The notes under the pieces are model-generated. The model was not told the DNA's origin and ran no database searches. It saw only the letters and a program-made list of their open reading frames with translations. From positions 124,001-188,000 of the forward strand of contig JAUPFL010000003.1 in the NCBI GenBank assembly GCA_030562215.1: 64,000 bases of DNA, written 5' to 3'. Source of the stretch: Peribacillus frigoritolerans. GTDB lineage: Bacteria; Bacillota; Bacilli; Bacillales; DSM-1321. The position numbers were made by a program, and so were the translations under genes. Below, piece by piece: positions 1-64,000 of this stretch. Position 1 is the stretch's first letter, and the number at the start of each line of letters is the position of its first letter.

Positions 1-1353
1 TACGTTTTTCTTATGATAAAACAAAAAGTATGACCCAATAACTAGAATCGTGAGAAGGGTTGTAAGAAAGAATTGCATTCTCATGGAATCAATAAACGCC
101 TGAGCAACGAATATAATAAATAATACGGCAATGGTCGCGTAGGTTAAATAAGGGAAAAGCCACATTTTCACTTTGAGTGTCCCCGGATTTTCTTTTTCCG
201 TCTTTTTCCGTAAATATAGATGAGAAAAGGCGATAAAGATATACATGATCATCGTGACTCCTCCAGAGCTGTTTGCGAGAAAAGCAAACAATTTATCTGG
301 AGAAACAAATTTAAAAGTCGTGAACACATAAGCAAAGAAAACACTTGCCATTAACGCCCAAATCGGGATTCCCGCTTATTCACTCGGGAAAGGATTTTCG
401 GTGCATCACCTTTTTTGATAAAGAATATAACATACGAGAGCTTGTATATAGTCCTGAATTCAAAACAGAAAGCAATGAAGTGAAGATTACGATATTCATG
501 ATTTGACCCGCTGCCGGCAGGCCTGCCATGTCAAATACGCTTGCATAGGGGGTTTTCAGTAAATCTTCTGCCCCTTGGGGAATTACGAGAACCAACACGG
601 TCACTGAACCAACAAAGAAAAGAAGGAGACGCCATACAACACTGTTTATGGCTCTAATAATATTTTTTCAGGGTTTTCAGACTCTCCTGCAGCAATGGCA
701 GCTACCTCACTTCCCGATAAAGAGAAAGTAATGAATATCACACTAAGAAGGACAGGCAGAAAACCTTTTGGTAAAAATCCTCCATCTCCAGTAATGTTTG
801 AAAGGCCTGGTGAATCAAATCCCGGAACAAATCCAAATATCATGGCGGCACCCAGGATGAGGAATATTACAATGGCAGCCACTTTCATGAAAGCTAACCA
901 GTATTCAAATTCCCCATAAGCTTTGACTGAATAGATATTCGTAATCATCATTAATATAGGGAAAGATAGACTGGCAGCCCACATAGGTATACCAGGAAAC
1001 CAATCATGAATCATAGTACCTAATAACGTAGTTTCAATGGCAATGATGATTACCCAGTTGAACCAGTATAACCAGCCGATCGTGTAACCGGCCCAAGGAC
1101 CGAATGCTTGATGTGCATATGTTGAAAAGGATCCGCTATCAGGATTTACCACAGCCATTTCACCCAGCATACGCATAATAAGCACAATCATCAATCCTGC
1201 GATTATATAAGATAAAATAGCACCAGGTCCTGCTGAATCAATTATTGTTCCGCTTCCGATAAATAGTCCTGCCCCAATTACCCCGCCAATAGAAATCATT
1301 GTGACGTGCCTGGTCTTGAGACCATGTTTCAATTCATTTGTTTGAAGTGCCAC
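1..1353 (-). CDS. Amino-acid permease (APC family, GabP-like), frame-broken, 3' end outside window
   Basis: Integral membrane amino-acid transporter of the AAT/APC family, most like GABA/lysine-type permeases. The N-terminus shows the family signature GGVIGAGLFIGSG and LGEMAVVNPDSGSFS, followed by hydrophobic segments and GESENPEK. The frame is lost near 665 (a run of six A where seven restores KNIIRAINSV), again near 407 (six A) and near 373 (one G short). After these corrections the reading is open to base 1, so the C-terminus lies outside the window. The start is probably the GTG at 1353, which follows an AAGGATGGTGA ribosome site. Gene identity is firm; the exact substrate is unknown. Confidence 0.85.
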
Positions 1354-1365
1354 TATTGTCACCAT

Positions 1366-2166
1366 CCTTTAAAACTGTCAATTTACCGTTTTGTAAGCAG
1401 TAAACCACTACTCAAGGGTAACCTAGTAGAAATCTTTCATTCAAAAACAATGTTTACAGTCCTATCCCCGTTTCATCAATAGTTTTAATTAGGTCAAATT
1501 CACAATCGTTATATGTATATTGCACAGCGAATATTCTATTAACCGTAATGCTTTTCTATTTATACTCCCTCTTTACTACATCAGCCCCTCAACTAAATAC
1601 ACGGAAAGTACAATGACCTTGTTGATTTTGCACTTTCGCTTTTTGTTGAGTGAAGTCCTTTTATGTAAAAATATAGTTACCCAGCTCTATTCTTTCTTTA
1701 CCTCACTATTCTTTTTTATAAAAGCACCCTCTCTCACTAAAATTTTATACATATATATAAAAGCAATATCCATGCCAAAAAAAGGATAGTTATTTTATTA
1801 CGGTTTAACGCTTTTATGAATCCAAAACGATTCATTATTGCATCATAAATATATTTATTGATTCATATACTAATTATTGACCCTTTTTGATTCACAATCG
1901 AATTAAAAAATGACAATTTAACTGTTTTCTTTTTTCATTTCGACAAATATACATACTAAAAAATAACAGAGATAAAAAGAAGATGCTAAAAACCAAATTA
2001 TGATTTCTTGGCATCTTCCATATATTTATTTTCAGTGAGAATGGTTTAATGTAAAATACCGGCAGAGCCGGAATGCCCTTCCCTATTAATCAAAGATTTG
2101 CGTATATGCTTCGAAAAATATCGATATGTATATAATGCTAAATGTAAAGTCACTATATGATATGTA
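1366..2166. other. AT-rich intergenic region, no gene found
   Basis: Between the permease start and the histidine kinase stop there is AT-rich sequence without a convincing coding region on either strand. A weak imperfect hairpin (GAAGATGC with GCATCTTC, about 1979-2019) and a tiny CCGGC/GCCGG hairpin near 2060 are the only structures noticed. The permease promoter should lie here, but I could not assign -35/-10 boxes. Confidence 0.4.
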
Positions 2167-3323
2167 TTAAACCCTTATAAATTCATCCTGTACTTTAGGG
2201 AAATGGATGCTGAATGTGGTTGAATTTTCATTGGAGTCACAATTCATATATCCATCATTACTTTCAATGATCTTTTTACATACGTATAACCCAATTCCCG
2301 TTCCTAACTCTTTCGTTGTGACAAAGGGTTCAAAAATAGATTCGATCAATTCACTGGCAATGGCCGGTCCATTATTTGAAATTCTAATAATTCTTTCATT
2401 CGCCTCAATTAAAGAGTTAATCCTCAAAATTCTTGGATGTTCCTTATCCTTTAAGGCATCAATCGAATTTATAAATAGATTCAAGAACACTTGTTTTAAC
2501 CCATCCTTGCTCGCTGTCATGACGAAGTTTGGATAAATATCTATTTCCACATTAACACTGGCATCCACAATATTTGCATATGTCAGTTCTTGTATTTCTT
2601 CAATTAACTTTAACACTGAAATTTCCTCTCTTTGTTCCTCATTAAAATCTGATTTAGAGGTATGGAGGAATTGGGTTATCCTGAAATTCAGCTGATTTAA
2701 CTCATAATCAATGATATCCAAATATTTTAAGCCCGGGTTCTCCTCTTCAGTAATTTATTGAAACCCATGATAGCTGTAAGAGGGTTTCGGAACTCATGTA
2801 CAAAGCTTGATGATATCTGACCGAGTACCGCTAATTTATCTTTGTGGTTTTCACTAATATAAGACTTTTTTTCCTCAATCACTTCATTTGTAAGATTCGT
2901 ATATCTCGTTACTGCATGGTAGCTGAACGTATCAAAGTGCAAGTTGATGTCATTAATGAATTTCTGCATATAATTAATTGGGACATTTGCCCCAAAGAGA
3001 TTTCTGATTATGATATTTCTACCCAAATTGATATTATAAAGAAAATCCCCAATGTTGATATTTGCTTCTAGACGTTCTTTTGCAACCTGGTAAGCCAATT
3101 TTATCAGCACATCTTCAGACAGTACCTCCTTGAACGTTTGGATGACCAGTGAGTACATCCCATAACCATTTTCTTTAACCTTTTCTTTGTAGGGGTCTAT
3201 TTCATTGATCTTAATAGTCTCGTTCCATTCATTTAAAAACACAGATTCATTTTCTTCCAAATATTGAATCAATACATGTTTATACTTCTTATGTTCAGAT
3301 GACAACTCCATACTATTGACCAC
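2167..3323 (-). CDS. Sensor histidine kinase with HisK_N-type N-terminal domain, one frame break
   Basis: Soluble two-component kinase of the type seen among Bacillus sporulation-kinase-like proteins. Residues about 10-120 form an all-helical N-terminal sensor domain (HisK_N-like). The H-box is FVHEFRNPLTAIMGF (about residue 175), followed by an N-box FLNLFINSIDAL, a D-box SNNGPAI and a G-box GTGIGLYVCKK. The frame breaks near 2740, where AAGAGGAG should read AAGGAGGAG (one G short); restoring it fuses KLLKEENPGLKYL to DIIDYELNQ. No transmembrane segment is visible. No response regulator is adjacent, so it probably acts as an orphan kinase. The start is the GTG after GGGGATGT. Confidence 0.85.
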
Positions 3324-3464
3324 ACATCCCCTTACGGAATTTTAGATACTATATCAATAACATCATTCTAAATGAGATTTTGATTTCCTGCACTTCATTA
3401 TTCATTGTTTTTCAGGTGAAATATAGCTTATAAGGAGACAAGGTATGATAGTTACTTGCAATAA

Positions 3465-3490
3465 CAAAGAACCGACCAAATCAGGTCGGG
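3465..3490 (-). terminator. Probable terminator of the sigma-54 activator gene
   Basis: Inverted repeat CCGACC (3472-3477) and GGTCGG (3484-3489) with a six-base loop, followed on the minus strand by TTCTTTGTT. It lies about 60 bases past the stop of the activator gene. Confidence 0.5.
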
Positions 3491-3548
3491 AATCTGAGAT
3501 TTTAAAAAACAAACTCATCATTCATCTTTTTTATATACTAAGAAACTA

Positions 3549-5379
3549 TTACCTTTGAAAGTTGATTCCATATTTTTTCATTTTTCTATAAAGCGTATTT
3601 CGGCCGATGTCGAGTTGTTTCGCGGCGTTACTGATATTTCCATTTGTTCGTTCCAATGCATGTCGAATAAGTTGGGTTTCTTGTTCTTGAAAATTTCTTG
3701 GTTCTCGATCGGCATTTGCCCCTTCCTCATTTGTAATGAAAGAAACAGGACAAAGTGCAACAAACAAGTCTCTTGTAATCGGGCCATTATCAGCTAGGAA
3801 TGCAGCCTGTCCGAGCACGTTTTGCAATTCACGGAAATTTCCCGGCCAAGAATATTCCAAAATGAATGTTTTAGCTTCGTCAGTTAGTTCGGTATGTTCG
3901 CTCTTATAAGGTAAATCCGCTAAAATGTATTCTGCTAACAGCAATAAATCTTTACGACTCCTCAGATTTGGAAGTTTTAAAGATAATCCACAAAGGCGGA
4001 AAAATAGATCTGCACGGAATTCTCCAGCTTCAATTTCTTTTTGTAAGTCTTTGTTGGTGGCAGCAATGACCCTAACATCGATTGGAATGGAAGCATGTCC
4101 GCCGACACGTCACGCATCGTTCCTGAAGCACACGGAGCAGAGTCGCTTGAGCTTGAAGCGGCATGTCCCCGATTTCATCCAAAAACAAGGTTCCGCCATC
4201 TGCAGCTTCGAACTTCCCCTTATGCCCGCCGCTTTTTGCTCCAGTAAAGGCACCCTTTTCATAACCAAATAACTCACTTTCCAATAAGTTTTCAGGAATT
4301 GCGCTGCAATTGATGGCGATGAATGGCTTATCACTTCTTAAGCTATGCCCATGAATGGATTGAGCGAAAAGTTCTTTTCCCGTTCCGCTTTCACCAGTGA
4401 TTAGGAGGCTGATATCAAGCGCTGAAGCTCTTTTAGCAATGGATATGGTTTGATTCATTTGCGGATCATTACTTATTATATCGGTAAATTGATAACGATT
4501 AGTTGTTAATCCATCAATCAATTTCTGTTTTTTTAACCGCACGATCACGGATGATTGATGTTCTATATTTTTGCCAAGGGTTTGAACCAAGAACTCCTGG
4601 TCTTTAATTGAAACTCTCTGTTCTAAAACAAGTGGGTCTATTCCTGATACAATATTCGATACCGGTTTTTCCAGTGTGCCGATAACATGTGACGCCGCTG
4701 AATTAAGATCTGTAACCTTCCCCTCTTTATCAAGGGTAATTAACGGATCAGGGTATGAATCATATATAAAATAAAGGTTTTTCTCCCTTTTTTGTGTATG
4801 GGACAATAAGAGTGATTGTTTGATGCTATCAGCCACCCTCTGAACTAAGCTAATGGAAAAAGGATGATAATTCTGTTGATGACTGCTTAAGTTCAAAACA
4901 CCAAGCAGGTGCCCATCTGGGTGATAAATGGGCGATGCGGCACAAGTAAGGAAATGGTTATCCTGATGAAAGTGCTGACTGCCATGAATCAATACAGGGT
5001 TTTTCTCCACAATGGCTGTTCCTATTGCATTTGTTCCTTTTGATTCCTCTAGCCAATTGGCCCCTTTCCTTAGGGAAACATTATCTGCATGTCGGATGAA
5101 GGCTGGATCCCCAACTGTTTCGATGATATATCCTTCAGGAGCAGCAAGTAATAAAATGGACTCCAAACCATTAATCGAGTGATAAACTTCTTCTAAAATG
5201 GGAGAAGAATGGTACAGGAGTTCCGCATATCGATCGTGGTATTCAGCCAACTCAAATGCACCAAGCATATCTTCCTTATCCATCATGCTTGGCTGAAGTC
5301 CCTTCGAAATGCACCGCTGCCATGATTCTTGAATAAATGCCGGTATGGTTCCTTTATCCGCGCTTATATTAACAGACAT
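3549..5379 (-). CDS. Sigma-54-dependent transcriptional activator, AcoR-like, one frame break
   Basis: Enhancer-binding protein that drives sigma-54 (SigL) promoters. In order: a GAF-type sensor region (about residues 60-190, with KGTNAIGTA and [11 protein letters not shown]), a PAS-like segment (about 205-265, [12 protein letters not shown]), an AAA+ ATPase domain with Walker A GESGTGKE, the sigma-54 contact loop GAFTGA and Walker [12 protein letters not shown], and a C-terminal Fis-type helix-turn-helix ([20 protein letters not shown]). The frame is lost near 4107 (GTGACGTGTCGG appears two bases short), which removes the R-V-G-G-H-A segment; correction gives about 610 residues, the family's normal length. 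It is divergent from the aldehyde dehydrogenase, whose promoter is of the sigma-54 type, so that gene is its likely target. Start ATG follows GGGAGGATT. Confidence 0.93.
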
Positions 5380-5563
5380 TGAATAATCCTCCCGTATGTA
5401 TAATCCAGTAAATCGGCTTCTGTTTTTTATTCAATTTCATTTAAACTCTATGTGATTCAAAGCTTCAGAGCATTCAGGGTTCGTTCATTCTATTTAATTA
5501 TAACAGAAAATTCAGATATTCACCAAAATGAAAACAGCCTAAAGGGAACTACTAAACTTTTTT

Positions 5564-5603
5564 TGTTCCATATTGGAACACCTGCCTGCTCCAATATGGA
5601 ACA
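5564..5603 (+). promoter_or_regulatory. Twin palindromic upstream activator sites
   Basis: TGTTCCATATTGGAACA (5564-5580) is a palindrome with perfect 7-base arms, and TGCTCCAATATGGAACA (5587-5603) is a near-perfect second copy. Their centres are 23 bases apart, about two helical turns, and the second centre lies about 85 bases upstream of the -12 element. This is the arrangement expected for an enhancer bound by the divergently encoded sigma-54 activator (inference). Confidence 0.8.
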
Positions 5604-5666
5604 GTAAGGCATCTTCCCATATCCCTCTACCATCTTCTTTAGCTGATTTCATCGGTTTTTTGTTTA

Positions 5667-5682
5667 TGGCATAAGTCTTGCA
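5667..5682 (+). promoter_or_regulatory. Sigma-54 (-24/-12) promoter of the aldehyde dehydrogenase gene
   Basis: TGGCAT-AAGTC-TTGCA matches the -24/-12 consensus TGGCAC-N5-TTGCA with one mismatch and exact spacing. It lies about 205 bases before the aldehyde dehydrogenase start and downstream of the twin palindromes, giving a complete sigma-54 control region. Confidence 0.85.
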
Positions 5683-5886
5683 TAATTACATGTCGAGAAA
5701 TTGATTCCTTTTGATAAAGGGGGAAAGAAATCAAGTAATCCAGATTTAAAAGAGATTCAGAATTGCTGCAAGCCTGTCAAAGGGAATTGTATAAAAAAAA
5801 CATAATAGTATGCCTGATCCTTTTACTTAGAGCCATTGTCCAAACAGATATAGAACTTAAAATCCAAATGAAAAGGGGTATTATAC

Positions 5887-7364
5887 ATGGAACAAACAAT
5901 TAAACTTAATCCACGGGTGCAAGAATTCTTGAAAGGCACTAAAAAGCTTTTGATAAATGGGGAATTGGTGGAAGCTGCTTCAGGAAAAACTTTTGAGACT
6001 CTCGATCCTTCAAACGGCAAGGTTTTAGCGGTTGTAAGTGAAGCAGGTCCGGAAGATGTAGATAAAGCGGTCAAAGCAGCCCGTACGGCTTTCGACAACG
6101 GTCCTTGAAAAAAATGAGTGCATCGGAACGCAGTCGCCTCATTTATAAACTAGCGGACCTCATGGAGGAACATAAAGAGGCGTTAGCACAATTGGATACC
6201 CTGGATAATGGCAAGCCAATTGGCGAAACCACTAATGCCGATGTCCCCTTGCAATCGAACACTTCCGTTATTATGCTGGATGGACCACTAAGATAGTAGG
6301 ACAAACAATACCTGTTGCTGGGAATTACTTCAATTATACCCGTCATGAAGCGGTTGGAGTGGTAGGACAAATCATCCCTTGGAATTTCCCTCTACTTATG
6401 GCCGCATGGAAATTAGGCGCAGCCCTTGCAACTGGATGTACGATCGTTTTAAAACCAGCGGAGCAAACACCGCTTTCAGCATTATATTTAGGTCAATTGG
6501 CGCTTGAAGCAGGTTTTCCTCCTGGCGTTCTCAATGTCATACCTGGATTTGGTGAAACAGCAGGGTCACCTCTTGTAGACCATCCAGAAGTCGATAAAAT
6601 TGCCTTTACCGGTTCAACCTCAGTAGGAAAAATGATCATGCGCCAAGCTTCGGGAACTGTGAAAAAATCTCGTTGGAATTAGGCGGTAAATCACCTAATA
6701 TCATTCTACCGGATGCAGATATGAGCAAAGCCATTCCCGGTGCATTAATGGGCATCATGTTCAATCAAGGACAAGTATGCTGTGCCGGTTCCCGCCTGTA
6801 CATTCAAAAGAAATCCTATGACAACGTGGTGGCTGACTTAGTGTCCCATGCAAAAAACATTAAACAAGGGGCGGGTCTTGATCCAACTACCCAGATAGGG
6901 CCTTTGGTTTCCAGTGAACAATTGGAGAGAGTGGGCAGTTATATTGAAAAAGGAAAGTCTGAAGGAGCTGAGGTGGTTACCGGGGGCAATTACGGACAAG
7001 GAGAGGGTTATTTTGTAACACCTACAATATTTGCAGGCGTTGAAGATGAAATGACAATCGCTAAAGAAGAAATCTTCGGTCCTGTTGTAGCTGCCATGCC
7101 TTTTGATGATTTGGATGATGTGATAAACCGTGCAAATAACTCAGAATATGGATTGGCTGCAGGTTTATGGACACAAGATGTAAAAAAGCCCATTATGTGG
7201 CTAATGAATTAAAAGCAGGTACAGTTTGGGTAAACTGCTATAACGCCTTTGATGCAGCTTCTCCATTTGGCGGGTATAAACAAAGTGGAATCGGTCGGGA
7301 AATGGGCAGTTATGCTTTGGATAATTATACGGAAGTCAAAAGTGTCTGGATTAACTTAAATTAA
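5887..7364 (+). CDS. NAD(P)-dependent aldehyde dehydrogenase (DhaS-like), four frame breaks
   Basis: Oxidises an aldehyde to the acid. Class features: [25 protein letters not shown] in the cofactor fold, LELGGKSPN with the general-base Glu, and the catalytic Cys in [10 protein letters not shown]; the C-terminus has [12 protein letters not shown]. Four one-base losses break the frame: near 6107 (TGAAAAAAA for TGGAAAAAAA), 6253 (TTGCA for TTGGCA), 6667 (six A for seven) and 7186 (six A for seven). Corrected length is about 494 residues, normal for the family. The linked sigma-54 promoter and AcoR-like activator suggest induction by an aldehyde, alcohol or ketol-type compound. Start ATG follows AAAAGGGG. 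Confidence 0.92.
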
Positions 7365-7444
7365 AAAAGAGTGAACGCTGCATATGATCATTCGGCTCAG
7401 ATATCGTGATTGAAATGCATGTTATCGTTCCCTTTAATAATCGC

Positions 7445-7485
7445 AAAAGGTGTACCAAAGTGCGGACTTTGGTGCACCTTTTTCT
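7445..7485 (+). terminator. Terminator after the aldehyde dehydrogenase gene
   Basis: AAAGGTGTACCAAAG pairs with CTTTGGTGCACCTTT across a short loop, followed by TTCTTG. A strong rho-independent hairpin about 80 bases past the stop. Confidence 0.85.
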
Positions 7486-7516
7486 TGTTTTGTAACTTAT
7501 AGGGCTTAGATAAAAG

Positions 7517-7547
7517 AAAAGACCTTTCATTTTTGAAAGGTCTTTTT
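7517..7547 (-). terminator. Bidirectional terminator after the TerC gene
   Basis: AAAAGACCTTTC (7517-7528) pairs with GAAAGGTCTTTTT (7535-7547). On the minus strand the stem ends in a T run and sits directly after the TerC stop; it could also serve the plus strand. Confidence 0.85.
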
Positions 7548-7554
7548 GTATCCA

Positions 7555-8261
7555 TCATCCATTACGTTCGATTTGCATTTTTTCTCTGTTTGCTTTTTCT
7601 TTTTCGATATTTTTCTGTCTTGAAGTTCCGGCTACCAGGATTCCAATCACCACTATTGCTTCAAATCCATATTTAATGAAGGGATTTGTAAAGTAGTCGT
7701 GCATGAAGGGTTCAGCTACGATCATTTTAGCAGAAGTCCAGCCTAGTATTCCCGCACCTATTATTATGATGACTGGGAAGCGTTCGATCAGTTTCAGGAT
7801 CAAAGTGCTTCCATACATCACTACTGGAATTGATACAAGTAAACCGATTACCACTAAAGTGAAATTACCATGAGAAGCACCTGCAACAGCTAGGACATTG
7901 TCCAATCCCATCAATGCATCCGCAATAATGATAGTTTTTATAGCAGCCCACATCGAGTCTGCAGGCTTCACATCATGTTCTTCTTCATCGATAAGGAGCT
8001 TATAAGCAATCCATACGAGGAGTAATCCCCCTATTAAATGCAGTCCTGGCACCTCTAATAGCCAAACAACCAGCAGCGTTGCGATGATCCTTATCACTAT
8101 TGCCCCGACCGCTCCCCATATTATCACCTTTTTTGCTGTTCTTTTGGAAGCTTTCTTGCAGCCAATCCAATAAGGATCGCATTATCACCGGCTAGAACCA
8201 AATCTATCATAATGATCGCTAAAAGTCCTGAAATGAATTCACCTGTTAAAAAATCCAACAC
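7555..8261 (-). CDS. TerC-family membrane protein, probable Mn2+ exporter, one frame break
   Basis: Polytopic membrane protein of the TerC family (YkoY/YjbE group), whose characterised members export manganese. Seven or so hydrophobic segments are visible, with the two conserved acidic motifs LAGDNAILIGLAARKLP near the N-terminus and DALMGLDNVLAVAGASHG in the middle. The start is GTG or the next TTG (8258-8261) after GGGAGG. The frame breaks near 8134 in a run of six A (CAAAAAAGG); one more A fuses PKEQQKK to VIIWGAVGA. A manganese riboswitch with a terminator lies immediately upstream, which fits the proposed role. A charged tail (QKNIEKEKANREKMQ) ends the protein. Confidence 0.9.
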
Positions 8262-8288
8262 AATTTCCTCCCTTTTACAAAAATAAAG

Positions 8289-8425
8289 AGACCTCTGCCA
8301 AATATGGCAAAGGTCTCGCTAAGCACTAAATGAATTAGGCCAATAAAGCCGGTGGGATTCCCACGTAATGACGACTTTATTTCAGGTTATCCCTGACGCT
8401 ACTCCCCTTCACGGGAATAAAGAAT
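8289..8425 (-). promoter_or_regulatory. yybP-ykoY (Mn2+) riboswitch with terminator platform
   Basis: On the minus strand the leader reads GGGGAGTAGCGTC (about 8395-8407), GTCGTCATTACG, CCGGC and CTTAGCGAGACC, matching the conserved blocks of the yybP-ykoY aptamer. The 3' GAGACC strand is shared with a terminator hairpin, GAGACCTTTGCCA with TGGCAGAGGTCTC (8289-8317), followed by TTTATTTTT. Known members bind Mn2+ and turn the downstream gene on; here that gene is the TerC exporter, 28 bases away. Confidence 0.92.
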
Positions 8426-8578
8426 ATGTAATTCTTTAATATTTTTCCATTAGGAAACTACCAAGAAAAAATATCACTAATTCAGTATACCAAAAATACA
8501 AATAAAATAAAGAAAAAATAAGAGATAGGGAGAATATTCATGAAATTAATCTTGCCTAAATCCTTTTAAAGGATAATT

Positions 8579-10066
8579 TCAGTCAATCATCCCTTCTAGA
8601 TATTGGCATAATTCGTTTCCAAGGTTCGGGATATCGCTCAAATCCTTCCCCCAAAGATATTGATTACTTAAGGTCGCTTCTATCAATTGTCTAAGCGGGA
8701 TTTCCCCATTCTCATAACTAAGCCATTGTTCACTGAAAAATTCAATTGTCTTTATATCGTCTTCAACGACATAGTCTTTACCCGCAAAGCTTTTACCAAG
8801 ATAACTCCCCTTCATTTCATTAACCTTGTAAAATCGGATCAGGCCCGAAAAACCTCGTACGATACAGTCGGGCAGCCTGCCTTTCGCCCTATGATATTCC
8901 TCTAAGGTAGGCAGGAGACGAACCTTGAACTTCGAAATGCTATTCAGCGAAATATCGGCCAGGAGGTGATGTACAAAAGGATTCTTAAATCGCTCAAGAA
9001 CACTTTCCCCATATAGCATCATCTCATTTTGATCAAAAGGTAATGAAGGAATTATTTCCTTTTCGATGGCATTGCTCAGAAATTGGTTGAATTCCGGATG
9101 ATCGATTGCCTGTTTTACTTCTTCCAATCCAGATAAAATCCCTAAAGGAGCCAACAAGGTATGTGAACCATTAAGTATCCGTACCTTCCTCATTTGATAA
9201 GGCGTTAAATCTTTTACCCAACGCACATTCAACCCGGATTTTTGTAAAGGAAGACGTTGATCAATACAAATGTCACCTTCAATAGCCCATAAATGGTAGG
9301 GTTCTGCCGTATTTAGCAGAGCATCCTTATATCCCCATGCCGCAAATAGTTTTTCCGACTCATTGGCTGGGAATCCTGTAACGATACGGTCTACCAGCGA
9401 GTTAAGGAAGAGGTTGTCCCGGTCCAACCACTCAATGAATGACTTTGGTAAATCCCAATCCCTGCTATGCTTAAGAACACATCGCTTCAATGAATCACCA
9501 TTTCTCTCTAAAAGCTCACATGGAAGCATGATCAGTCCTTTTTCGCTTTTCCATTGAAATGAAGATAGCGATGATACAAAAAAAGCAGTCAGTTTTCCTG
9601 GAAAAGATTCAATCGGCTTTCCTTCTACCAAAGGAATCGGCTGATATTTAATCCCTGCTTCAGTCGTGTTGGAAACTACAAATTCCAATTCAGGATTTTC
9701 TGCTAGTGCTAAAAATTCCATCCATTCTTCATATGGATCAATTGCCTTCGAAAAAACGGAAATGATCTCTGTATGTTCCACTTTCTCCCCTTGGTGAAAA
9801 CCACGTAACATTAATGTATACAGTCCATCTTGCCGCTTTACTTCCTCTATTTTCCCTTTTCCGGCGGGCCGAGGCTGGGTAACTGCAATGCTTCCCTTGA
9901 AATGACCTTGTTTATTACATTCATAAATCATCCAATCAAAAAAGCCTCGAAGAAAATTCCCCTCCCCAATTTGCAATACTTTTATGGGAAAATCCATCAT
10001 ATGTGAATATTGGACAGCTTTTGTATCTTTACTTAGACGCTTTAGTTGACTATTATTTATGTTCAT
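8579..10066 (-). CDS. uxaB: Tagaturonate reductase (altronate oxidoreductase)
   Basis: NADH-dependent reduction of D-tagaturonate to D-altronate, cytosolic. A member of the mannitol dehydrogenase/polyol reductase family with N-terminal dinucleotide site LQIGEGNFLRGFFDWM, the family-specific VSNTTEAGI segment and the catalytic-region motif RILNGSHTLLAPLG. At about 495 residues it is full length and unbroken. Start: ATG at 10066 (a TTG two codons earlier is possible) after AAGGAG. It is the last gene of a three-gene run with an LgoD-like dehydrogenase and uxaA, which together supply the step before and the step after. Confidence 0.93.
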   Translation of the reverse strand: MNINNSQLKRLSKDTKAVQYSHMMDFPIKVLQIGEGNFLRGFFDWMIYECNKQGHFKGSIAVTQPRPAGKGKIEEVKRQDGLYTLMLRGFHQGEKVEHTEIISVFSKAIDPYEEWMEFLALAENPELEFVVSNTTEAGIKYQPIPLVEGKPIESFPGKLTAFFVSSLSSFQWKSEKGLIMLPCELLERNGDSLKRCVLKHSRDWDLPKSFIEWLDRDNLFLNSLVDRIVTGFPANESEKLFAAWGYKDALLNTAEPYHLWAIEGDICIDQRLPLQKSGLNVRWVKDLTPYQMRKVRILNGSHTLLAPLGILSGLEEVKQAIDHPEFNQFLSNAIEKEIIPSLPFDQNEMMLYGESVLERFKNPFVHHLLADISLNSISKFKVRLLPTLEEYHRAKGRLPDCIVRGFSGLIRFYKVNEMKGSYLGKSFAGKDYVVEDDIKTIEFFSEQWLSYENGEIPLRQLIEATLSNQYLWGKDLSDIPNLGNELCQYLEGMID

Positions 10067-10132
10067 GATCAAGGAACTCCTTTCTTATTGAAATATCCAA
10101 TTCAGAGTACGATTTAACAGCATACCTAATGC

Positions 10133-11146
10133 TTATAATTCGACAATAGCCTTGATCACTTTAGCTTCAGGAGTTAACCACCCTTCAAACTGATTGATCA
10201 TTTCATCCATATGTGTGCGGTGTGTAATAAACTGGCTCATATCCAGTTTGTCATTCTTCAGCGTATTCACGACATAATCAAAGTCATCCTTTGTTGCATT
10301 ACGGCTTCCCATTAATGTAAGCTCTTTACTGTGGAATTCAGGATCATTAAAGGTAATATCCGCTTTAACTAAACCTACATAAATCAATCTTCCGCCGTGA
10401 GCAGGATATTTAAATGAGTCTATCATTGACTTAGCATTACCAGTCGCATCAAATACCGCGCTTGGCATATCTCCATTCGTCAATTGGGCTAATTTCTCCA
10501 GTGGATTCTCCATAACGTTCAAAGTATGATCGACATTTGCCCATTTGCAAGCAAATGCAAGGCGTTCATCATTTACATCCATTGCGATCACCTTCGCACC
10601 CTGTTCTTTAGCGAATGCCATGACTCCCAAACCAATTGGACCAGCACCAATTACTAGCGCAAATTCCCCTTTATGAATAGCAGCTCGCCTAACTGCGTGA
10701 GCCCCTATACTTAAAGGCTCTATCATTGCGGATTGATCAAGTGTGAGACCCTCTGTTCTCACCAAATGATTATAAGGAACCGTAATCCACTCACTCATGC
10801 CTCCTTCAGCATGTACACCCAACACTTTCATATCCGTACAGCAGTTCGTTTTTCCACTTCTGCAAGCCAGGCATTTTCCACATTCCATATAGGGGATGAT
10901 CGATACCTGATCCCCGACTTTAAGCCCTGATTCATTTTCCGGTATGGACTCAATAAAGCCGGATAATTCATGACCAAGTATTCGAGGATAGCTAAAAAAG
11001 GGCTGATTACCTCCATAGGCATGAATATCCGTACCGCAAATCCCTATACGCCGCACACGAATCAAAGCTTCCCCTGAGTTTGGAAAAGGTTTTTCCGATT
11101 CGATCATCTTAAATTCAAAAGGTTGTTCACAAACGATACTTTTCAC
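10133..11146 (-). CDS. Zinc-dependent sugar-acid dehydrogenase, L-galactonate 5-dehydrogenase (LgoD/YjjN)-like
   Basis: Medium-chain alcohol dehydrogenase. Catalytic zinc ligands are in GICGTDIHAYGG and LGHELSG; the structural zinc lobe is CGKCLACRSGKTNCC; the NAD fold has VIGAGPIGLGVMAF. About 337 residues, unbroken. The family includes E. coli LgoD, which oxidises L-galactonate to D-tagaturonate, and RspB. Placement between uxaA and uxaB makes the LgoD reaction the best guess, since tagaturonate is the substrate of the next enzyme; activity on altronate or another sugar acid is not excluded. The start is taken at the GTG (11146) that is 8 bases after AAGGAG. Confidence 0.75.
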   Translation of the reverse strand: MKSIVCEQPFEFKMIESEKPFPNSGEALIRVRRIGICGTDIHAYGGNQPFFSYPRILGHELSGFIESIPENESGLKVGDQVSIIPYMECGKCLACRSGKTNCCTDMKVLGVHAEGGMSEWITVPYNHLVRTEGLTLDQSAMIEPLSIGAHAVRRAAIHKGEFALVIGAGPIGLGVMAFAKEQGAKVIAMDVNDERLAFACKWANVDHTLNVMENPLEKLAQLTNGDMPSAVFDATGNAKSMIDSFKYPAHGGRLIYVGLVKADITFNDPEFHSKELTLMGSRNATKDDFDYVVNTLKNDKLDMSQFITHRTHMDEMINQFEGWLTPEAKVIKAIVEL

Positions 11147-11189
11147 TGAATACACTCCTTTTTTATAACTTTATAGAAACCGTGTACTA

Positions 11190-12693
11190 TTAAAGAATGA
11201 CACCTTCTTTAAAGATGCTTATCTCCCTATATCCGAATTTTTCATTATTCGTTTTCTTTTTACCGGATGAAAGCTCAAGAATGTATTGGAATAACTCTTC
11301 CTTTAATTCCTCGATCTCTTGGCCTTCAATCAACCGCCCGGCATTATAATCAATCCAGTGCTTTTTACGATCGGCTAATTCCGAATTCGTAGCTATTTTT
11401 ACAGTTGGCACCGGTCCACCAAATGGTGTTCCTCTTCCCGTAGTGAATAGAACGATATGTGCGCCCGCTGCTGCCAAAGCCGTCACCGAAATCAAATCAT
11501 TTCCAGGGGAATTGATTAAATTCAAACCATGCTTCACCACTCGTTCTCCATATGGTCTTACATCCACTACAGTGGCATGGCCCCCTTTTTGTGTGCATCC
11601 AAGTGATTTTTCCTCCAATGTACTTATGCCGCCTTCCTTGTTTCCAGGTGAAGGGTTTTCATAGATTTCTTGATCATGGCGAATGAAATACTGTTTGAAA
11701 TCATTAATAAGGCCAACGATTTTATTAAAGGTCTCTTCATCTCTTGCCCTGTTCATCAATATCGTTTCCGCTCCAAACATCTCAGGCACCTCTGTCAATA
11801 TCGTGGTCCCTCCATTTTCTACAATAAGGTCGGAAACCGCACCAACCAGCGGATTTGCTGTAATGCCTGAAAAACCATCGGAACCTCCGCATTTCAAGCC
11901 GATTTTCAACTTTGAAACCGGTACGTTCCGGCGTACGAACCCTTCCGCATATTCCACTAATTCCCCAATATACGTAAGCCGCTCTCCAGTTCATCTTGAA
12001 CTTCCTGGGCTTTTAAAAATTTAATCCGATTAGGAGGAAATTCACCTATGACTTCTTTAAATGATTCGATTTGATTGTTCTCACACCCTAATCCTACAAC
12101 TAAAACCCCTGCTGCATTTGGGTGTTGAGCCAATGCTGCCAATAGTTTCTGCGTATGGGTCAAATCATCTCCCAATTGAGAACAACCGTAGGGATGGGAA
12201 AAGTGATGAACCCCATCGATTTGACGATCTTTAAACTGCTCATTGCCCATTTTAGCGAGAAGTTCACATGTTTTATTGATGCAACCTACCGTATTGATGA
12301 TCCAGATTTCATTCCGGATACCCACTTCCCCATTTTCACGGATATATCCTTGGAAGGTATGATTTTGACTTTGCTCTTTTGTATCTTGAATGCTAGGTTG
12401 ATAGGAATAATCCAATATACCCTGCAAACCGGATGCTAGATTATGGGTGTGAATCAATCTCCAATGGAGATATCTTCATTAGCTTTTCCGATCGAGTAGC
12501 CAAATTTGATTACGTCCTCCCCTCGTTTAACCGGTTTCACTAACATCTTATGCCCTTTGGGAATGTCGTCATTTGCTTTGATATGGATCATTCCCCTGTC
12601 TTCTGTTTGAATCTGGAGGCTCTGTCCTTTATGAATTCCCTCCAAGGAAATAACAACATCATCATTTGAATGCAATTGAACAAATTTATTCAT
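11190..12693 (-). CDS. uxaA: D-altronate dehydratase, two frame breaks
   Basis: Dehydrates D-altronate to 2-keto-3-deoxygluconate (KDG). An N-terminal SAF domain (residues 1-80) is followed by the galactarate/altronate dehydratase body with GVGIRNEIWIINTVGC, YGCSQLGDD, LGCENN and, further on, GLKCGGSDGFSGITANP. The frame is lost near 12456 (GATTGATTC for GATTGGATTC, which fuses SIGD to WIHTHNL) and near 11964 (four G for five, restoring ILGELVEYAEG). Corrected length is about 500 residues, as in B. subtilis UxaA. Start ATG (MNKFVQ) follows AAGGAGGG. First gene of the operon, divergent from an AraC regulator that probably controls it. Confidence 0.92.
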
Positions 12694-12866
12694 TTTGTCC
12701 CTCCTTATCATGAGTAAGGCGTCCAGAACCAAATGTCACTTCATTCCGAAAGCCCTTTCATTTTTAAATCTATATAAATTTTAACATCAATTTTTGAAAT
12801 ATAAATTGCGATTTTTGCTGTAAACATACTCATTCTTGTTGTATTATACTTTCAGGAGATGAACAA

Positions 12867-13736
12867 ATGAAAAAAATCCATAATTCATTAAATCATGATT
12901 TACTCTTCCCATTTTCTTTTGTCTATCAAGATACGAAAAGTCCCCAGAATGAATTGTCCGATCATATGCATGATCATTATGAAATTGTTTATGTTTATAA
13001 TGGTAAAGGGACCTTTTTATCGGTGATGTGTTTTATGATATGCAGCAAGGGGATGTATTCCTGATCCCGAATAATACCATTCATAGGGCATTACCGAATA
13101 AGGACGACCCTGTTACTTCCACCATTATCTTTGTCAGTCCTACATTAATATATAAAGATATGGTTGATGATTCTTTTTCATATTTACATTTGTTTGATCT
13201 GACAAAAAGAGTAAGAATTATAAAATATCATTGCCGCAAAAGAAACAAGTAAAGATGGAGGAACAGCTGCAACTCATCCTGCAAGAAACAACTAACCAAT
13301 TGATGGGCTCGAGGCATGCTTGTTTGCTGACCGTTCATCAAATCATACTTGATTTATACCGTACCCGGATAAATGGCAAACAAGATTTATCCGAGGGCAA
13401 TAGCTATAGTTCAGAATGGATCAAGGATATTTTAATCTATATTAATGAACATATGGATGAACCATTAACGCTGACGATACTTGCACAAAAAGCATTGGTC
13501 AGTCCCGCTCATTTCAGCAGGGTTTTTAAGGAAACGACTGGAATTGGGTTAGTCGTGTATCTAAACACGAAAAGGATCATCAAGGCAAAGGAACTTTTAC
13601 TGGAAACGAATCACACACCATTGCCCATATTGCCGAAATGTGTGGTTTTGAAAGCATGCCGCAATTTTATCGTACCTTTAAGAAATACACTGAAAAGACA
13701 CCAGCTACATTTCGAAAAGAAAATCGGATCCGCTAG
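12867..13736 (+). CDS. AraC-family transcriptional regulator, frame-broken
   Basis: Regulator with an N-terminal cupin-like ligand pocket (HMHDHYEIVYVYNGKG, GDVFLIPNNTIHRA) and two C-terminal AraC helix-turn-helix motifs (LAQKALVSPAHFSRVFKETTG, then IAEMCGFESMPQFYRTFKKYT after correction). Frame breaks: near 13017 (five T for six), near 13206 (five A for six) and near 13616 (ACACACC, one A short or CA extra). With these fixed the protein is about 290 residues and ends at the TAG at 13734-13736. It is divergent from the uxaA operon, so it likely senses the sugar acid or an intermediate and activates that operon. Confidence 0.88.
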
Positions 13737-13772
13737 GCATGCCTATAAACATGAAAAATTTTAAGTCATAAA

Positions 13773-13819
13773 AATGGAAGTGTCTTCCCTTGATATTTCT
13801 TTAGGGAGACACTTCCATT
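13773..13819. terminator. Bidirectional terminator between the araC-type and MFS genes
   Basis: AATGGAAGTGTCTTCCCT (13773-13790) pairs with AGGGAGACACTTCCATT (13803-13819) with a 12-base loop. It lies between two convergent genes and can serve both. Confidence 0.85.
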
Positions 13820-13830
13820 CTAACAATCTA

Positions 13831-15072
13831 TTACGCAGGCTTGACTATCGGTCGTACAAAACGGATGACCGCAAGCGATGCAACAACTGCCAATCCACCT
13901 GCAAGCAAGAATGCAACTGTGTATGTGCCTGAGGTATCGACAATGTAACCTGTTAACGTCGGTCCGATGATTCCTGCTGTATTTGCCAAGAAATGCATAA
14001 AACCTCCAACAGATCCAACATTACCAGGGTCGACAACATCGTTGACGATTGCCCAGTAAATGGCACCAGTCAAATAAAGGAAGAAGACGGAAAGTGCGAC
14101 AAGCGTTACTGCACTGATCGTTGTGGATACAAGTCCGGCAAAACCGATACATACCGCCGATAAGAACAAACATGTTACAAGCACAAGCTTGCGTGAGAAT
14201 AAAACACCTTTTTGAGCGAATTTTTTATAGAAGAAATCCGACACGAATCCACCCAAAGCAAGTCCGATGAATCCAAAAATCCAAGGAATCACTGTAATGA
14301 TACTCATATTTTCTACACTTAGGCCGCGTGCATCGACCAAATAACTTGGGAACCAAGTTAAGAAAAAGAAGAGAATGTAGTTGTAAGAAAAAAAGGCTAG
14401 AGCTGTAAATAAAACCGTTTTTTGTTTTAAATAAAACGTGAATTTCAATTTCCCTTCCGATGTTGCCGCTACATAAGATTTTCCCGTATGTTTCTGTTCT
14501 TTTGACTCTTCTGGTTTTTCTTTAACAAACTTCCACCAGCAAATCGCCCATATAAGACCAATTATCATTATGGCAATGAAAGAAACTCTCCATCCATATG
14601 AGATGGCAATAAATCCAACTATCGGACCTGCAATGGCGCCACCAAGCGGCGTCCCGCTATTCGTCAAACCAACGACTGATGCCCGTTGATTTGACGGGAA
14701 CCAGTTATTCACCATTTTATTGATGGTTGCCGAAAGAGGACCTTCGCCCATCCCAAACAGGATGCGGATGACTATCATACTGGCAAAACCGACAGCAAGT
14801 ACAAGTGCACCGCTGAATACAGACCAAACGATCATCGCCACGAAAAGCGTGAGCTTTGCTCCCCATTTATCTGACGCCATTCCTCCAAGGAAGTTAAATA
14901 TGGCATAACCAACTGAAAAGCTACTAAAGATAATTCCCATCTGTGTTGCTGTTAAAGATAAATCATCTTGGATGAACGGAGCTGCAATGGACAGTGCAGA
15001 TCGGTCTAGATAATTTATTACCCCTGCCAAGAACAAGAATACGATAACCATTCCTCTACCATTCGAAAACAT
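13831..15072 (-). CDS. MFS transporter of the anion:cation symporter family (hexuronate/sugar-acid type)
   Basis: Twelve-helix major facilitator, about 413 residues, unbroken. The N-terminus (VINYLDRSALSIAAPFIQDDL) and the loop motif GGMASDKWGAK are typical of the ACS branch that includes ExuT, GudP and galactonate carriers. Start: ATG of MFSNGRG, preceded by AGGGGGTAC. A cre site (15113-15126) and a KdgR-type operator (15163-15176) lie just upstream, so it is probably repressed by CcpA in rich sugar and by the adjacent LacI-family regulator. It probably imports hexuronates or aldonates for the uxa/uxu/kdg enzymes around it; the exact substrate cannot be read from the sequence. Confidence 0.85.
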   Translation of the reverse strand: MFSNGRGMVIVFLFLAGVINYLDRSALSIAAPFIQDDLSLTATQMGIIFSSFSVGYAIFNFLGGMASDKWGAKLTLFVAMIVWSVFSGALVLAVGFASMIVIRILFGMGEGPLSATINKMVNNWFPSNQRASVVGLTNSGTPLGGAIAGPIVGFIAISYGWRVSFIAIMIIGLIWAICWWKFVKEKPEESKEQKHTGKSYVAATSEGKLKFTFYLKQKTVLFTALAFFSYNYILFFFLTWFPSYLVDARGLSVENMSIITVIPWIFGFIGLALGGFVSDFFYKKFAQKGVLFSRKLVLVTCLFLSAVCIGFAGLVSTTISAVTLVALSVFFLYLTGAIYWAIVNDVVDPGNVGSVGGFMHFLANTAGIIGPTLTGYIVDTSGTYTVAFLLAGGLAVVASLAVIRFVRPIVKPA

Positions 15073-15112
15073 AAAGTACCCCCTATAATTTCTGTAAATG
15101 CAGCTGCATTTT

Positions 15113-15126
15113 TGGAAACGTTTCCA
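15113..15126 (-). promoter_or_regulatory. cre site (CcpA) before the MFS gene
   Basis: TGGAAACGTTTCCA is a perfect palindrome and fits the cre consensus WTGNAANCGNWNNCW. It lies 40 bases upstream of the transporter start, a place suited to catabolite repression. Confidence 0.75.
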
Positions 15127-15162
15127 TTTAATAACCAAGAGTAAAGCCTATATGACCTTTAA

Positions 15163-15176
15163 CTAAATCGGTTTAG
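15163..15176. promoter_or_regulatory. KdgR-type (LacI-family) operator before the MFS gene
   Basis: CTAAATCGGTTTAG has the same CTAAAYCGRTTTRG pattern as two copies before kdgK (22069-22103). A central CG inside a palindrome is typical of LacI-family operators. The regulator gene lies 50 bases away. Confidence 0.7.
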
Positions 15177-15226
15177 AATTCCCGTAAAAAAGCGCTTTCT
15201 TTTTCACAGGAATCTTACAACCGTTT

Positions 15227-16237
15227 CTAGCAAGAATTCCTTGAAAGCAAAGTCGGTTTCAAGCGATGCACGCTTGTATCCTCATTTCCTGTTTTATTAA
15301 TTTGACTAAGCAGTAACTCCGCTGCCAAGTTGGCCATTTCAATGGCTGGCTGATTAACCGTTGTGATGGTCGGTGTATAGAAACTGGCATATGGTACATC
15401 ATCGATTCCTATGACCGCTATGTCATCAGGTATATTGATTTCATGCTGTTTCATGTAACGCAATACTTCATTAAGTACGATATCATTTCCTGCCAATATG
15501 GCTTGAGGCGGCTTTTCCAATTCGAAAAATTCTGAAAGCGCAAGCGGAATTTCGTCAGCATTCACGGTTTTAATATATTCAGAATTAAATGGTATCCCAT
15601 GTGACGCGAGTGAATCCTTGTACCCTTGAATCCGTTCGATTCGAGGACTGATATCGCGTATTATTGAAGTGGTTATGATTGCAATGTGTTCAAGACCCTT
15701 TTCAATAAACCGATCGATCGCCAACTTGGAAGCAAGGTGGTTATCGAGCATGACTGTAGCAATATTCAATTCCTGGATCGTCCTATCCATGAAAACAATC
15801 GGGAATTGATCACTCTTCATACGTTGATATAAATCAAGGTTGTCCCCTGTGGGAAAAATGATGATCCCATCCACTTGTTTAGCTCTTAGCATTTCAATAT
15901 AATTCTTTTCCTTTTCAGGGTTGTCATCTGCATTGCATACGATAATATGGAACCCTTGTTCATAAAAGTAGTTTTCTATCGCTCTAATAACTTGCGTTGA
16001 AAACGTGTGAAGGATATTGGCAACCACTACCCCAACGGTAAAAGTGGACTTTTGTTTTAAACTGCGCGCTATTATATTAGGCTGATAGTTTAACTCTTCT
16101 ATTGTTTCTTCTATTTTTTTCCTGGTTTTTTCACTCATATATTCGTAGCGTTTGTTCAGGTATTGGGAAACTGTGCTTTTTGATACTTTCGCGTGATTGG
16201 CGACATCAGTAATTGTAATGGTTTTCATTTCATTCAT
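15227..16237 (-). CDS. kdgR: LacI-family repressor, KdgR-like
   Basis: An N-terminal LacI helix-turn-helix (ITDVANHAKVSKSTVSQYLN) with the hinge region YQPNIIARSLKQK is followed by a periplasmic-binding-protein-like ligand domain (GVVVANILHTF... to ...VIGIDDVPYAS...TTVNQP). 336 residues, unbroken. Sequence and context (kdgK, kdgA and transporter genes on both sides, as in the B. subtilis kdgRKAT operon) point to KdgR, which is relieved by KDG. The shared palindromes CTAAAYCGRTTTRG before the transporter and before kdgK are its likely operators. A GTAAAGCTTTAC palindrome upstream (about 16311-16322) might be for autoregulation, but it lacks the central CG. Confidence 0.85.
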   Translation of the reverse strand: MNEMKTITITDVANHAKVSKSTVSQYLNKRYEYMSEKTRKKIEETIEELNYQPNIIARSLKQKSTFTVGVVVANILHTFSTQVIRAIENYFYEQGFHIIVCNADDNPEKEKNYIEMLRAKQVDGIIIFPTGDNLDLYQRMKSDQFPIVFMDRTIQELNIATVMLDNHLASKLAIDRFIEKGLEHIAIITTSIIRDISPRIERIQGYKDSLASHGIPFNSEYIKTVNADEIPLALSEFFELEKPPQAILAGNDIVLNEVLRYMKQHEINIPDDIAVIGIDDVPYASFYTPTITTVNQPAIEMANLAAELLLSQINKTGNEDTSVHRLKPTLLSRNSC

Positions 16238-16414
16238 TCCTATCGTGTGATTTCAATTCTCTGCCTAACAAAAATGGCTTAGATATATAAGGAATATTCT
16301 ATTATAATAAGTAAAGCTTTACAATCACCTTCTGATGCAGTAAAAAGTCAATTTCCCATACCATGGAACTAATTTAATCACGGTCACTTGTTTGCCTTTT
16401 TATTGGACCTGAAT

Positions 16415-17251
16415 TCAGACGCCTGAGTATGCCATGAAACCACCATCGACCGGTACCGTAATTCCCGTGACAAAGCCCGAGTAGGATTCATCAACGAGCC
16501 AAAGCATGGTACCAAGTAAATCTTCCGGCTGCCCAAAACGCTTCATGGGTGTTGAATTAATGATTTTATTAGACCTTGCTGTAAAGCTGCCATCTTCATT
16601 AAGCAGGAGATCCCGATTTTGCTTCGTCAAAAAGAATCCTGGAGCAATGGCATTCACCCGTAAACCTGCTTCGGCAAAATGAACAGCCATCCACATCGTA
16701 AAATTATTTATCGAAGCTTTGGCAGCGCTGTATGCCGGCACTTTAGTCATTGGAGCGTAGGCGCTCATGGAAGATACATTTACGATAACTGGGGCTTCCA
16801 CTTGCAATAATTCTTTCCCAAAAACCTGACTGGCCAAAAATGTACCGGTGAAATTACTGGCAAAAACTTGGGAGAAACCATTTTCATCCAAATCAAAAAA
16901 GGATTTCCCATCTGCTTCTTCCCCATATTTCTCTGGAACTGTAATGGCATCAGGATGATTACCTCCCGCTCCATTTATTAATAGATCCACTCTTCCGAAT
17001 GTTTCTATTATTTTCCCTCTTGCATTATCCAATGAGGCTCTATCCAAAACGTCTGCCGCAATGGATATTGCAGTGCCCCCTGTTTGTTCAATGAGTTCAA
17101 CCACTTCTTGCCCTTTTTCGGCCGTTCTGTTCAATATAGCTATCCTGACACCATGACGAGCCAATTCCACAGCCATTTTGGAACATAAAACTCCGCTGCC
17201 TCCAGTGATCACCGCTACCCTGTTCGATAAGTTTTCATGGATGGGAATCAT
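16415..17251 (-). CDS. uxuB: D-mannonate oxidoreductase, SDR family (YjmF/UxuB type)
   Basis: Short-chain dehydrogenase, 278 residues, unbroken. Cofactor site TGGSGVLCSKMA (TGxxxGxG type), NGAGG in place of NNAG, catalytic Ser in NVSSMSAYAP, and the YxxxK pair in PAYSAAKAS. It interconverts D-fructuronate and D-mannonate with NAD(P)H. The start codon overlaps the uxuA stop (ATGA, 17248-17251), so the two are translationally coupled and catalyse consecutive steps. This is the SDR type of the B. subtilis uxu (yjm) operon, not the long-chain E. coli UxuB. Confidence 0.88.
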   Translation of the reverse strand: MIPIHENLSNRVAVITGGSGVLCSKMAVELARHGVRIAILNRTAEKGQEVVELIEQTGGTAISIAADVLDRASLDNARGKIIETFGRVDLLINGAGGNHPDAITVPEKYGEEADGKSFFDLDENGFSQVFASNFTGTFLASQVFGKELLQVEAPVIVNVSSMSAYAPMTKVPAYSAAKASINNFTMWMAVHFAEAGLRVNAIAPGFFLTKQNRDLLLNEDGSFTARSNKIINSTPMKRFGQPEDLLGTMLWLVDESYSGFVTGITVPVDGGFMAYSGV

Positions 17252-18323
17252 GATACCCCACCTGATTTACCAGCTTCATATGCATCCCATAATCCAAGCA
17301 AATACATGATTCCCAATGCTCGGTCATATAAACCGTAACCTGGACGGCAATCTTCACCCCATATATGGCGGCCATGATCCGGCCTGACATAGCCAGAATA
17401 ATTTTGCTTATTCAATTCTTCCACGACGCCCTGTATATTGATGGATCCATCCTGGGTATGATGGGATGTTTCCACAAAGTCACCATTTTCATAAATCTTC
17501 ACATTTCGTATATGGGAGAAAGGAGAACGGTTTGCATACTTTTTAGCCACTTGGACCATATCATTTTCAGGATTTGCCCCCATCGATCCTGTACACATAG
17601 TAAACGCATTCGATGGTGAATCCGAAATCGAGATCAGTTTTTCATAGCTCGGTTCTCCGGTGATGATTCTTGGCAATCCAAAAATGGACCACGGCGGATC
17701 ATCCGGATGAATAGCCATTTTAATGCCGCAAGCCTCTGCAACAGGTAATATTTCTTTTAGGAATATTTCAAGATTCTCCCATAGCTGCTCCTCGTCGACA
17801 GTTTTGTAAGCTTCGAATAATTCAGAAATCCGATCCATCTTTTCTGGTTCCCAACCTGGTAAAGTTAAATCTGAAGCTTCCGTCACAGTACGAATCAAAT
17901 CTTGCGGTTCTAACGTATCCACTTTCGCCTTTTCATAAAATAGGGCAGTTGAGCCATCTTCCAAAGGATGGAACATTTCCGTTCGAGTCCAATCAAAGAT
18001 CGGCATGAAGTTATAACAAATGACTTTCCTCCAGCTTCCGAAAGATTTCGGATCGTCTCTTTGTATTTCTCTATATATATCATGCGATCTTCGTTACCCA
18101 ATTTAATCGATTCATGGACATTTACACTTTCTACTACATCCGTGTGAAAACCAAATGATTGGATATACTCGATTTCTTCTTTAATTTCTTCCTTTTCCCA
18201 TACCTCTCCAACAGGTTTTTGGTGTAGTGCCCAGACAATCCCTTTCACTCCAGGAATCTGTTTAATGTGCTCCAATGTAACTGTATCATTGTCTTTCCCG
18301 TACCATCTAAAAGTAATGTTCAT
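17248..18323 (-). CDS. uxuA: Mannonate dehydratase, one frame break
   Basis: Converts D-mannonate to KDG using a divalent metal. The N-terminus MNITFRWYGKDNDTVTLEHI and GVKGIVWALHQKPVGE are characteristic of UxuA; further on are MAIHPDDPPW and YVRPDHGRHIWGE, which carry likely metal and substrate ligands. The frame breaks near 18018 (GGAAAGTCATT for GGAAAGGTCATT, one G short), which joins SEAGGKVICYNF to MPIFDWTRTE. Corrected length about 358 residues, normal. Start ATG at 18323, six bases after GGAGG. Placed between kdgA and uxuB in the kdgK operon. Confidence 0.93.
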
Positions 18324-18335
18324 CATGCACCTCCG

Positions 18336-18956
18336 TCATTCCGCAATCTTTTGCAGGTATTTTCCGCTTAATTCCACTGCTGCTTCATGGCCGCCATTTA
18401 TATAGGCTTTGTTCAAGTCACTGCCGATCCCGATTGCTACCGCGCCTGCATTCAGCCAGTCCTTCATGTTATCCAAATTAATTCCGCCGGTTGGCATGAT
18501 TCTTACATTAGGCAGTGGACCATTGACCGACTTGATGAAAGAAGGTTCAAAATGGTTTGCCGGAAATAACTTCAAAACATCACAACCTGCTTCCGTTGCC
18601 GTTGCCATTTCTTTAATTGTCATGCAACCAGGCATATAGGGAATGCCGTATCGATTACAAAGTTCGGCTACACCACTGACAAAATAGGGACTGACGATAA
18701 AATTGGCACCAGCTAAAATCGCATGTCGAGCCGTTTCAGAATCAAGTACCGATCCTGCTCCTAAGAGTGCATCCGTATTCTGCAGTTCTTTGAAAGCATC
18801 TTCAATTACCGGTGTTGTATAAGTCAATTCTATTGCCCGAACACCGCCTTCCACAGCTGCTTTGGACAGTAGTGCCGCCTCATTCGCATCCCGTCCCCGG
18901 ATAACAGCTACAACTTTCGTTTCCTTTATTCGATGAATGATTGAATGTTTATCCAT
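18336..18956 (-). CDS. kdgA: KDPG/KHG aldolase (2-keto-3-deoxy-6-phosphogluconate aldolase)
   Basis: Class I aldolase that splits KDPG into pyruvate and glyceraldehyde-3-phosphate. TIM-barrel motifs: VVAVIRGRDANEA, the catalytic Glu in AIELTYTTP, GAGSVLDSETA, the Schiff-base Lys in DVLKLFPANHF and phosphate binding by MPTGGINLDN. 206 residues, unbroken. Start is the ATG of MDKHSI after GGGGGCAGGAG. It follows the dehydrogenase gene with 13 bases between. A second paralogue lies at 27370-27998. Confidence 0.93.
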   Translation of the reverse strand: MDKHSIIHRIKETKVVAVIRGRDANEAALLSKAAVEGGVRAIELTYTTPVIEDAFKELQNTDALLGAGSVLDSETARHAILAGANFIVSPYFVSGVAELCNRYGIPYMPGCMTIKEMATATEAGCDVLKLFPANHFEPSFIKSVNGPLPNVRIMPTGGINLDNMKDWLNAGAVAIGIGSDLNKAYINGGHEAAVELSGKYLQKIAE

Positions 18957-18969
18957 AACTCCTGCCCCC

Positions 18970-19988
18970 TTAATTAAAAACGATGATCGCTTTTCGAACT
19001 TGTTCGGGATGATTCTCCACAAAATTAAATGCTTCCTGGATATCATCGAGCGAAAATGTATGGGTAACTAAACCTTCATGTCTGAGTTTTCCTTCATTTA
19101 AAAGTTTAACCACTTTTGGGAACTGATTAGTTTGCAATCTAGAACCTTTAACCGATACTTCCTTTTTAGTGATTGGTAGTTGGGAAATCGATGAAGGACG
19201 TTCATCAAAACCGAGTACTACAATCCGGCCCGCCGTTGATACGACATCAAAGGACAATTCAAATGTCATCGGCAAGCATACTGCATCAATGACAACGTTG
19301 GCCCCTTCTCCATTCGTCCATTCTTCCACCCTTTTTTGAACATCTTCTTTTCCCGCATGGACGGTGATATCGGCGCCGCTTTCTTTAGCGAATTCCAAAC
19401 GCTCATCACTTAAATCCGTTATCATCACTGATGCTCCTTGAAGCTTTGCCATCTTTAATATGCAAATCCCAATAGGCCCAGCTCCCTGGATAAGCACCGT
19501 TTCCCCTTCCTCCACTTCGCCTCTCCAAACGGCCTGTGCGCCGATGGTGTATGGCTCAGCCAATACTATTTCTTCCCAATCTAAAGAGGAATCCACAACA
19601 TGCAATTGTTTCTCGGGAAGGACGAACCATTCTCTCATCCCACCATCTTCATGTACGCCAAAAACGGACAGTTTTTCACAAACATTTTGACGGCCCTTGC
19701 GGCAGGCGTAACACTTCCCGCAATAATTGATGGGCTCAATAACAACGTGGTCCCCGACTTTTATTCCCTCGACGCCTTGTCCTATCTTCACAACTTCCCC
19801 GCTACTTCATGCCCAACGACTCGCGGCAGCGTAGCAAGAGGATTCGTACCATGGTAAATATGCATATCCGATCCACAAATCCCGACTCTTTTTACTTTTA
19901 CAAGGACATCCGTCGAGTTCGAAATCCGTGGTTTTTCCACTTCTTGTATGATAAGTTCATGAGCTTTCCGTACTTGAACCGCTTTCAT
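18970..19988 (-). CDS. Zinc-dependent alcohol/sugar-acid dehydrogenase (YjmD-like), one frame break
   Basis: Medium-chain dehydrogenase with catalytic zinc residues in [12 protein letters not shown] and VVGHEVAG, a structural zinc lobe [15 protein letters not shown] and NAD fold [12 protein letters not shown]. The frame breaks near 19794 (four G for five: GCGGGGAAGTTG), fusing HEVAG to EVVKIGQGV. Corrected length about 340 residues. It matches YjmD, an uncharacterised dehydrogenase in the B. subtilis hexuronate operon; oxidation of a hexonate such as L-galactonate or L-gulonate is a reasonable guess. Start taken at the ATG (19988) after AGGTGG. Similar to but distinct from the gene at 10133-11146. 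Confidence 0.82.
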
Positions 19989-19997
19989 TTCTGCCAC

Positions 19998-21007
19998 CTA
20001 CTTTGTAAGAAATTCATAAACACTTGATGCAATCGTAATACCTTGTTTCAGGTTTTTTTCTTCATTGATTTGTTCAATCTCACCCGGTACATATACGCGA
20101 TCAAACCCTGGAGCAGGTTCAACCTGTTGCAGCTCTTCGATCATTTGATCCATTTGCTCTAAAAATATATCAGTATCCGTAAAGAACGAAGGATTAATTA
20201 CACAAAAATAATGTCCCAGCTTCCGTTTCTTATCAAGATCGTCATACATTTTGCCAATGTGCGGGCCAAATGCCGCACCGGCCAATAATCCAGAAAACAC
20301 ATCTACAATTACCGATAGACCATAGCCTTTTGGGCCTCCGAAAGTGGAAAGGGAAACGACTTTATTCGGATCTGTGACCGCAGCTCCATTTTCATCAACA
20401 CCCCATCCTTCAGGGATTTCCTTTCCTCTTCGCGTGCCTGGAGAATTTTCCCCAATGCAACATTGGATGTTGCCATATCAAGAATAAAGGGCTTCTTCGT
20501 TTTAGCAGGAACTCCGTAAGCGATTGGGTTGGTACCAAGAAATGATGTTTTTCCCCCGAACGGGACCACGATTTTATCCGTATGTGACATCGCGATGCCA
20601 ATCAACTTTGCATCAGCGGCTTTTTGAACGAAATAGCTTAGTGCTCCGCAATGGCTGCTATTAAAAGCAGTCACCATTCCAACGCCATTATCTCTAGCCA
20701 TTTCGATTGCATGGTCCATGGCCACGTCACTAATCACATGCCCAAATCCATCATCCCCATCAACTACACCGGTAACGGGCCCTGTCTTTTGGAAGGAAAT
20801 CTGGGCATCGGGATTTATACCTCCTGCCTGTAAACGGTTCACATAATGCTCTGTTCGCAAAACACCATGGGAATTGACATTTCTGAGATCGGCATGAACC
20901 AATACTTCCGCAATTTTTCCGGCATTTTCTTCATTCAAACCCACTTTGGTCAGCTGTTGTATGACTAATCGTTTTGCTTCCTCGGCTTGTATCGTTACTG
21001 TTGCCAT
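19998..21007 (-). CDS. Malate/L-lactate dehydrogenase-family oxidoreductase (YjmC-like), one frame break
   Basis: LDH2/MDH2-type NAD(P)-dependent 2-hydroxyacid/ureidoglycolate dehydrogenase family. Family features are [14 protein letters not shown] with the catalytic His, [16 protein letters not shown], and [13 protein letters not shown]. The frame breaks near 20429 (GAGGAAAGG for GAGGGAAAGG, one G short); after correction the reading continues through [22 protein letters not shown] to the TAG at 19998. About 336 residues. It corresponds to YjmC of the B. subtilis uxu operon, function uncertain; a role in reducing a 2-keto sugar acid is plausible. Start ATG after GAGGGGAGAAA. Confidence 0.85.
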
Positions 21008-21033
21008 TTTCTCCCCTCATTTCTTTCAGCCAT

Positions 21034-21990
21034 CTATCTTTCTATTACAGTCTCATTCTGTATGAAAGGCATTACTTCATCCAAATATGGTAATCCTTCA
21101 TTGTCCCCTGCAACAGTGGTGACAAGAGCTCCTACACCATTTGCGAATGCCAATCTTTCATCAATCGAAAAGCCATTAAGGTATCCGTAAATATAACCGG
21201 CATCATAACCATCTCCCGCACCAACAGTATCTACAGGTATAACAGGGAAGGCTTCTTTGTCATGCCATTCACTTTTGGTATATAGTTTTGAACCATGTTT
21301 CCCGTCCTTAATGACAAGCTGATCAATAGCATTCACCTTTGCAAATTCCGCTAAAGATTCTTTTGAGTCAGTACCGATGATCAATCTTATTTCATCTAAA
21401 CCTGTAAGCAAAATATCAACATTTGGAAAAATATCATAATAAACTGATCTTGCTTCCTCGATGGACCATAGCTTTAAGCGGATATTCGGATCAAAAGAAA
21501 CAGGTATATTTTTTTGTTTTGCAATTTCCATTACCCTCTTGGCAATATACACATTTTTCGGATCTATAGCCAAAAATACTCCAGTAAGGTGGACTATATC
21601 AATCTCTTCAAACATCTTCTCTGTTATATCTCCCGGCTCTAAAGTTAAGATGGGAGATTGATAGCGGTAATAAAATGTCTTTCCGGAACCATCCTCCCTA
21701 ATTTCTTTAAAGTTGAGAGATGTTGGATATCCATTTACATAGGCAACATCACTCATGTCCACGCCTTCTCCACGAGCGAAATTATAAATAACTTTACCGA
21801 ACTCATCCTTACCTAAACGGCTTATCCATTTTGCCCGCATGCCAAGCCTTGCACAACCAATCGCAAAATTCAGTTCAGCGCCTCCTACTTTTCGCTCAAA
21901 ACGGTTAACGAATCTTAAAGGTCCTGTCTCTTCCGGATTTAGCGTAATCATGGCGTCGCCCAGCGTTAAAACACCATATTTTGATGACAA
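21034..21990 (-). CDS. kdgK: 2-keto-3-deoxygluconate kinase (PfkB family)
   Basis: Phosphorylates KDG to KDPG. PfkB features: GDAMITLNP, GGAELNFAIGCARLG, KDEFG, the anion-hole and catalytic Asp in VDTVGAGDGYDAGYIYGYL, and FDPNIRLKLW. 318 residues, unbroken. Start is a TTG eight bases after AGGAGG. It is the first gene of the operon ending in uxuB, and two KdgR-type operators lie 80-115 bases upstream. A second KDG kinase-like gene is at 28012-28968. Confidence 0.92.
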   Translation of the reverse strand: MSSKYGVLTLGDAMITLNPEETGPLRFVNRFERKVGGAELNFAIGCARLGMRAKWISRLGKDEFGKVIYNFARGEGVDMSDVAYVNGYPTSLNFKEIREDGSGKTFYYRYQSPILTLEPGDITEKMFEEIDIVHLTGVFLAIDPKNVYIAKRVMEIAKQKNIPVSFDPNIRLKLWSIEEARSVYYDIFPNVDILLTGLDEIRLIIGTDSKESLAEFAKVNAIDQLVIKDGKHGSKLYTKSEWHDKEAFPVIPVDTVGAGDGYDAGYIYGYLNGFSIDERLAFANGVGALVTTVAGDNEGLPYLDEVMPFIQNETVIER

Positions 21991-22068
21991 TACAGTACCT
22001 CCTTCTTTCGAACAATCACAAATAAAAACAAAAACATTTGATCATATCACTTTCATTATGCTTGTTAG

Positions 22069-22103
22069 CTAAATCGATTTAGTTATTTACTAAACCGGTT
22101 TGG
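22069..22103. promoter_or_regulatory. Tandem KdgR-type operators before kdgK
   Basis: CTAAATCGATTTAG (22069-22082, perfect palindrome) and CTAAACCGGTTTGG (22090-22103) have centres 21 bases apart, two helical turns, and match the site at 15163-15176. A TATGAT -10-like box on the minus strand lies just downstream (about 22043-22048), so bound repressor would cover the promoter. Confidence 0.78.
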
Positions 22104-22395
22104 TAAATCATAAGGAAATTGTAAATGAAAACCCTATCAAAAACAATAGAAAAGTTTGAAAATTTATAATTTTATTTTCATTTGATATATTTTTCCATAT
22201 TAAATTTGAGCAAAATATATCATAAAAAACCATATTACGGAAAAACAGAAGGCACTGTTTACCCCTTCTTTATTAATGATTGAGAGTTTCTGATTTTTCC
22301 CCCGAGGGCTTTCAATCAAATTTACTCTTTGCTATTAATTTGGAGAAAGTTGTATAATATATCAATTGTTAAATAAGTTTGAAAGGTTGTTTGGA

Positions 22396-23313
22396 ATGAG
22401 TTTTTTGAGAATATACATCTTACTTACCGGAATAATGATTACATGGGGGTTAAATGTCTCAGTTATTAAAATTTTAGTTGCCAATACGCAGCCCGTAACG
22501 ATAACTTCTATGAGAATTTTTACTGCTTCTCTTATAGTCATTATTATCCTTTTCTTCTTTGGACTAATACGCCTTCCTAAAAAAGTGAACTTTTCTACGT
22601 TTTTGGAGGAGCGCTTTTGAGTGTGGTTTTTCATCATTATTTTTTAGCGGAGGGATTGACGAAGACTTCCGCCTCGAATGCTGGACTGATTTTGGGCATG
22701 GGACCAATATTGACTGTCATCTTGACCATGATTTTCTTTCGAAAAAAAACCCACGTTAATCAGGCTTCTTGGCTTTATCTGCGGTGCACTCGGTGTGAGT
22801 TTTACCGTTATGGCAGGAAGCGGAGGACTTCATTCTATTAATCTTGGGGATGTGGATATTTTGCTTTCCATTCTTTCACAGGCATTGAGTTTCATACTTA
22901 TTAATAAAGCCTCAAAAACAATGGATCCACGATTACTAACCGGCTACATGATGCTTATCGGGTCTTTTATTCTTTTTGCCATCAGCTTATGGAAGGAACC
23001 AGAGGGCTTATCTTCACTGGCAACGGCACCGCCATCCATCTGGGGAGCTTTCTTTTTCTCCGCTATTTTTGCCACTGCCCTCGGGCACATGAGCTATAAT
23101 TATGCCATTGGTAAAGTAGGAGCAGCCGAATCTTCCATATTTCTTAACTTAAACACTTTATTCTCTTTGTTAGGGGCAGCATTTTTCCTCAATGAAGCCC
23201 TTGTTCCTGCACATTTCATCGGACTTATCTTCATTGTTTCAGGAGTATTGCTTGGCTCTGGTGCAATTGAAATATGGATTCTCCAAAGGAAAAACAAACG
23301 TTTATCTGCCTAG
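22396..23313 (+). CDS. DMT-superfamily (EamA) transporter, two frame breaks
   Basis: Ten-helix drug/metabolite exporter with two EamA repeats: the first from ITWGLNVSVIKIL through SVVFHHYFLAEGLTKTSASNAGLILGMGPIL, the second ending in GHMSYNYAIGKVGAAESSIFLNLNTLFSLLGAAFFLNE. Frame breaks are near 22577 (six A for seven) and near 22742, where eight A occur for seven, one of the few insertions in this window. Corrected length about 305 residues. It is divergent from kdgK and convergent with the nickel-importer gene; nothing links it to sugar-acid use. Confidence 0.88.
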
Positions 23314-23615
23314 GGCCGGAGCAAAACCTAGATTTCTTGACTTTCTATGTAAAAAGCTAAGAGATCCTACGACACTGCCATTCTTAAAAATGGCTTGTCA
23401 TGGGGTCTTATTTTTATTGTCCAGCCCCAACCCAACTACAAATAAATAATTGCAGAATAATAATGGGAGATTCATAACCGTTCCAAAATACCCCCAAAAT
23501 TGCATGGACATGTCCATTGAAGTGCCTGTAAAGACAAGCTTTTCTGTCAGTTAGGGCCCTTTTCTTTCAGAGGAACCTCCTAGTAGTCATATTGCCGGAT
23601 TGGTTTGATGAATTT
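23314..23615. other. Intergenic region with no gene found
   Basis: About 300 bases between the DMT transporter stop and the terminator of the minus-strand block. No coding region with a ribosome site or family likeness is visible on either strand. Confidence 0.4.
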
Positions 23616-23617
23616 AT

Positions 23618-23653
23618 ATAAAAAAGAGACTGTCTATGCGTTTAGACAGCCTA
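23618..23653 (-). terminator. Terminator at the end of the 22.5-kb minus-strand block
   Basis: GACTGTCTA (23628-23636) pairs with TAGACAGCC, followed on the minus strand by CTCTTTTTTATATA. It lies about 35 bases past the nickel importer stop and ends the block that begins with the TRAP genes. Confidence 0.8.
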
Positions 23654-23681
23654 AGATTCTTCCAGACATGCTTAAAATAAA

Positions 23682-24318
23682 TCAATTAGCCCAGAGCGCA
23701 AACAAGCCTTCTGTTACACCCAATTTGTATATATAATACAGTCCGAATGCAAAACTTATAGCTCCCGCCAGTTTGATGAAGATTCGGTTTAAAACGATGT
23801 CCTTTCCATTCAAAGCGAACGGTATGCCTAGTATAGTTGTAAAGCACAGCATGCCAATAATTGTCCCTGCGCCAAATATAATGATATAGATGGATCCTTC
23901 GCCTATACCGGTTACGGTCGACATCGTTAGAATGACCATTGCGGCACTGCCCGCGAGACCATGGACGAAACCAATTAAAGCAGACACCAAAAAAGGCCGA
24001 AATCTATCTTTGTCGCTCGTGATATCAGGGCAAGCTTTAAATAAACTTCTCGCCCCTAGCATAACGAGCATAATACCAACGCCGAATTCCAACGTCATGC
24101 TTAACGAAACTGGAATTTCCCCTTTCATCCAAATGAATAGCATACCTATTAGAAACAGCGTACATGTATGGCCTATTCCCCAATACACCCCGTTAGAGTG
24201 GAACGTGATAATTTTTCGTATTTCCTGCCGTGGTTGCTACTGCAATTACATGATCCGGTTCTAACGAATGCTTTATCCCCAATAGGAATCCTAATGTAAG
24301 AATCGACACCAAACTCAT
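23682..24318 (-). CDS. Nickel importer of the UreH/HupE-like family, two frame breaks
   Basis: Small polytopic membrane protein, about 212 residues. The N-terminal helix carries GIKHSLEPDHVIAVATTAG, resembling the metal-selectivity HxxxxDH motif of NiCoT/UreH-type nickel transporters, and a later helix has GFVHGLAGSAAMVIL. The frame is lost near 24222 (five A for six) and near 24190 (four G for five), which otherwise splits the first two helices. Its ATG overlaps the larC2 stop (ATGA), so it is coupled to the nickel-insertion gene. Nickel supply for the LarC cofactor step is the natural reading. Confidence 0.8.
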
Positions 24319-24789
24319 TTCTCTTCGACCTCCCCGAGACACTTCCAAACTTCTTCATACACCCTTTTAAGAGGTATATTGTTCTGTACGGCAATTTTAC
24401 GGCAATCTTCATATTCAGGTGCCTGCTGTATGGATAAGCCTTCATGGAACCCTCCCTTTATCGTCACTTCCCCCATTGTGTATGTACTTGTAAAAAAGAT
24501 CGTTCAAGCCTGTGCACGGTAAGCGGATAGTAGCGTATCCCGAGAGTCGTCGTTTCAGAAAATAATACCTTCTTAATTTTTTGAAATCAACTGTTGTGAG
24601 CAGAGAAGCTGCAATAACACCCCCGGCCGATTTTTTCATATAGATTGGCGTATAAAATACATCATTTGCTCCTGATTCGAACAACAAATCCATTACATGG
24701 CCAAGCCATTCACCGGAAATATCATCTAGATTCACTTCCATTTTCACCATTTGTTCATCAAGATGCTCATGATCAGGCGGGCGGTTCAT
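24315..24789 (-). CDS. larC2: LarC2, C-terminal part of the nickel-insertion cyclometallase, two frame breaks
   Basis: LarC inserts Ni into the pincer nucleotide in a CTP-dependent reaction. This gene holds the C-terminal half: MEVNLDDISGEWLGHVMDLLFESGANDVFYTPIYMKK, then (after correction) LFSETTTLGIRYYPL and a C-terminal APEYEDCRKIA motif common to LarC. Breaks are near 24562 (one base short after AAGAAGG) and near 24473 (five G for six). The ATG overlaps the larC1 stop (ATGA) and has its own AGGAG site six bases upstream, so it is a separate, coupled cistron. The stop overlaps the start of the nickel importer. Confidence 0.85.
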
Positions 24790-25649
24790 TGAGTCTCTCC
24801 TATGATAACGCGAAGGACGTTCGGATGATTTTCAAATGTTTTTGTGCCGGCACCATAGCCAATCGATTCGACAGTCATGGCTGGAAGCGAGCCGAATGTT
24901 TCAGCTAAAGCCGAAGCTATGGCAGCACCAGTCGGCGTTGCTAATTCAGAACGAATAACGTTAGAGGCAATCGGTACCCCTTTTAATATTTCAAGCGTGG
25001 CAGGAGCAGGAACCGGATATATGCCGTGATCAATATGTATATGTCCAGATCCCGTTGGAATGGCTGATGACTGAACCGATTCAATACCTATCTGATCAAT
25101 TAAAATCGCTGTACCGATTATATCTATTATCGAATCTACCGCTCCTACTTCGTGAAAGTGTACTTTTTCCAGTGGAAGCCCGTGTATACGCCCTTCCGCT
25201 TCACCAATCTTCTTGAAAATGGCGAGTGACATGTTCGTTACCGATTCATTAAAGTTTGCGACTTTGATTGCCTCCACTATTTGTTTGTAAGTACGGCTGT
25301 CATGATGGTGATGAAGCACATGGCTATGGCTGTGTTCATGAGCGTGGCTGTGTTCGTGTCCTTGATTGTGGCTATGGCTGTGTTCATGAACGTGGCTGTG
25401 TTCGTGTTCATGACTGTGGCTGTGATCAAATGGTTGCTCTGATTTACTGGTAAGAATGACATCAAATTTAGTACTCGTAATGCCATTTTTGACGACCTTC
25501 CTCCAAGACAGAGTATATTCTTCATCCATGTTCAGCTTTTTTAACTCTTTTTCCATTTGTAAAGGGTCTGCACCTGCATCGATCAACGCTCCAATTACCA
25601 TATCTCCGCTTATGCCGGAAAAGCAGTCAAAATATAATGTCCTCATCAT
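24786..25649 (-). CDS. larC1: LarC1, N-terminal part of the nickel-insertion cyclometallase, His-rich
   Basis: N-terminal LarC domain: MRTLYFDCFSGISGDMVIGALIDAGAD, VHFHEVGAVDSIIDIIG, SAIPTGSGHIHIDHG and ELATPTGAAIASALAE are all family hallmarks. Inserted at about residues 75-120 is a run made almost only of His, Ser, Glu, Val and Asn with more than 20 histidines (HSHSHEHEHSHVHEHSH...), likely to store or shuttle nickel. About 287 residues, unbroken. Start chosen at the second of three ATG codons, seven bases after AGGAG; the gene overlaps the end of larB by about 25 bases. Confidence 0.92.
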   Translation of the reverse strand: MMRTLYFDCFSGISGDMVIGALIDAGADPLQMEKELKKLNMDEEYTLSWRKVVKNGITSTKFDVILTSKSEQPFDHSHSHEHEHSHVHEHSHSHNQGHEHSHAHEHSHSHVLHHHHDSRTYKQIVEAIKVANFNESVTNMSLAIFKKIGEAEGRIHGLPLEKVHFHEVGAVDSIIDIIGTAILIDQIGIESVQSSAIPTGSGHIHIDHGIYPVPAPATLEILKGVPIASNVIRSELATPTGAAIASALAETFGSLPAMTVESIGYGAGTKTFENHPNVLRVIIGETQ

Positions 25650-26397
25650 CATTGATCTCCTTTTCATGTACAAGTTTGTAAATAAGCGCTGCATTGTATG
25701 CTGCACCAAATCCATTATCGATGTTCACCACACTTACACCTGATGCGCATGAATTGAGCATTGATAAAAGTGCAGATAAACCGTTAAAATTCGCACCGTA
25801 ACCGATACTTGTCGGCACAGCAATAATTGGATTCGTGACAAGCCCTCCTAAAACACTCGGAAGTGCCCCTTCCATCCCCGCGACACAAACTGATACGGTA
25901 GCACTTCTTATCTCGTCTATATTATCAAGGAGGCGATGAAGCCCGGCAACGCCTACATCGTATATACGCCTGACGGGAATACCTAGAGTTTCGGCCGTCA
26001 CGGCTGCTTCTTCAGCAACGGCCAAATCTGATGTCCCGGCGCATACTATTGCAATATATGCCCCGATGGATTTCGGCTTTTCTTTAACCCAAGCAAGTGT
26101 CCGTGCAATCTCGTTATACTCAAAATCACTACATACATTTTGTACAAATACTGCTTTTTCCAGGGAAATGCGAGTCACAAGAACAGAATCATTCCTTATC
26201 CGCAGCGATTGGACAATCGTTAGAATCTGTTCGGCAGTTTTACCTTCTCCAAACACAATTTCGGGAAATCCTTGTCTCCTTTTACGATGATGATCTATTT
26301 TTACAAACCCTAAATTTTCATATGATTCAAGTTTTTTCTTGGCCTCCACTGCTGTCAATGAACCATTTTGAACCTGCTCCAAAATATCGTCAATCAT
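25627..26397 (-). CDS. larB: Pyridinium-3,5-biscarboxylic acid mononucleotide synthase
   Basis: First enzyme of nickel-pincer nucleotide synthesis; it carboxylates and hydrolyses nicotinate adenine dinucleotide. The C-terminal half resembles PurE (AIVCAGTSDLAVAEEAAVTAETLG, RIYDVGVAGLHRLL, VAGMEGALPSVLGGL, VPTSIGYGANFNGLSALLSMLNSCASGV), as is typical for LarB. 256 residues, unbroken. The start overlaps the larE stop (ATGA at 26394-26397), and the 3' end overlaps larC1. Confidence 0.94.
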   Translation of the reverse strand: MIDDILEQVQNGSLTAVEAKKKLESYENLGFVKIDHHRKRRQGFPEIVFGEGKTAEQILTIVQSLRIRNDSVLVTRISLEKAVFVQNVCSDFEYNEIARTLAWVKEKPKSIGAYIAIVCAGTSDLAVAEEAAVTAETLGIPVRRIYDVGVAGLHRLLDNIDEIRSATVSVCVAGMEGALPSVLGGLVTNPIIAVPTSIGYGANFNGLSALLSMLNSCASGVSVVNIDNGFGAAYNAALIYKLVHEKEINDDEDIIF

Positions 26398-27209
26398 GAC
26401 ATTTCTTCCTTTTTAAGAGCTATATTCATACTTCCGCTTATATATCCAGTGAGATCCATTGATACATATTTATAACCAAATTGCTTTAGTCGTTCTGTGA
26501 TCGCCACATGGTATTGAAGCACTCGCGGCATATCAATGGGTTCAACCTCAATTCTGGCAGTATCCTCTTGCGTCCTGACTCTTACTTGGTGAATATCCAA
26601 TGATTTTAAGTAAGACTCTGACTTATCCACTTTCGTCAATTTTTCCTTTGTAATGATATCGCCGTATGCAATACGTGATGACAGGCAAGCAAATGACGGT
26701 TTATTCCAGGTTGGCAATCCGGCTTCCTTGGATAATACTCTTATTTCTTCTTTGAATAAATCGGCTTCTAGAAGTGGTCCCCTGATTCCTTTTTCTTTAG
26801 CTGCTTTCATGCCTGGACGAAATTCGTTAGCATCATCAGCAATAACCCCATAAATAATATTATTGAATTCATATTCTTCAAGAATAGGAAGCAGGTTGTC
26901 AAATAAACTACTTTTACAAAAATAACAGCGATTTTGATCATTTACAGTGTATCCAGGGATGGCTAACTCCGAAGTTTGAATGACATGATGTTTGGCACCA
27001 ATCCATTTTGATAGCATAAGGGCTTCTTTTAACTCACTCGATGGATAGGTTTCCGAATCTGCTGTAATGGCTAACACATTTTCATAACCCAAAGTATCGA
27101 TAGCGACCTTAAGCAAAAACGTGCTGTCCACCCCTCCTGAAAAAGCGACCACAACCGACTCCATTTTTTGGAGAATACCCTGCAGATTTCTGTACTTTTC
27201 TAGTAACAT
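26394..27209 (-). CDS. larE: ATP-dependent sulfur transferase for the pincer cofactor
   Basis: PP-loop ATP pyrophosphatase that converts the pyridinium carboxylates to thiocarboxylates. P-loop SGGVDSTFLLKVA (about residue 25), ADSETYPSSEL, and IRGPLLEADLFKEEIR are typical. Three Cys are notable: CYFC (about residues 110-113) and one in FACLSSRIAYG (about 175). Characterised LarE proteins either sacrifice one Cys or use an iron-sulfur cluster held by three Cys; this pattern suggests the cluster type. About 271 residues, unbroken. Start ATG (MLLEKY) after AAAGGGGAAAAG; a 160-base gap separates it from the upstream aldolase, so it may also have its own promoter. Confidence 0.93.
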   Translation of the reverse strand: MLLEKYRNLQGILQKMESVVVAFSGGVDSTFLLKVAIDTLGYENVLAITADSETYPSSELKEALMLSKWIGAKHHVIQTSELAIPGYTVNDQNRCYFCKSSLFDNLLPILEEYEFNNIIYGVIADDANEFRPGMKAAKEKGIRGPLLEADLFKEEIRVLSKEAGLPTWNKPSFACLSSRIAYGDIITKEKLTKVDKSESYLKSLDIHQVRVRTQEDTARIEVEPIDMPRVLQYHVAITERLKQFGYKYVSMDLTGYISGSMNIALKKEEMS

Positions 27210-27369
27210 AGCACTTTTCCCCTTTCTGGTTTGTCTGAATTTATCCCACTGTCCACAAGCAATAACACCCTTGATGGACCACAAAAAGATTGAAAAGGAG
27301 GAAATATCACAGTCTTACTTTCATTTCCGGCTCTTATTGAACTGGTAATCATATAAGCGACGGACGACT

Positions 27370-27998
27370 TTAGCTTTGTACGATAGCTGAGAATTTTTTT
27401 GCCGTTTCTGCCAGCCTGTCGTAATCTTCACCTGTATTCAATTTCGCGGGATTGATCAATGAACCACCAAGTCCCGCCGCGATGGCCCCTGCCTTAAAAA
27501 AGAAGCGAGGTTGTCAAGGTTGACCCCGCCAGTTGGCATTAGAGGGATGTGAGGAAGCGGCCCTTTAAGATTATTAAAATAGCTAACACCAAGTGCATCT
27601 GCCGGAAAAACTTTGATAATGTCAGCTCCATGCTCATAAGCAGTCAATATTTCGGTTGGTGTGAGTGCCCCAGGGATACTAATAACGCCATAGCGTTTCG
27701 CCATTTTAATCGTTTGGACATTGACGGTTGGAGAAAAGATGAATTCCGCTCCCGCCATGATGACCGCACGGGCCGTTTCAGGATCCAATACTGTTCCGGC
27801 ACCCGCAATTATATCATCACCGAACTCCTCTTTTACTCTATCAATTAAACGGCACACTTTGGGTGTTTCTACTGTAATTTCGAGAGTTCGGATGCCTCCT
27901 TCTTTCAAGGCTCGAGCGATTGGTATAATTTGATCGGGGCGTGCACCGCGAATGACGGCTACCAGCTTCCCATGTTTAAGCTCTTCTAGTTTAGTCAT
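27370..27998 (-). CDS. KDPG/2-keto-3-deoxy-aldonate aldolase, second copy, one frame break
   Basis: Class I aldolase paralogue of the gene at 18336-18956. Motifs are LVAVIRGARPDQ, catalytic Glu in TLEITVETP, GAGTVLDPETARA, Schiff-base Lys in DIIKVFPADALG and LMPTGGVNLDN. The frame breaks near 27497 (one T short in TCTTTTTTAAGG), and correction restores ASFFKAGAIAAGLGGSLI and extends the protein to the TAA at 27370-27372, about 209 residues. Fourteen bases after the sugar kinase gene, with which it forms a phosphorylate-then-cleave pair. Start ATG (MTKLEEL) after AAAGGTGG. Confidence 0.9.
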
Positions 27999-28011
27999 TT
28001 TTTCCACCTTT

Positions 28012-28968
28012 CTACCTCGTTACATCATCTGTGACGCCACTCATGAACAAATTGAGGTCTGCACGGACCGGCAAACCCTCCACATCGCCATTTACCATCG
28101 TAACCATTGCTCCCATGGCATTTCCACGTCTTACGGCTTCATCTAGCGGCAGGCCATCCAGCATGCCTGAAAGTACACCGGATGCAAAAGCATCCCCAGC
28201 ACCGATGGGATCAACGACCCGTTCAACAAAGAATCCAGGAACGTATGTTTTCGGTACAGACGGGGCAGAAATTAAACAGCCTTCTTTGCCCAATTTAAGT
28301 AAGACTGTTTCGACACCGAGTTCATGGAAGTGATCGACAAAATCTTCCGGAGAATGGGAACCGTATAAAAATTCAGCTTCGGTCACCCCAGGCATGACGA
28401 TATCACTTTCCGAGGCGTACTTTGTTATGATGTGACGTGCTTCATTTTCATCACCCCATATTTTCAAACGAATATTCGGATCGAAGACGATTTTTGTTCC
28501 GGTTTCTTTAGCAATGCGGATTGCTTTATCCAAGAGCGACTGACACGAATTCCCCAGTGCAGGGGTAATCCCGGTAATATGGAGATAAGCGGCGTCTTGA
28601 ATGGCAATTTCCGATAGTAATTCTGCTGTCATTTTGCTAGCTGCCGAGTCTTTCCGGTAATAATAAACTCTAGTATCATTCAGCCGTCTGAATTCTTTAA
28701 AAAAAACCCCGGTAGGTGCATCAGGGTCACGAGTTACATATGACACATCAACGCCTTCTCCGCGAATAAACGATTGCATGGCATCTCCAAATTCATCCTC
28801 GCCGAGACGGCTTATCCAGCGTGACCTATGACCGAGTCGGCTTAACCCGATTGCAACATTGGATTCCGCACCGCCAAACTTCATTGAAAACGATCGGGCG
28901 TGGCGAAGTGGGCCTTCTTCATTCGGGGTAAACACTGTCATTGTTTCACCGATGGTTACAACATCCAT
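28012..28968 (-). CDS. PfkB-family 2-keto-3-deoxy sugar-acid kinase, second copy
   Basis: Sugar kinase of 318 residues, unbroken: GETMTVFTPNEEGPLR, KFGGAESNVAIGLSRLG, VFDPNIRLKIWGDE and the catalytic VDPIGAGDAFASGVLSG. It is closest in pattern to KDG kinases and stands directly before a KDPG-type aldolase, so it probably phosphorylates KDG or its 4-epimer KDGal made by the dehydratases in this block. Which epimer cannot be decided from sequence. Start ATG follows AAAGAGGATGAT. Confidence 0.88.
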   Translation of the reverse strand: MDVVTIGETMTVFTPNEEGPLRHARSFSMKFGGAESNVAIGLSRLGHRSRWISRLGEDEFGDAMQSFIRGEGVDVSYVTRDPDAPTGVFFKEFRRLNDTRVYYYRKDSAASKMTAELLSEIAIQDAAYLHITGITPALGNSCQSLLDKAIRIAKETGTKIVFDPNIRLKIWGDENEARHIITKYASESDIVMPGVTEAEFLYGSHSPEDFVDHFHELGVETVLLKLGKEGCLISAPSVPKTYVPGFFVERVVDPIGAGDAFASGVLSGMLDGLPLDEAVRRGNAMGAMVTMVNGDVEGLPVRADLNLFMSGVTDDVTR

Positions 28969-28989
28969 ATCATCATCCTCTTTCTCTTA

Positions 28990-29853
28990 TCATGCTTTTA
29001 CGTAATTAGAAAGCGTGCCGATCTTCTCAATGCTAATGTTTATCCGGTCACCATTTTTCAACCAGATTTTCGGATTCCGCCCCATTCCAACGCCAGGTGG
29101 CGTACCAGTTGCAATCAAATCACCAGGCATTAGTGTCATGGACTGTGATAAAAATGATATGATTTTCGGAACCGTAAAAATTAGGTTGCTTGTATTTGAA
29201 TCCTGCATAATTTCACCGTTTAATTCAAGCTTAATCGCTAGTTTGTGGGGATCGCCCACTTCATCATGTGTAACGATAACAGGACCTAATGGAGCAAATG
29301 TGTCTGCCGTTTTGCCCCTTGACCACTGCCCGTCCTGAAATTGCAAATCTCGCGCACTTATATCATTTATAATTGTATAGCCAAAGACGTATTCAATTGC
29401 CTCATCTTCTGATACATGTTTCGCTTCTCTTCCAATGACAAACGCAAGTTCTGCTTCAAAGTCGACCTCGTTTGAATTAATTGGGATTTCAATCGCATCA
29501 TTATGACCTGCAATCGCATTCGAATATTTTGAAAAAATGACTGGCGAAACAGGCGGTTCCATCCCCGTTTCCTTGCAATGATCAAAATAGTTAAGTCCTA
29601 CGCAAATGATTTTATCCGGCTTTGCGATTGGCGGCAGGATTTTCACTTCTGACGGTTTGAATATAGCATCCTCATTCATCCGTTGCTCGATTAACTGTTC
29701 AGCACGTGTGCGTAACTCGCTGCTTCGTTCTATGAATTTTTTCATGCAAGCAGGAAATTCTTCTGGACCGAGAGCCGTTAAGCTGATAATTTGATCATCT
29801 TGAACAAGACCGATGTGCTGTTCGGTTTGCACGGAAAAAGTTGCTATTTTCAT
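28990..29853 (-). CDS. Fumarylacetoacetate hydrolase-family enzyme
   Basis: FAH-fold metal-dependent hydrolase/hydratase, 287 residues, unbroken. Metal ligands are visible in DFEAELAFVIGRE, and the family segment GYTIINDISARDLQF is followed by GKTADTFAPLGP and GTPPGVGMGRNP. Members cleave or dehydrate 2-keto-3-deoxy or 2,4-diketo acids. Its position after a 2-hydroxyacid dehydrogenase would fit a hydrolase acting on an oxidised 2-keto-3-deoxy acid, as in 2,4-diketo-3-deoxy-fuconate pathways, but this is inference. Confidence 0.85.
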   Translation of the reverse strand: MKIATFSVQTEQHIGLVQDDQIISLTALGPEEFPACMKKFIERSSELRTRAEQLIEQRMNEDAIFKPSEVKILPPIAKPDKIICVGLNYFDHCKETGMEPPVSPVIFSKYSNAIAGHNDAIEIPINSNEVDFEAELAFVIGREAKHVSEDEAIEYVFGYTIINDISARDLQFQDGQWSRGKTADTFAPLGPVIVTHDEVGDPHKLAIKLELNGEIMQDSNTSNLIFTVPKIISFLSQSMTLMPGDLIATGTPPGVGMGRNPKIWLKNGDRINISIEKIGTLSNYVKA

Positions 29854-29872
29854 ATTTTTCCCCTTTCTTAGG

Positions 29873-30826
29873 TTAATGCGTATGGTGTTTTTTCCCTTTT
29901 AAGACCTGAATGATATTTCTTGCTGCTTTTTGACGAAGTTCAACCATCGCTTCCTCAGAATACCAGGCGCTGTGCGGCGTAATGATGACATTGTCCATTG
30001 TGAGTAGCGGGCTATCGATTCGGACCGGCTCATTTTCTGTCACATCAAGTGCTGCACCTGCAATGATCCCTTTTTCAAGTGCATCAGAAAGTGCTTTTTC
30101 ATCGATTATCGGTCCACGTGCCGTGTTAATGATGACCGCATTTCTCTTCATCTGTTTAAGGCGCTCCTCATTGATCAGGTGGTATGTATCATCAATTAAG
30201 GGCACATGGATCGACAAATAATCGGCTTCGCCTATAATTTCGTCGAGATCCATTTTTTGAACCCCTACAGCAGCCATGTCTGCCGCCGATACGAAAGGGT
30301 CATAAGCAGCGGTTTTAAAACCGAGCGGTTTCACCTTTTCAATGAAACGGCGCGGAATCCGGCCAAAGCCTAGAACCCCAACCGTTTGTTCGTTAAAACG
30401 GTGAATCGGGACACACACTTTGAAGTCCCAGTTACCTTTTTTCACTTCCTTATTTAACAGTGTCACTTTCCGCGCCGACGAAAGTAAAAGTGCCAATGCA
30501 TGATTCGATACTTCTTCCATGCCATAATCCGGTACATTGGCGACAGTAATCCCCTTTTCTTTAGCCGCATTGAGATCAATTGTATTGACGCCAACCCCAT
30601 AGCGGGAAATGATTTTGGTGTTTTCAAGCGACTCGATGACTCGCCGTGAAATAGGAGCATATTGATTTAAAATTGCATCCACTTCTTTTGCCTGCTCCGT
30701 TACTTCTTCTTCAGTTTTGCATTGCGCTTTGATGAAATCGATTTCCAGACCGCTTTTTTGAAAAATCTCTTCTTCATATTTCAAATGGTCAAATTCGTAA
30801 TCCGTTAATAATATTTTAAAGGGCAT
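29873..30826 (-). CDS. D-2-hydroxyacid dehydrogenase (CtBP/SerA-like)
   Basis: NAD(P)-dependent D-2-hydroxyacid dehydrogenase fold, 317 residues, unbroken. Nucleotide site VGVLGFGRIPRRF (the last Gly of GxGxxG is replaced by Pro), catalytic Arg in NTARGPIID, Glu in VTENEPV and His in ITPHSAWYSEEA; these fit the C-terminal-binding-protein-like subgroup. It may reduce or oxidise a 2-keto/2-hydroxy acid formed by the neighbouring aldolase (for example tartronate semialdehyde- or hydroxypyruvate-like compounds). Overlapped by no gene; 19 bases before the FAH gene. Confidence 0.87.
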   Translation of the reverse strand: MPFKILLTDYEFDHLKYEEEIFQKSGLEIDFIKAQCKTEEEVTEQAKEVDAILNQYAPISRRVIESLENTKIISRYGVGVNTIDLNAAKEKGITVANVPDYGMEEVSNHALALLLSSARKVTLLNKEVKKGNWDFKVCVPIHRFNEQTVGVLGFGRIPRRFIEKVKPLGFKTAAYDPFVSAADMAAVGVQKMDLDEIIGEADYLSIHVPLIDDTYHLINEERLKQMKRNAVIINTARGPIIDEKALSDALEKGIIAGAALDVTENEPVRIDSPLLTMDNVIITPHSAWYSEEAMVELRQKAARNIIQVLKGKKHHTH

Positions 30827-30860
30827 TTGGGCTCAACTCCTTTCTTGTAATACCAGACAT

Positions 30861-31808
30861 CTATTTCGCTGCTGCCTTTTCAATTTTTGCAATACCGAGT
30901 CCTTCTGCACCGAGTTTCGATGTTCTGGCTTCTGGAAAATATCGTTCGATCATTTGAATACCAATTGCGGCACGACGTACACGTTCTTGAGCGAGTGAGA
31001 TGTTCGTACTTTCCCATTGTTTCCCTGATGGGTATACATCCGGGTGATTACGAAGACCGAATTTGATATATACAGGCGCCAATACACGGATAATTTCCGG
31101 TATTTCATAATAGCGAAGAAAACCGCCGAAGGTATCCGGAACTTCAACGTATAAATCAATTGGAATGTTTATTGATTGCCGGATTGCTGCAAGTTTAGGC
31201 AGCGTTAATGCAGGTGGTACGTTATAGGTATCCGCTCCGATGTCTTCCATTAATTTAACGGATACTGGATTGGATGAACCCATTTGAACCGATACTTTTA
31301 CAACAAAGTCTTCCGGAAGCTGTCCGAATTTTTTCATTTCTTTCGTTAAAAGGAGGAGTCCTTCATCCGCAACCAACGCACCGCGAAGACCAAGTGCAGC
31401 TCCTCTTTTCAAGTCTTCCATGGCATAAACAAGCTGGTCGGATCCTTCATGGCGGATTCCCTGGGATTTTCCTCCTGGCGTAAGCGGTCCTGCGCTGACA
31501 TCCCATGAACCCCTGGGACCGACAAACAAACTGAGCTCCATGCCGCGCTCTGCTGTCATTTCACACATTTCTTTAATCTCTTCATCCGTTTGAAGCATGA
31601 TGCCGCTGCCCTGAGATATTCGGTGAATGGTCAAACCGAGTCGGTCAATTTCTTTCAATGTTTCTTTTAGTGCCGCTGGACCTTCTACACTTGGCAGTTC
31701 AACGCGGTATTGAGCACCGTCCGGAAATGTTTTCGTTGATGTAGGAAGTTCTTTAAGATCAGTTGATGGGTAGCCTAATTTTTCGAGCAAGTCGCGTGAT
31801 TCTTTCAT
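30861..31808 (-). CDS. Conserved protein of unknown function, TIM-barrel/U32-peptidase-like
   Basis: 315 residues, unbroken, no signal peptide. The order of short hydrophobic strands (LTIHRISQGSG, MELSLFVGPRG, RGALVADEGLLLL, FVVKVSVQMG, IGADTYNVPPALTLP, IPIDLYVEVPD, PVYIKFGLRNHPDVYPSG) suggests a TIM barrel. Similar proteins are often labelled U32 peptidase or just peptidase, yet I see no peptidase logic here. It sits between a DHDPS-type aldolase and a 2-hydroxyacid dehydrogenase. Conserved Gly, Asp, Glu and Arg clusters at strand ends suggest an enzyme acting on a sugar-acid intermediate (inference); no function is claimed. Confidence 0.8.
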   Translation of the reverse strand: MKESRDLLEKLGYPSTDLKELPTSTKTFPDGAQYRVELPSVEGPAALKETLKEIDRLGLTIHRISQGSGIMLQTDEEIKEMCEMTAERGMELSLFVGPRGSWDVSAGPLTPGGKSQGIRHEGSDQLVYAMEDLKRGAALGLRGALVADEGLLLLTKEMKKFGQLPEDFVVKVSVQMGSSNPVSVKLMEDIGADTYNVPPALTLPKLAAIRQSINIPIDLYVEVPDTFGGFLRYYEIPEIIRVLAPVYIKFGLRNHPDVYPSGKQWESTNISLAQERVRRAAIGIQMIERYFPEARTSKLGAEGLGIAKIEKAAAK

Positions 31809-31830
31809 TTTTGGACGCCTTCTTTCATAT

Positions 31831-32715
31831 TTATATTTTTAAAAGAGCAGCTACTTTGTCACTCAAATCATCAGGGTATACATCGCATGGGGCACGGTGT
31901 CCAGCCGCAACGTCAAACCAGCGCTGATGAACCGCTTCTTTCATGGCTGTAAAAAATGTCGGACCGTAATTGTACACATCCATCAGTTTTGAAATCATTT
32001 GATGATTTTTCTGTGCTTCAGCGAGATCCCCTTTATGATACGATTCATATAAATGTACGGATATTTCCGGGGCAAAGACAGCGCTTCCATTAATGCTTCC
32101 CGCTGCACCAATCATTTGAGCCGGAAGCAAATGCTCGTCAAACGCGGAGAAGACTCTGAAATCACTGCGAACTTTCTTCACTTCCGCCAGCACTTGACGA
32201 AGGTGGCCGAAATCACTGACCGTCTCTTTAATACCTGCAATGTTTGAATGATCTTGGGCTAATTTTTTAATCAATTCGATTGATAAATTTTGTCCGGTCA
32301 AGAGCGGGATGTTATAAATGAATACTTGCAGATTAGTATGATTCGCTACGCTGGAGAAATGTCGATATAATTGCTCGTCAGACAGCTTCCAGTAATATGG
32401 GTTTACTACCAGAACGCCGTTCGCTCCATGCTCTTCTGCATATGAAGTCAGTTCTTGCACCTCTTTTAATGCGGTATGCCCAACGCCGACCATAACTGGC
32501 ACTCGTCCATTAATGTGCTTTAACATTTCACGTACATATAATTTCCTTTCTTCCGTTGTAAGTGATGAGAACTCACCTGAACTACCCATTAACAAAATAC
32601 CGTCAATATTCCGTGAGATTAATAGGTCGATATACCTTCTGTTCAACTCCATATCCAAGTTCCCCGTTTCATCAAATAAGGTGACTACCGGTGGAATGAT
32701 GCCATGAAAGTCCAT
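31831..32715 (-). CDS. Dihydrodipicolinate synthase-family aldolase/dehydratase
   Basis: Class I TIM-barrel enzyme of the DapA/NAL family, 294 residues, unbroken. Motifs: GIIPPVVTLFDETGNLD, GSSGEFSSLTTEER, YNIPLLTGQNLS with the Tyr of the catalytic triad, and Schiff-base Lys in IAGIKETVSDFG. Family members in sugar-acid clusters cleave KDG/KDGal to pyruvate and glyceraldehyde, or dehydrate 2-keto-3-deoxy (5-keto-4-deoxy) acids to alpha-ketoglutarate semialdehyde. Both would fit here, because a semialdehyde dehydrogenase is next but one upstream. Start ATG of MDFHG, seven bases after AGGAGGGG. Confidence 0.87.
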   Translation of the reverse strand: MDFHGIIPPVVTLFDETGNLDMELNRRYIDLLISRNIDGILLMGSSGEFSSLTTEERKLYVREMLKHINGRVPVMVGVGHTALKEVQELTSYAEEHGANGVLVVNPYYWKLSDEQLYRHFSSVANHTNLQVFIYNIPLLTGQNLSIELIKKLAQDHSNIAGIKETVSDFGHLRQVLAEVKKVRSDFRVFSAFDEHLLPAQMIGAAGSINGSAVFAPEISVHLYESYHKGDLAEAQKNHQMISKLMDVYNYGPTFFTAMKEAVHQRWFDVAAGHRAPCDVYPDDLSDKVAALLKI

Positions 32716-32732
32716 TATTTCCCCTCCTTTTA

Positions 32733-33878
32733 TTACCATTCAGCGATACTCCCATCTTCATTACGCCAAATTGGGTTTTTCCAATCATGTCCGGTCTCTG
32801 CTGCCTGCATCACTTTCTCCTCATCGATTTCCACCCCGAGACCCGGATTATCCGGAATGTTCACATAACCATCTTCATAGTCGAATAATTCTGGATTTTT
32901 CATATAATCGAGGATGTCCATGCCTTCGTTGTAATGAATACCAAGGCTTTGCTCCTGAATAATGAAATTTGGTGTCGTTGCGTCCAAATGAATGGATGAA
33001 GCAAGAGTCATCGGACCGAGCGGGCAGTGCGGCGCAATCGCTACATCATACGCTTCCGCCATTGCGGCAATTTTTTTCCTTCTAAAATACCACCTGTATG
33101 AGACAGATCCGGCTGAATTATATCGACATAACCATCCTGAAGTAGTTGCTTAAAGCCCCAGCGCGTATACATCCTTTCACCCGTTGCAATGGGACACGTA
33201 GTATGCCAGGCAATCTCACGAAGTGCTTCATTGTTTTCCGGGAGCACCGGTTCTTCAATGAACATTGGACGGTATGGTTCGAGTTCTTTCACAATCACCT
33301 TTGCCATCGTTTTATGAATCCTCCCGTGAAAATCCACACCGATGCCAAAGTCTTTGCCAACCGCTTCCCTAATTGAAGCAACGCGTTCGATGACCGCTTC
33401 CACTTTTGAAAAGCTATCTATGTAATTCATTTCTTCTGATGCGTTCATTTTGACTGCAAGGAATCCCTTCTTCTGTTTTTCTTTGCGGCAGCAACTACAT
33501 CCATAGGTCGGTCTCCTCCGACCCATGAGTACACTTTAATTTTTTGACGTGCTTTGCCGCCGAGCATTTGGTATACAGGGATATTGAAGTATTTTCCTTT
33601 TATATCCCATAGTGCCTGTTCAATTCCGGAAATGGCACTCATTAAAATTGGCCCCCACGGTAAAATCCACCTCGATATAGCGTTTGCCAGATGTCTTCAA
33701 TATCGTTTGGATTTCTTCCGATCAAATAATCGGTCAATTCGTTAACTGCTGCTTTAACCGTTTCAGCTCGCCCTTCCACGACAGGCTCTCCCCAGCCGGA
33801 AATGCCTTCATCCGTATCGATCTTTAAAAACAGCCAGCGGGGTGGAACTTTGTATAAAGATATTTTTATGATTTTCAT
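32733..33878 (-). CDS. Enolase-superfamily sugar-acid dehydratase, galactonate dehydratase (DgoD)-like, three frame breaks
   Basis: Mandelate-racemase subgroup enzyme that abstracts the C2 proton of an aldonate and eliminates water. Metal and catalytic residues are visible: Asp in [10 protein letters not shown], Glu in [11 protein letters not shown], Glu in [12 protein letters not shown], and the later [10 protein letters not shown] and [10 protein letters not shown]. The N-terminus ([18 protein letters not shown]) and C-terminus ([13 protein letters not shown]) match D-galactonate dehydratases. One-base losses are near 33654 (C), 33488 (G) and 33077 (A). Corrected length about 383 residues. 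Product would be KDGal or an analogous 2-keto-3-deoxy acid. Start ATG at 33878 after GAGGTGCTTG. Confidence 0.9.
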
Positions 33879-33939
33879 CAAGCACCTCGCATAAATTTTT
33901 TGGAAGAAAGAGAGATTTTGGAAACCTCTCTTACTCTAG

Positions 33940-35408
33940 TTAAGAACCTTTAATAAAAACCGTTTTTATGGCTGTATAAAATTCTTTCGCCGCTTCACCT
34001 TGCTCTCGCGAACCCGTGCTCGATGCTTTCATACCCCCGAATGGGGCTTGCAACTCTACGCCCGCGCTTTCAGCGTTAATGCGGACAAGACCTGCTTCAA
34101 TTTCATCAATGAAATCCAAAATTGAGCTAATATTTGATGTGAAGATTGATGCACTCAATCCGTATTTCGTATTATTTGCCAAGTTAATCGCTTCAACAAG
34201 ATCGGTTGCTTTCATAAGCGCGATAACTGGTCCAAAAATTTCTGCCTGTGCAATCTCCATTTCGGACGTCACGTCTTCAAAAATCGCTGGTGTGATGAAA
34301 AAGCCCCTACCATAGTCTCCGCCAGTTAATATCTCCCCGCCATATATGAGTTTTGCGCCCTCCTGCTTGCCTTTTTCAATGTACTGCGTCACCGTATTGA
34401 ACTGACTTTCGCTTGCACAGGGGCCCATCCAAACTCCATCTTGAAGGCCGTTGCCAACCGTTATTTTCGCTGCTGCTTCTACCAGTTTTTGCTTAAAAAC
34501 ATCATAGACCGATGATTCAACAACAACACGACTTGAAGCTGTGCATTTCTGGCCGGAAGAACGAAATCCACCGCTGATGACCGCCTCGACAGCTTGGTCG
34601 ATGTTTGCATCTTTCGTTACGATGACTGGATTTTTTCCACCCATTTCAAGCTGATATTTTATGCCGCGGGCGGAAGCTGATTTTGCGACGCTCTGACCGA
34701 CACTTTCAGAACCGGTAAATGTGATCGCATTCAAAAGCGGATGATCGATGAGTCCTTGACCGATGATCGACCCTTTACCGGTAATAAAATTCACAACACC
34801 CTCAGGGAAGCCTGCTTTGGTAAAGCATTCCATGACTTTCGCAGCTGTAACGGCTCCCTCCGTAGCAGGTTTCCATACGATTGTATTGCCATACACAAGA
34901 GCTGGAGCCATTTTCCAGATCGGTATTGCAACAGGGAAATTCCAAGGTGTGATTATCCCTACAACACCTAGGGGGTTCGTTTCGTAAACATTAGGGCATC
35001 TTTATCGGATGATGGTATAACATCCCCGTCTTTCCGCATCCCTTCCCCAGCATAGTAACGCAGGATTGCAACACCTCGTGCCGTTTCACCCTTTGCTTCC
35101 GGTAACGTTTTACCCATTTCGCGAGTCATGGTTTCAGCAATTTCATCCAGATTTTCTTCCAATATATTGGCCGTTTTATAAAGGATTTGTCCACGTGCAG
35201 ATTGCCCGAGCCTGCGCCAATCCCTTTTTGCCTTGTGCGCTGCAGCTACAGCTTTGTTCAAGTCATCTTCGGTTGAGCTTTGTACGTAGCCAACCGGCTC
35301 TTTGTCCGCAGGATTAATACTTTCGATTGTATTTCCAGAAGATGCATTCACCCACTCATTATTAATGAAATTTTTATATGTTTTCGTTGCAAATGTAGTT
35401 GATATCAT
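33940..35408 (-). CDS. Aldehyde dehydrogenase, alpha-ketoglutarate semialdehyde dehydrogenase type, one frame break
   Basis: NAD(P)-dependent aldehyde dehydrogenase with [38 protein letters not shown], general base in [13 protein letters not shown] and the catalytic Cys in [11 protein letters not shown]. Strong likeness to the YcbD/GucD group, which oxidises alpha-ketoglutarate semialdehyde in glucarate, arabinonate and xylonate (Weimberg-type) pathways. The frame breaks near 34975 (CGAACCCC for CGAAACCCC), fusing MFTKRN to PLGVVG. Corrected length about 489 residues. Start taken at the ATG nine bases after AAGGAG. Confidence 0.88.
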
Positions 35409-35430
35409 AATCATTAGCTCCTTTTACGTT

Positions 35431-36610
35431 TTAGAATGTCGGTCCAATTCTCCAAATACCAAAGTCATGCTGCTTTAATATCTCCGCTTTTGTTAGTTTT
35501 CCGTTTGAAACGTGTTGAATTTCTTCCATAATGCGCCTGCCCACTTCATCAACGGTTTCTAATCCATCGACAATCGTACCAGCATTTAGATCCATATTTT
35601 CATTCATCTTGTCAAACATTGGTGTATTAGTTGAGATTTTAATGACGGGTGAAATAGGAGAACCTGTTGGCGTGCCTCTTCCACTAGTAAAGAGAACGAT
35701 TTGGGCTCCGCCTGCGACCATGCCTGTCAATTGCTCAATGTCATGGCCAGGCGTATCCATCCATACTAGCCCTTTTTTTGTGGGCACCTGGGCATAATCA
35801 ATGACTTCTTCCAATCTTGTTGTACCTGATTTTGTCGCTGCACCCAGGGATTTTTCTTCTAGTGAGCTGAGACCTCCCTCAATGTTTCCCGGACTTGGAT
35901 TTCCGGTGCGGATGTCTACGCCCATTTGAATCGAGCGGTCTTCCATCATTTTAATAACCGCATAAGCTTTTTTGCTACCTGGTCGTTTGCCGCCCTGTTT
36001 GCGATCAAATGCTCTGCACCGATGAGTTCAGTCGTTTCCGCTAATATTGCGGTTCCCCTTGCTGAACTACCAAATCGCTTGTACGTCCGACTGCCGGGTT
36101 CGCCGATAAGCCGGAGCATGCATCCGACCCACCGCATTCTGTGCCGACAATCAGCTCGCTAAAATCACATAATTCCCGTTGCACCATCGAGGCATCCTGG
36201 ACCATTTTGACCGCAATTTTAGATACTTCGGCAATTGTTTGAAGAGTGCCGCCATGATCCTGGATCGATACAGTTTCCACTGGCTTACCGCATTTGGCAA
36301 TTTCATCCCCAATACGGTGCGCCTGATGTGTCTCACAGCCAAGCCCGAGTACTATGACACCATATACATTTGGATTCATTCCCATCCCTGCATAGGTTCT
36401 GGCCGTTTGATCATAATCAGTGCCCACTTGCGCACAGCCATGCTGATGAATGAATGTGACGGTTCCGCTCACCAATTCTGTGACGCGCTGTGCTGTTTGA
36501 GTTGCACATGTTATCGTTGGCAAAATCAGTACGTGATTCCGTACACCGACGCGGCCATCAGGACGACGGTAGCCCCAAAACTGCACTTTTTCATTCAGCA
36601 ATTTTGTCAC
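35431..36610 (-). CDS. UxaA/GarD-family dehydratase, large subunit, two frame breaks
   Basis: Catalytic subunit of an altronate/galactarate-type dehydratase: FWGYRRPDGRVGVRNHVLILPT, HQHGCAQVGTD, VLGLGCETHQ, GTECGGSDACSGLSANPAVG and NPSPGNIEGGLSSLEEKSLG. The frame breaks near 36054 (GGGG for GGGGG, restoring QQGGTAILAE) and near 35972 (six A for seven, restoring SKKAYAVIKMMEDR). Corrected length about 393 residues. The SAF domain is encoded by the gene just before it, overlapping by 20 bases, so this is the two-subunit form, unlike the single-chain uxaA at 11190-12693. Galactarate, altronate or a related acid is the likely substrate; GTG start. Confidence 0.88.
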
Positions 36611-36890
36611 CTCTTCCTCTTTTGCCTTCTAAATTGTGTACATGAACATGTGCACCAGCGGGAATAAAAGCTGAGGCTGCACCTATGACTTCCCCATATT
36701 TAATTATGTCTTCTCCTTGTTCGATGGCTTTGACTGCGAACTTATGCCCAAAACGAATCGGTTCAAGAATGGGTACGACAAGTTCTTCAAGGTCTGACTT
36801 CACAACAACTGATGTATTTGCAGGGATTTCGGATAAAGCGACAGCTACACTATCTTTCCTACTTAAGTAAAGTGTTTTATATTCGCTCAT
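36591..36890 (-). CDS. UxaA/GarD-family dehydratase, small (SAF-domain) subunit
   Basis: 99 residues consisting of one SAF domain, ending HVHVHNLEGKRGRGDKIAE. The VHVHNLE stretch is the segment that in single-chain UxaA links the SAF domain to the catalytic body. A typical sequence for the separate small subunit is seen (IPANTSVVVKSDLEEL, FGHKFAVKAIEQGEDIIKYGEVIG). It overlaps the large-subunit gene by 20 bases, implying coupled translation in equal amounts. Start ATG after AAGGGGTGACAAA. Confidence 0.88.
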   Translation of the reverse strand: MSEYKTLYLSRKDSVAVALSEIPANTSVVVKSDLEELVVPILEPIRFGHKFAVKAIEQGEDIIKYGEVIGAASAFIPAGAHVHVHNLEGKRGRGDKIAE

Positions 36891-36901
36891 TTTGTCACCC
36901 C

Positions 36902-37789
36902 TTAAATGGTTTGAACTGCTTTACTTTGGATAACCGGGTTGTTTAATACCCCAATCCCTGGTATTTCGATTTCAATCCGGTCATCGCCTTTCAATGTAAA
37001 TTCATTTGGCGGAACCACGCATGTACCTGTAAGTAAAACCGATCCATCAAAAATAGTGTTATCTAAAACTAAATAGTCGACAAGCTCTTCCAATTTTCGT
37101 TTCAATTGGTTTACTTTCGCTTCACCTTCAAATACTTTTTCTTCATTTCGAAAAATCCGGCACATGATTTTAAGCTCATATGGATCCTGAACAGCCTCTT
37201 TTAACAAGATGGCCGGTCCAATGGAACAAGAGTTTTTCCAAACTTTTGCCTGTGGGAGATAAAGCGGATTTTCACCTTCAATATCACGGCAGCTCATGTC
37301 ATTACCTGCGATATATCCGAGTACCGTTCCCTTTTTATCGATGACAAGACCAAGCTCAGGCTCCGGAATTTGCCACTTTGAATCTGAACGCAAGTATACC
37401 GGGTCATTCGGGCCTACGGTTCTTGCTGCAGTCGATTTAAAGAAAATCTCAGGACGCACTGCATCATAAACTTTGTCATAGAAAGTTTGGCGGTCCAGCT
37501 TCCCTTGCGTAGCTTCGTAGTTACGTGCTTCCTTGCTTTTCTTATACGTAACGCCAGATGCCCATACTTCCGGTGCGTCGATAGGCGTAGTTAATTGAAG
37601 ACCTTCCAATGGCTGCTTTTCCCCTTCGGCGACAATTTGTTTTACAATGTCAAACGCAGTTCTGTTTTCATGGCGTGCCGTTGAAATCAACGACATAAAA
37701 TCCATAAATGGAAGGTCCACCACATTGTTTTCGTTTGTCACGGCAGCAAGTTGTTTTTTGTTTTCATTTACATAGCGAATAATTCTCAT
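36902..37789 (-). CDS. FAH-fold 2-keto-3-deoxy-aldonate dehydratase candidate
   Basis: 295 residues, unbroken, FAH superfamily. Visible features are WASGVTYKKSKEARNYE, metal ligands around IPEPELGLVIDKKG, GYIAGNDMSCRDIEGENPLYLPQAKVW and LLTGTCVVPPNEFTL. This resembles the KdaD/XylX-like group that dehydrates 2-keto-3-deoxy-arabinonate or -xylonate to alpha-ketoglutarate semialdehyde, more than the fumarylacetoacetate hydrolases. With the semialdehyde dehydrogenase and the IlvD/Edd dehydratase in the same block it would complete a Weimberg-type route from pentonates to alpha-ketoglutarate (inference). Confidence 0.8.
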   Translation of the reverse strand: MRIIRYVNENKKQLAAVTNENNVVDLPFMDFMSLISTARHENRTAFDIVKQIVAEGEKQPLEGLQLTTPIDAPEVWASGVTYKKSKEARNYEATQGKLDRQTFYDKVYDAVRPEIFFKSTAARTVGPNDPVYLRSDSKWQIPEPELGLVIDKKGTVLGYIAGNDMSCRDIEGENPLYLPQAKVWKNSCSIGPAILLKEAVQDPYELKIMCRIFRNEEKVFEGEAKVNQLKRKLEELVDYLVLDNTIFDGSVLLTGTCVVPPNEFTLKGDDRIEIEIPGIGVLNNPVIQSKAVQTI

Positions 37790-37820
37790 TTGCTAGTTCC
37801 TCCTAATGGCAGACCTCTTT

Positions 37821-38587
37821 TTATATTTTTTGATATTCATAACCGAGCTCCTGCGAAATTTTACTGCTGCATTCCTTTAAGAGACGTACATAATACTCAT
37901 GTGTTTCTTCGTTTACTTTCGAAGCAGGCATCGATACACTCATTGCAGCGATTACCTTTCCTGAATAATCTTTTATCGGTACGGCAAGACAGAAAATGCC
38001 CGGTTCATTTTCTTCATTATCCATTGAATACCCATTAATGCGTACTTTTTCGATTTCTACCAAAAACTGCTCCTTGGATCTAATCGATCTTTCTGTCGGT
38101 CCCGTATAATCATAGCCTTCCAAGAGCAAATCCAGTTCACTATCTGTTTTCGTTGCAACAAGAGATTTGCCAACTGCACTTGTATGAATTGGAACACGCC
38201 GGCCAATACGGGAATACAGGACCGTTACCCCAGTACCTTCCACTTTATCGATATAGACACCTTCCTGCCCGTCCAATATGACAAGGTGCAGCGTTAAATT
38301 CGTTGTTGCTGAAACCCATTCAAGATGTTTTCTGGCTACGTTGCGCAAATCGAGATGGGTCACAACAACGCTTCCCTCTCCAATAACTTTAATCCCAGCG
38401 AGTATTTTCCATTTTCTTCACCTTGTGAAATATAGTGATGCTCCTGTAAGGTTTTTAAAAGTGAATGAACCGTACTTTTATGTAAATTCATTCGTTTACT
38501 TATCTCCGTGATAGTTAGTTCGCGCTCACGCTCATCAAATAAATCCAATATTTTCAAGGCACGCTCCACCGATTGGATGATAGGCAT
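37821..38587 (-). CDS. IclR-family transcriptional regulator, one frame break
   Basis: Winged helix-turn-helix N-terminus (SVERALKILDLFDERERELTITEISKRMNLHKSTVHSLLKTL) and IclR effector domain (KVEGTGVTVLYSRIGRRVPIHTSAVGKSLVA, EENEPGIFCLAVPI). The frame breaks near 38368 (AGGGAAGC for AGGGGAAGC), joining KLLERG to SVVVTHLDL. Corrected length about 255 residues. It lies inside the sugar-acid block, so it likely represses or activates that block in response to a sugar acid or 2-keto-3-deoxy acid. Candidate operators are the palindromes at 46281-46297 and 46407-46423. Confidence 0.9.
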
Positions 38588-38661
38588 CGTTCCTCACTCC
38601 TTTAATTATTCTGTCTACCTTTATATTATCGGATTTTTGACGAGCATTCCTCACTTTATTT

Positions 38662-40849
38662 CTACTTTTTTCCTTGGAGAAAAATATCCTGTTCGTAATC
38701 AAGTACTGCATCCTCAATGACAGCGATTGGAACCACACCATTTGCTGCATCTGTATGTCCTAACATCCTGTTGCTGGCCGCAACCATTTTTTGTCTAGCT
38801 TTCATCCGTTGCTTGCGTTCAGCTGCTAATGATTGTCTTTCTTTTTTAAATGATCAGTAAAATCATGAACAACCTTTCCTGAATGAAGTTGAGTAGCATC
38901 GACTAAATCAATCCGTCGATCACGAAGTTGAAGGTGAATTACATCCCCTGATTTAAGTAAACCAATTCCGCCACCTTCATACGATTCCGGTGTCATATGT
39001 CCTATAGCAGCACCATATGTGACTCCTGAATAGCGGCCGTCGCTTATGATTGTAGCGATTTTTTCATAACACGATTTGCATTGATGTGTTGCATTGGTGT
39101 AAACATTTCCGGCATTCCAAATGCCACTGGCCCCTGTCCTGAGATAATAACCGCAATTTTCAATGTGCCTTCTTCAACCATCCTGTCAAATAACTCCCCA
39201 TAGGTAGCAGTTTTTAGAAGCGACCATTCAGGCTCATTGTTGTATTTAAGAGATTCGAGCAATAGATTATGTCCGAATAGCTTTTGCTCTTTTATCTTTG
39301 AAAGCAGATTAGAATCGAGCAGGCTTTTATTTGCATCATCTTCATTTTCGTAATAAAGGACAAATGCCAGTTTATCATCGAATTGGTCAAGCTGTGGTGT
39401 CGGCATTCCGCTGATTTTTACAACGGCGCTTTCAAAAAGTTTCCTTTTAATACATCAACACCACTGAATCCACGGCGTGGGCTGGATAAAATCACCTGAT
39501 TTTCCTTTACATTAACCGCTTTTAGGCTTTTTGTAATCGAAAGACGTTCTTTCCAAGTTTTTGCGGCGACAGTCGGTGCATCCTGATCCATTGGTACACC
39601 ATTCTCAATGAGTTCATAAAAAGTGTTTCCATTCCCCTGCTTGTCCCGCTGCAACACTGCATTGCAAGTGAATAAATGTCCCTACCTTCTGTCAAACTGT
39701 AATCAAATAAGTCAGGAATTGGATGTAAATGGTGAATGCGGTCAAGGTCCCATAAACTGAATTTGTATCCCGCATAAAGCATGCCTGCGACAATATGCAT
39801 CATTAAGTTAGTAGAACCACCCGAAGCGCTGTGAATGCGGATTGCATTTTTTATGTTCGCAGCGACAATGTTGGCCACGCCGTAGCGCTCTTCGTTTATC
39901 ATGCCGGCAAAACTATCAAGTACAGAGTTAATCTGGCGTTGTGTTGGAGGATCGGTTAACAGCTCAACGGCTGGATGGACGAGACCCATGCCTGCCACTA
40001 AATGACGTGAACTATTCCCCGTACCATTGAAGGCACATACACCTCCCTGCCCGTCACATGTTGCGACTGCAAGTCTCATTTCAAAATATTTATGCTGTTC
40101 CTTCGTCAATATTCCTCGTTCATAGGCCCGTTCAAACACGCCCTGGAATGCAGTATTGGATGAACATTGCAATATATATGCCATCGTATCTCGTAAATCA
40201 ATGGCTACATCGGCTGCGCCTTTACTTTCCGCATTTTTCGCAAGAGTTTCCAATTCTTCAATCACGTCTTCTGGAATCGAACCGCCTTCTAAAACGTGAG
40301 CAGGTGCGAATGTTGCGAAAAATGGTGCTTCACCTCGGTTGCGGCGAACTCGATCAACATGTGCTAGTGCACTTACAACACCAAGAGGCTGCTTATCACA
40401 CCCTTGAATGACAAATGCACCATGATAACTGTGAGCTTCTAGCTGGTTGACAACCATTTGTGCAACTGCGTTTCGGCTCTGGAGAGAGTAACTCATTCCT
40501 TGATTGTTTTGCGCAGTGCCATCACACATTACCGGTGTCGAGAAATGAAACGGCACGCCGCCGTTTTGCCAGATGCGGATTGCTGCCCGTGCCGACGTTT
40601 GGTAATCCATTATATGGGCCGGGTGATCGGACGAGCCACCGATAATTGCGATACGCGGGGCATTCCTTTCTAGCCGCAAATAAATTTCTTCAAGCGTCCA
40701 ATCAGGCTTGCCCCTTCATATGTGGCTCCAAGCGTCAGCTTCGAGCGGTCCAACAGCCCCGCAACCGTAATGGGTTCATTTGCTTTTCCCTGTACATTAT
40801 CGCGGTAAGGGTTTATTTCGTTATCAATGAGGGGATATAGGTGTGTCAT
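38662..40849 (-). CDS. IlvD/Edd-family sugar-acid dehydratase, five frame breaks
   Basis: Iron-sulfur dehydratase. Conserved blocks are FHFSTPVMCDGTAQNN, VIQGCDKQPLG, VATCDGQGGVCAFNGTGNSS, HSASGGSTNLMMHI and, near the C-terminus, ISDGRYSGVTYGAAIGHMTPE (after correction). The Cys residues in these blocks are the usual cluster ligands. One-base losses are near 40704 (C), 39660 (G), 39434 (T), 39059 (A) and 38849 (A). Corrected length is about 730 residues, longer than IlvD and nearer to the long pentonate dehydratases (YjhG/YagF type). A xylonate, arabinonate or gluconate dehydratase role is likely. Start ATG (MTHLYPL) after AAGGAGTGC. Confidence 0.87.
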
Positions 40850-40904
40850 TTCAGCACTCCTTTTCTGGTTTCAAATGAATTCTTCCGTTCTATAAAGATC
40901 AGTT

Positions 40905-42153
40905 TTAGTCCAGTACCAATTCTTCTGGGTCTGACAAGATCTCTATATCTTTAATTTTTAAAGCTTCTTCCATCATGCTTTCAGAAATCCAAATTTCACC
41001 GATTTCAAGAGTGTTTTTAATTCTTACTACTCTCACTTTATTCAAATCGAAGGCATTGCACGTTTTGATGGCAGCTTTTACAGCCAATTCCTGCGTATCC
41101 AAAAACATCGGGAGCTTTACTACATCTGTTACTGTGCTGGTGAGTGCATTTGCATACCCTTTTTCCCATTCTATTTCATTCATGACGGCTTTTGTCGTCA
41201 TATCTGCCATGCCGATGCCGTTTGCATTACCGTGAGTTTTTTCAGTAAGTCCGAGTACAACGGTCCGTTTAACGTCTGGCCCCCGGTAGCATATGGTGTG
41301 GCGAAGTTACCCGTTATATTCGGGTCCATTCCATCCCCCGAAATGTCCTTTCCGAGTTCATTTACAATAAGTACGTCCATCGAATCGAAATGTATTTTCG
41401 GCATCAATGATTTTGCTTCAAGCAATAGTCCCGGCTCCACTTCCCCCAGTTCCTCTGCTGGGACTGCGACGATTTTCGCTGGTTTATCATAAGCATTTTC
41501 AATCGTCGCGAGACCAAATATGATAGGAGCTTTTGACAAGGAAATCTTCGCCATTTCAGGGACATGTTCGGCCATATACTTAAAGCTGTATGCATGTGCA
41601 GCTTCGGCTCCCTTTTGCTTGCCTAAACCGATTGTAATCATTTTCATAAGTCCGCTTTCAACTGGTCCGCGAAATGCCGTATGCGGTTTTATCCGATTAA
41701 TGACTATGATTTTATCGGATTCATATGCAAGCTTATCAATATAGACAGGGAGGCCATTTGGCAATTCATCCAGTTTAATAACTTCCATCGATGACCTGAT
41801 TGGCGCTCCAACCGCCTCTTCTGAAATACCCAGCTGAAGCAACACATCGATTTGCCCTTCCGCCGTGGCACCACCATGGCTTCCCATTGCAGGTACGATG
41901 AAAGGATTGCCGCCAGCCTCCATAACGGCAGCCACCGTTTCTCTTACTAAAGTAGGAAGGTCCGCTACCCCCTGCTGCCTACTGCAATTGCCACCCTGTC
42001 ATTATCTTTTATTCTTGATAAGACACCTGCTTCCTTAATCACTTTCTCCACCTCACCAGCTACATCAGCGATTTGTGGGGTACGAAATTTCTGCCTCACT
42101 TTGACCATTTTCGGTAATTTGATTTCACTTAATAGTTCAGAGATGATATCCAT
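40905..42153 (-). CDS. LarA-family nickel-pincer-dependent isomerase (lactate racemase homologue), two frame breaks
   Basis: About 417 residues after correction. The N-terminal LarA/DUF2088 domain shows VAIAVGSRGVADL, FIVPAMGSHGGATAEGQ, VINRIKPHTAFRGPVESGLMKMITIGLGKQKGAE and VLIVNELGKDISGDGMDPN; the C-terminal part has TEKTHGNANGIG, NALTSTVT and VRVVRIKNTLE. The His residues of GSHGG and KPHT and the Lys of GLMKM are candidates for nickel and cofactor binding. It belongs to a LarA-homologue subgroup distinct from true lactate racemases. Breaks are near 41968 and near 41282 (five G for six in each). Placed between a TRAP binding-protein gene and a sugar-acid dehydratase, it is likely a 2-epimerase of an aldonate or similar hydroxyacid. 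Start ATG after GGAGG. Confidence 0.85.
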
Positions 42154-42177
42154 TTTCGTTCCTCCAGACAGAATGGA

Positions 42178-43222
42178 TTATTTACCGCGTACTTTTTCAA
42201 CTTCGCTCATCATTTCTTTTACTAGATCTTGTCCAAATTTCTGAGCATATTCATCCGTCACTGGTTGGATGGCTTTCTTCATTTTTTCCATTTCTTCCGG
42301 CTCTACTTCATTGATTTTCATTCCTTCTTCTTTTAGATACTTAAGTGCTTTTTCATTTTCTTTTTGGTTAACTTCCCGTTGATACTTTCCAGCCTCCTGT
42401 GCGGCCTCACTCATGATTTTTTGCTCTTGTTCTGAAAGGTCATCCCAGAACTTTTTACTTACAAGGAATACAAATGGTGTATAAACATGATTTGTAAGAC
42501 TTAAGTATTCCTGCACTTCATTATATTTTTGCGTTTGAATCGTTGCGAGTGGGTTCTCCTGACCATCAACAGTGCCTGTTTCCAAAGCAGTGAATACTTC
42601 AGAGAAAGCCATCGGCGATGGATTAACACCCAACTTGGAAAATGCATCTAAATGCACTTCATTTTGCATGGTACGAAGTTTAAGTCCTTTGAAATCCTCA
42701 GCCGTTTTAACAGGGTGTTTGCTGTTGGTTAAGTTTCGGAACCCGTTTTCCCAGTATCCCAAACCTACTAAATCATGTTCCGGTAATTTATCCAAAAGCT
42801 TTTGGCCTACTGCACCATCAAGTACTGTATAAGCTTCCTCTTCATTATTAAAGACAAATGGGAAATCATAAATTCCAAATTCCTTAATCATACCGACAAG
42901 TGGAGAAGTTGAAGGTACTGTTACTTCCTGTAAACCGCCTTGAAGTGCTTCTGTCATTTTCTGATCATCTCCAAGGGTGGCATCAAAAAGTTTTTGACTT
43001 TCATTTTCCCGCCGCTTTTTCTTCAAGGAGTTCTTTAAATTTTTCCATCCCCTGCCCTTGTGGGTGCATTTTACTATTTCCGATTCCTGCTTTAATCGTT
43101 CTTTCCTGTATACCATCAGCTGTGGCGCTTTCATTTTGTCCGCTTCCGCAAGCGCTTAATAGTAGTACTGAAGGCAGTAAAACTCCAACCGCCAAACGTT
43201 TGAACAATTTATTCATTTTCAT
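42178..43222 (-). CDS. TRAP transporter solute-binding protein (DctP family), copy 1, frame-broken
   Basis: Lipoprotein precursor: charged N-terminus KMNKLFKRL, hydrophobic stretch and lipobox LLLSACGSG. Mature part has the DctP signature FTALETGTVDGQENPLATI and FGIYDFPFVFNN. The frame is disturbed near 42990-43005, where GGAAAATGAAAG and ACTTTTTGATG each look one base short; with both restored the text reads AAGKMKVKNFFDATLGDD. About 348 residues. It binds an organic or sugar acid outside the membrane and hands it to DctQM. It stands after DctM and directly before the LarA homologue. Confidence 0.9.
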
Positions 43223-43282
43223 TTTCCTCCTATAAAATAAGATGAATACCAGGATACAGACCCAAATATTTGTTTAATTCCG

Positions 43283-44560
43283 TTAGGAGGTAAACCATTC
43301 TAGAGGAACCAGCACTATGGAAGGAAACAAAATCAACAAGATCAATACAATTACTTCCACAAGCAAGAAAGGCCAAATCCCCTTCATGATTTCTTCCATA
43401 CTGATCTTACTTATGCCGCACATGACATTTAACACGGTTCCGACCGGTGGTGTAAGTAAACCGATGGCATTATTCAGGATAAACAGGACACCAAAGTAAA
43501 CGGGATCAATCCCTGCAGCGACCACCAAAGGCATCAAGACAGGTGTTAGAATAAGGATTGTCGGCGTCATATCCATAGCGGTTCCAACAACGATAACCAA
43601 TAAGTTTATCATTATTAATAGAAGGAATGGATGCTCCATAAATGGCTCCAGTAATCCAATTACCTGACCAGGTAAATCGGCTACAGTTATCAGCCAGGAT
43701 GATACGAGAGCTGCAGCGACCAGAAACATGACAACACTCGTCATTTTTCCTGCATGTACAAAGACCTCATACAAATCTTTCACTTTCATTTCACGATAGA
43801 TTACAAGACCGACAAAAATTGCGTAGACTGCCGCCACCACTGCCGCTTCAGTCGGTGTAAATAAACCGAATTTCAATCCACCAATGATAATGACGGGCAG
43901 GAATAGAGCCCAAATGCCTTGACGAAGTGAAGTAAGTATTTCTTTTGTTGAAGCTCGGGGGTTAACGGCGACTTTATCTTTTCGTGCGACAATGGCCCAG
44001 GTAACCGTAAGTCCAACCGCCAGTAAAATTCCTGGAACGATTCCTGCCATAAAAAGCTTTGTAATGGACACACCACTCGCGACACCAAAAATGATAAAGC
44101 CAATACTTGGCGGAATGATCGGGGCAATGATACCACCTGATGCAATCAATCCACTTGATCGGTTCACATCATAACCGGACTTCACCATCATTGGAATTAA
44201 TATAGCCCCAAGCGCTGCAGTATCGGCAACAGCAGATCCTGATAAACTCGCAAACAGCACACTCGCTATGATCGCAACGTAGCCTAGGCCTCCCTTGATA
44301 TGGCCAACCAAGTTCATTGCCATCTCAACGATACGCCGTGATAATCCGCCCCTATTCATCGCCTCTCCTGCCAGCATAAAGAACGGTATGGCCATTAGAG
44401 GGAAGTTATCGGCGCCACTGATTAGATTTTGTGCGATTATTTGACTATCAAAAATACCAAGGAAATACATTAACACTACGCTACTTACAAGTAAGGCAAA
44501 GGCAATCGGTATTCCAAGTCCCATGGCTCCCAGTAAAGATCCGACAAATACACCTATCAT
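43283..44560 (-). CDS. TRAP transporter large permease subunit (DctM)
   Basis: 425 residues, unbroken, about 12 hydrophobic segments. DctM features: GVFVGSLLGAMGLGIPIAFALL, PFFMLAGEAMNRGGLSRRIV, GYVAIIASVLFASLSGSAVADTAALGAILIPMM, and SGGIIAPIIPPSIGFIIFG. It is the sodium-coupled transport subunit. Start overlaps the DctQ stop (ATGA, 44557-44560). Confidence 0.95.
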   Translation of the reverse strand: MIGVFVGSLLGAMGLGIPIAFALLVSSVVLMYFLGIFDSQIIAQNLISGADNFPLMAIPFFMLAGEAMNRGGLSRRIVEMAMNLVGHIKGGLGYVAIIASVLFASLSGSAVADTAALGAILIPMMVKSGYDVNRSSGLIASGGIIAPIIPPSIGFIIFGVASGVSITKLFMAGIVPGILLAVGLTVTWAIVARKDKVAVNPRASTKEILTSLRQGIWALFLPVIIIGGLKFGLFTPTEAAVVAAVYAIFVGLVIYREMKVKDLYEVFVHAGKMTSVVMFLVAAALVSSWLITVADLPGQVIGLLEPFMEHPFLLLIMINLLVIVVGTAMDMTPTILILTPVLMPLVVAAGIDPVYFGVLFILNNAIGLLTPPVGTVLNVMCGISKISMEEIMKGIWPFLLVEVIVLILLILFPSIVLVPLEWFTS

Positions 44561-45129
44561 CCCTGTTTCTCCTCCTTACCGATCCTAATATCTGAAGCGA
44601 ATTCATCAGCATGGAGAGAAATTAGCTCTTCTGACTCACTTATCATCACCAATTCATCGTCTTTAATTTTATTGAAGAAAACCCGATACAAATTGAAAAT
44701 GATCATGCTGCCCATTGAAACACTCACAAGAATACCTGTCCCATATACAAATGCCAGTGGCATGCCAGTGGCCGGTGCAGTACTATCAATGTTTATCAAT
44801 GTCATTTTCCAGCTGCCATCCAAGATCAGAATAAGAACGAATAACATCATCAAATCACTAATAACAAGAACCACTTTTTTCATCTTATTCGGGAGCCGTT
44901 TGATGACCATATCGACACCTAAGTGTTCTTTGTTTTTGAAAGCTCCGATGGCGCCAAGGAACGTCAACCAAATAAAGAGATACCTTGACATTTCTTCTGA
45001 CCAAGTAATTCCTGAATTAAAGTAATAACGAAGAACTACATTACCAAACACGAGTACGACCATTATTGCTAAAGCAACTGCCATAATAATGTTCAACGAA
45101 TTCTCCATGATTCTGGATATTTTATTCAC
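44557..45129 (-). CDS. TRAP transporter small permease subunit (DctQ)
   Basis: 190 residues with four hydrophobic segments; the DctQ hallmark RYYFNSGITWSEEMSRYLFIWLTFLGAIGAFKNKEHLG is clear. It pairs with the DctM encoded next with a 4-base overlap. The C-terminal tail is unusually long and acidic (DDELVMISESEELISLHADEFASD). Unbroken. Confidence 0.94.
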   Translation of the reverse strand: MNKISRIMENSLNIIMAVALAIMVVLVFGNVVLRYYFNSGITWSEEMSRYLFIWLTFLGAIGAFKNKEHLGVDMVIKRLPNKMKKVVLVISDLMMLFVLILILDGSWKMTLINIDSTAPATGMPLAFVYGTGILVSVSMGSMIIFNLYRVFFNKIKDDELVMISESEELISLHADEFASDIRIGKEEKQG

Positions 45130-45164
45130 CTATACATCTCCCCTTCCTATCTAGAGCGCCTTCT

Positions 45165-46208
45165 TCATTCTGCTTTTATTTTTCCGACCAGCTCCTCCGC
45201 CCAGTCATTTTTCTCAAAGACTTCATCATAAACAGGTTGAGATGCTTTTAACATTTTTTGTGAAAAGTCTTCGTCAGGCTTAGTGAATTTGATTCCATTA
45301 TCCATTAGATATGCTTTGTCATCTTCATAACTTTTTTCCATCAAATCAAACTCATATGCTGCCGACTCCTTTGCTGCTTTTTGAATGATTTTTTGTTGCT
45401 CCTTTGTTAGCCCTTTGTAGAATTTGCTATTGATAATGTAAATATTGGGGCTGAACATATGCTTGGATTCCAGTACATCACTTTGAACTTCATTCCACCC
45501 CGAGGATCTCAGCGTGGCAATGGGATTGTCCTGGGCATCAACAACCTTTTGTTCAAGTGCGGTAAAAACTTCTGAAATAGGCAATGGGCTAACGTTTGCC
45601 CCCAATGATTCACCTAATTTTATGTAATTCGGGATGTTCGGCATTCTGAGTCGAAGTCCGTCAAAATCTTTCATACTCTTAATTTGGCGATTACTCGAAA
45701 ACATCCTAAATCCGTTTGCACTCCATGCAAGCGGTGTCACTCCATGCTTTGGATCAAGCTCTTCTGTCAATTCCTCTCCGATAGGTCCATTCAATACCTT
45801 CTTTACATGATCGTAATCCCTAAATAGGAAGGGCCATTCCGGAACACCCATTTTAGGAATGTCCGACTGCATAATAAGCCCAGGGACACCCATTTCGATT
45901 GTTCCGTTTCTGACGCCGTCATAAAATTCTTTTTCTGCACCTAATGTACTGTTCGCATAAATCCGAACCTCTAGTTCACCATTACTCTCCTTTTCAACCA
46001 CTTTTTTGAATTTTTCTTTCAAAGCAATGTTTTGAGGATGATTTTCAGCAAAATAATGTGCCACTTTAATAGTTTTCTTTTCTACTCCAGATCCACTGGT
46101 TTTTTCTCCTTCACTTCCACTACATCCTGATAAAAGGAATGCCATTGCAAGAGTTAAGCTTGTGGAAAATACAAAAAGCTTTCTTTTTTCAATAAAAACC
46201 CTCCCCAT
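45165..46208 (-). CDS. TRAP transporter solute-binding protein (DctP family), copy 2
   Basis: Lipoprotein with lipobox FLLSGCSGS after a hydrophobic stretch; the mature part has FTALEQKVVDAQDNPIATLRS and MGVPEWPFLFRDYD. About 347 residues as read from the ATG at 46208. That start has no ribosome site; a strong GGGAGGG followed six bases later by TTG AAA AAA lies inside it, but is in frame only if the six-A run there is really seven, so the true start may be near 46190 (MKKRKLFVF). First gene of the TRAP operon, with a cre site and two palindromic candidate operators upstream. Confidence 0.92.
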   Translation of the reverse strand: MGRVFIEKRKLFVFSTSLTLAMAFLLSGCSGSEGEKTSGSGVEKKTIKVAHYFAENHPQNIALKEKFKKVVEKESNGELEVRIYANSTLGAEKEFYDGVRNGTIEMGVPGLIMQSDIPKMGVPEWPFLFRDYDHVKKVLNGPIGEELTEELDPKHGVTPLAWSANGFRMFSSNRQIKSMKDFDGLRLRMPNIPNYIKLGESLGANVSPLPISEVFTALEQKVVDAQDNPIATLRSSGWNEVQSDVLESKHMFSPNIYIINSKFYKGLTKEQQKIIQKAAKESAAYEFDLMEKSYEDDKAYLMDNGIKFTKPDEDFSQKMLKASQPVYDEVFEKNDWAEELVGKIKAE

Positions 46209-46212
46209 TTTT

Positions 46213-46226
46213 TGTAAGCGTTATCA
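46213..46226 (-). promoter_or_regulatory. cre site (CcpA) before the TRAP operon
   Basis: TGTAAGCGTTATCA fits the cre consensus TGWAARCGYTWNCW well. It lies directly before the first TRAP gene, where CcpA binding would block promoter escape or elongation. It suggests that the whole 22.5-kb block is subject to catabolite repression. Confidence 0.75.
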
Positions 46227-46280
46227 TTATGGCTAATCTTAAAAACTTCTCCTCACCCTTGTATAAGCAAAAAACAAATT

Positions 46281-46423
46281 GTTTTATAATATAAAACTCT
46301 GTTCTTGTTTTATTCGGAGTAAGGAAAAAACAATTCACCTCTAATTACGTTTTCACAAGTTGATTCAACTTTTAAACGATTACTTTAATAAAATAAAAGG
46401 TAATTTGTTCTATAATATAAAAC
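46281..46423. promoter_or_regulatory. Two related palindromes before the TRAP operon, candidate IclR operators
   Basis: GTTTTATAATATAAAAC (46281-46297) is a perfect palindrome about a central A, and GTTCTATAATATAAAAC (46407-46423) is a copy with one change; both are followed after three bases by a further GTTYT half-site. They are 126 bases apart. Conservation of the extended unit in otherwise AT-rich drifting sequence suggests a protein site, and the IclR regulator in the block is the best candidate (inference). The rest of 46209-46809 holds no gene. Confidence 0.55.
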
Positions 46424-46809
46424 CCAGTTTTTATATTTGAAATCTTACGTTGATTATAAGCTTCCATTTTTACTAATGTCAAACCATTTTTTGAATTTTA
46501 TAACAATTTAACAATTACCCTATTTCACTAATTAATATTTACAGGATTGGCATTCATGAGATTTATTGAATGAGAAGGGAAAGATGAAATTCGTTTATTA
46601 CTATACTAGGATATTTATAGGATAGAAAAAATCAAATAATTTCAGGTTTTCCTTAAAATACATTCATTACGCCCCCCCTTACAACTGGTTAAAGAATAAA
46701 GCCATAAAAACTCCTTCCGAAGGTTTTAAAAGATCTCATTAAATATATTTAATTATTACCGATATATAAATTATGGTTAATATATAACACGGGGAAGGAA
46801 TAAACAAAG

Positions 46810-48546
46810 ATGAATAAACTCAGTACGAAAATAGGTTTTGTTCTTTTGACAGGCATGATCATTACATTGATTGGAAGTTTACTATTAATGTATAAAAGTA
46901 CAAATGATACAGTTGAGAAAACAATCGCCATGAGCAGCTTAGACATAGCAAGCAACATCTCTCAAGGAATAAATCCAACATCTTATGCTGATTTTTTAAG
47001 TAATCAATCCGAAACCTCTACATATTGGGAGATACGCGGGCAGTTAAATGATTATAGACAAAAAACTGGAGCATTATATGTATATACATTGGGGATTAAC
47101 GAAAATAGCGAAAAAGTCCATATTCTTGTAGACGGAATGGGTAAGGGAGATAAAAAAGCATCTCCCATTTTAACGCCCACAACCGCTACTTCATTTCAGG
47201 ATGTAGAAAGCGTCATGAAGGGAAAGGTTTCTACCACTTCCATCATTCATGATCCTGAATATGGTGACTATTTATCCGTTTTTGTTCCCATAAAGAAAGG
47301 AAACGAGGTTATTGGTATTCTAGGGGTGGATATTGATGCCAGCAAAGTCGATGCTACGGCCAGCAAGGTTCTGGGTGGCATCCTTCCCCTGACGATAATA
47401 ATCAATGTAATCTTAATGGCGATTGTGGTGGGGGCCTTAATATGGTTCTTGACTAGGAAGTTAAGCCCGCTTCTCAAGGTCAGCTTGGCTGCAAAGGAAA
47501 TTTCAAATGGAGATTTATTAACAGCCAATAAACTGATTAGCAACACAAGGGTTAAGGGAAACGACGAAATCAAAGTTTTAGTTAAATCCTTTGAGGAAAT
47601 GATCACCAATACAACTATGATCGTCAACTCCATGAAAAGCTCATCATTCCAGCTATTGGAATCATCAAGTGATATCGAACACAAAATTAAAGAAATGGAT
47701 ACTTCCACGCAATATATCGTTAATGGGATTCAGCAAGTTGCAGGAGCTGCGGAAGTACAATTGCACAGAAGTGAAGAATCATCGAGGGTCATCGAGGAAA
47801 TAACTATAGGTATACAAAGAATTGCCGAAGCTTCTTCAGAAGTCAGCGAACAGACAAATCATGTTTCAACTAGGATGTCCATTGGAAATGAAGATATAAA
47901 TGAACTCTCAAATCAAATTCTGCAAGTAAAAGATGTGATGCGGCAAACAAGTTCAAAAATAAAGAATTTGGACGAACAAGCAAATGAGATTGTGAATATT
48001 GTACATTTAATTACAGGAATTGCCGAGCAAACCAACCTGCTATCCCTAAATGCGGCCATTGAAGCTGCTAGAGCCGGTGAACAAGGTAAAGGTTTTGCGG
48101 TGGTATCGAACGAGGTACGGAAATTGGCAGTAGGTACGAAGGAATCTGCAATCAATATTCAAGAGTCTCTACTTCATTTTAAATCCATCATAAATGAATC
48201 AGTGAAAATGATGGAAACTGGAACTAAAGAGGTAGAGGAAGGGACAAAATTTGTGCTGAATACAAGAGAAACTTTTAAACAGACTATAAAATCTTTTGAG
48301 CATGTTAGTGATCAGATTCAAGAAATATCAGCCATTACAGAGCAAATGGCAGCAAGTTCTCAGGAAATCAATGCTTCGATAGAAGATTTTGCAGGATTGA
48401 CAAGGGAAACTGCAGTGGCTTCAAAGCAAGTGGCACAATCAACAGATCAACAAGCGAAATCAATGGAGGACATTTCCCTCTCCACCTCTTCGATGGTAAA
48501 GCTTGCTAATGACCTGGAAACATCTGTTGAACGGTTTAACGCTTAA
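46810..48546 (+). CDS. Methyl-accepting chemotaxis protein
   Basis: 578 residues, unbroken. TM1 about residues 8-30, an extracytoplasmic Cache-like sensor domain about 35-185 ([43 protein letters not shown]), TM2 about 188-212, HAMP about 213-270, and a cytoplasmic signalling coiled coil whose hairpin tip is [38 protein letters not shown] (about 400-437). It is transcribed away from the TRAP operon; sensing a substrate of that transporter would make sense but is not shown. Start ATG after GGGGAAGGAAT. Confidence 0.95.
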
Positions 48547-48578
48547 ACATCTTGAACCACCATTCTATTACTATATTA

Positions 48579-48615
48579 AGAAAGGGATTTTGCTATTAAT
48601 GCAAAATCCCTTTTT
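48579..48615. terminator. Bidirectional terminator between the chemoreceptor and lipoprotein genes
   Basis: AAAGGGATTTTGC (48581-48593) pairs with GCAAAATCCCTTT (48601-48613), seven-base loop, followed by T residues on both strands. It lies between two convergent genes. Confidence 0.88.
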
Positions 48616-48622
48616 TAATATT

Positions 48623-49582
48623 TTACTTAGTTGATTTTAGTTTCAAATCACCTTCATAAGGTATATGTTCTACTGTTATCGTTATATCTTTTCCCTCTTT
48701 ATCTTTACCGATTCGTTTATAAGTGAATTTATTTTCATTAAGCTCTGTAAGTTCAAGAACTGCGCCATATTTATTTTCCCCTAGTGAAACATGGGCTCTT
48801 ATCTTATTTCCGTGAACTACATCGTAATAGCCGTAATCACCACGGCTTTCACCGGTTTTAGCATCAAAAAATTCATACTTATTTGTTTTTTCATCATATT
48901 TTGCTAGACCTAAATAATTCGAGTTATAGCTTGATACATCATTTCCCTTTTCATCCAATGCCACTGTTCCTTGCCATGGGGTGCTTGATAAAATTTTATC
49001 TCCATCAACATCTGTTTCTACGTCCCCTGTGTAAGTTTCCAAATCTTTGTCTGGATCTGTAAAGGAAAGTTCTGTTTCAGTATAAGGAATATGATCAACA
49101 AACACCTCTACGTCATTACCCTTAGCATCTTTACCCATTCTTTTATAGGTGAACATATCCTTATTCAGTTCTGTTATTTCAACAACGGCCTGGTAACCCA
49201 TCGATTCTGAAATTAACACTCGCATCTTCCGATTGGTAATAAAGAAAGTTCCCTTATCTCCACGACTTTCTTTTGTATTTTTATCAAAAAATTCATATCT
49301 GGATGTTTCACTGTCATATTTCGCGAGTCCAATAAAGTTAGCATTCTCCTTTGTTAAGTCATTATTATTCTTATCATAAACTTTTGTACCTTGCCAATTC
49401 GTGCTACTAAGAATTTTAGTCAATTCCTGTCCTGCTGTTAACTTGTTTTCTTGTTTACTTTCTTTGGCAGTTTGTTCCTGCTTCTGGGCACTATGATTTT
49501 CTTGTGCGTTTGTGTTACATCCTGTTAGGGCCAATGTTAATCCAAGTAATATAGATGATGAAATTTTTGCTTTTTTGTTCAT
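48623..49582 (-). CDS. Lipoprotein with two tandem DUF4822-type domains
   Basis: 319 residues, unbroken. Signal peptide with lipobox ALTGCNTN, a Gln/Lys/Glu-rich linker, then two copies of a domain of about 125 residues: each begins KILSSTxWQGT and contains NxxGLAKYD, YEFFD, ESRGD, a TELN-FTYKR-GKD stretch and ends in EHIPY or DHIPY. The pattern matches DUF4822. Function unknown. The duplication within one chain suggests a two-lobed extracellular protein anchored to the membrane. Start ATG after GAGGAGACG. Confidence 0.85.
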   Translation of the reverse strand: MNKKAKISSSILLGLTLALTGCNTNAQENHSAQKQEQTAKESKQENKLTAGQELTKILSSTNWQGTKVYDKNNNDLTKENANFIGLAKYDSETSRYEFFDKNTKESRGDKGTFFITNRKMRVLISESMGYQAVVEITELNKDMFTYKRMGKDAKGNDVEVFVDHIPYTETELSFTDPDKDLETYTGDVETDVDGDKILSSTPWQGTVALDEKGNDVSSYNSNYLGLAKYDEKTNKYEFFDAKTGESRGDYGYYDVVHGNKIRAHVSLGENKYGAVLELTELNENKFTYKRIGKDKEGKDITITVEHIPYEGDLKLKSTK

Positions 49583-49671
49583 TTTTTCGTCTCCTCATAT
49601 CATATTGTGGTTTTAATTAATTAGTAAGCCAAGCCAATTGACATTACAAATTGAAAGTATCAGCGATCTGG

Positions 49672-50372
49672 TTATTTTGCTCCAGCTGTTAGTATAATCT
49701 GTTCAATCTCTTTAAATCCTTTTTCTCGGGCATGGTGTAAAGGGGTCACATTATTATTATCAGGAATGTTGACACCTGCCCCATGATCTATTAACAATTG
49801 GACTGTTCGCTGCTGTTTTCCATCACCATTATTTAAAATGATAGCTTCTAGCAAAGCTGTCCAACCGAGATCATTTTCATGATTCACATCAATATCAGTT
49901 TTAGTTAGGAGTTCTTTAATAACCTCTACATATCCATGTTCCGAAGCAGGGATTAAAGCCGTTCCTCCATAACGGTTGGTTATAGACGGGTCTGCGCCTG
50001 CTTCAATTGCAAGTTTAAGTATATCTAGATAACCTTCAGCACCTGCATACAAGAAGGGGCTATTTTTCATGTCATCCTGAATGTTGACGTCTGCACCCGC
50101 TTCAATAAGGATTTTTGCAGACTCTACGTCGTTGTTATAGGTCGCAATCATAGTGGCGGTTCGCCCCACCGAATCCTGTGTATTAATATTTGCACCTTGC
50201 TCAATCAAACTTCTTATTCTTTCCGTTTCTTTTCGTTCTACTGCTTGAATCAGTAGTTCATTCATTCCCTTTCCTGACCCCTTTGTTGTTTTTTTGGCTC
50301 TCTTTCGCTATCTAAGACACACCCTTGAAGGATGAATAGGCATCCGATGACAATCGTTAGCCGTCTCCACAT
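49672..50372 (-). CDS. Ankyrin-repeat lipoprotein, one frame break
   Basis: The main body (from 50265) has about five ankyrin repeats, for example GANINTQDSVGRTATMIATYNNDVESAKILIEAGADVN. Upstream, in a frame one base apart, is MWRRLTIVIGCLFILQGCV, a lipoprotein signal with lipobox LQGC, running up to the body. One more A in GGAAAGGG near 50274 fuses the two into a chain of about 233 residues, so the body alone would be a truncated cytosolic version. Ankyrin repeats mediate protein binding; a surface-anchored role is inferred. Start ATG at 50372 after AAAGGATGG. Confidence 0.8.
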
Positions 50373-50487
50373 GAAACACACCATCCTTTCTCAATCCGTC
50401 TCCATTATATTAGTGCCTAATATTAAACTCCCTCTAAACAATTTCTTAAAAAATGATTAACTTATTCATAAAGTTTCTTAATGTTTA

Positions 50488-50515
50488 TAAAAAATCCCGT
50501 CACCTTCGTGACGGG
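50488..50515 (-). terminator. Terminator after the response regulator gene
   Basis: CCCGTCAC (50496-50503) pairs with GTGACGGG (50508-50515) with a four-base CTTC loop, followed on the minus strand by ATTTTTTATAAA. Confidence 0.9.
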
Positions 50516-50531
50516 CCATAAAACACTCTAT

Positions 50532-51218
50532 TTAAACATTAAAGCGATACCCTGCTCCCCAAACGGTTTCCAAAAATTTAGGATGGGCAGGATTTCTTTC
50601 AATTTTTTCACGTAGTTTCCTGATATGGACAGTGACAGTCGAAACATCTGCAGCCGATTCCAAACCCCAAATATTTTCATAAAGCTGCTCTTTGCTTAAT
50701 ACTTGATTCGGATGCATGACAAAAAACACTAAAGTATCGAATTCCTTTGTTGTAAACGGGACCACCTCCCCGTTTATGTGAACCCTGCGTGCTGACTTAT
50801 CTATTGAAATTCCATGGACATAGATTGAATTAGATTTGGGGTGACTTCCTGATAAACGTTCATAACGCGCTAAGTGTGCTTTCACTCTTGCAACTAGTTC
50901 ACTTGGACTAAAGGGCTTTGTAATATAATCATCTGCCCCTAGTCCAAGCCCCCGAATTTTATCAATATCTTCCTTTTTCGCGGATACAAGCAAAATCGGG
51001 ATATTCTTGACTGCACGTATTTGTTTGCATATCTCAAATCCATTCAACCCTGGAAGCATGATGTCCAAAATGATTAAATGATAATTTCCTTGAAGTGCCT
51101 GTTGGAGACCTGTATCACCAGTATGTTGAATATCGACACTAAAATCACTAATTTCCAAATAGTCCCTTTGTAATTCAGCAATACTGACTTCGTCTTCAAT
51201 AAGTAATATCTTTTTCAC
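50532..51218 (-). CDS. OmpR/PhoB-type response regulator
   Basis: 228 residues, unbroken. Receiver domain with acidic pocket LIEDE, phospho-acceptor Asp in LIILDIMLPG (about residue 52), and Lys in ITKPFSPSEL; C-terminal winged helix with TKEFDTLVFFVMHPNQVLSKEQLYENIWG and DVSTVTVHIRKLREKIE. GTG start overlaps the stop of the upstream sensor kinase by four bases (GTGA), so it is translationally coupled. Regulated genes are unknown; cell-envelope stress is common for such pairs. Confidence 0.95.
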   Translation of the reverse strand: MKKILLIEDEVSIAELQRDYLEISDFSVDIQHTGDTGLQQALQGNYHLIILDIMLPGLNGFEICKQIRAVKNIPILLVSAKKEDIDKIRGLGLGADDYITKPFSPSELVARVKAHLARYERLSGSHPKSNSIYVHGISIDKSARRVHINGEVVPFTTKEFDTLVFFVMHPNQVLSKEQLYENIWGLESAADVSTVTVHIRKLREKIERNPAHPKFLETVWGAGYRFNV

Positions 51219-52661
51219 ATTTCCTCACCTTTCTTTATGGAAAAGAAGACACTTGTACCTATTCCTATCTCACTGGTAGCCCAGATATCCCCTCCATGCT
51301 CGTCGATAATTTTTTTGCGATCGCAAGTCCTAAACCACTTCCGCCTGTCAGGGAATTTCTAGATTGCTCAGCACGATAAAAGCGGTTAAAAATATAAGGC
51401 AAAGCAGAAGATTCTATTCCATAGCCATTATCTGTGACTTGTACTACTACATCATATAGTCCTTCATGCAGAGAAATGGAAATGTGTTTTTCATCTTTAT
51501 TCATATACTTTACACAATTGCTGATCAGGTTGGCCAATACGCGTTTCAGTTTCTCTCTATCCGCCGTTACGTATATCGGTTTATTCAGCTGTTGAAGGTC
51601 AATCTGGATTCCTTGTTGAAGTAAATCCAATTGAAGTTCTTCTACGTAGTCTTTCAAATATTTATCTAGTCTGACCGTCTCAAAAGTGAATAGTTCCTTT
51701 TTTAAATCCAGCTTGGAAAATAAAAACAATTCATCTATCAATGAATCCATATCTTTTGCTTTTAGGTATACCGTCGATAAATACTTGTCCATTTTCTGTG
51801 GGGTGTTTGCTACTCCGTCTTTTATCCCCTCAACATATCCCATAATCGAAGTGATAGGTGTCTTCAAATCATGAGAAATATTGGAAAGTAGTTCTTTGCG
51901 ATTTTCCTCATACTGAAGCTGAAGGTTTACGGACTCTTTTAACTTTTTTCTCATTTCCTCAAATTCCCTATTCAATTGTCCGATTTCATCATTCGAAGCC
52001 GCTTTGATTTCAAAGTTTAAATCTCCTGATTTTATCCTCTCTGCTCCCTCTTTAAGTATTGAGATAGGTTTGATGATGCTTCTTGAAACTAAATAATTTA
52101 AAAGTCCAATAATCATTACAAACAGTAATAACAATAGAGCGAATAAAATGGGAAATGACTCCCGAGTCAGCTCGGCATAGGAACTTGCCTTTCTCATTAC
52201 AAAAATACTTCCTTCACTTTTATCCGAAAAATAAAAATCAAACTTCACATATGTGAAAAAGAGTCTTTCATTTTGATTGTGTCCCGTGTATTGATGTTCG
52301 TTTCTTCGAAAATGGGAAGTGATTGAACCAAACCTAGCTTATCAAGTGCGGGGGACGCATACTCAATGTTATTACCTTTTCTAACGACAATCTTAATATC
52401 TCTATGTTCAAGCTTCTTCAGCTGTTCTTCGTTTAGAAGCTGCTCAGGGTTATTTTTTGCCAAAAGCTTTAAATCGAGAAACACACTTTCTTCTACTGCA
52501 GTCAAAGGTTTTTGGAGATAAGAGTTTTTATATAAATGCTCTATCGATTTTACATCACCTGTTATTGCAAAAATAAGTAAAAATCCAGCTGCTAAAAATA
52601 AAGTGATGGAAATAAGAATTACGCCAACGTAGGACAACAGAAACCTCATTTTAATTGACAA
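51215..52661 (-). CDS. Membrane sensor histidine kinase, two frame breaks
   Basis: TM1 about residues 8-30, an extracellular loop of about 100 residues, TM2, HAMP (RSIIKPISILKEGAERI), H-box NISHDLKTPITSIMGYVEG, N-box VLANLISNCVKYM, and G-boxes VTDNGYGIESS and GGSGLGLAIAKK. The frame breaks near 52260 (five T for six, restoring KDSFFTYVKFDFYFSD) and near 51308 (six A for seven, restoring KKIIDEHGGDIWATSEIGIGTSVFFSI). Corrected length about 483 residues, ending at TGA 51215-51217. Unusually, the kinase gene precedes its response regulator. Confidence 0.92.
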
Positions 52662-52808
52662 ATATGTTCACCCCGTTTGATCTCTCGTTTTCTCTTATAT
52701 AGAAAAGTTCACCGTTTATCTGCTGTTCCTGCATATGCATGATAATTTTTCTTTGAACTTAAAAAACATATCACACAAATCTTAAAATTTTCTAAAATAC
52801 ATAGAAAA

Positions 52809-53133
52809 ATCCTAATTCATTTTCGGTCTACAGTTTTTTATTTAAAAACACTCCAGCTTGATTTCAAAAATCCGCTCCCTTTCCGCCGACTGTCTGCCAA
52901 GCCGCATCAAAGCAAGCGTCTGTTGGGTCTCGGGTAGCCAGTTTTTCGGCAGGAGTGTCGCATATTTCTTCAATCCATTGGGTTTTCAGTTCATTTAAAA
53001 CAAAAATCATACAGTAAAACCAATTCCTTATTCAGTTTTGCCTACAGTTTTTTATTTAAAAACGTTCCCTTGATTTCAGAAATCCGCTCCCTTTCCGCCG
53101 ACTGTCTGCCAAGCCGCATCAAAGCAAGCGTCT
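52809..53133. repeat. Two direct copies of an intergenic repeat
   Basis: A unit of about 113 bases occurs at about 52809-52921 and again at about 53021-53133, in the same orientation, 212 bases apart. Both contain TACAGTTTTTTATTTAAAAA and a GC-richer core of 54 bases (52868-52921 and 53080-53133) that is identical between copies. The first parts have drifted. The core is clearly richer in GC than its surroundings. It encodes nothing obvious and carries no transposase; it looks like a dispersed intergenic repeat of the host genus. It lies in the 776-base gap before the sensor kinase. Confidence 0.8.
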
Positions 53134-53356
53134 AGCGGGGTCACTGCTAAGCTTGTTTTTGTTAAAATATTTTTTAACCTACCTTTTATAATAATGAAAT
53201 TATTTATAAATTATCCAAGAATTATATAAAGCTGCACTTCAGCATTTATTATCTTCACAAAGATACGAAATTAATTTAGCGAAACCTTTATCAAGCACAC
53301 GGAAAAGACCATGAAGGTTTAATAGTTTACTATTTGACCAGAGTTTGTGAGACATA

Positions 53357-53398
53357 GAGAAAAAGCGAACTTCCTCCATAGGGAAAGTCCGCTCTTTA
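53357..53398 (-). terminator. Probable terminator after the phosphoesterase gene
   Basis: On the minus strand AAAGAGCGGACTTTCCC pairs imperfectly with GGAAGTTCGCTTTTTC, giving a hairpin with a trailing T run about 40 bases past the phosphoesterase stop. Confidence 0.65.
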
Positions 53399-53437
53399 CT
53401 TATACAAATTTTAAGAAATGCTCATCTGTTCTTCTCA

Positions 53438-55693
53438 TTAATTTGGTGAGACGATCATTTGGTCATCCAATCTAATATCGTCAATCGACCAAAACCAATT
53501 ATTTTTCGCATTATGCATTCTCCATTGTAATTTAATAGAAGATGCACCTTCAGGAACCTTAATCGATTTAACTTCATACTTATTCAAAACATGTCCATTT
53601 TTATTATCAGAAGCAGCTTTTTTGTCATAAACTAGAACTTGTTGTTTTACCCCATTATCAAAGATAGCCGTTACTTCAGCTGTTTGCGTTCCTTCTTGTT
53701 TATAGTGAGATGCAAATCCTAAGAATAGATCTTTTGCACCATCAACTTTTACAGAAGGGGAAGTTAATGTACTATCAAAAAGCCTTTTGATGCTGGTGAA
53801 CCGTTATCATCCCATTCATCAGGATCCGCTACAGCTATAACACCTTGGCCAAGCTCAAATTTGTTCCGATCTTGGTCTTCTGCCTTTGTCCAAAAGTCCT
53901 TTGTTGTAAAGCTCCAACCTTGCCACTCCTCTGTACCAGCTGGCATATTCGAGCTATTTGTAACCGACCAGCCGTTAGGAGCTGTATGGCTCCAACCGAG
54001 AATGGAACTTGGAATGTTTTCATTCACTGCTGGCTTTAATGCAGACTCTAATTGGTCAAAACTTTCTCCAAGCATCATGTTGACGAATACATTTATATTC
54101 TTGGAGCCGATTATTTGGCCGTCCTCGTAAGCACTGATCGTGAATTGTGATGAACCGGAACTTTCCTTACTAGGTGTAGCTTTTATTTGCAATATTTTTC
54201 TTCAGATCCTGAAAGCTCATACTCAAGTTCATTTTGCTCCACACTCCATCCTTCAGGTGCATCAACTTTAATTTTCCCTTTCACACTGCCATTTCCAAAA
54301 CTTTTCATCTTCACTTGGAGTGTAGTTGATTCTCCTGTCGTTACTAAAGAAGGAGAAGCTTGTGCTGAGACCATTTCCAATGCTTTTGTCTGACCACCAG
54401 CCAATAACACCTTTTTACTGCTATTGTTAAATGAATCCAGTGCTTGTACTTTAATTTCATAATCAGTACCTGGCTTAAGTCCAGCTACCGGGAACTCTAT
54501 ATTCTTGGGCACAGGATCATAATAGAATTCAGAAAATGCGGTGAAGTCTGCGTCTAGCTCCCCTGTTTCCTTGTTTTTGGCCGTAATGTGATAAGAATGT
54601 ACGAGCACGTTATCTTTTGCCTGAGGAAATGTTACATTTAAACTTCTTAGTGTCGATTTTTCTTTTACAATCGAAGCCTTGTCTGTAACTGCAAAAGACG
54701 GTGGCAACTGATCTCGGTCGTCTGTATATTTAAATTTATTTTTTTAGAAGGATTTTTTATTACCCATGGTTTTCCTGTCCAATCGTCTTTATGAAAGTCA
54801 CGTTTTTTAATGACAACTTCATTATTATAAACTTCTACAAGCATTCCTTGACTAATATCCCTATATCCTTCTGGATGAAACCCTTGAAGTTTACCCGGTT
54901 CTAATTCCAAATAACTTACAGAAGACGTGCCAACAGACGTAAAGTCTTTTTGATGAATCGTTCTGGGGTCTTCAAGTGGATAATGAGAATGCCCTGAAAA
55001 TGTAATAACTTGTGGATGTTTCTTTAATGTATCATATAAAAGTTCTTTGTTTTCCTGAGTTCCCCACAAGTCACTTCCATACACAGTGTCTTTAATGTGT
55101 TGATGAAGAAAAACAAAGATTGGTTGGTCCGGATTCTCTTTTTCTGCTCCAGCTAACTTTTCACCTAGCCAGTTAATTTGATTAACAGAATATAAACCAT
55201 GGGTATTCCCATTTTCTGGACTTAACGTAATAAAATCATATCCATTTACTTTTTTATGATAGTAAAGGGAATCCATTCCTGTTTTCTCAAGAAAACGATC
55301 TTGTGCTTTTTCAACGGAAAGTCCATTCCAATAATCATGGTTTCCCATTGTAAACATGGATTGAACATCACCTTGTTTCTTCTCATTATAAATGGAGAAG
55401 AACTTATCATATTCAGTAGCGTATCCATAGTCCGTTAAATCCCCAACGACAACAAAAGCATCCTGTTTAGGCGCTGCTTTGTTTAATTGATCCATGGCTG
55501 TTTTAAACTTGTTCATATCAGCAGTTGATCCATCATCAATATGTACATCACTGATTACAGGAAAAACGAGCTCCGGCTTACGTTTATTATCTAAATTTGA
55601 AGACTCCGAGTATGCTTGTACACTTGATAAAGAAGTTGTTAATCCTACCGTTACAACTGTCAACATTGCAGCAAATTTATTTTTCGCTTTCAA
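53438..55693 (-). CDS. Secreted calcineurin-like phosphoesterase with accessory domains, three frame breaks
   Basis: Signal peptide (KNKFAAMLTVVTVGLTTSLSSVQAY), then a metallophosphoesterase domain with VISDVHIDD, VVGDLTDYG, TMGNHDYWNG and FSGHSHYP, all the dimetal ligands. After it come a fibronectin-III-like domain (about residues 350-440), a NEW3-like beta domain (TTGESTTLQVKMKSFGNGSVKGKI), and a C-terminal beta-sandwich (KLQWRMHNAKNNWFWSIDDIRL) suggestive of a carbohydrate- or surface-binding module. Breaks are near 54740 (A/T-rich run), 54193 (one A short) and 53781 (five T for six). Corrected length about 753 residues. Likely an extracellular or wall-bound phosphatase/phosphodiesterase. 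Start TTG eight bases after GGAGG. Confidence 0.88.
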
Positions 55694-55699
55694 AATCAA

Positions 55700-56061
55700 T
55701 TCCTCCTACTTATCGTTTAGCCCCTTAAAACATGTAATCATTTTACAAAAACACAAAAATCCTCCTTATTTTAAAATTTTTATAGTAATTTCCAATTAAA
55801 ATAGTAACTTTATATTATTAATAAAATATAACCACCATGTAATTTATATATTAATAAATCAAAAAAGGCCTATGGCCAGTATTCACTTTGTTATCGTTTT
55901 TCGTATTTGCCTTTGTTTAATGGGAATGGGGTACTTTCCCTTAACTAGGTGAATACCCATAAAATGGTGAAATTTATACAGGTGGTAATTGGTTCCAAAG
56001 TACATGGAAACACCAATTTTTGTATGTTAAGTTCTAGAAGAAGGAAAAGGGAGAGTATATT
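55700..56061. other. AT-rich intergenic region
   Basis: Divergent promoter region between the phosphoesterase and the DUF2690-like gene. One small palindrome, AGGCCTATGGCC (about 55867-55878), is visible; no coding region was found. Confidence 0.4.
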
Positions 56062-56548
56062 ATAAAAAAATTATTAAATATTGGCTTGGCAGTAACACTT
56101 GTTTTTGGACTGTTTTTTGCGATTGCACCCACGAATAAAACTTATGCCCTATCCTATGATAAATACAAATCCTTATTCAACAGGCTGTGTGAATAAAAGT
56201 CCAATCGCTTATGAAACAGAATATATTTATAAAAACGGTGTGAAAATTGGATATGTTCACCTAAAAGGAAGTGCGTATTGTCATACGGCTTGGGGATACT
56301 TAAAGTTTTATTCGGCTGCTCCGTACGATTATTATGCAAATGTTTGGATGGATAGTTTTAATGGCACGACCAAGAGAGCATTTACAAGTTGTGCTAGTTC
56401 CGGTGGTAACGGTTGTATAATGATAGGTCAGACGTCCTGTTATACTGCACAATTTTGGAATTTAGATCCATATAATGCTGTGGCCAAAGCAGGTATTTAT
56501 TCTTCAAGTGGGGCTCTCATTATTTCTGCGAACACCGGTCGTTATTAA
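56062..56548 (+). CDS. Secreted DUF2690-like protein, one frame break, unusual start
   Basis: A signal peptide KKLLNIGLAVTLVFGLFFAIAPTNKTYA is followed, after a shift near 56167 (TACAAATCC, probably one A too many), by NPYSTGCVNKSPIAYETEYIYKNGVKIGYVHLKGSAYCHTAWGYLKF, which matches the DUF2690 pattern including its paired Cys. About 162 residues. No ATG, GTG or TTG is correctly placed after the GGGAGAG site; the only in-frame codon there is ATA at 56062, so either it uses a rare start or the base is wrong. Extracellular; function unknown. Confidence 0.7.
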
Positions 56549-56622
56549 TAGGTTATAAAAGGGGTCCTGACAGCAAAAAATGCGTCTATAACAGCGATTC
56601 CCTATTGCCTCATTTTATTGAC

Positions 56623-56660
56623 AAAAGGCATTCGGAAATAATTCATTCCGAATGCCTTTT
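56623..56660 (+). terminator. Terminator after the DUF2690-like gene
   Basis: AAAAGGCATTCGGAA (56623-56637) pairs with TTCCGAATGCCTTTT (56646-56660), a long perfect stem with an eight-base loop. Confidence 0.9.
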
Positions 56661-56693
56661 ATGAATTTAATTTAATGGATAATTTTTAGGTAA

Positions 56694-56814
56694 CTACTTA
56701 GTTTGAACCAAGACAATTTCGTCAATAATCGGAATCTCTCTTATTAATAAAGATAAAAGATTTTCTTCGATTGTATTGTCGATTATAAGAATCTTCTATT
56801 ACTGGTCCAGACAT
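56694..56814 (-). CDS. Possible very small protein, frame-broken
   Basis: ATG with MSGPVIEDS, then in a frame one base apart KILIIDNTIEENLLSLLIREIPIIDEIVLVQTK to a TAG. A GGTG site lies seven bases upstream. If joined it would make about 40 residues. This is weak: the amphipathic text looks protein-like and the window has many one-base losses, but no family is recognised. The rest of 56664-57014 shows nothing. Confidence 0.22.
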
Positions 56815-57014
56815 GAACATTCACCTTTTTTACAGGGATTTTACCACTGCCCATAAAGGCTTTAGCAAATCATTATCATACGGCATTTTTATGTAAAAAG
56901 ATGGATAATCAACTCTTTTTAAAAAAGCAGCTCCCTGCTTACTGAAGTGAGGCAGTTAGCTCAATAAGCGATGACCCATAAAACAGTCACATATAAAAGT
57001 ATGTGATATAAATT

Positions 57015-57575
57015 TCATAACCAGTGTTTTGGATATTGTCTTGTTTGAAATAAATTATTATAAATCATCGATATAAAAACTAATAAGAAGGTACCTATAA
57101 TAATTGAAGTCAGGAATCCCCAACCAACTTGAGAATTGACCGAAACAAGGGCACTAGCTGCTGCAGGAGGATGAACAGTTTTTGTAAGAGTCATTATAAT
57201 TAATACAATGGCCAATACTAGGCCGATAATGAATAAGCTTTTACCAAAGATGCTCCAAATGATAAGAGCTATCGTTGTGGAGATTATATGTCCTCCAATA
57301 ACATTACGGGGTTGTGACAAGAGACTTTTATGGGCACCAAAAACAATGACACAGCTCGCCCCAAGAGGAGCTAATGCCATAGGATATCCTAAATAAACAG
57401 CTATAAAACTAATAATGATTATTGCAATGAGCCCACCTATAGCTGAAACAATGGAATCTATATAATCAATTCTGTCCTTTTCTCTAGCTTCGCCCTTCAT
57501 TTTCTTTAAATATGCTGTTAAGCCTATGTTTTGTTGATTGCTCCAACTTTTTTCAACACTTTTTTCTAATTCCAT
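57015..57575 (-). CDS. HPP-family membrane protein
   Basis: 186 residues, unbroken, with four hydrophobic segments after a charged N-terminus. The HPP motif appears as TKTVHPPAAASALV, preceded by PLGASCVIVFGAHKSLLSQPRNVIGGH, both diagnostic. Characterised relatives include nitrite transporters of chloroplasts and cyanobacteria; bacterial function is otherwise unclear. Start ATG after GAGGAAAAAATAA. Confidence 0.9.
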   Translation of the reverse strand: MELEKSVEKSWSNQQNIGLTAYLKKMKGEAREKDRIDYIDSIVSAIGGLIAIIIISFIAVYLGYPMALAPLGASCVIVFGAHKSLLSQPRNVIGGHIISTTIALIIWSIFGKSLFIIGLVLAIVLIIMTLTKTVHPPAAASALVSVNSQVGWGFLTSIIIGTFLLVFISMIYNNLFQTRQYPKHWL

Positions 57576-57750
57576 AATTTATTTTTTCCTCACGTATTCT
57601 AAGTAAGTCGACAAGTCGACAGGGTTTTTATATATTGTTATCTTACAGGAAAACCATGAATTTTTAAATATATATCTTAATTTCCATTTTTGCATCTCAA
57701 AAACACCTATGTCTGTGAACCTATCATTTTCCTTGGCAAACCTTTAAGCT

Positions 57751-58275
57751 TTACCGTAAAAGAGAGTATAGATAAGTATCAAATGAAACATCATTTTGGT
57801 ACAAATAATTTCTCAATATCCCTTCTTTTTTGAAACCTAAATTTGTCAACAACTTATTGGATGCTTTATTTTCGATAAAAACAATTGCTCCAATGCGCGT
57901 TAATTCAAGCTCTTTAAAACCATAAGAAATCACCTTACTGACAGCTTCTGTTGCATAACCGTTACCCCAATATTTTGGGAAAAGCGCATAGCTCAGTTCT
58001 GCTCTTTTATGTTCTTGAGACCATTCTTGAAATCCAATCGTTCCAATGATGCCATCCTTCCCTTTCAATTCAATTCCCCATTTGATTCCATGTCGTTCTT
58101 CAAAATTCTTTGAAAACTTCTTAATCAATTTCTTCACCTGATCTGTATTTGTTAATGGAGTTTGCCCATAATATCTTAATACATCTGGATTGGAAAAACA
58201 TTTTAATATATCTGCTGCATCACCTTCAGCCATTTCTCTCAGGACCAACCGTTTTGTTTCTAAAATCGGAAACAT
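57751..58275 (-). CDS. GNAT acetyltransferase, RimJ/RimL type
   Basis: 174 residues from the ATG of MFPILETKRLVLREM after AAAGGGAGTGG, unbroken. GNAT features: ETKRLVLREMAEGDA, acetyl-CoA region ELSYALFPKYWGNGYATEAV, and the C-terminal NKASNKLLTNLGFKKEGILRNY. It probably acetylates a protein N-terminus or a small amine; the substrate is unknown. Confidence 0.92.
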   Translation of the reverse strand: MFPILETKRLVLREMAEGDAADILKCFSNPDVLRYYGQTPLTNTDQVKKLIKKFSKNFEERHGIKWGIELKGKDGIIGTIGFQEWSQEHKRAELSYALFPKYWGNGYATEAVSKVISYGFKELELTRIGAIVFIENKASNKLLTNLGFKKEGILRNYLYQNDVSFDTYLYSLLR

Positions 58276-58468
58276 TTTTCCACTCCCTTTGCTATAACTA
58301 GATCTATTTCGTTCCAAAACGCACCTCAATAACAACCTTACGAAATGCCTCTTCCATTTTTAAAAAGGTCAACCAGTATACCTGCTGACTTTATAATTAA
58401 GAACACACCCCTTAGCTTTATAAGTGCTTGGTTGTTTCAGCAGGATTATCTATTATATTCCATAGTTA

Positions 58469-58712
58469 TTACGCATTTCCCTTCTTGCGTCCTTTCTCTA
58501 GATACCTATGGGCTTGAACTAATTCTTCAAACGCATAACATCTGTCAATGACCGCTTTTAACTTCCCTGCTTCAACAAGTTCCTTGAGGAAGTTTAGAGC
58601 TTCGGGGATTTCAGGTAGCTTGGAATCAAGTGGCGATAAGTACCTTCCTGAGAATTCCCTGTACTTGATACCTTTTAATATTAATCTATCTTCATCTTTT
58701 GTATGGAGAGTT
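58469..58712 (-). pseudogene. Remnant of a zinc-binding/quinone oxidoreductase gene
   Basis: On the minus strand, in frame to a TAA at 58469-58471, the text GIKYREFSGRYLSPLDS...KLKAVIDRCYAFEELVQAHRYLEKGRKKGNA matches the C-terminal end of an NADPH:quinone/alcohol dehydrogenase. No ribosome site or N-terminal domain precedes it; upstream sequence (58713-58850) has no family likeness. It is best read as a decayed or deleted gene, not merely a one-base error. Confidence 0.7.
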
Positions 58713-58904
58713 CAAGCATGTTTTACAGGAGATACTGTGTTCCAAGAACAGGTTTTATCCCTGTTTTCAGCAGGTCAAACTGGCTAAAGATTTCTTCGTC
58801 ATCACATGCCTAATAATCGGCTCACCTGCATGATTTCGGCCGACAACTTTTTTTATTGAAGTTTTACTCCAATTTATATTTCCATTTCAATTCCTATTAT
58901 TATA

Positions 58905-58935
58905 AAAAAAATCCATTCGTATCGAATGGATTTTA
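58905..58935. terminator. Hairpin with T/A tails
   Basis: AAAAATCCATTCG pairs with CGAATGGATTTT across a three-base loop (58906-58934). It has the form of a bidirectional terminator, although the nearest minus-strand gene upstream is 200 bases away. The remainder of 58713-59152 shows no gene. Confidence 0.65.
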
Positions 58936-59152
58936 ATCAATCGTGCTTCCCTGATGCTTAACAATAAAAATTAATTCCTCTCTTGTACTTGCTATCAATC
59001 TACAACAGTTTTAGATTGATTTTGATCTAAAACCTAAGAATATATAAGCCTCTCTGTCCATGAAGCACTTTTATGATGTTCAGCATATATTATTATTCTG
59101 AATATCAAATTACATAAAGTTCATTATGCTTTTATTTGTCTCCCCGACACTT

Positions 59153-59491
59153 TCATGTTTTTGATTCAATAAAAGCGGCAGCTCCAGCAACAGCAAAGAC
59201 CACTATGATTGGAAAAACAGCAGGAAAATAATAATAAGTAAGTACAGTAATGAGGGAACACCAAAACCCTACACACCAATAACAACTTAAAAGCGAACCA
59301 ATGAAATAACGAAGTCCTGATCCTTTTATTTCAATGATTTCCTCCAGTTGTCCTGAGGCATTTTCTTGGATGGTGGCAGTCAAGAAAGGTTTTCTGATGA
59401 ATGAAGTGATTTCGTCAAATACAATTAAATGAGTTAACCGGAAGGTAGCCAATATTAAAATAAAAAAATCAAGCCATTCGATAGCCAACAC
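59153..59491 (-). CDS. DUF1360 membrane protein
   Basis: 112 residues, unbroken, three hydrophobic segments. DUF1360 features are IEWLDFFILILATFRLTHLIVFDEI and LLSCYWCVGFWCSL with the CxWCxGxW pattern. In bacilli such proteins are found near sporulation or envelope genes; no function is known. Divergent from the Cys-rich protein gene. Start is the ATG at the edge of AGGAGG with short spacing. Confidence 0.85.
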   Translation of the reverse strand: MLAIEWLDFFILILATFRLTHLIVFDEITSFIRKPFLTATIQENASGQLEEIIEIKGSGLRYFIGSLLSCYWCVGFWCSLITVLTYYYFPAVFPIIVVFAVAGAAAFIESKT

Positions 59492-59602
59492 CTATTCACC
59501 TCCTAATCTTTCTTTTCATATTTTATGATTTGGATTTTGATTATATAAATATACATTTATAAATCCATAAAATTTTATTAGCCCATTTTCTAAGAAAAAT
59601 GT

Positions 59603-59630
59603 ACCCATAAAAAGATATCCCCATAGTATG
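59603..59630 (+). promoter_or_regulatory. Possible sigma-K promoter
   Basis: AC (59603-59604), 17 bases, then CATAGTATG (59622-59630) resembles the sigma-K consensus AC-N16/17-CATANNNTA with one mismatch. It lies about 35 bases before the start of the Cys-rich protein gene. It would place that gene in the late mother cell. Confidence 0.45.
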
Positions 59631-59664
59631 TTAATGTGTTCAAAACCTGATACTGAAGGGAAAG

Positions 59665-60822
59665 ATGTTTGATGAAAAAAGGAACGTCAAATCTATTCAG
59701 GGCCGACAAGTGGTACCGAACCCCATCGGACCTGAATGTATTCGTGTTACAAAAGTATATGACTGGGTTGTTCTAACAAATCGTGATCGCAATAAAGTTC
59801 AAATACCTGAGGAATGCTTTGCAGCAATTGAAGATGCACGTCATGATGGTAACACCATAACAGCTACTTGTTCGGAAGTAGTTGGTACACGAAGCTGTGA
59901 TTTTATCGGAGCCATTCCAGCTAACATTCCTAGTGTTCCAGGGGCCCAAATTGTTTCCCTTGCCTTCCATGTCCATATCCGCGTTCAATTCTTTTGCAAT
60001 GGAGAACCACTACCAGGTTGTAATTTCGTAGTACCTGTTAGTTTCATGGATGAAGTAATCCTATGTTTCCCAGAGGGAACAGAAATCAACTGTAATATTT
60101 TCGATGTTCAATGTACAGTTGTTTTAAATCAAATGCTTGGTGATATGGTTGTACTTGATGTGACCATGTGTAAAGATGTTCAAGTTGAGGCTGAGGTTAA
60201 GCTAGAAGTCGAGGCTAAGTTCTGTGGACCACGTCCTGTCATCCCAATTCAAGAAGAAGGGGTCGTGTGCCCAACACCACGATTCCCGCAACAATGCCCA
60301 ACCTTCTTCCCTACATTGAACTGCGACTGCCAAGGTTCAGCAGACTTTACTGGCGAAGCATCCATCCTTGTATTTGAGGACGGTCTAGGAGGTCCAACAA
60401 CAGGAAACTTAGATTTGACTGCTCTAGTTTGTGACCAATGTACCCTTTCTGGTAGCAGGATTCAAGTTACCTACATCGATACATTAGGACCTACTCCTAC
60501 TCCAACTGGAACCCCAGATGCTGATATTGACCAAAGCTTCACGTTTACAGCCAATGACTTTAACCAGCCTACATGTGTTACAGATCCTGTTACTGGATTA
60601 GTAACTGGGCTTACTGCAACTGGTACCGGTATAATAACACCAGCCGGAGGTGTACCAGAAAATGCGACATTCACACTAACTCTAACTGATGCTGATCCTT
60701 TAGGAGATGCTGCTACACTTTTAATAACTGGTGCAACTTCAACTGTTACTATTGCTCTGACAGATGCAGCTAACCCTGCATTAGAGGTTGAAGTAGGAGA
60801 TTGCGAACGTTTCCCTGTATAA
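59665..60822 (+). CDS. Cys-rich protein of unknown function, probable spore-surface protein
   Basis: 385 residues, unbroken, no signal peptide. The first 200 residues are Cys-rich (IPEECFAAIEDARHDGN, FFCNGEPLPGCNF, VILCFPEGTEINCNIFDVQC, VTMCKDVQVEAEVKLEVEAKFCGPRP), alternating with Val/Ile-rich beta strands; the last 150 are Thr/Asp/Gly-rich with repeated short strands (TATGTGIITPAGG). The lack of a signal, high Cys content and sigma-K-like promoter suggest a mother-cell protein assembled on the coat or exosporium. I do not recognise a named family with certainty. Confidence 0.75.
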   Translation: MFDEKRNVKSIQGRQVVPNPIGPECIRVTKVYDWVVLTNRDRNKVQIPEECFAAIEDARHDGNTITATCSEVVGTRSCDFIGAIPANIPSVPGAQIVSLAFHVHIRVQFFCNGEPLPGCNFVVPVSFMDEVILCFPEGTEINCNIFDVQCTVVLNQMLGDMVVLDVTMCKDVQVEAEVKLEVEAKFCGPRPVIPIQEEGVVCPTPRFPQQCPTFFPTLNCDCQGSADFTGEASILVFEDGLGGPTTGNLDLTALVCDQCTLSGSRIQVTYIDTLGPTPTPTGTPDADIDQSFTFTANDFNQPTCVTDPVTGLVTGLTATGTGIITPAGGVPENATFTLTLTDADPLGDAATLLITGATSTVTIALTDAANPALEVEVGDCERFPV

Positions 60823-60828
60823 TACTAA

Positions 60829-60862
60829 AAACCCGAGGGATATTCATCTCTCGGTTTTTTTT
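60829..60862 (+). terminator. Terminator after the Cys-rich protein gene
   Basis: AAACCCGAGGGAT pairs with ATCTCTCGGTTTTTTTT around a short loop, beginning about 10 bases past the stop. Confidence 0.9.
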
Positions 60863-60958
60863 GTAAAGAAACTTGGGTAAGTCTAATTCCATCATTTACT
60901 TCAACTCTTAGTAAATGTATCCCACATTTTAGGCCACCCATTTATTAATTATTAGGTT

Positions 60959-60986
60959 ACATAAAGATTCATGTTTTCATATTTAT
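60959..60986 (+). promoter_or_regulatory. Weak sigma-K-like promoter
   Basis: AC (60959-60960), 17 bases, CATATTTAT (60978-60986): the same spacing as the site at 59603 but a poorer -10 match. It lies about 30 bases before the metalloprotease start. Confidence 0.3.
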
Positions 60987-61015
60987 AGAGCATACCTATA
61001 AAAGGAGAGAAAAAA

Positions 61016-61561
61016 ATGGCATCTGATAAGCTAAGACGTAAAGTAAGAAGAAAATTAGGAATGCCTAACCCGCAGTCCCAACAACATCAGTTAATCACTC
61101 CCTCCGCCCTCCAGGTTCGGCCAGTACGAGCAAAAGGTTGCTGTGGAAAAACAAATGATCCAGGTTTAACATTCGGTACTTTTTACATGACCAATCATGT
61201 TAGGCAAAAAATGATTTCTCATTGCAAACGAGAGCTTCCTATTGAAGCATGTGGACTGCTTTCAGGGGAAAATGGGATTGCAGAAACAATTTGGCCAATG
61301 GAAAATGTCAATAGGAGCTCCTTTTCCTACTCGATGGATTTAGATCAAATTCGTCATGTATTTGAACTTATCGATAGGAGGAATGAAGACTTTATTGGCA
61401 TCTACCATTCCCACCCAACAGATGCTGCTTATCCGTCAGAAGGAGATATTACTTTAAATAACTACCCAGAGGTAGGTCACCTTATTATTTCTTTTGCAAA
61501 CTCGACCCCTGAATTAAAATGTTTCCAATTAACAGGAAAAAAGTCTTTCCGATACAATTAA
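61016..61561 (+). CDS. JAMM/MPN-domain metalloprotease
   Basis: 181 residues, unbroken. Residues 1-55 are a basic, Gln-rich tail with KGCCGK; residues about 56-181 are an MPN+ domain with all the JAMM residues: Glu in LPIEACGLLSGE, the zinc-binding HSHPTDAAYPSEGD (HxH...S..D) and the strand VGHLIISF. Bacterial members are isopeptidases or desampylase/Rri1-type enzymes that clip small modifiers or cysteine-carrier proteins. No ubiquitin-like protein is visible nearby. The Cys-rich neighbour upstream on the same strand is a possible partner or substrate. Start ATG after AAGGAGAGAAAAAA. Confidence 0.9.
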   Translation: MASDKLRRKVRRKLGMPNPQSQQHQLITPSALQVRPVRAKGCCGKTNDPGLTFGTFYMTNHVRQKMISHCKRELPIEACGLLSGENGIAETIWPMENVNRSSFSYSMDLDQIRHVFELIDRRNEDFIGIYHSHPTDAAYPSEGDITLNNYPEVGHLIISFANSTPELKCFQLTGKKSFRYN

Positions 61562-61588
61562 AAGTCGTAAACTGAATTTAGTAAATAA

Positions 61589-61641
61589 GATACTCGCACC
61601 TCTTCCTTATGAATTCAAGGTTGAATCTGCGAGTATTATTT
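61589..61641. terminator. Bidirectional terminator after the JAMM gene
   Basis: GATACTCGCA (61589-61598) pairs with TGCGAGTATT (61628-61637), 29-base internal region with minor pairing, followed by ATTTTTTTC. It lies between two convergent genes. Confidence 0.7.
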
Positions 61642-61688
61642 TTTTCTTTATTTCCCTATAATGATTAAATTAGTTTTTGTATTCCTAT

Positions 61689-62447
61689 TTAGGAAAACTG
61701 ATCATTCCACTTTTTTACTAGGTCGGAAAGTTTGTATTCTTTTCCATCAATAATCATATCAAGGGCATGACCGAAATCAATGGCAACCTTCTGGGTCAAT
61801 TTTGCAATTCTTGGAGCTAAAATGGTTGCCGGGATCCCGGCGGAAATTAACGCTATTTCCCATTCCTGATCAGACTGTAGCTCATTTTGTACTCTATTTA
61901 ACTCTTCATACCCATTTAAATCTATACTGCCAGTAATTTGTACGCCTTGTTCTTTAAAAACGATTTCTGCTTCTTTTGAACGGCGTCCAACAAGAAAAAC
62001 CTTCTTATTACTCAGCCAGGGCCATAATGTCCCCTCGTCCAAGAGGCTCTGCATGATCCAAGCACAACAAGCTTTCGAAGGCATGAACTTCAGTTGTTGA
62101 AGTACAGTTCGGGTTTGTTTTGCCCAAGGATCCAGCCGCCAAGGAGCTATCAAACCAGCAATATCAGTATCCCGCAATGACTTGACCAATTCCCTCCTTA
62201 TTATCTCGGGTGCATTGGATACTCCCGCATAAGATACATAGCGTTTGAATTCCTGTACAAATAATCCATTGGCTGGATAGCTTAAATAGCTTATTTCTCC
62301 GATTCCAAAACGAGCAAGAGAAAAGCCTTTATTCTGTTTTATCGCTTGGTCCAATAATTCTATCACTTTCATATTATCTAATAAGGATTTCTCATAGTGA
62401 TAATTCCCATCAACCACCCCACTTCCACCCCCGGTATGCTCTGCCAT
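61689..62447 (-). CDS. GT-D-fold glycosyltransferase-like protein
   Basis: 252 residues, unbroken, cytosolic. The N-terminal FSLARFGIGEISYLSYP corresponds to the ARFGDGE-type motif of GT-D/DUF1792-like glycosyltransferases, here with Ile in place of Asp; further on are VFLVGRRSKEAE, WEIALISAGIPATILAPRIA and AIDFGHALDMI, the latter resembling the DxGxxxD end of that fold. Probably transfers a sugar to a surface glycan or glycoprotein. Twelve bases after a gene of unknown function, so the two form an operon. Confidence 0.78.
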   Translation of the reverse strand: MAEHTGGGSGVVDGNYHYEKSLLDNMKVIELLDQAIKQNKGFSLARFGIGEISYLSYPANGLFVQEFKRYVSYAGVSNAPEIIRRELVKSLRDTDIAGLIAPWRLDPWAKQTRTVLQQLKFMPSKACCAWIMQSLLDEGTLWPWLSNKKVFLVGRRSKEAEIVFKEQGVQITGSIDLNGYEELNRVQNELQSDQEWEIALISAGIPATILAPRIAKLTQKVAIDFGHALDMIIDGKEYKLSDLVKKWNDQFS

Positions 62448-62459
62448 TAAACCTTTACC

Positions 62460-63701
62460 TTATTGTTTCTTCGTTAATAATAAGGAAATTTGATTGCTTG
62501 AACTGATTTCCAGATCTTGTTCTTTAAAAAACACAAAAGCCTCTACACGAATATTGCTGTTTTCTTCAGGTTGAAGGACGCTTATTTGTAAGTTAGTTAA
62601 AGATTCTGTTTGCCTAGGGTTTATAATTTTAGATTGAATTGGACATATCCAGGTTTCACCCCTCTCCATTTTCTCAAACCATTCATCATTCATATATTTC
62701 CACCCTTTTGTTTCTTCATTTTTCATTACCCCTAAAGTTTCGGCAACATTGGGAGGCAATATTTGCCCAGATATTTTTATACTTTCTGAAGGGCTGGAAC
62801 GCAAGCAGATAACTGGATTCCGCAAAATTTCCGTACCTATATTTTTAATATGAAGATTTCCAATAAGCTTGATTTTGTTACGTTCTTCAAGTTCTTCAAT
62901 AAAAATATGATAATCTAAAAACACTTCCGCTTCTTTTCTTTCAGTAATAGTTGGTTTCTTTAATAAAAACTTTTTCTTTTCTGGTAACCTTTTTTCTTTT
63001 TGCATGGCAGGCTCTAAATTTATCTCAGTATTTTCAGAATGAACAAACATGTTTGAGAAAATTTCAATTGGAACTAATGACAAAACAGATAAAGGCGAAC
63101 TTTCGTGAAATCTAGCCAATATTCCTATTGTTATCGACATCGCATATTTCTCACCAAGTTTTTCCCAAAAATCTTCACCCTTAATAAGAGGATACATAAT
63201 CTGTATATTGATAAAAGGGTTATTTGCGCTTCTGACTACCTCATTAGATTTAAATTTTGTTCCAGTTCTTGTACATTCATAATGAAAAATATCCAATAAC
63301 TTTTTATTAGCTGATTTCGAATTATGGATTAATTCAAGAATGGGCTCTTTTATTCCTGGAATTTCAAAGAGTGAAAAGTATACATGAAAATCAGCCTTTT
63401 CTGATTCCTCCTTTTCATCTATAAGTATCACCTTTGCCCCACATGCAGATAGGAAAGTTTGAATATACTCCAGCACCTTCCTTTCTAGAAGGTGCTTTCT
63501 AAAGGTGTTATATTTAACATCATAGTCGGAGGAAATGACAATTCTTTTACCATGCAATGCAGAACTTAACTGTACCTTCTTATTTTCAGTATCTGGCTGC
63601 ACATCAAAACCCAATTCCCTGAAAAGATAAGTAAATGCTGGGAGAGACTCATAGGGGATGGCTCCTGCCCTTTTATCCCCAACTTCTACTTTAATATCCA
63701 T
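62460..63701 (-). CDS. Protein of unknown function
   Basis: 413 residues, unbroken, no signal peptide. Residues 1-230 look like a Rossmann-like or amidase-type alpha/beta domain (IPYESLPAFTYLFRELGF, HGKRIVISSDYDVKYNTFRKHL, FLSACGAKVILIDEKEE, and a late SITIGILARFHES). Residues about 265-413 are all-beta with paired long strands (VFLDYHIFIEELEERNKIKLIGNLHIKNIGTEILRNPVICLRS), like a surface or glycan-recognition module. The linker is very Lys/Glu-rich. No family is recognised. Operon with the GT-D gene suggests polysaccharide or spore-envelope assembly. Start ATG after AAAGGGGGATAC. Confidence 0.75.
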   Translation of the reverse strand: MDIKVEVGDKRAGAIPYESLPAFTYLFRELGFDVQPDTENKKVQLSSALHGKRIVISSDYDVKYNTFRKHLLERKVLEYIQTFLSACGAKVILIDEKEESEKADFHVYFSLFEIPGIKEPILELIHNSKSANKKLLDIFHYECTRTGTKFKSNEVVRSANNPFINIQIMYPLIKGEDFWEKLGEKYAMSITIGILARFHESSPLSVLSLVPIEIFSNMFVHSENTEINLEPAMQKEKRLPEKKKFLLKKPTITERKEAEVFLDYHIFIEELEERNKIKLIGNLHIKNIGTEILRNPVICLRSSPSESIKISGQILPPNVAETLGVMKNEETKGWKYMNDEWFEKMERGETWICPIQSKIINPRQTESLTNLQISVLQPEENSNIRVEAFVFFKEQDLEISSSNQISLLLTKKQ

Positions 63702-64000
63702 TTATGTATCCCCCTTTATGTTAATCCTGGTAACAGATTTACTATTCAAAAGGATTAATAATACCGTACGGCTCTTTTCTCACAACCCTTATACCACCCA
63801 ATATTTATAATATGTAAGAGTAATGAAGAAATGATAAAGAATACACTTAGCAGACTCTAATTGCTTGTGTAAGTTTGTATATACAATATTAAAAGGAAAT
63901 GCAGTGCCTCCATCCATGTAAATTCTTAAGGATTTTATGAGGGAATCAAAAAGGGGATAAATATAATCACCAATTTGAAATACGGTACATATAACTATTA
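63702..64000. other. Promoter region of the unknown-GT operon, no gene found
   Basis: About 300 bases of AT-rich sequence to the window end with no coding region or hairpin that I can support. Confidence 0.35.

Follow-up and report, generated by a model that had tools for sequence, protein, structure and literature searches.

The window, a stretch of 64,000 nucleotides from Peribacillus frigoritolerans, contains a 22.5-kb block of 23 genes, all on the minus strand, in which a LarA-family gene is accompanied by a TRAP importer, sugar-acid dehydratases, the cofactor genes larE-larB-larC1-larC2 and a NicO-like gene. Open reading frames, family scans and orthologue comparison bore out the initial annotation of a single co-directional block uniting the LarA homologue with a TRAP transporter, dehydratases, a KDG kinase and an aldolase. 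The features are given below from the upstream end of the block; L005 is an intact orthologous locus.

46453-46482, minus: sigma-70-type promoter match (12/12) upstream of DctP_a, a consensus match only
45165-46208, minus: DctP_a, the TRAP solute-binding protein that opens the block; 95% to L005; closest solved chain 4pbq, E 3.7e-76
44557-45129, minus: DctQ, TRAP small membrane subunit; open reading frame, 96% to L005
43283-44560, minus: DctM, TRAP large membrane subunit; open reading frame, 99% to L005
42178-43261, minus: DctP_b, second TRAP solute-binding protein, two frames; intact L005 copy nearest to 7bbr (which we take to be the sugar-acid binder CxaP), E 9.8e-100
40905-42153, minus: LarA homologue of group 22 (NF052515), proposed aldonate 2-epimerase, three frames; family scans, orthologues, fold, residues
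38660-40849, minus: IlvD734, divergent 734-residue IlvD/Edd-type dehydratase, several frames; family scans, orthologue comparison
37821-38587, minus: IclR-family regulator, two frames; best NCBIfam match KdgR, under its cut-off
36902-37789, minus: FAH-superfamily enzyme, probably a 2-keto-3-deoxypentonate dehydratase; the L005 copy best matches 2q18 (2-keto-3-deoxy-D-arabinonate dehydratase), E 5.2e-68, with the runner-up at E 3e-18
36591-36890, minus: UxaA/GarD-type dehydratase, small subunit with a SAF domain; family scan, L005 comparison
35431-36610, minus: large subunit of the UxaA/GarD-type dehydratase, three frames; family scans, L005 comparison
33940-35414, minus: alpha-ketoglutaric semialdehyde (KGSA) dehydrogenase, two frames; L005 copy 852 bits to NF042993, cut-off 770
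32733-33887, minus: DgoD-type galactonate dehydratase (enolase superfamily), several frames; L005 copy 666 bits to NF010624, cut-off 311
31831-32739, minus: DHDPS-family aldolase/dehydratase; family scan
30861-31808, minus: Peptidase_U32-like protein, recurrent in the operon (25 of 80 loci); weak PF01136 match
29873-30826, minus: D-isomer-specific 2-hydroxyacid dehydrogenase; family scan
28990-29853, minus: second FAH-family hydrolase; family scan
28012-28968, minus: KDG kinase-like sugar kinase; named by eye and by likeness to relatives
27456-28007, minus: KDPG aldolase-like protein, probably shortened by a frameshift; named by eye and by likeness to relatives
26394-27209, minus: larE, sulfur transferase of NPN synthesis; TIGR00268 344.8 bits, cut-off 150
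25627-26397, minus: larB, carboxylase of NPN synthesis; NF033503 302.2 bits, cut-off 175
24786-25646, minus: larC1, nickel insertion; TIGR00299 215.3 bits, cut-off 90
24333-24789, minus: larC2, nickel insertion, more than one frame; piece scores 56.5 bits to NF052512, cut-off 50
23682-24321, minus: short membrane protein resembling NicO, a putative nickel importer, two frames; weak Pfam match in relatives only

Nine of the 23 genes (the LarA-type, IlvD, IclR, UxaA large-subunit, KGSA dehydrogenase, DgoD, second DctP, LarC2 and NicO-like genes) span two or more reading frames in this assembly, and these frameshifts look like assembly errors. The frames of the window were left unmended, and intact orthologues such as that in L005 were analyzed instead. 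The LarA-type gene itself runs on the minus strand from an ATG at 42153 to its end at 40905, in pieces at 42171-41968, 41974-41279 and 41324-40908. Over 26600-46500, neither promoter-like matches (29 against a shuffle mean of 42.3) nor terminator-like matches (17 against 18.9 in shuffles) are in excess. The grouping of the genes is not a matter of chance, because they turn up together in relatives as well.

The two larger pieces of the LarA-type gene match NF052515, the NCBIfam model for "NPN isomerase group 22", with E values of 3.5e-103 and 2.3e-25 (345.6 and 89.3 bits, each below the cut-off of 400), and the intact L005 orthologue, at 555.1 bits, is a full group-22 member. The model names no substrate, and no reported activity was found for any protein identifiable as group 22. 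The protein possesses a Lar_N domain and the LarA fold and so belongs to the LarA superfamily, whereas LarA_C (PF21113), which a canonical LarA matches, gave no match at E 0.001. Since no LarA entry came up when PDB sequences were searched with a group-22 profile, the mapping of residues relied on phmmer and on profile-profile comparison against canonical LarAs. The residues aligned with the catalytic histidines H108 and H174, the NPN-tethering K184 and the nickel ligand H200 of LarA are invariant in all 144 relatives, and the counterparts of K184 and H200, the NPN-binding pair expected by the initial annotation, were found together with both catalytic histidines in the window pieces themselves. 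H164 is followed by T165-A166 instead of the Phe-Phe that follows H174 of true lactate racemase (group 1). In 142 of the 144 relatives, Thr immediately follows the second catalytic histidine, where the GntE-type gluconate 2-epimerases (groups 18-20) have Glu as part of their E, V, A, H rule; at the remaining places of that rule the alignment is unreliable. R67 is a candidate for LarA R75, at a point where the alignment is gapped, and LarA D72 and K298 lack a clear equivalent, with no conserved acid or lysine at the aligned places. With neither of these two residues evidently retained, NPN might serve another hydride-mediated reaction, such as a one-way conversion or an oxidation or reduction, in place of stereoinversion; a 2020 paper raises such chemistry for homologues without the catalytic residues. 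This appears improbable for group 22, in which both catalytic histidines are invariant, unlike in the single-His subfamily.

The larE, larB, larC1 and larC2 genes of the initial annotation score above their cut-offs, and the nickel importer that it placed beside them stays putative: the window piece of this short NicO-like protein has no Pfam match, and of the two relatives scanned, one just equals the cut-off of 27.7 bits (L103, 27.7) and the other falls below it (L061, 20.5). The genome of the window strain yielded no second LarA homologue. Group 22 exceeds its cut-off in 45 of 299 sampled genomes of the order, where larC and larE accompany it in 44 of 46 group-22 genomes (G143 and G211 lack both); 30 of these 44 yielded no LarA homologue other than group 22. 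The lar genes alone are no proof of a LarA partner, because about 15% of genomes are reported to have larB, larC and larE without larA. As searches of this genome, and of 30 of the 44 order genomes with the cofactor genes, yielded LarA homologues of group 22 only, larE, larB, larC1 and larC2 most likely supply the cofactor to the group-22 enzyme, in agreement with the earlier assignment.

A protein tree read together with neighboring genes placed 47 of 58 group-22 genes, from an even sample of the order, in three operons: a pentonate-to-2-oxoglutarate operon, to which the window belongs, a glucuronate-mannonate-gluconate operon (type B) and a threonate/erythronate type. The expected co-occurrence of this subgroup with sugar-acid genes is thereby upheld; 11 of the 58 genes, and 11 of 78 in the named loci, fit none of the three. 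Each operon type would require, or benefit from, C2-epimerization of an aldonate. The unusual 734-residue IlvD-type dehydratase, which reaches no NCBIfam cut-off, is the steady partner of the group-22 gene, and two of 18 IlvD734 genomes (G051 and G233) are without group 22. In some relatives, the LarA homologue is followed by a 448-residue gene for which no Pfam or NCBIfam family was found at E 0.001 and no tblastn match was found in the window; judged by eye, its product resembles a membrane protein. The enzymes of the type-B operons would form a connected route but for one missing conversion, mannonate to gluconate in free or phosphorylated form, which also argues against a hydride reaction other than stereoinversion; UxuA is present as well in nine of 17 type-B genomes. 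In Lactobacillus suebicus, mannonate is reported to be converted to 6-phosphogluconate by a kinase first and then by a 6-phosphomannonate 2-epimerase, to which no gene is assigned, and since phosphorylation precedes 2-epimerization there, the type-B LarA homologue might act on a phosphate ester.

Gene context, as stated in the 2020 paper, is not always predictive of activity. Across the phylum, 81 of 398 sampled genomes carry group 22 at a score over its cut-off, and the group also occurs in Roseobacteraceae and Haloarcula; its haloarchaeal and Rubrobacter neighborhoods have no single shared context, and one haloarchaeal member adjoins an L-lactate permease. That neighbor would suit a racemase of hydrophobic or short-chain 2-hydroxyacids (lactate, 2-hydroxybutyrate) for which the sugar-acid setting is incidental, and promiscuous LarA homologues are described in the literature. 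Sporomusa termitida, moreover, carries a group-22 gene on a plasmid and is the source of LarAH66, a weak short-chain racemase that might itself be a group-22 protein, as the main text of its paper gives no gene identity. The authors of LarAH66, however, allow there that its true substrate may remain to be found, and the conservation of the operon across many genera and the agreement of the three aldonate-type operons with the protein tree make a short-chain racemase a poor prospect.

Of 56 loci with a TRAP importer and IlvD734, 53 have the 2-keto-3-deoxypentonate dehydratase and 41 have KGSA dehydrogenase, against 32 with DgoD, and the presence of IlvD734 together with these counts favors an aldonate (pentonate) 2-epimerase over an aldarate racemase. 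KGSA is also formed from aldarates, and a 2-epimerase or racemase of glucarate, galactarate or arabinarate could feed the GarD/UxaA-type dehydratase and the DHDPS-family enzyme encoded within the block. UxaA adjoins the LarA homologue in other lineages too, and a hydroxyglutarate-racemase LarA homologue is reported to be weakly active on arabinarates. An aldarate substrate is nevertheless unlikely: UxaA and DHDPS are both absent from the stretch seen of a minimal operon (L061), the large subunit of UxaA reaches 248.9 bits, far under the galactarate dehydratase cut-off of 730.85, and the two sister operon types belong to aldonate pathways. The second DctP points the same way, as CxaP, presumably its nearest solved relative, is reported as an aldonate binder. 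The initial annotation had admitted both classes of substrate; its NPN-type aldonate 2-epimerase beside an IlvD-type dehydratase is supported, and its aldarate racemase is disfavored.

The product of 40905-42153 is proposed, with a probability of about 0.7, to be an aldonate 2-epimerase of group 22 that depends on NPN and makes both C2 epimers available to a single stereospecific dehydratase. From the computed family, fold, residues, co-occurrence and operon conservation, we infer its reaction, substrate, direction and channelling. A sugar acid would be taken up by the TRAP importer and oxidized at C2 by the group-22 enzyme, with movement of the hydride to the nickel-pincer cofactor made by the larE, larB, larC1 and larC2 products. 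Return of the hydride on either face could then equilibrate both C2 epimers. IlvD734 may accept one epimer and erase the C2/C3 stereochemistry to form a 2-keto-3-deoxy acid, which the FAH-family dehydratase and then KGSA dehydrogenase could convert to 2-oxoglutarate. The epimerase would act as a funnel through which both C2 epimers reach the single stereospecific dehydratase.

Going by the families of the neighboring genes, the likeliest, if tentative, substrate in the window is a pair of D-pentonates, either D-lyxonate/D-xylonate or D-arabinonate/D-ribonate. Hexonates such as galactonate/talonate may be additional substrates, because the window also has DgoD, KDG kinase and KDPG aldolase. D-Mannonate is less likely since a UxuA is also encoded in the window, at 17248-18326 and split into two pieces. 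Sulfolactate sulfo-lyase shares the two-subunit form of UxaA, a reading set aside because the other neighbors are sugar-acid enzymes.

No published function for group 22, and no LarA-type pentonate or tetronate epimerase, was found in the paper listings and text passages covered, and Table S1 of the 2020 paper may list some of the neighbors. There is perhaps an even chance that nickel-dependent C2-epimerization of aldonates is general to group 22, with C4 substrates (erythronate/threonate), C5 substrates (xylonate/lyxonate or arabinonate/ribonate) and C6 substrates (mannonate/gluconate). The C4 and C5 enzymes would then be new activities as far as the literature search shows, much of the NPN in group-22 genomes would serve sugar-acid catabolism and not lactate, and nickel would be a cofactor in the ordinary pentonate, uronate and tetronate catabolism of many Bacillus-like bacteria. 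A 2-epimerase would also account for a single stereospecific dehydratase serving two sugar acids. The operon evidence gives this widespread, substrate-less group three concrete, testable reactions, and short cassettes already contain the cofactor genes.

With the LarA lactate racemase of L. plantarum (5HUQ/6C1W), the group-22 protein shares the fold, the two catalytic histidines, the NPN-tethering lysine, the nickel-ligand histidine and the co-occurrence with LarB/C/E cofactor genes. It differs in its 14 percent identity by structural alignment, at the places of D72 and K298, in having no LarA_C and in its sugar-acid operons. GntE, the D-gluconate/D-mannonate 2-epimerase of T. maritima (4NAR; groups 18-20), has the same proposed reaction class, which the glucuronate-mannonate-gluconate logic of the type-B operons resembles. 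The intact orthologue is a member of NF052515, and a substrate is proposed here where the model has none. The Weimberg-type pentonate pathway shares an IlvD-family first enzyme and, by family, its last two enzymes, 2-keto-3-deoxypentonate dehydratase and KGSA dehydrogenase, both found in the operon by similarity (2q18, E 5.2e-68; NF042993, over its cut-off). In contrast to that pathway, the pathway proposed here would begin with an imported acid, employ the divergent 734-residue IlvD as the predicted pentonate dehydratase and include an extra nickel epimerase with its cofactor genes.

The LarA homologue of the window (group 22, NCBIfam NF052515) is read, with a probability of roughly 70%, as a nickel-pincer nucleotide (NPN)-dependent aldonate 2-epimerase, on the basis of its family, its residues and the logic of its operon. 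As the initial annotation had described, the gene shares one same-strand block with lar genes, a TRAP transporter and dehydratases, and this block is a co-directional series of 23 genes:

46208 to 23682, minus strand, first part: DctP, DctQ, DctM, second DctP, LarA homologue (40905-42153), IlvD-type dehydratase (38660-40849), IclR regulator
minus strand, second part: FAH-family enzyme, SAF small subunit, UxaA large subunit, α-ketoglutaric semialdehyde (KGSA) dehydrogenase, DgoD, DHDPS
minus strand, third part: U32-like protein, 2-hydroxyacid dehydrogenase, second FAH enzyme, KDG kinase, KDPG aldolase
minus strand, last part: LarE, LarB, LarC1, LarC2, NicO-like protein

From gene coordinates, the intergenic gaps are below about 70 bases or are overlaps, with a single larger one ahead of larE, which the observed frames put at about 250 bases. 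Upstream of the first gene lies a perfect sigma-70-type consensus match; within the block, terminator-like matches are no commoner than in shuffled sequence. Nine block genes are split over more than one frame; because their orthologues are intact in relatives, the adjoining UxuA and Ldh2 genes are also broken and the source genome (5.38 Mb, 3 contigs) is only 87% complete, assembly error is the likeliest cause. The larger LarA-type fragment matches both Bacillus sp. SD075 and Peribacillus simplex at 97%, the nearest among named genomes. LarC (24333-25646) occupies two frames, larC1 and larC2, as in some relatives (loci L081 and L140), whereas a Geobacillus locus (L061) carries one fused gene. 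A programmed frameshift has been described for LarC of L. plantarum, and by analogy the split could possibly be of this kind. The conserved 315-aa protein at 30861-31808, a weak Peptidase_U32 match, recurs in 25 of 80 surveyed loci. Adjoining the block, 17248-21990 holds a second, partly frameshifted sugar-acid set (UxuA mannonate dehydratase, KDPG aldolase-like protein, zinc alcohol dehydrogenase, Ldh2-type dehydrogenase and KDG kinase-like protein), and a second UxaA-type dehydratase (11202-12382) and another KGSA dehydrogenase-like protein (6263-7182) are each matched in two frames.

The cofactor genes had been expected to serve this enzyme, and a lactate racemase elsewhere in the genome, in an operon using the same lar genes, would have counted against it; a PF09861 profile search of the source genome found one place only, the window gene. 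Of the 299 order genomes, 46 have group 22 (45 over the cut-off plus the frameshifted window copy); LarC1 is present in 55, and these 55 are also the ones with LarE over cut-off. Both larC and larE are present in 44 of the 46 (Fisher p 1e-39, relatedness between genomes ignored), and group 22 lies within 25 kb of larC in 32; G143 and G211 (loci L111 and L098) have an intact group-22 gene and no LarC or LarE over cut-off. Canonical LarA, outside group 22, is absent from 30 of the 44, some of which hold several group-22 copies, and the 11 larC genomes lacking intact group 22 contain canonical LarA (10) or a group-22 fragment (1). The window lar genes thus most likely serve the LarA homologue. 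Against this count G143 and G211 as well as the 15% of genomes that are given, in the text available of PMC11796402, as having larB, larC and larE without larA.

The neighborhood survey took in the best 80 of 540 relatives from named genomes, a set biased towards close relatives. In 56 of these loci TRAP genes occur together with the 734-aa IlvD protein (IlvD734), and within the fetched flanks of these 56 an FAH enzyme occurs in 53, KGSA dehydrogenase in 41, UxaA large subunit in 37 and DgoD in 32. The Geobacillus-type operon is reduced to TRAP, LarA homologue, IlvD734, IclR, FAH, KGSA dehydrogenase, LarE, LarB and LarC, with a NicO-like gene in three of the six loci listed (L056, L059 and L061); L048 has in addition KDG kinase, KDPG aldolase and a second TRAP set upstream. 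The closest solved structure to the FAH enzyme is 2-keto-3-deoxy-D-arabinonate dehydratase, and the aldehyde dehydrogenase exceeds the KGSA dehydrogenase model cut-off. In the Weimberg route, 2-keto-3-deoxypentonate dehydratase and KGSA dehydrogenase lead to 2-oxoglutarate; read in this way, the two families give 2-oxoglutarate as the end and a pentonate as the likely starting substrate. For the LarA homologue itself, D-pentonates rank first as the predicted substrate pair. Since all D-pentonates should, on chemical grounds, converge on one 2-keto-3-deoxy acid, placing a C2-epimerase before a stereospecific dehydratase would widen the substrate range. IlvD734 occurs in 18 of the 299 genomes, with group 22 in 16 (within 7 kb in 15) and absent from G051 and G233, a pattern that suits an accessory funnel better than an obligate step. 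IlvD734 passes no NCBIfam cut-off, and its 734 aa in relatives compare with 543-640 positions in the matched IlvD-family models; it is an uncharacterized IlvD subfamily. Directly 3' of the LarA homologue, 12 of the 80 loci (L043:11035-12381, L020, L025, L028, L033, L040, L041, L049, L052, L071, L072 and L074) carry a gene of 445-462 aa, whose L028 copy has no Pfam or NCBIfam match; its product resembles a multi-pass membrane protein and may be a further permease for sugar acids.

In the order sample 58 group-22 places exceed the cut-off. Neighbors within 9 kb divide all of them into type A (the window type; IlvD734; 14), type B (a mannonate-oxidoreductase-type SDR together with UxaC, Gnd or a gluconokinase-type kinase, or else UxaC alone; 17), type C (DtnK-type kinase or PdxA2; 16) and other (11); the 47 places in types A to C and the larC/larE counts bear out the proposed co-occurrence with lar and sugar-acid genes. 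Type B is flanked by SDR (17), gluconokinase-type kinase (16), LarE and LarB (14), Gnd (7) and UxaC (6), and a Paenibacillus plasmid is annotated UxaC-LarAH-SDR-LarE-LarB-LarC1-LarC2. All 17 type-B genomes have UxaC and eight lack UxuA, the mannonate dehydratase type that was searched for, so epimerization to gluconate may be the only exit for mannonate there. Type C is flanked by DtnK-type (DUF1537) kinase and PrpR-type regulator (16 each), PdxA2-type protein (15) and TRAP DctM (13). Profile search places its kinase and PdxA in families without tying them to a substrate (D-threonate-4-phosphate dehydrogenase model, 348.5, below the cut-off of 583); we take their role to be in threonate/erythronate use. 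Most of these 16 loci (L084, L085, L090, L094, L096, L098-L100, L102, L103, L105-L107, L110, L119 and L133) have TRAP and lar genes, and their group-22 proteins are candidate erythronate/threonate 2-epimerases.

In a tree of 95 proteins, built by a quick method, with 29 rows unlabelled and some long branches joining one another, A and B form separate, fully supported clades and C a grade near the root. The types change three times in all, the minimum possible; shuffled labels average 32.6 changes. Residues 166, 287, 293, 294 and 297 are common to A and B and differ in C (A to D, T to I, P to L, Y to G and G to E), so type C may have a different pocket. The window clade is nearer to the mannonate type, and this weakly hints at a substrate of gluconate-like configuration, i.e., D-xylonate/D-lyxonate. 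Operon, co-occurrence and sister types agree with the core reading of a nickel-pincer sugar-acid epimerase first made from the DNA.

More widely, 81 of 398 genomes of the phylum sample exceed the group-22 cut-off; within about 1.5 kb of the best 30 loci, a sugar-acid enzyme adjoins in 19, and that or a TRAP/TTT gene in 22. Pseudosulfitobacter accounts for 47 of 113 matching plasmid records. Loktanella and Sulfitobacter have a UxaA-type dehydratase followed by the LarA homologue, and the clusters also carry lar genes and an IlvD-family gene; in Sporomusa the LarA homologue precedes UxaA. Three haloarchaeal neighborhoods are of mixed content, and an L-lactate permease occurs in one of them.

No published function for group 22 was found in open PMC papers, supplements aside; LarAH66 of Sporomusa termitida, as far as the accessible text goes, is possibly an exception, a member with a published test. 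In the portions available, LarA-type enzymes are described for malate, hydroxyglutarate, gluconate/mannonate and hydrophobic hydroxyacids (PMC7583248, PMC11770544), and the 2020 test list does not include LarAH22 (PMC7583248). An epimerization route from mannonate to gluconate was proposed for GntE of T. maritima (PMC7583248, PMC6978723, as excerpted), and a passage on Lactobacillus suebicus takes this link through 6-phosphomannonate, which the type-B enzyme could serve as well. Unlike the single-His LarA subfamily with solved structures, as presented in the accessible part of PMC12611868, group 22 keeps both His residues.
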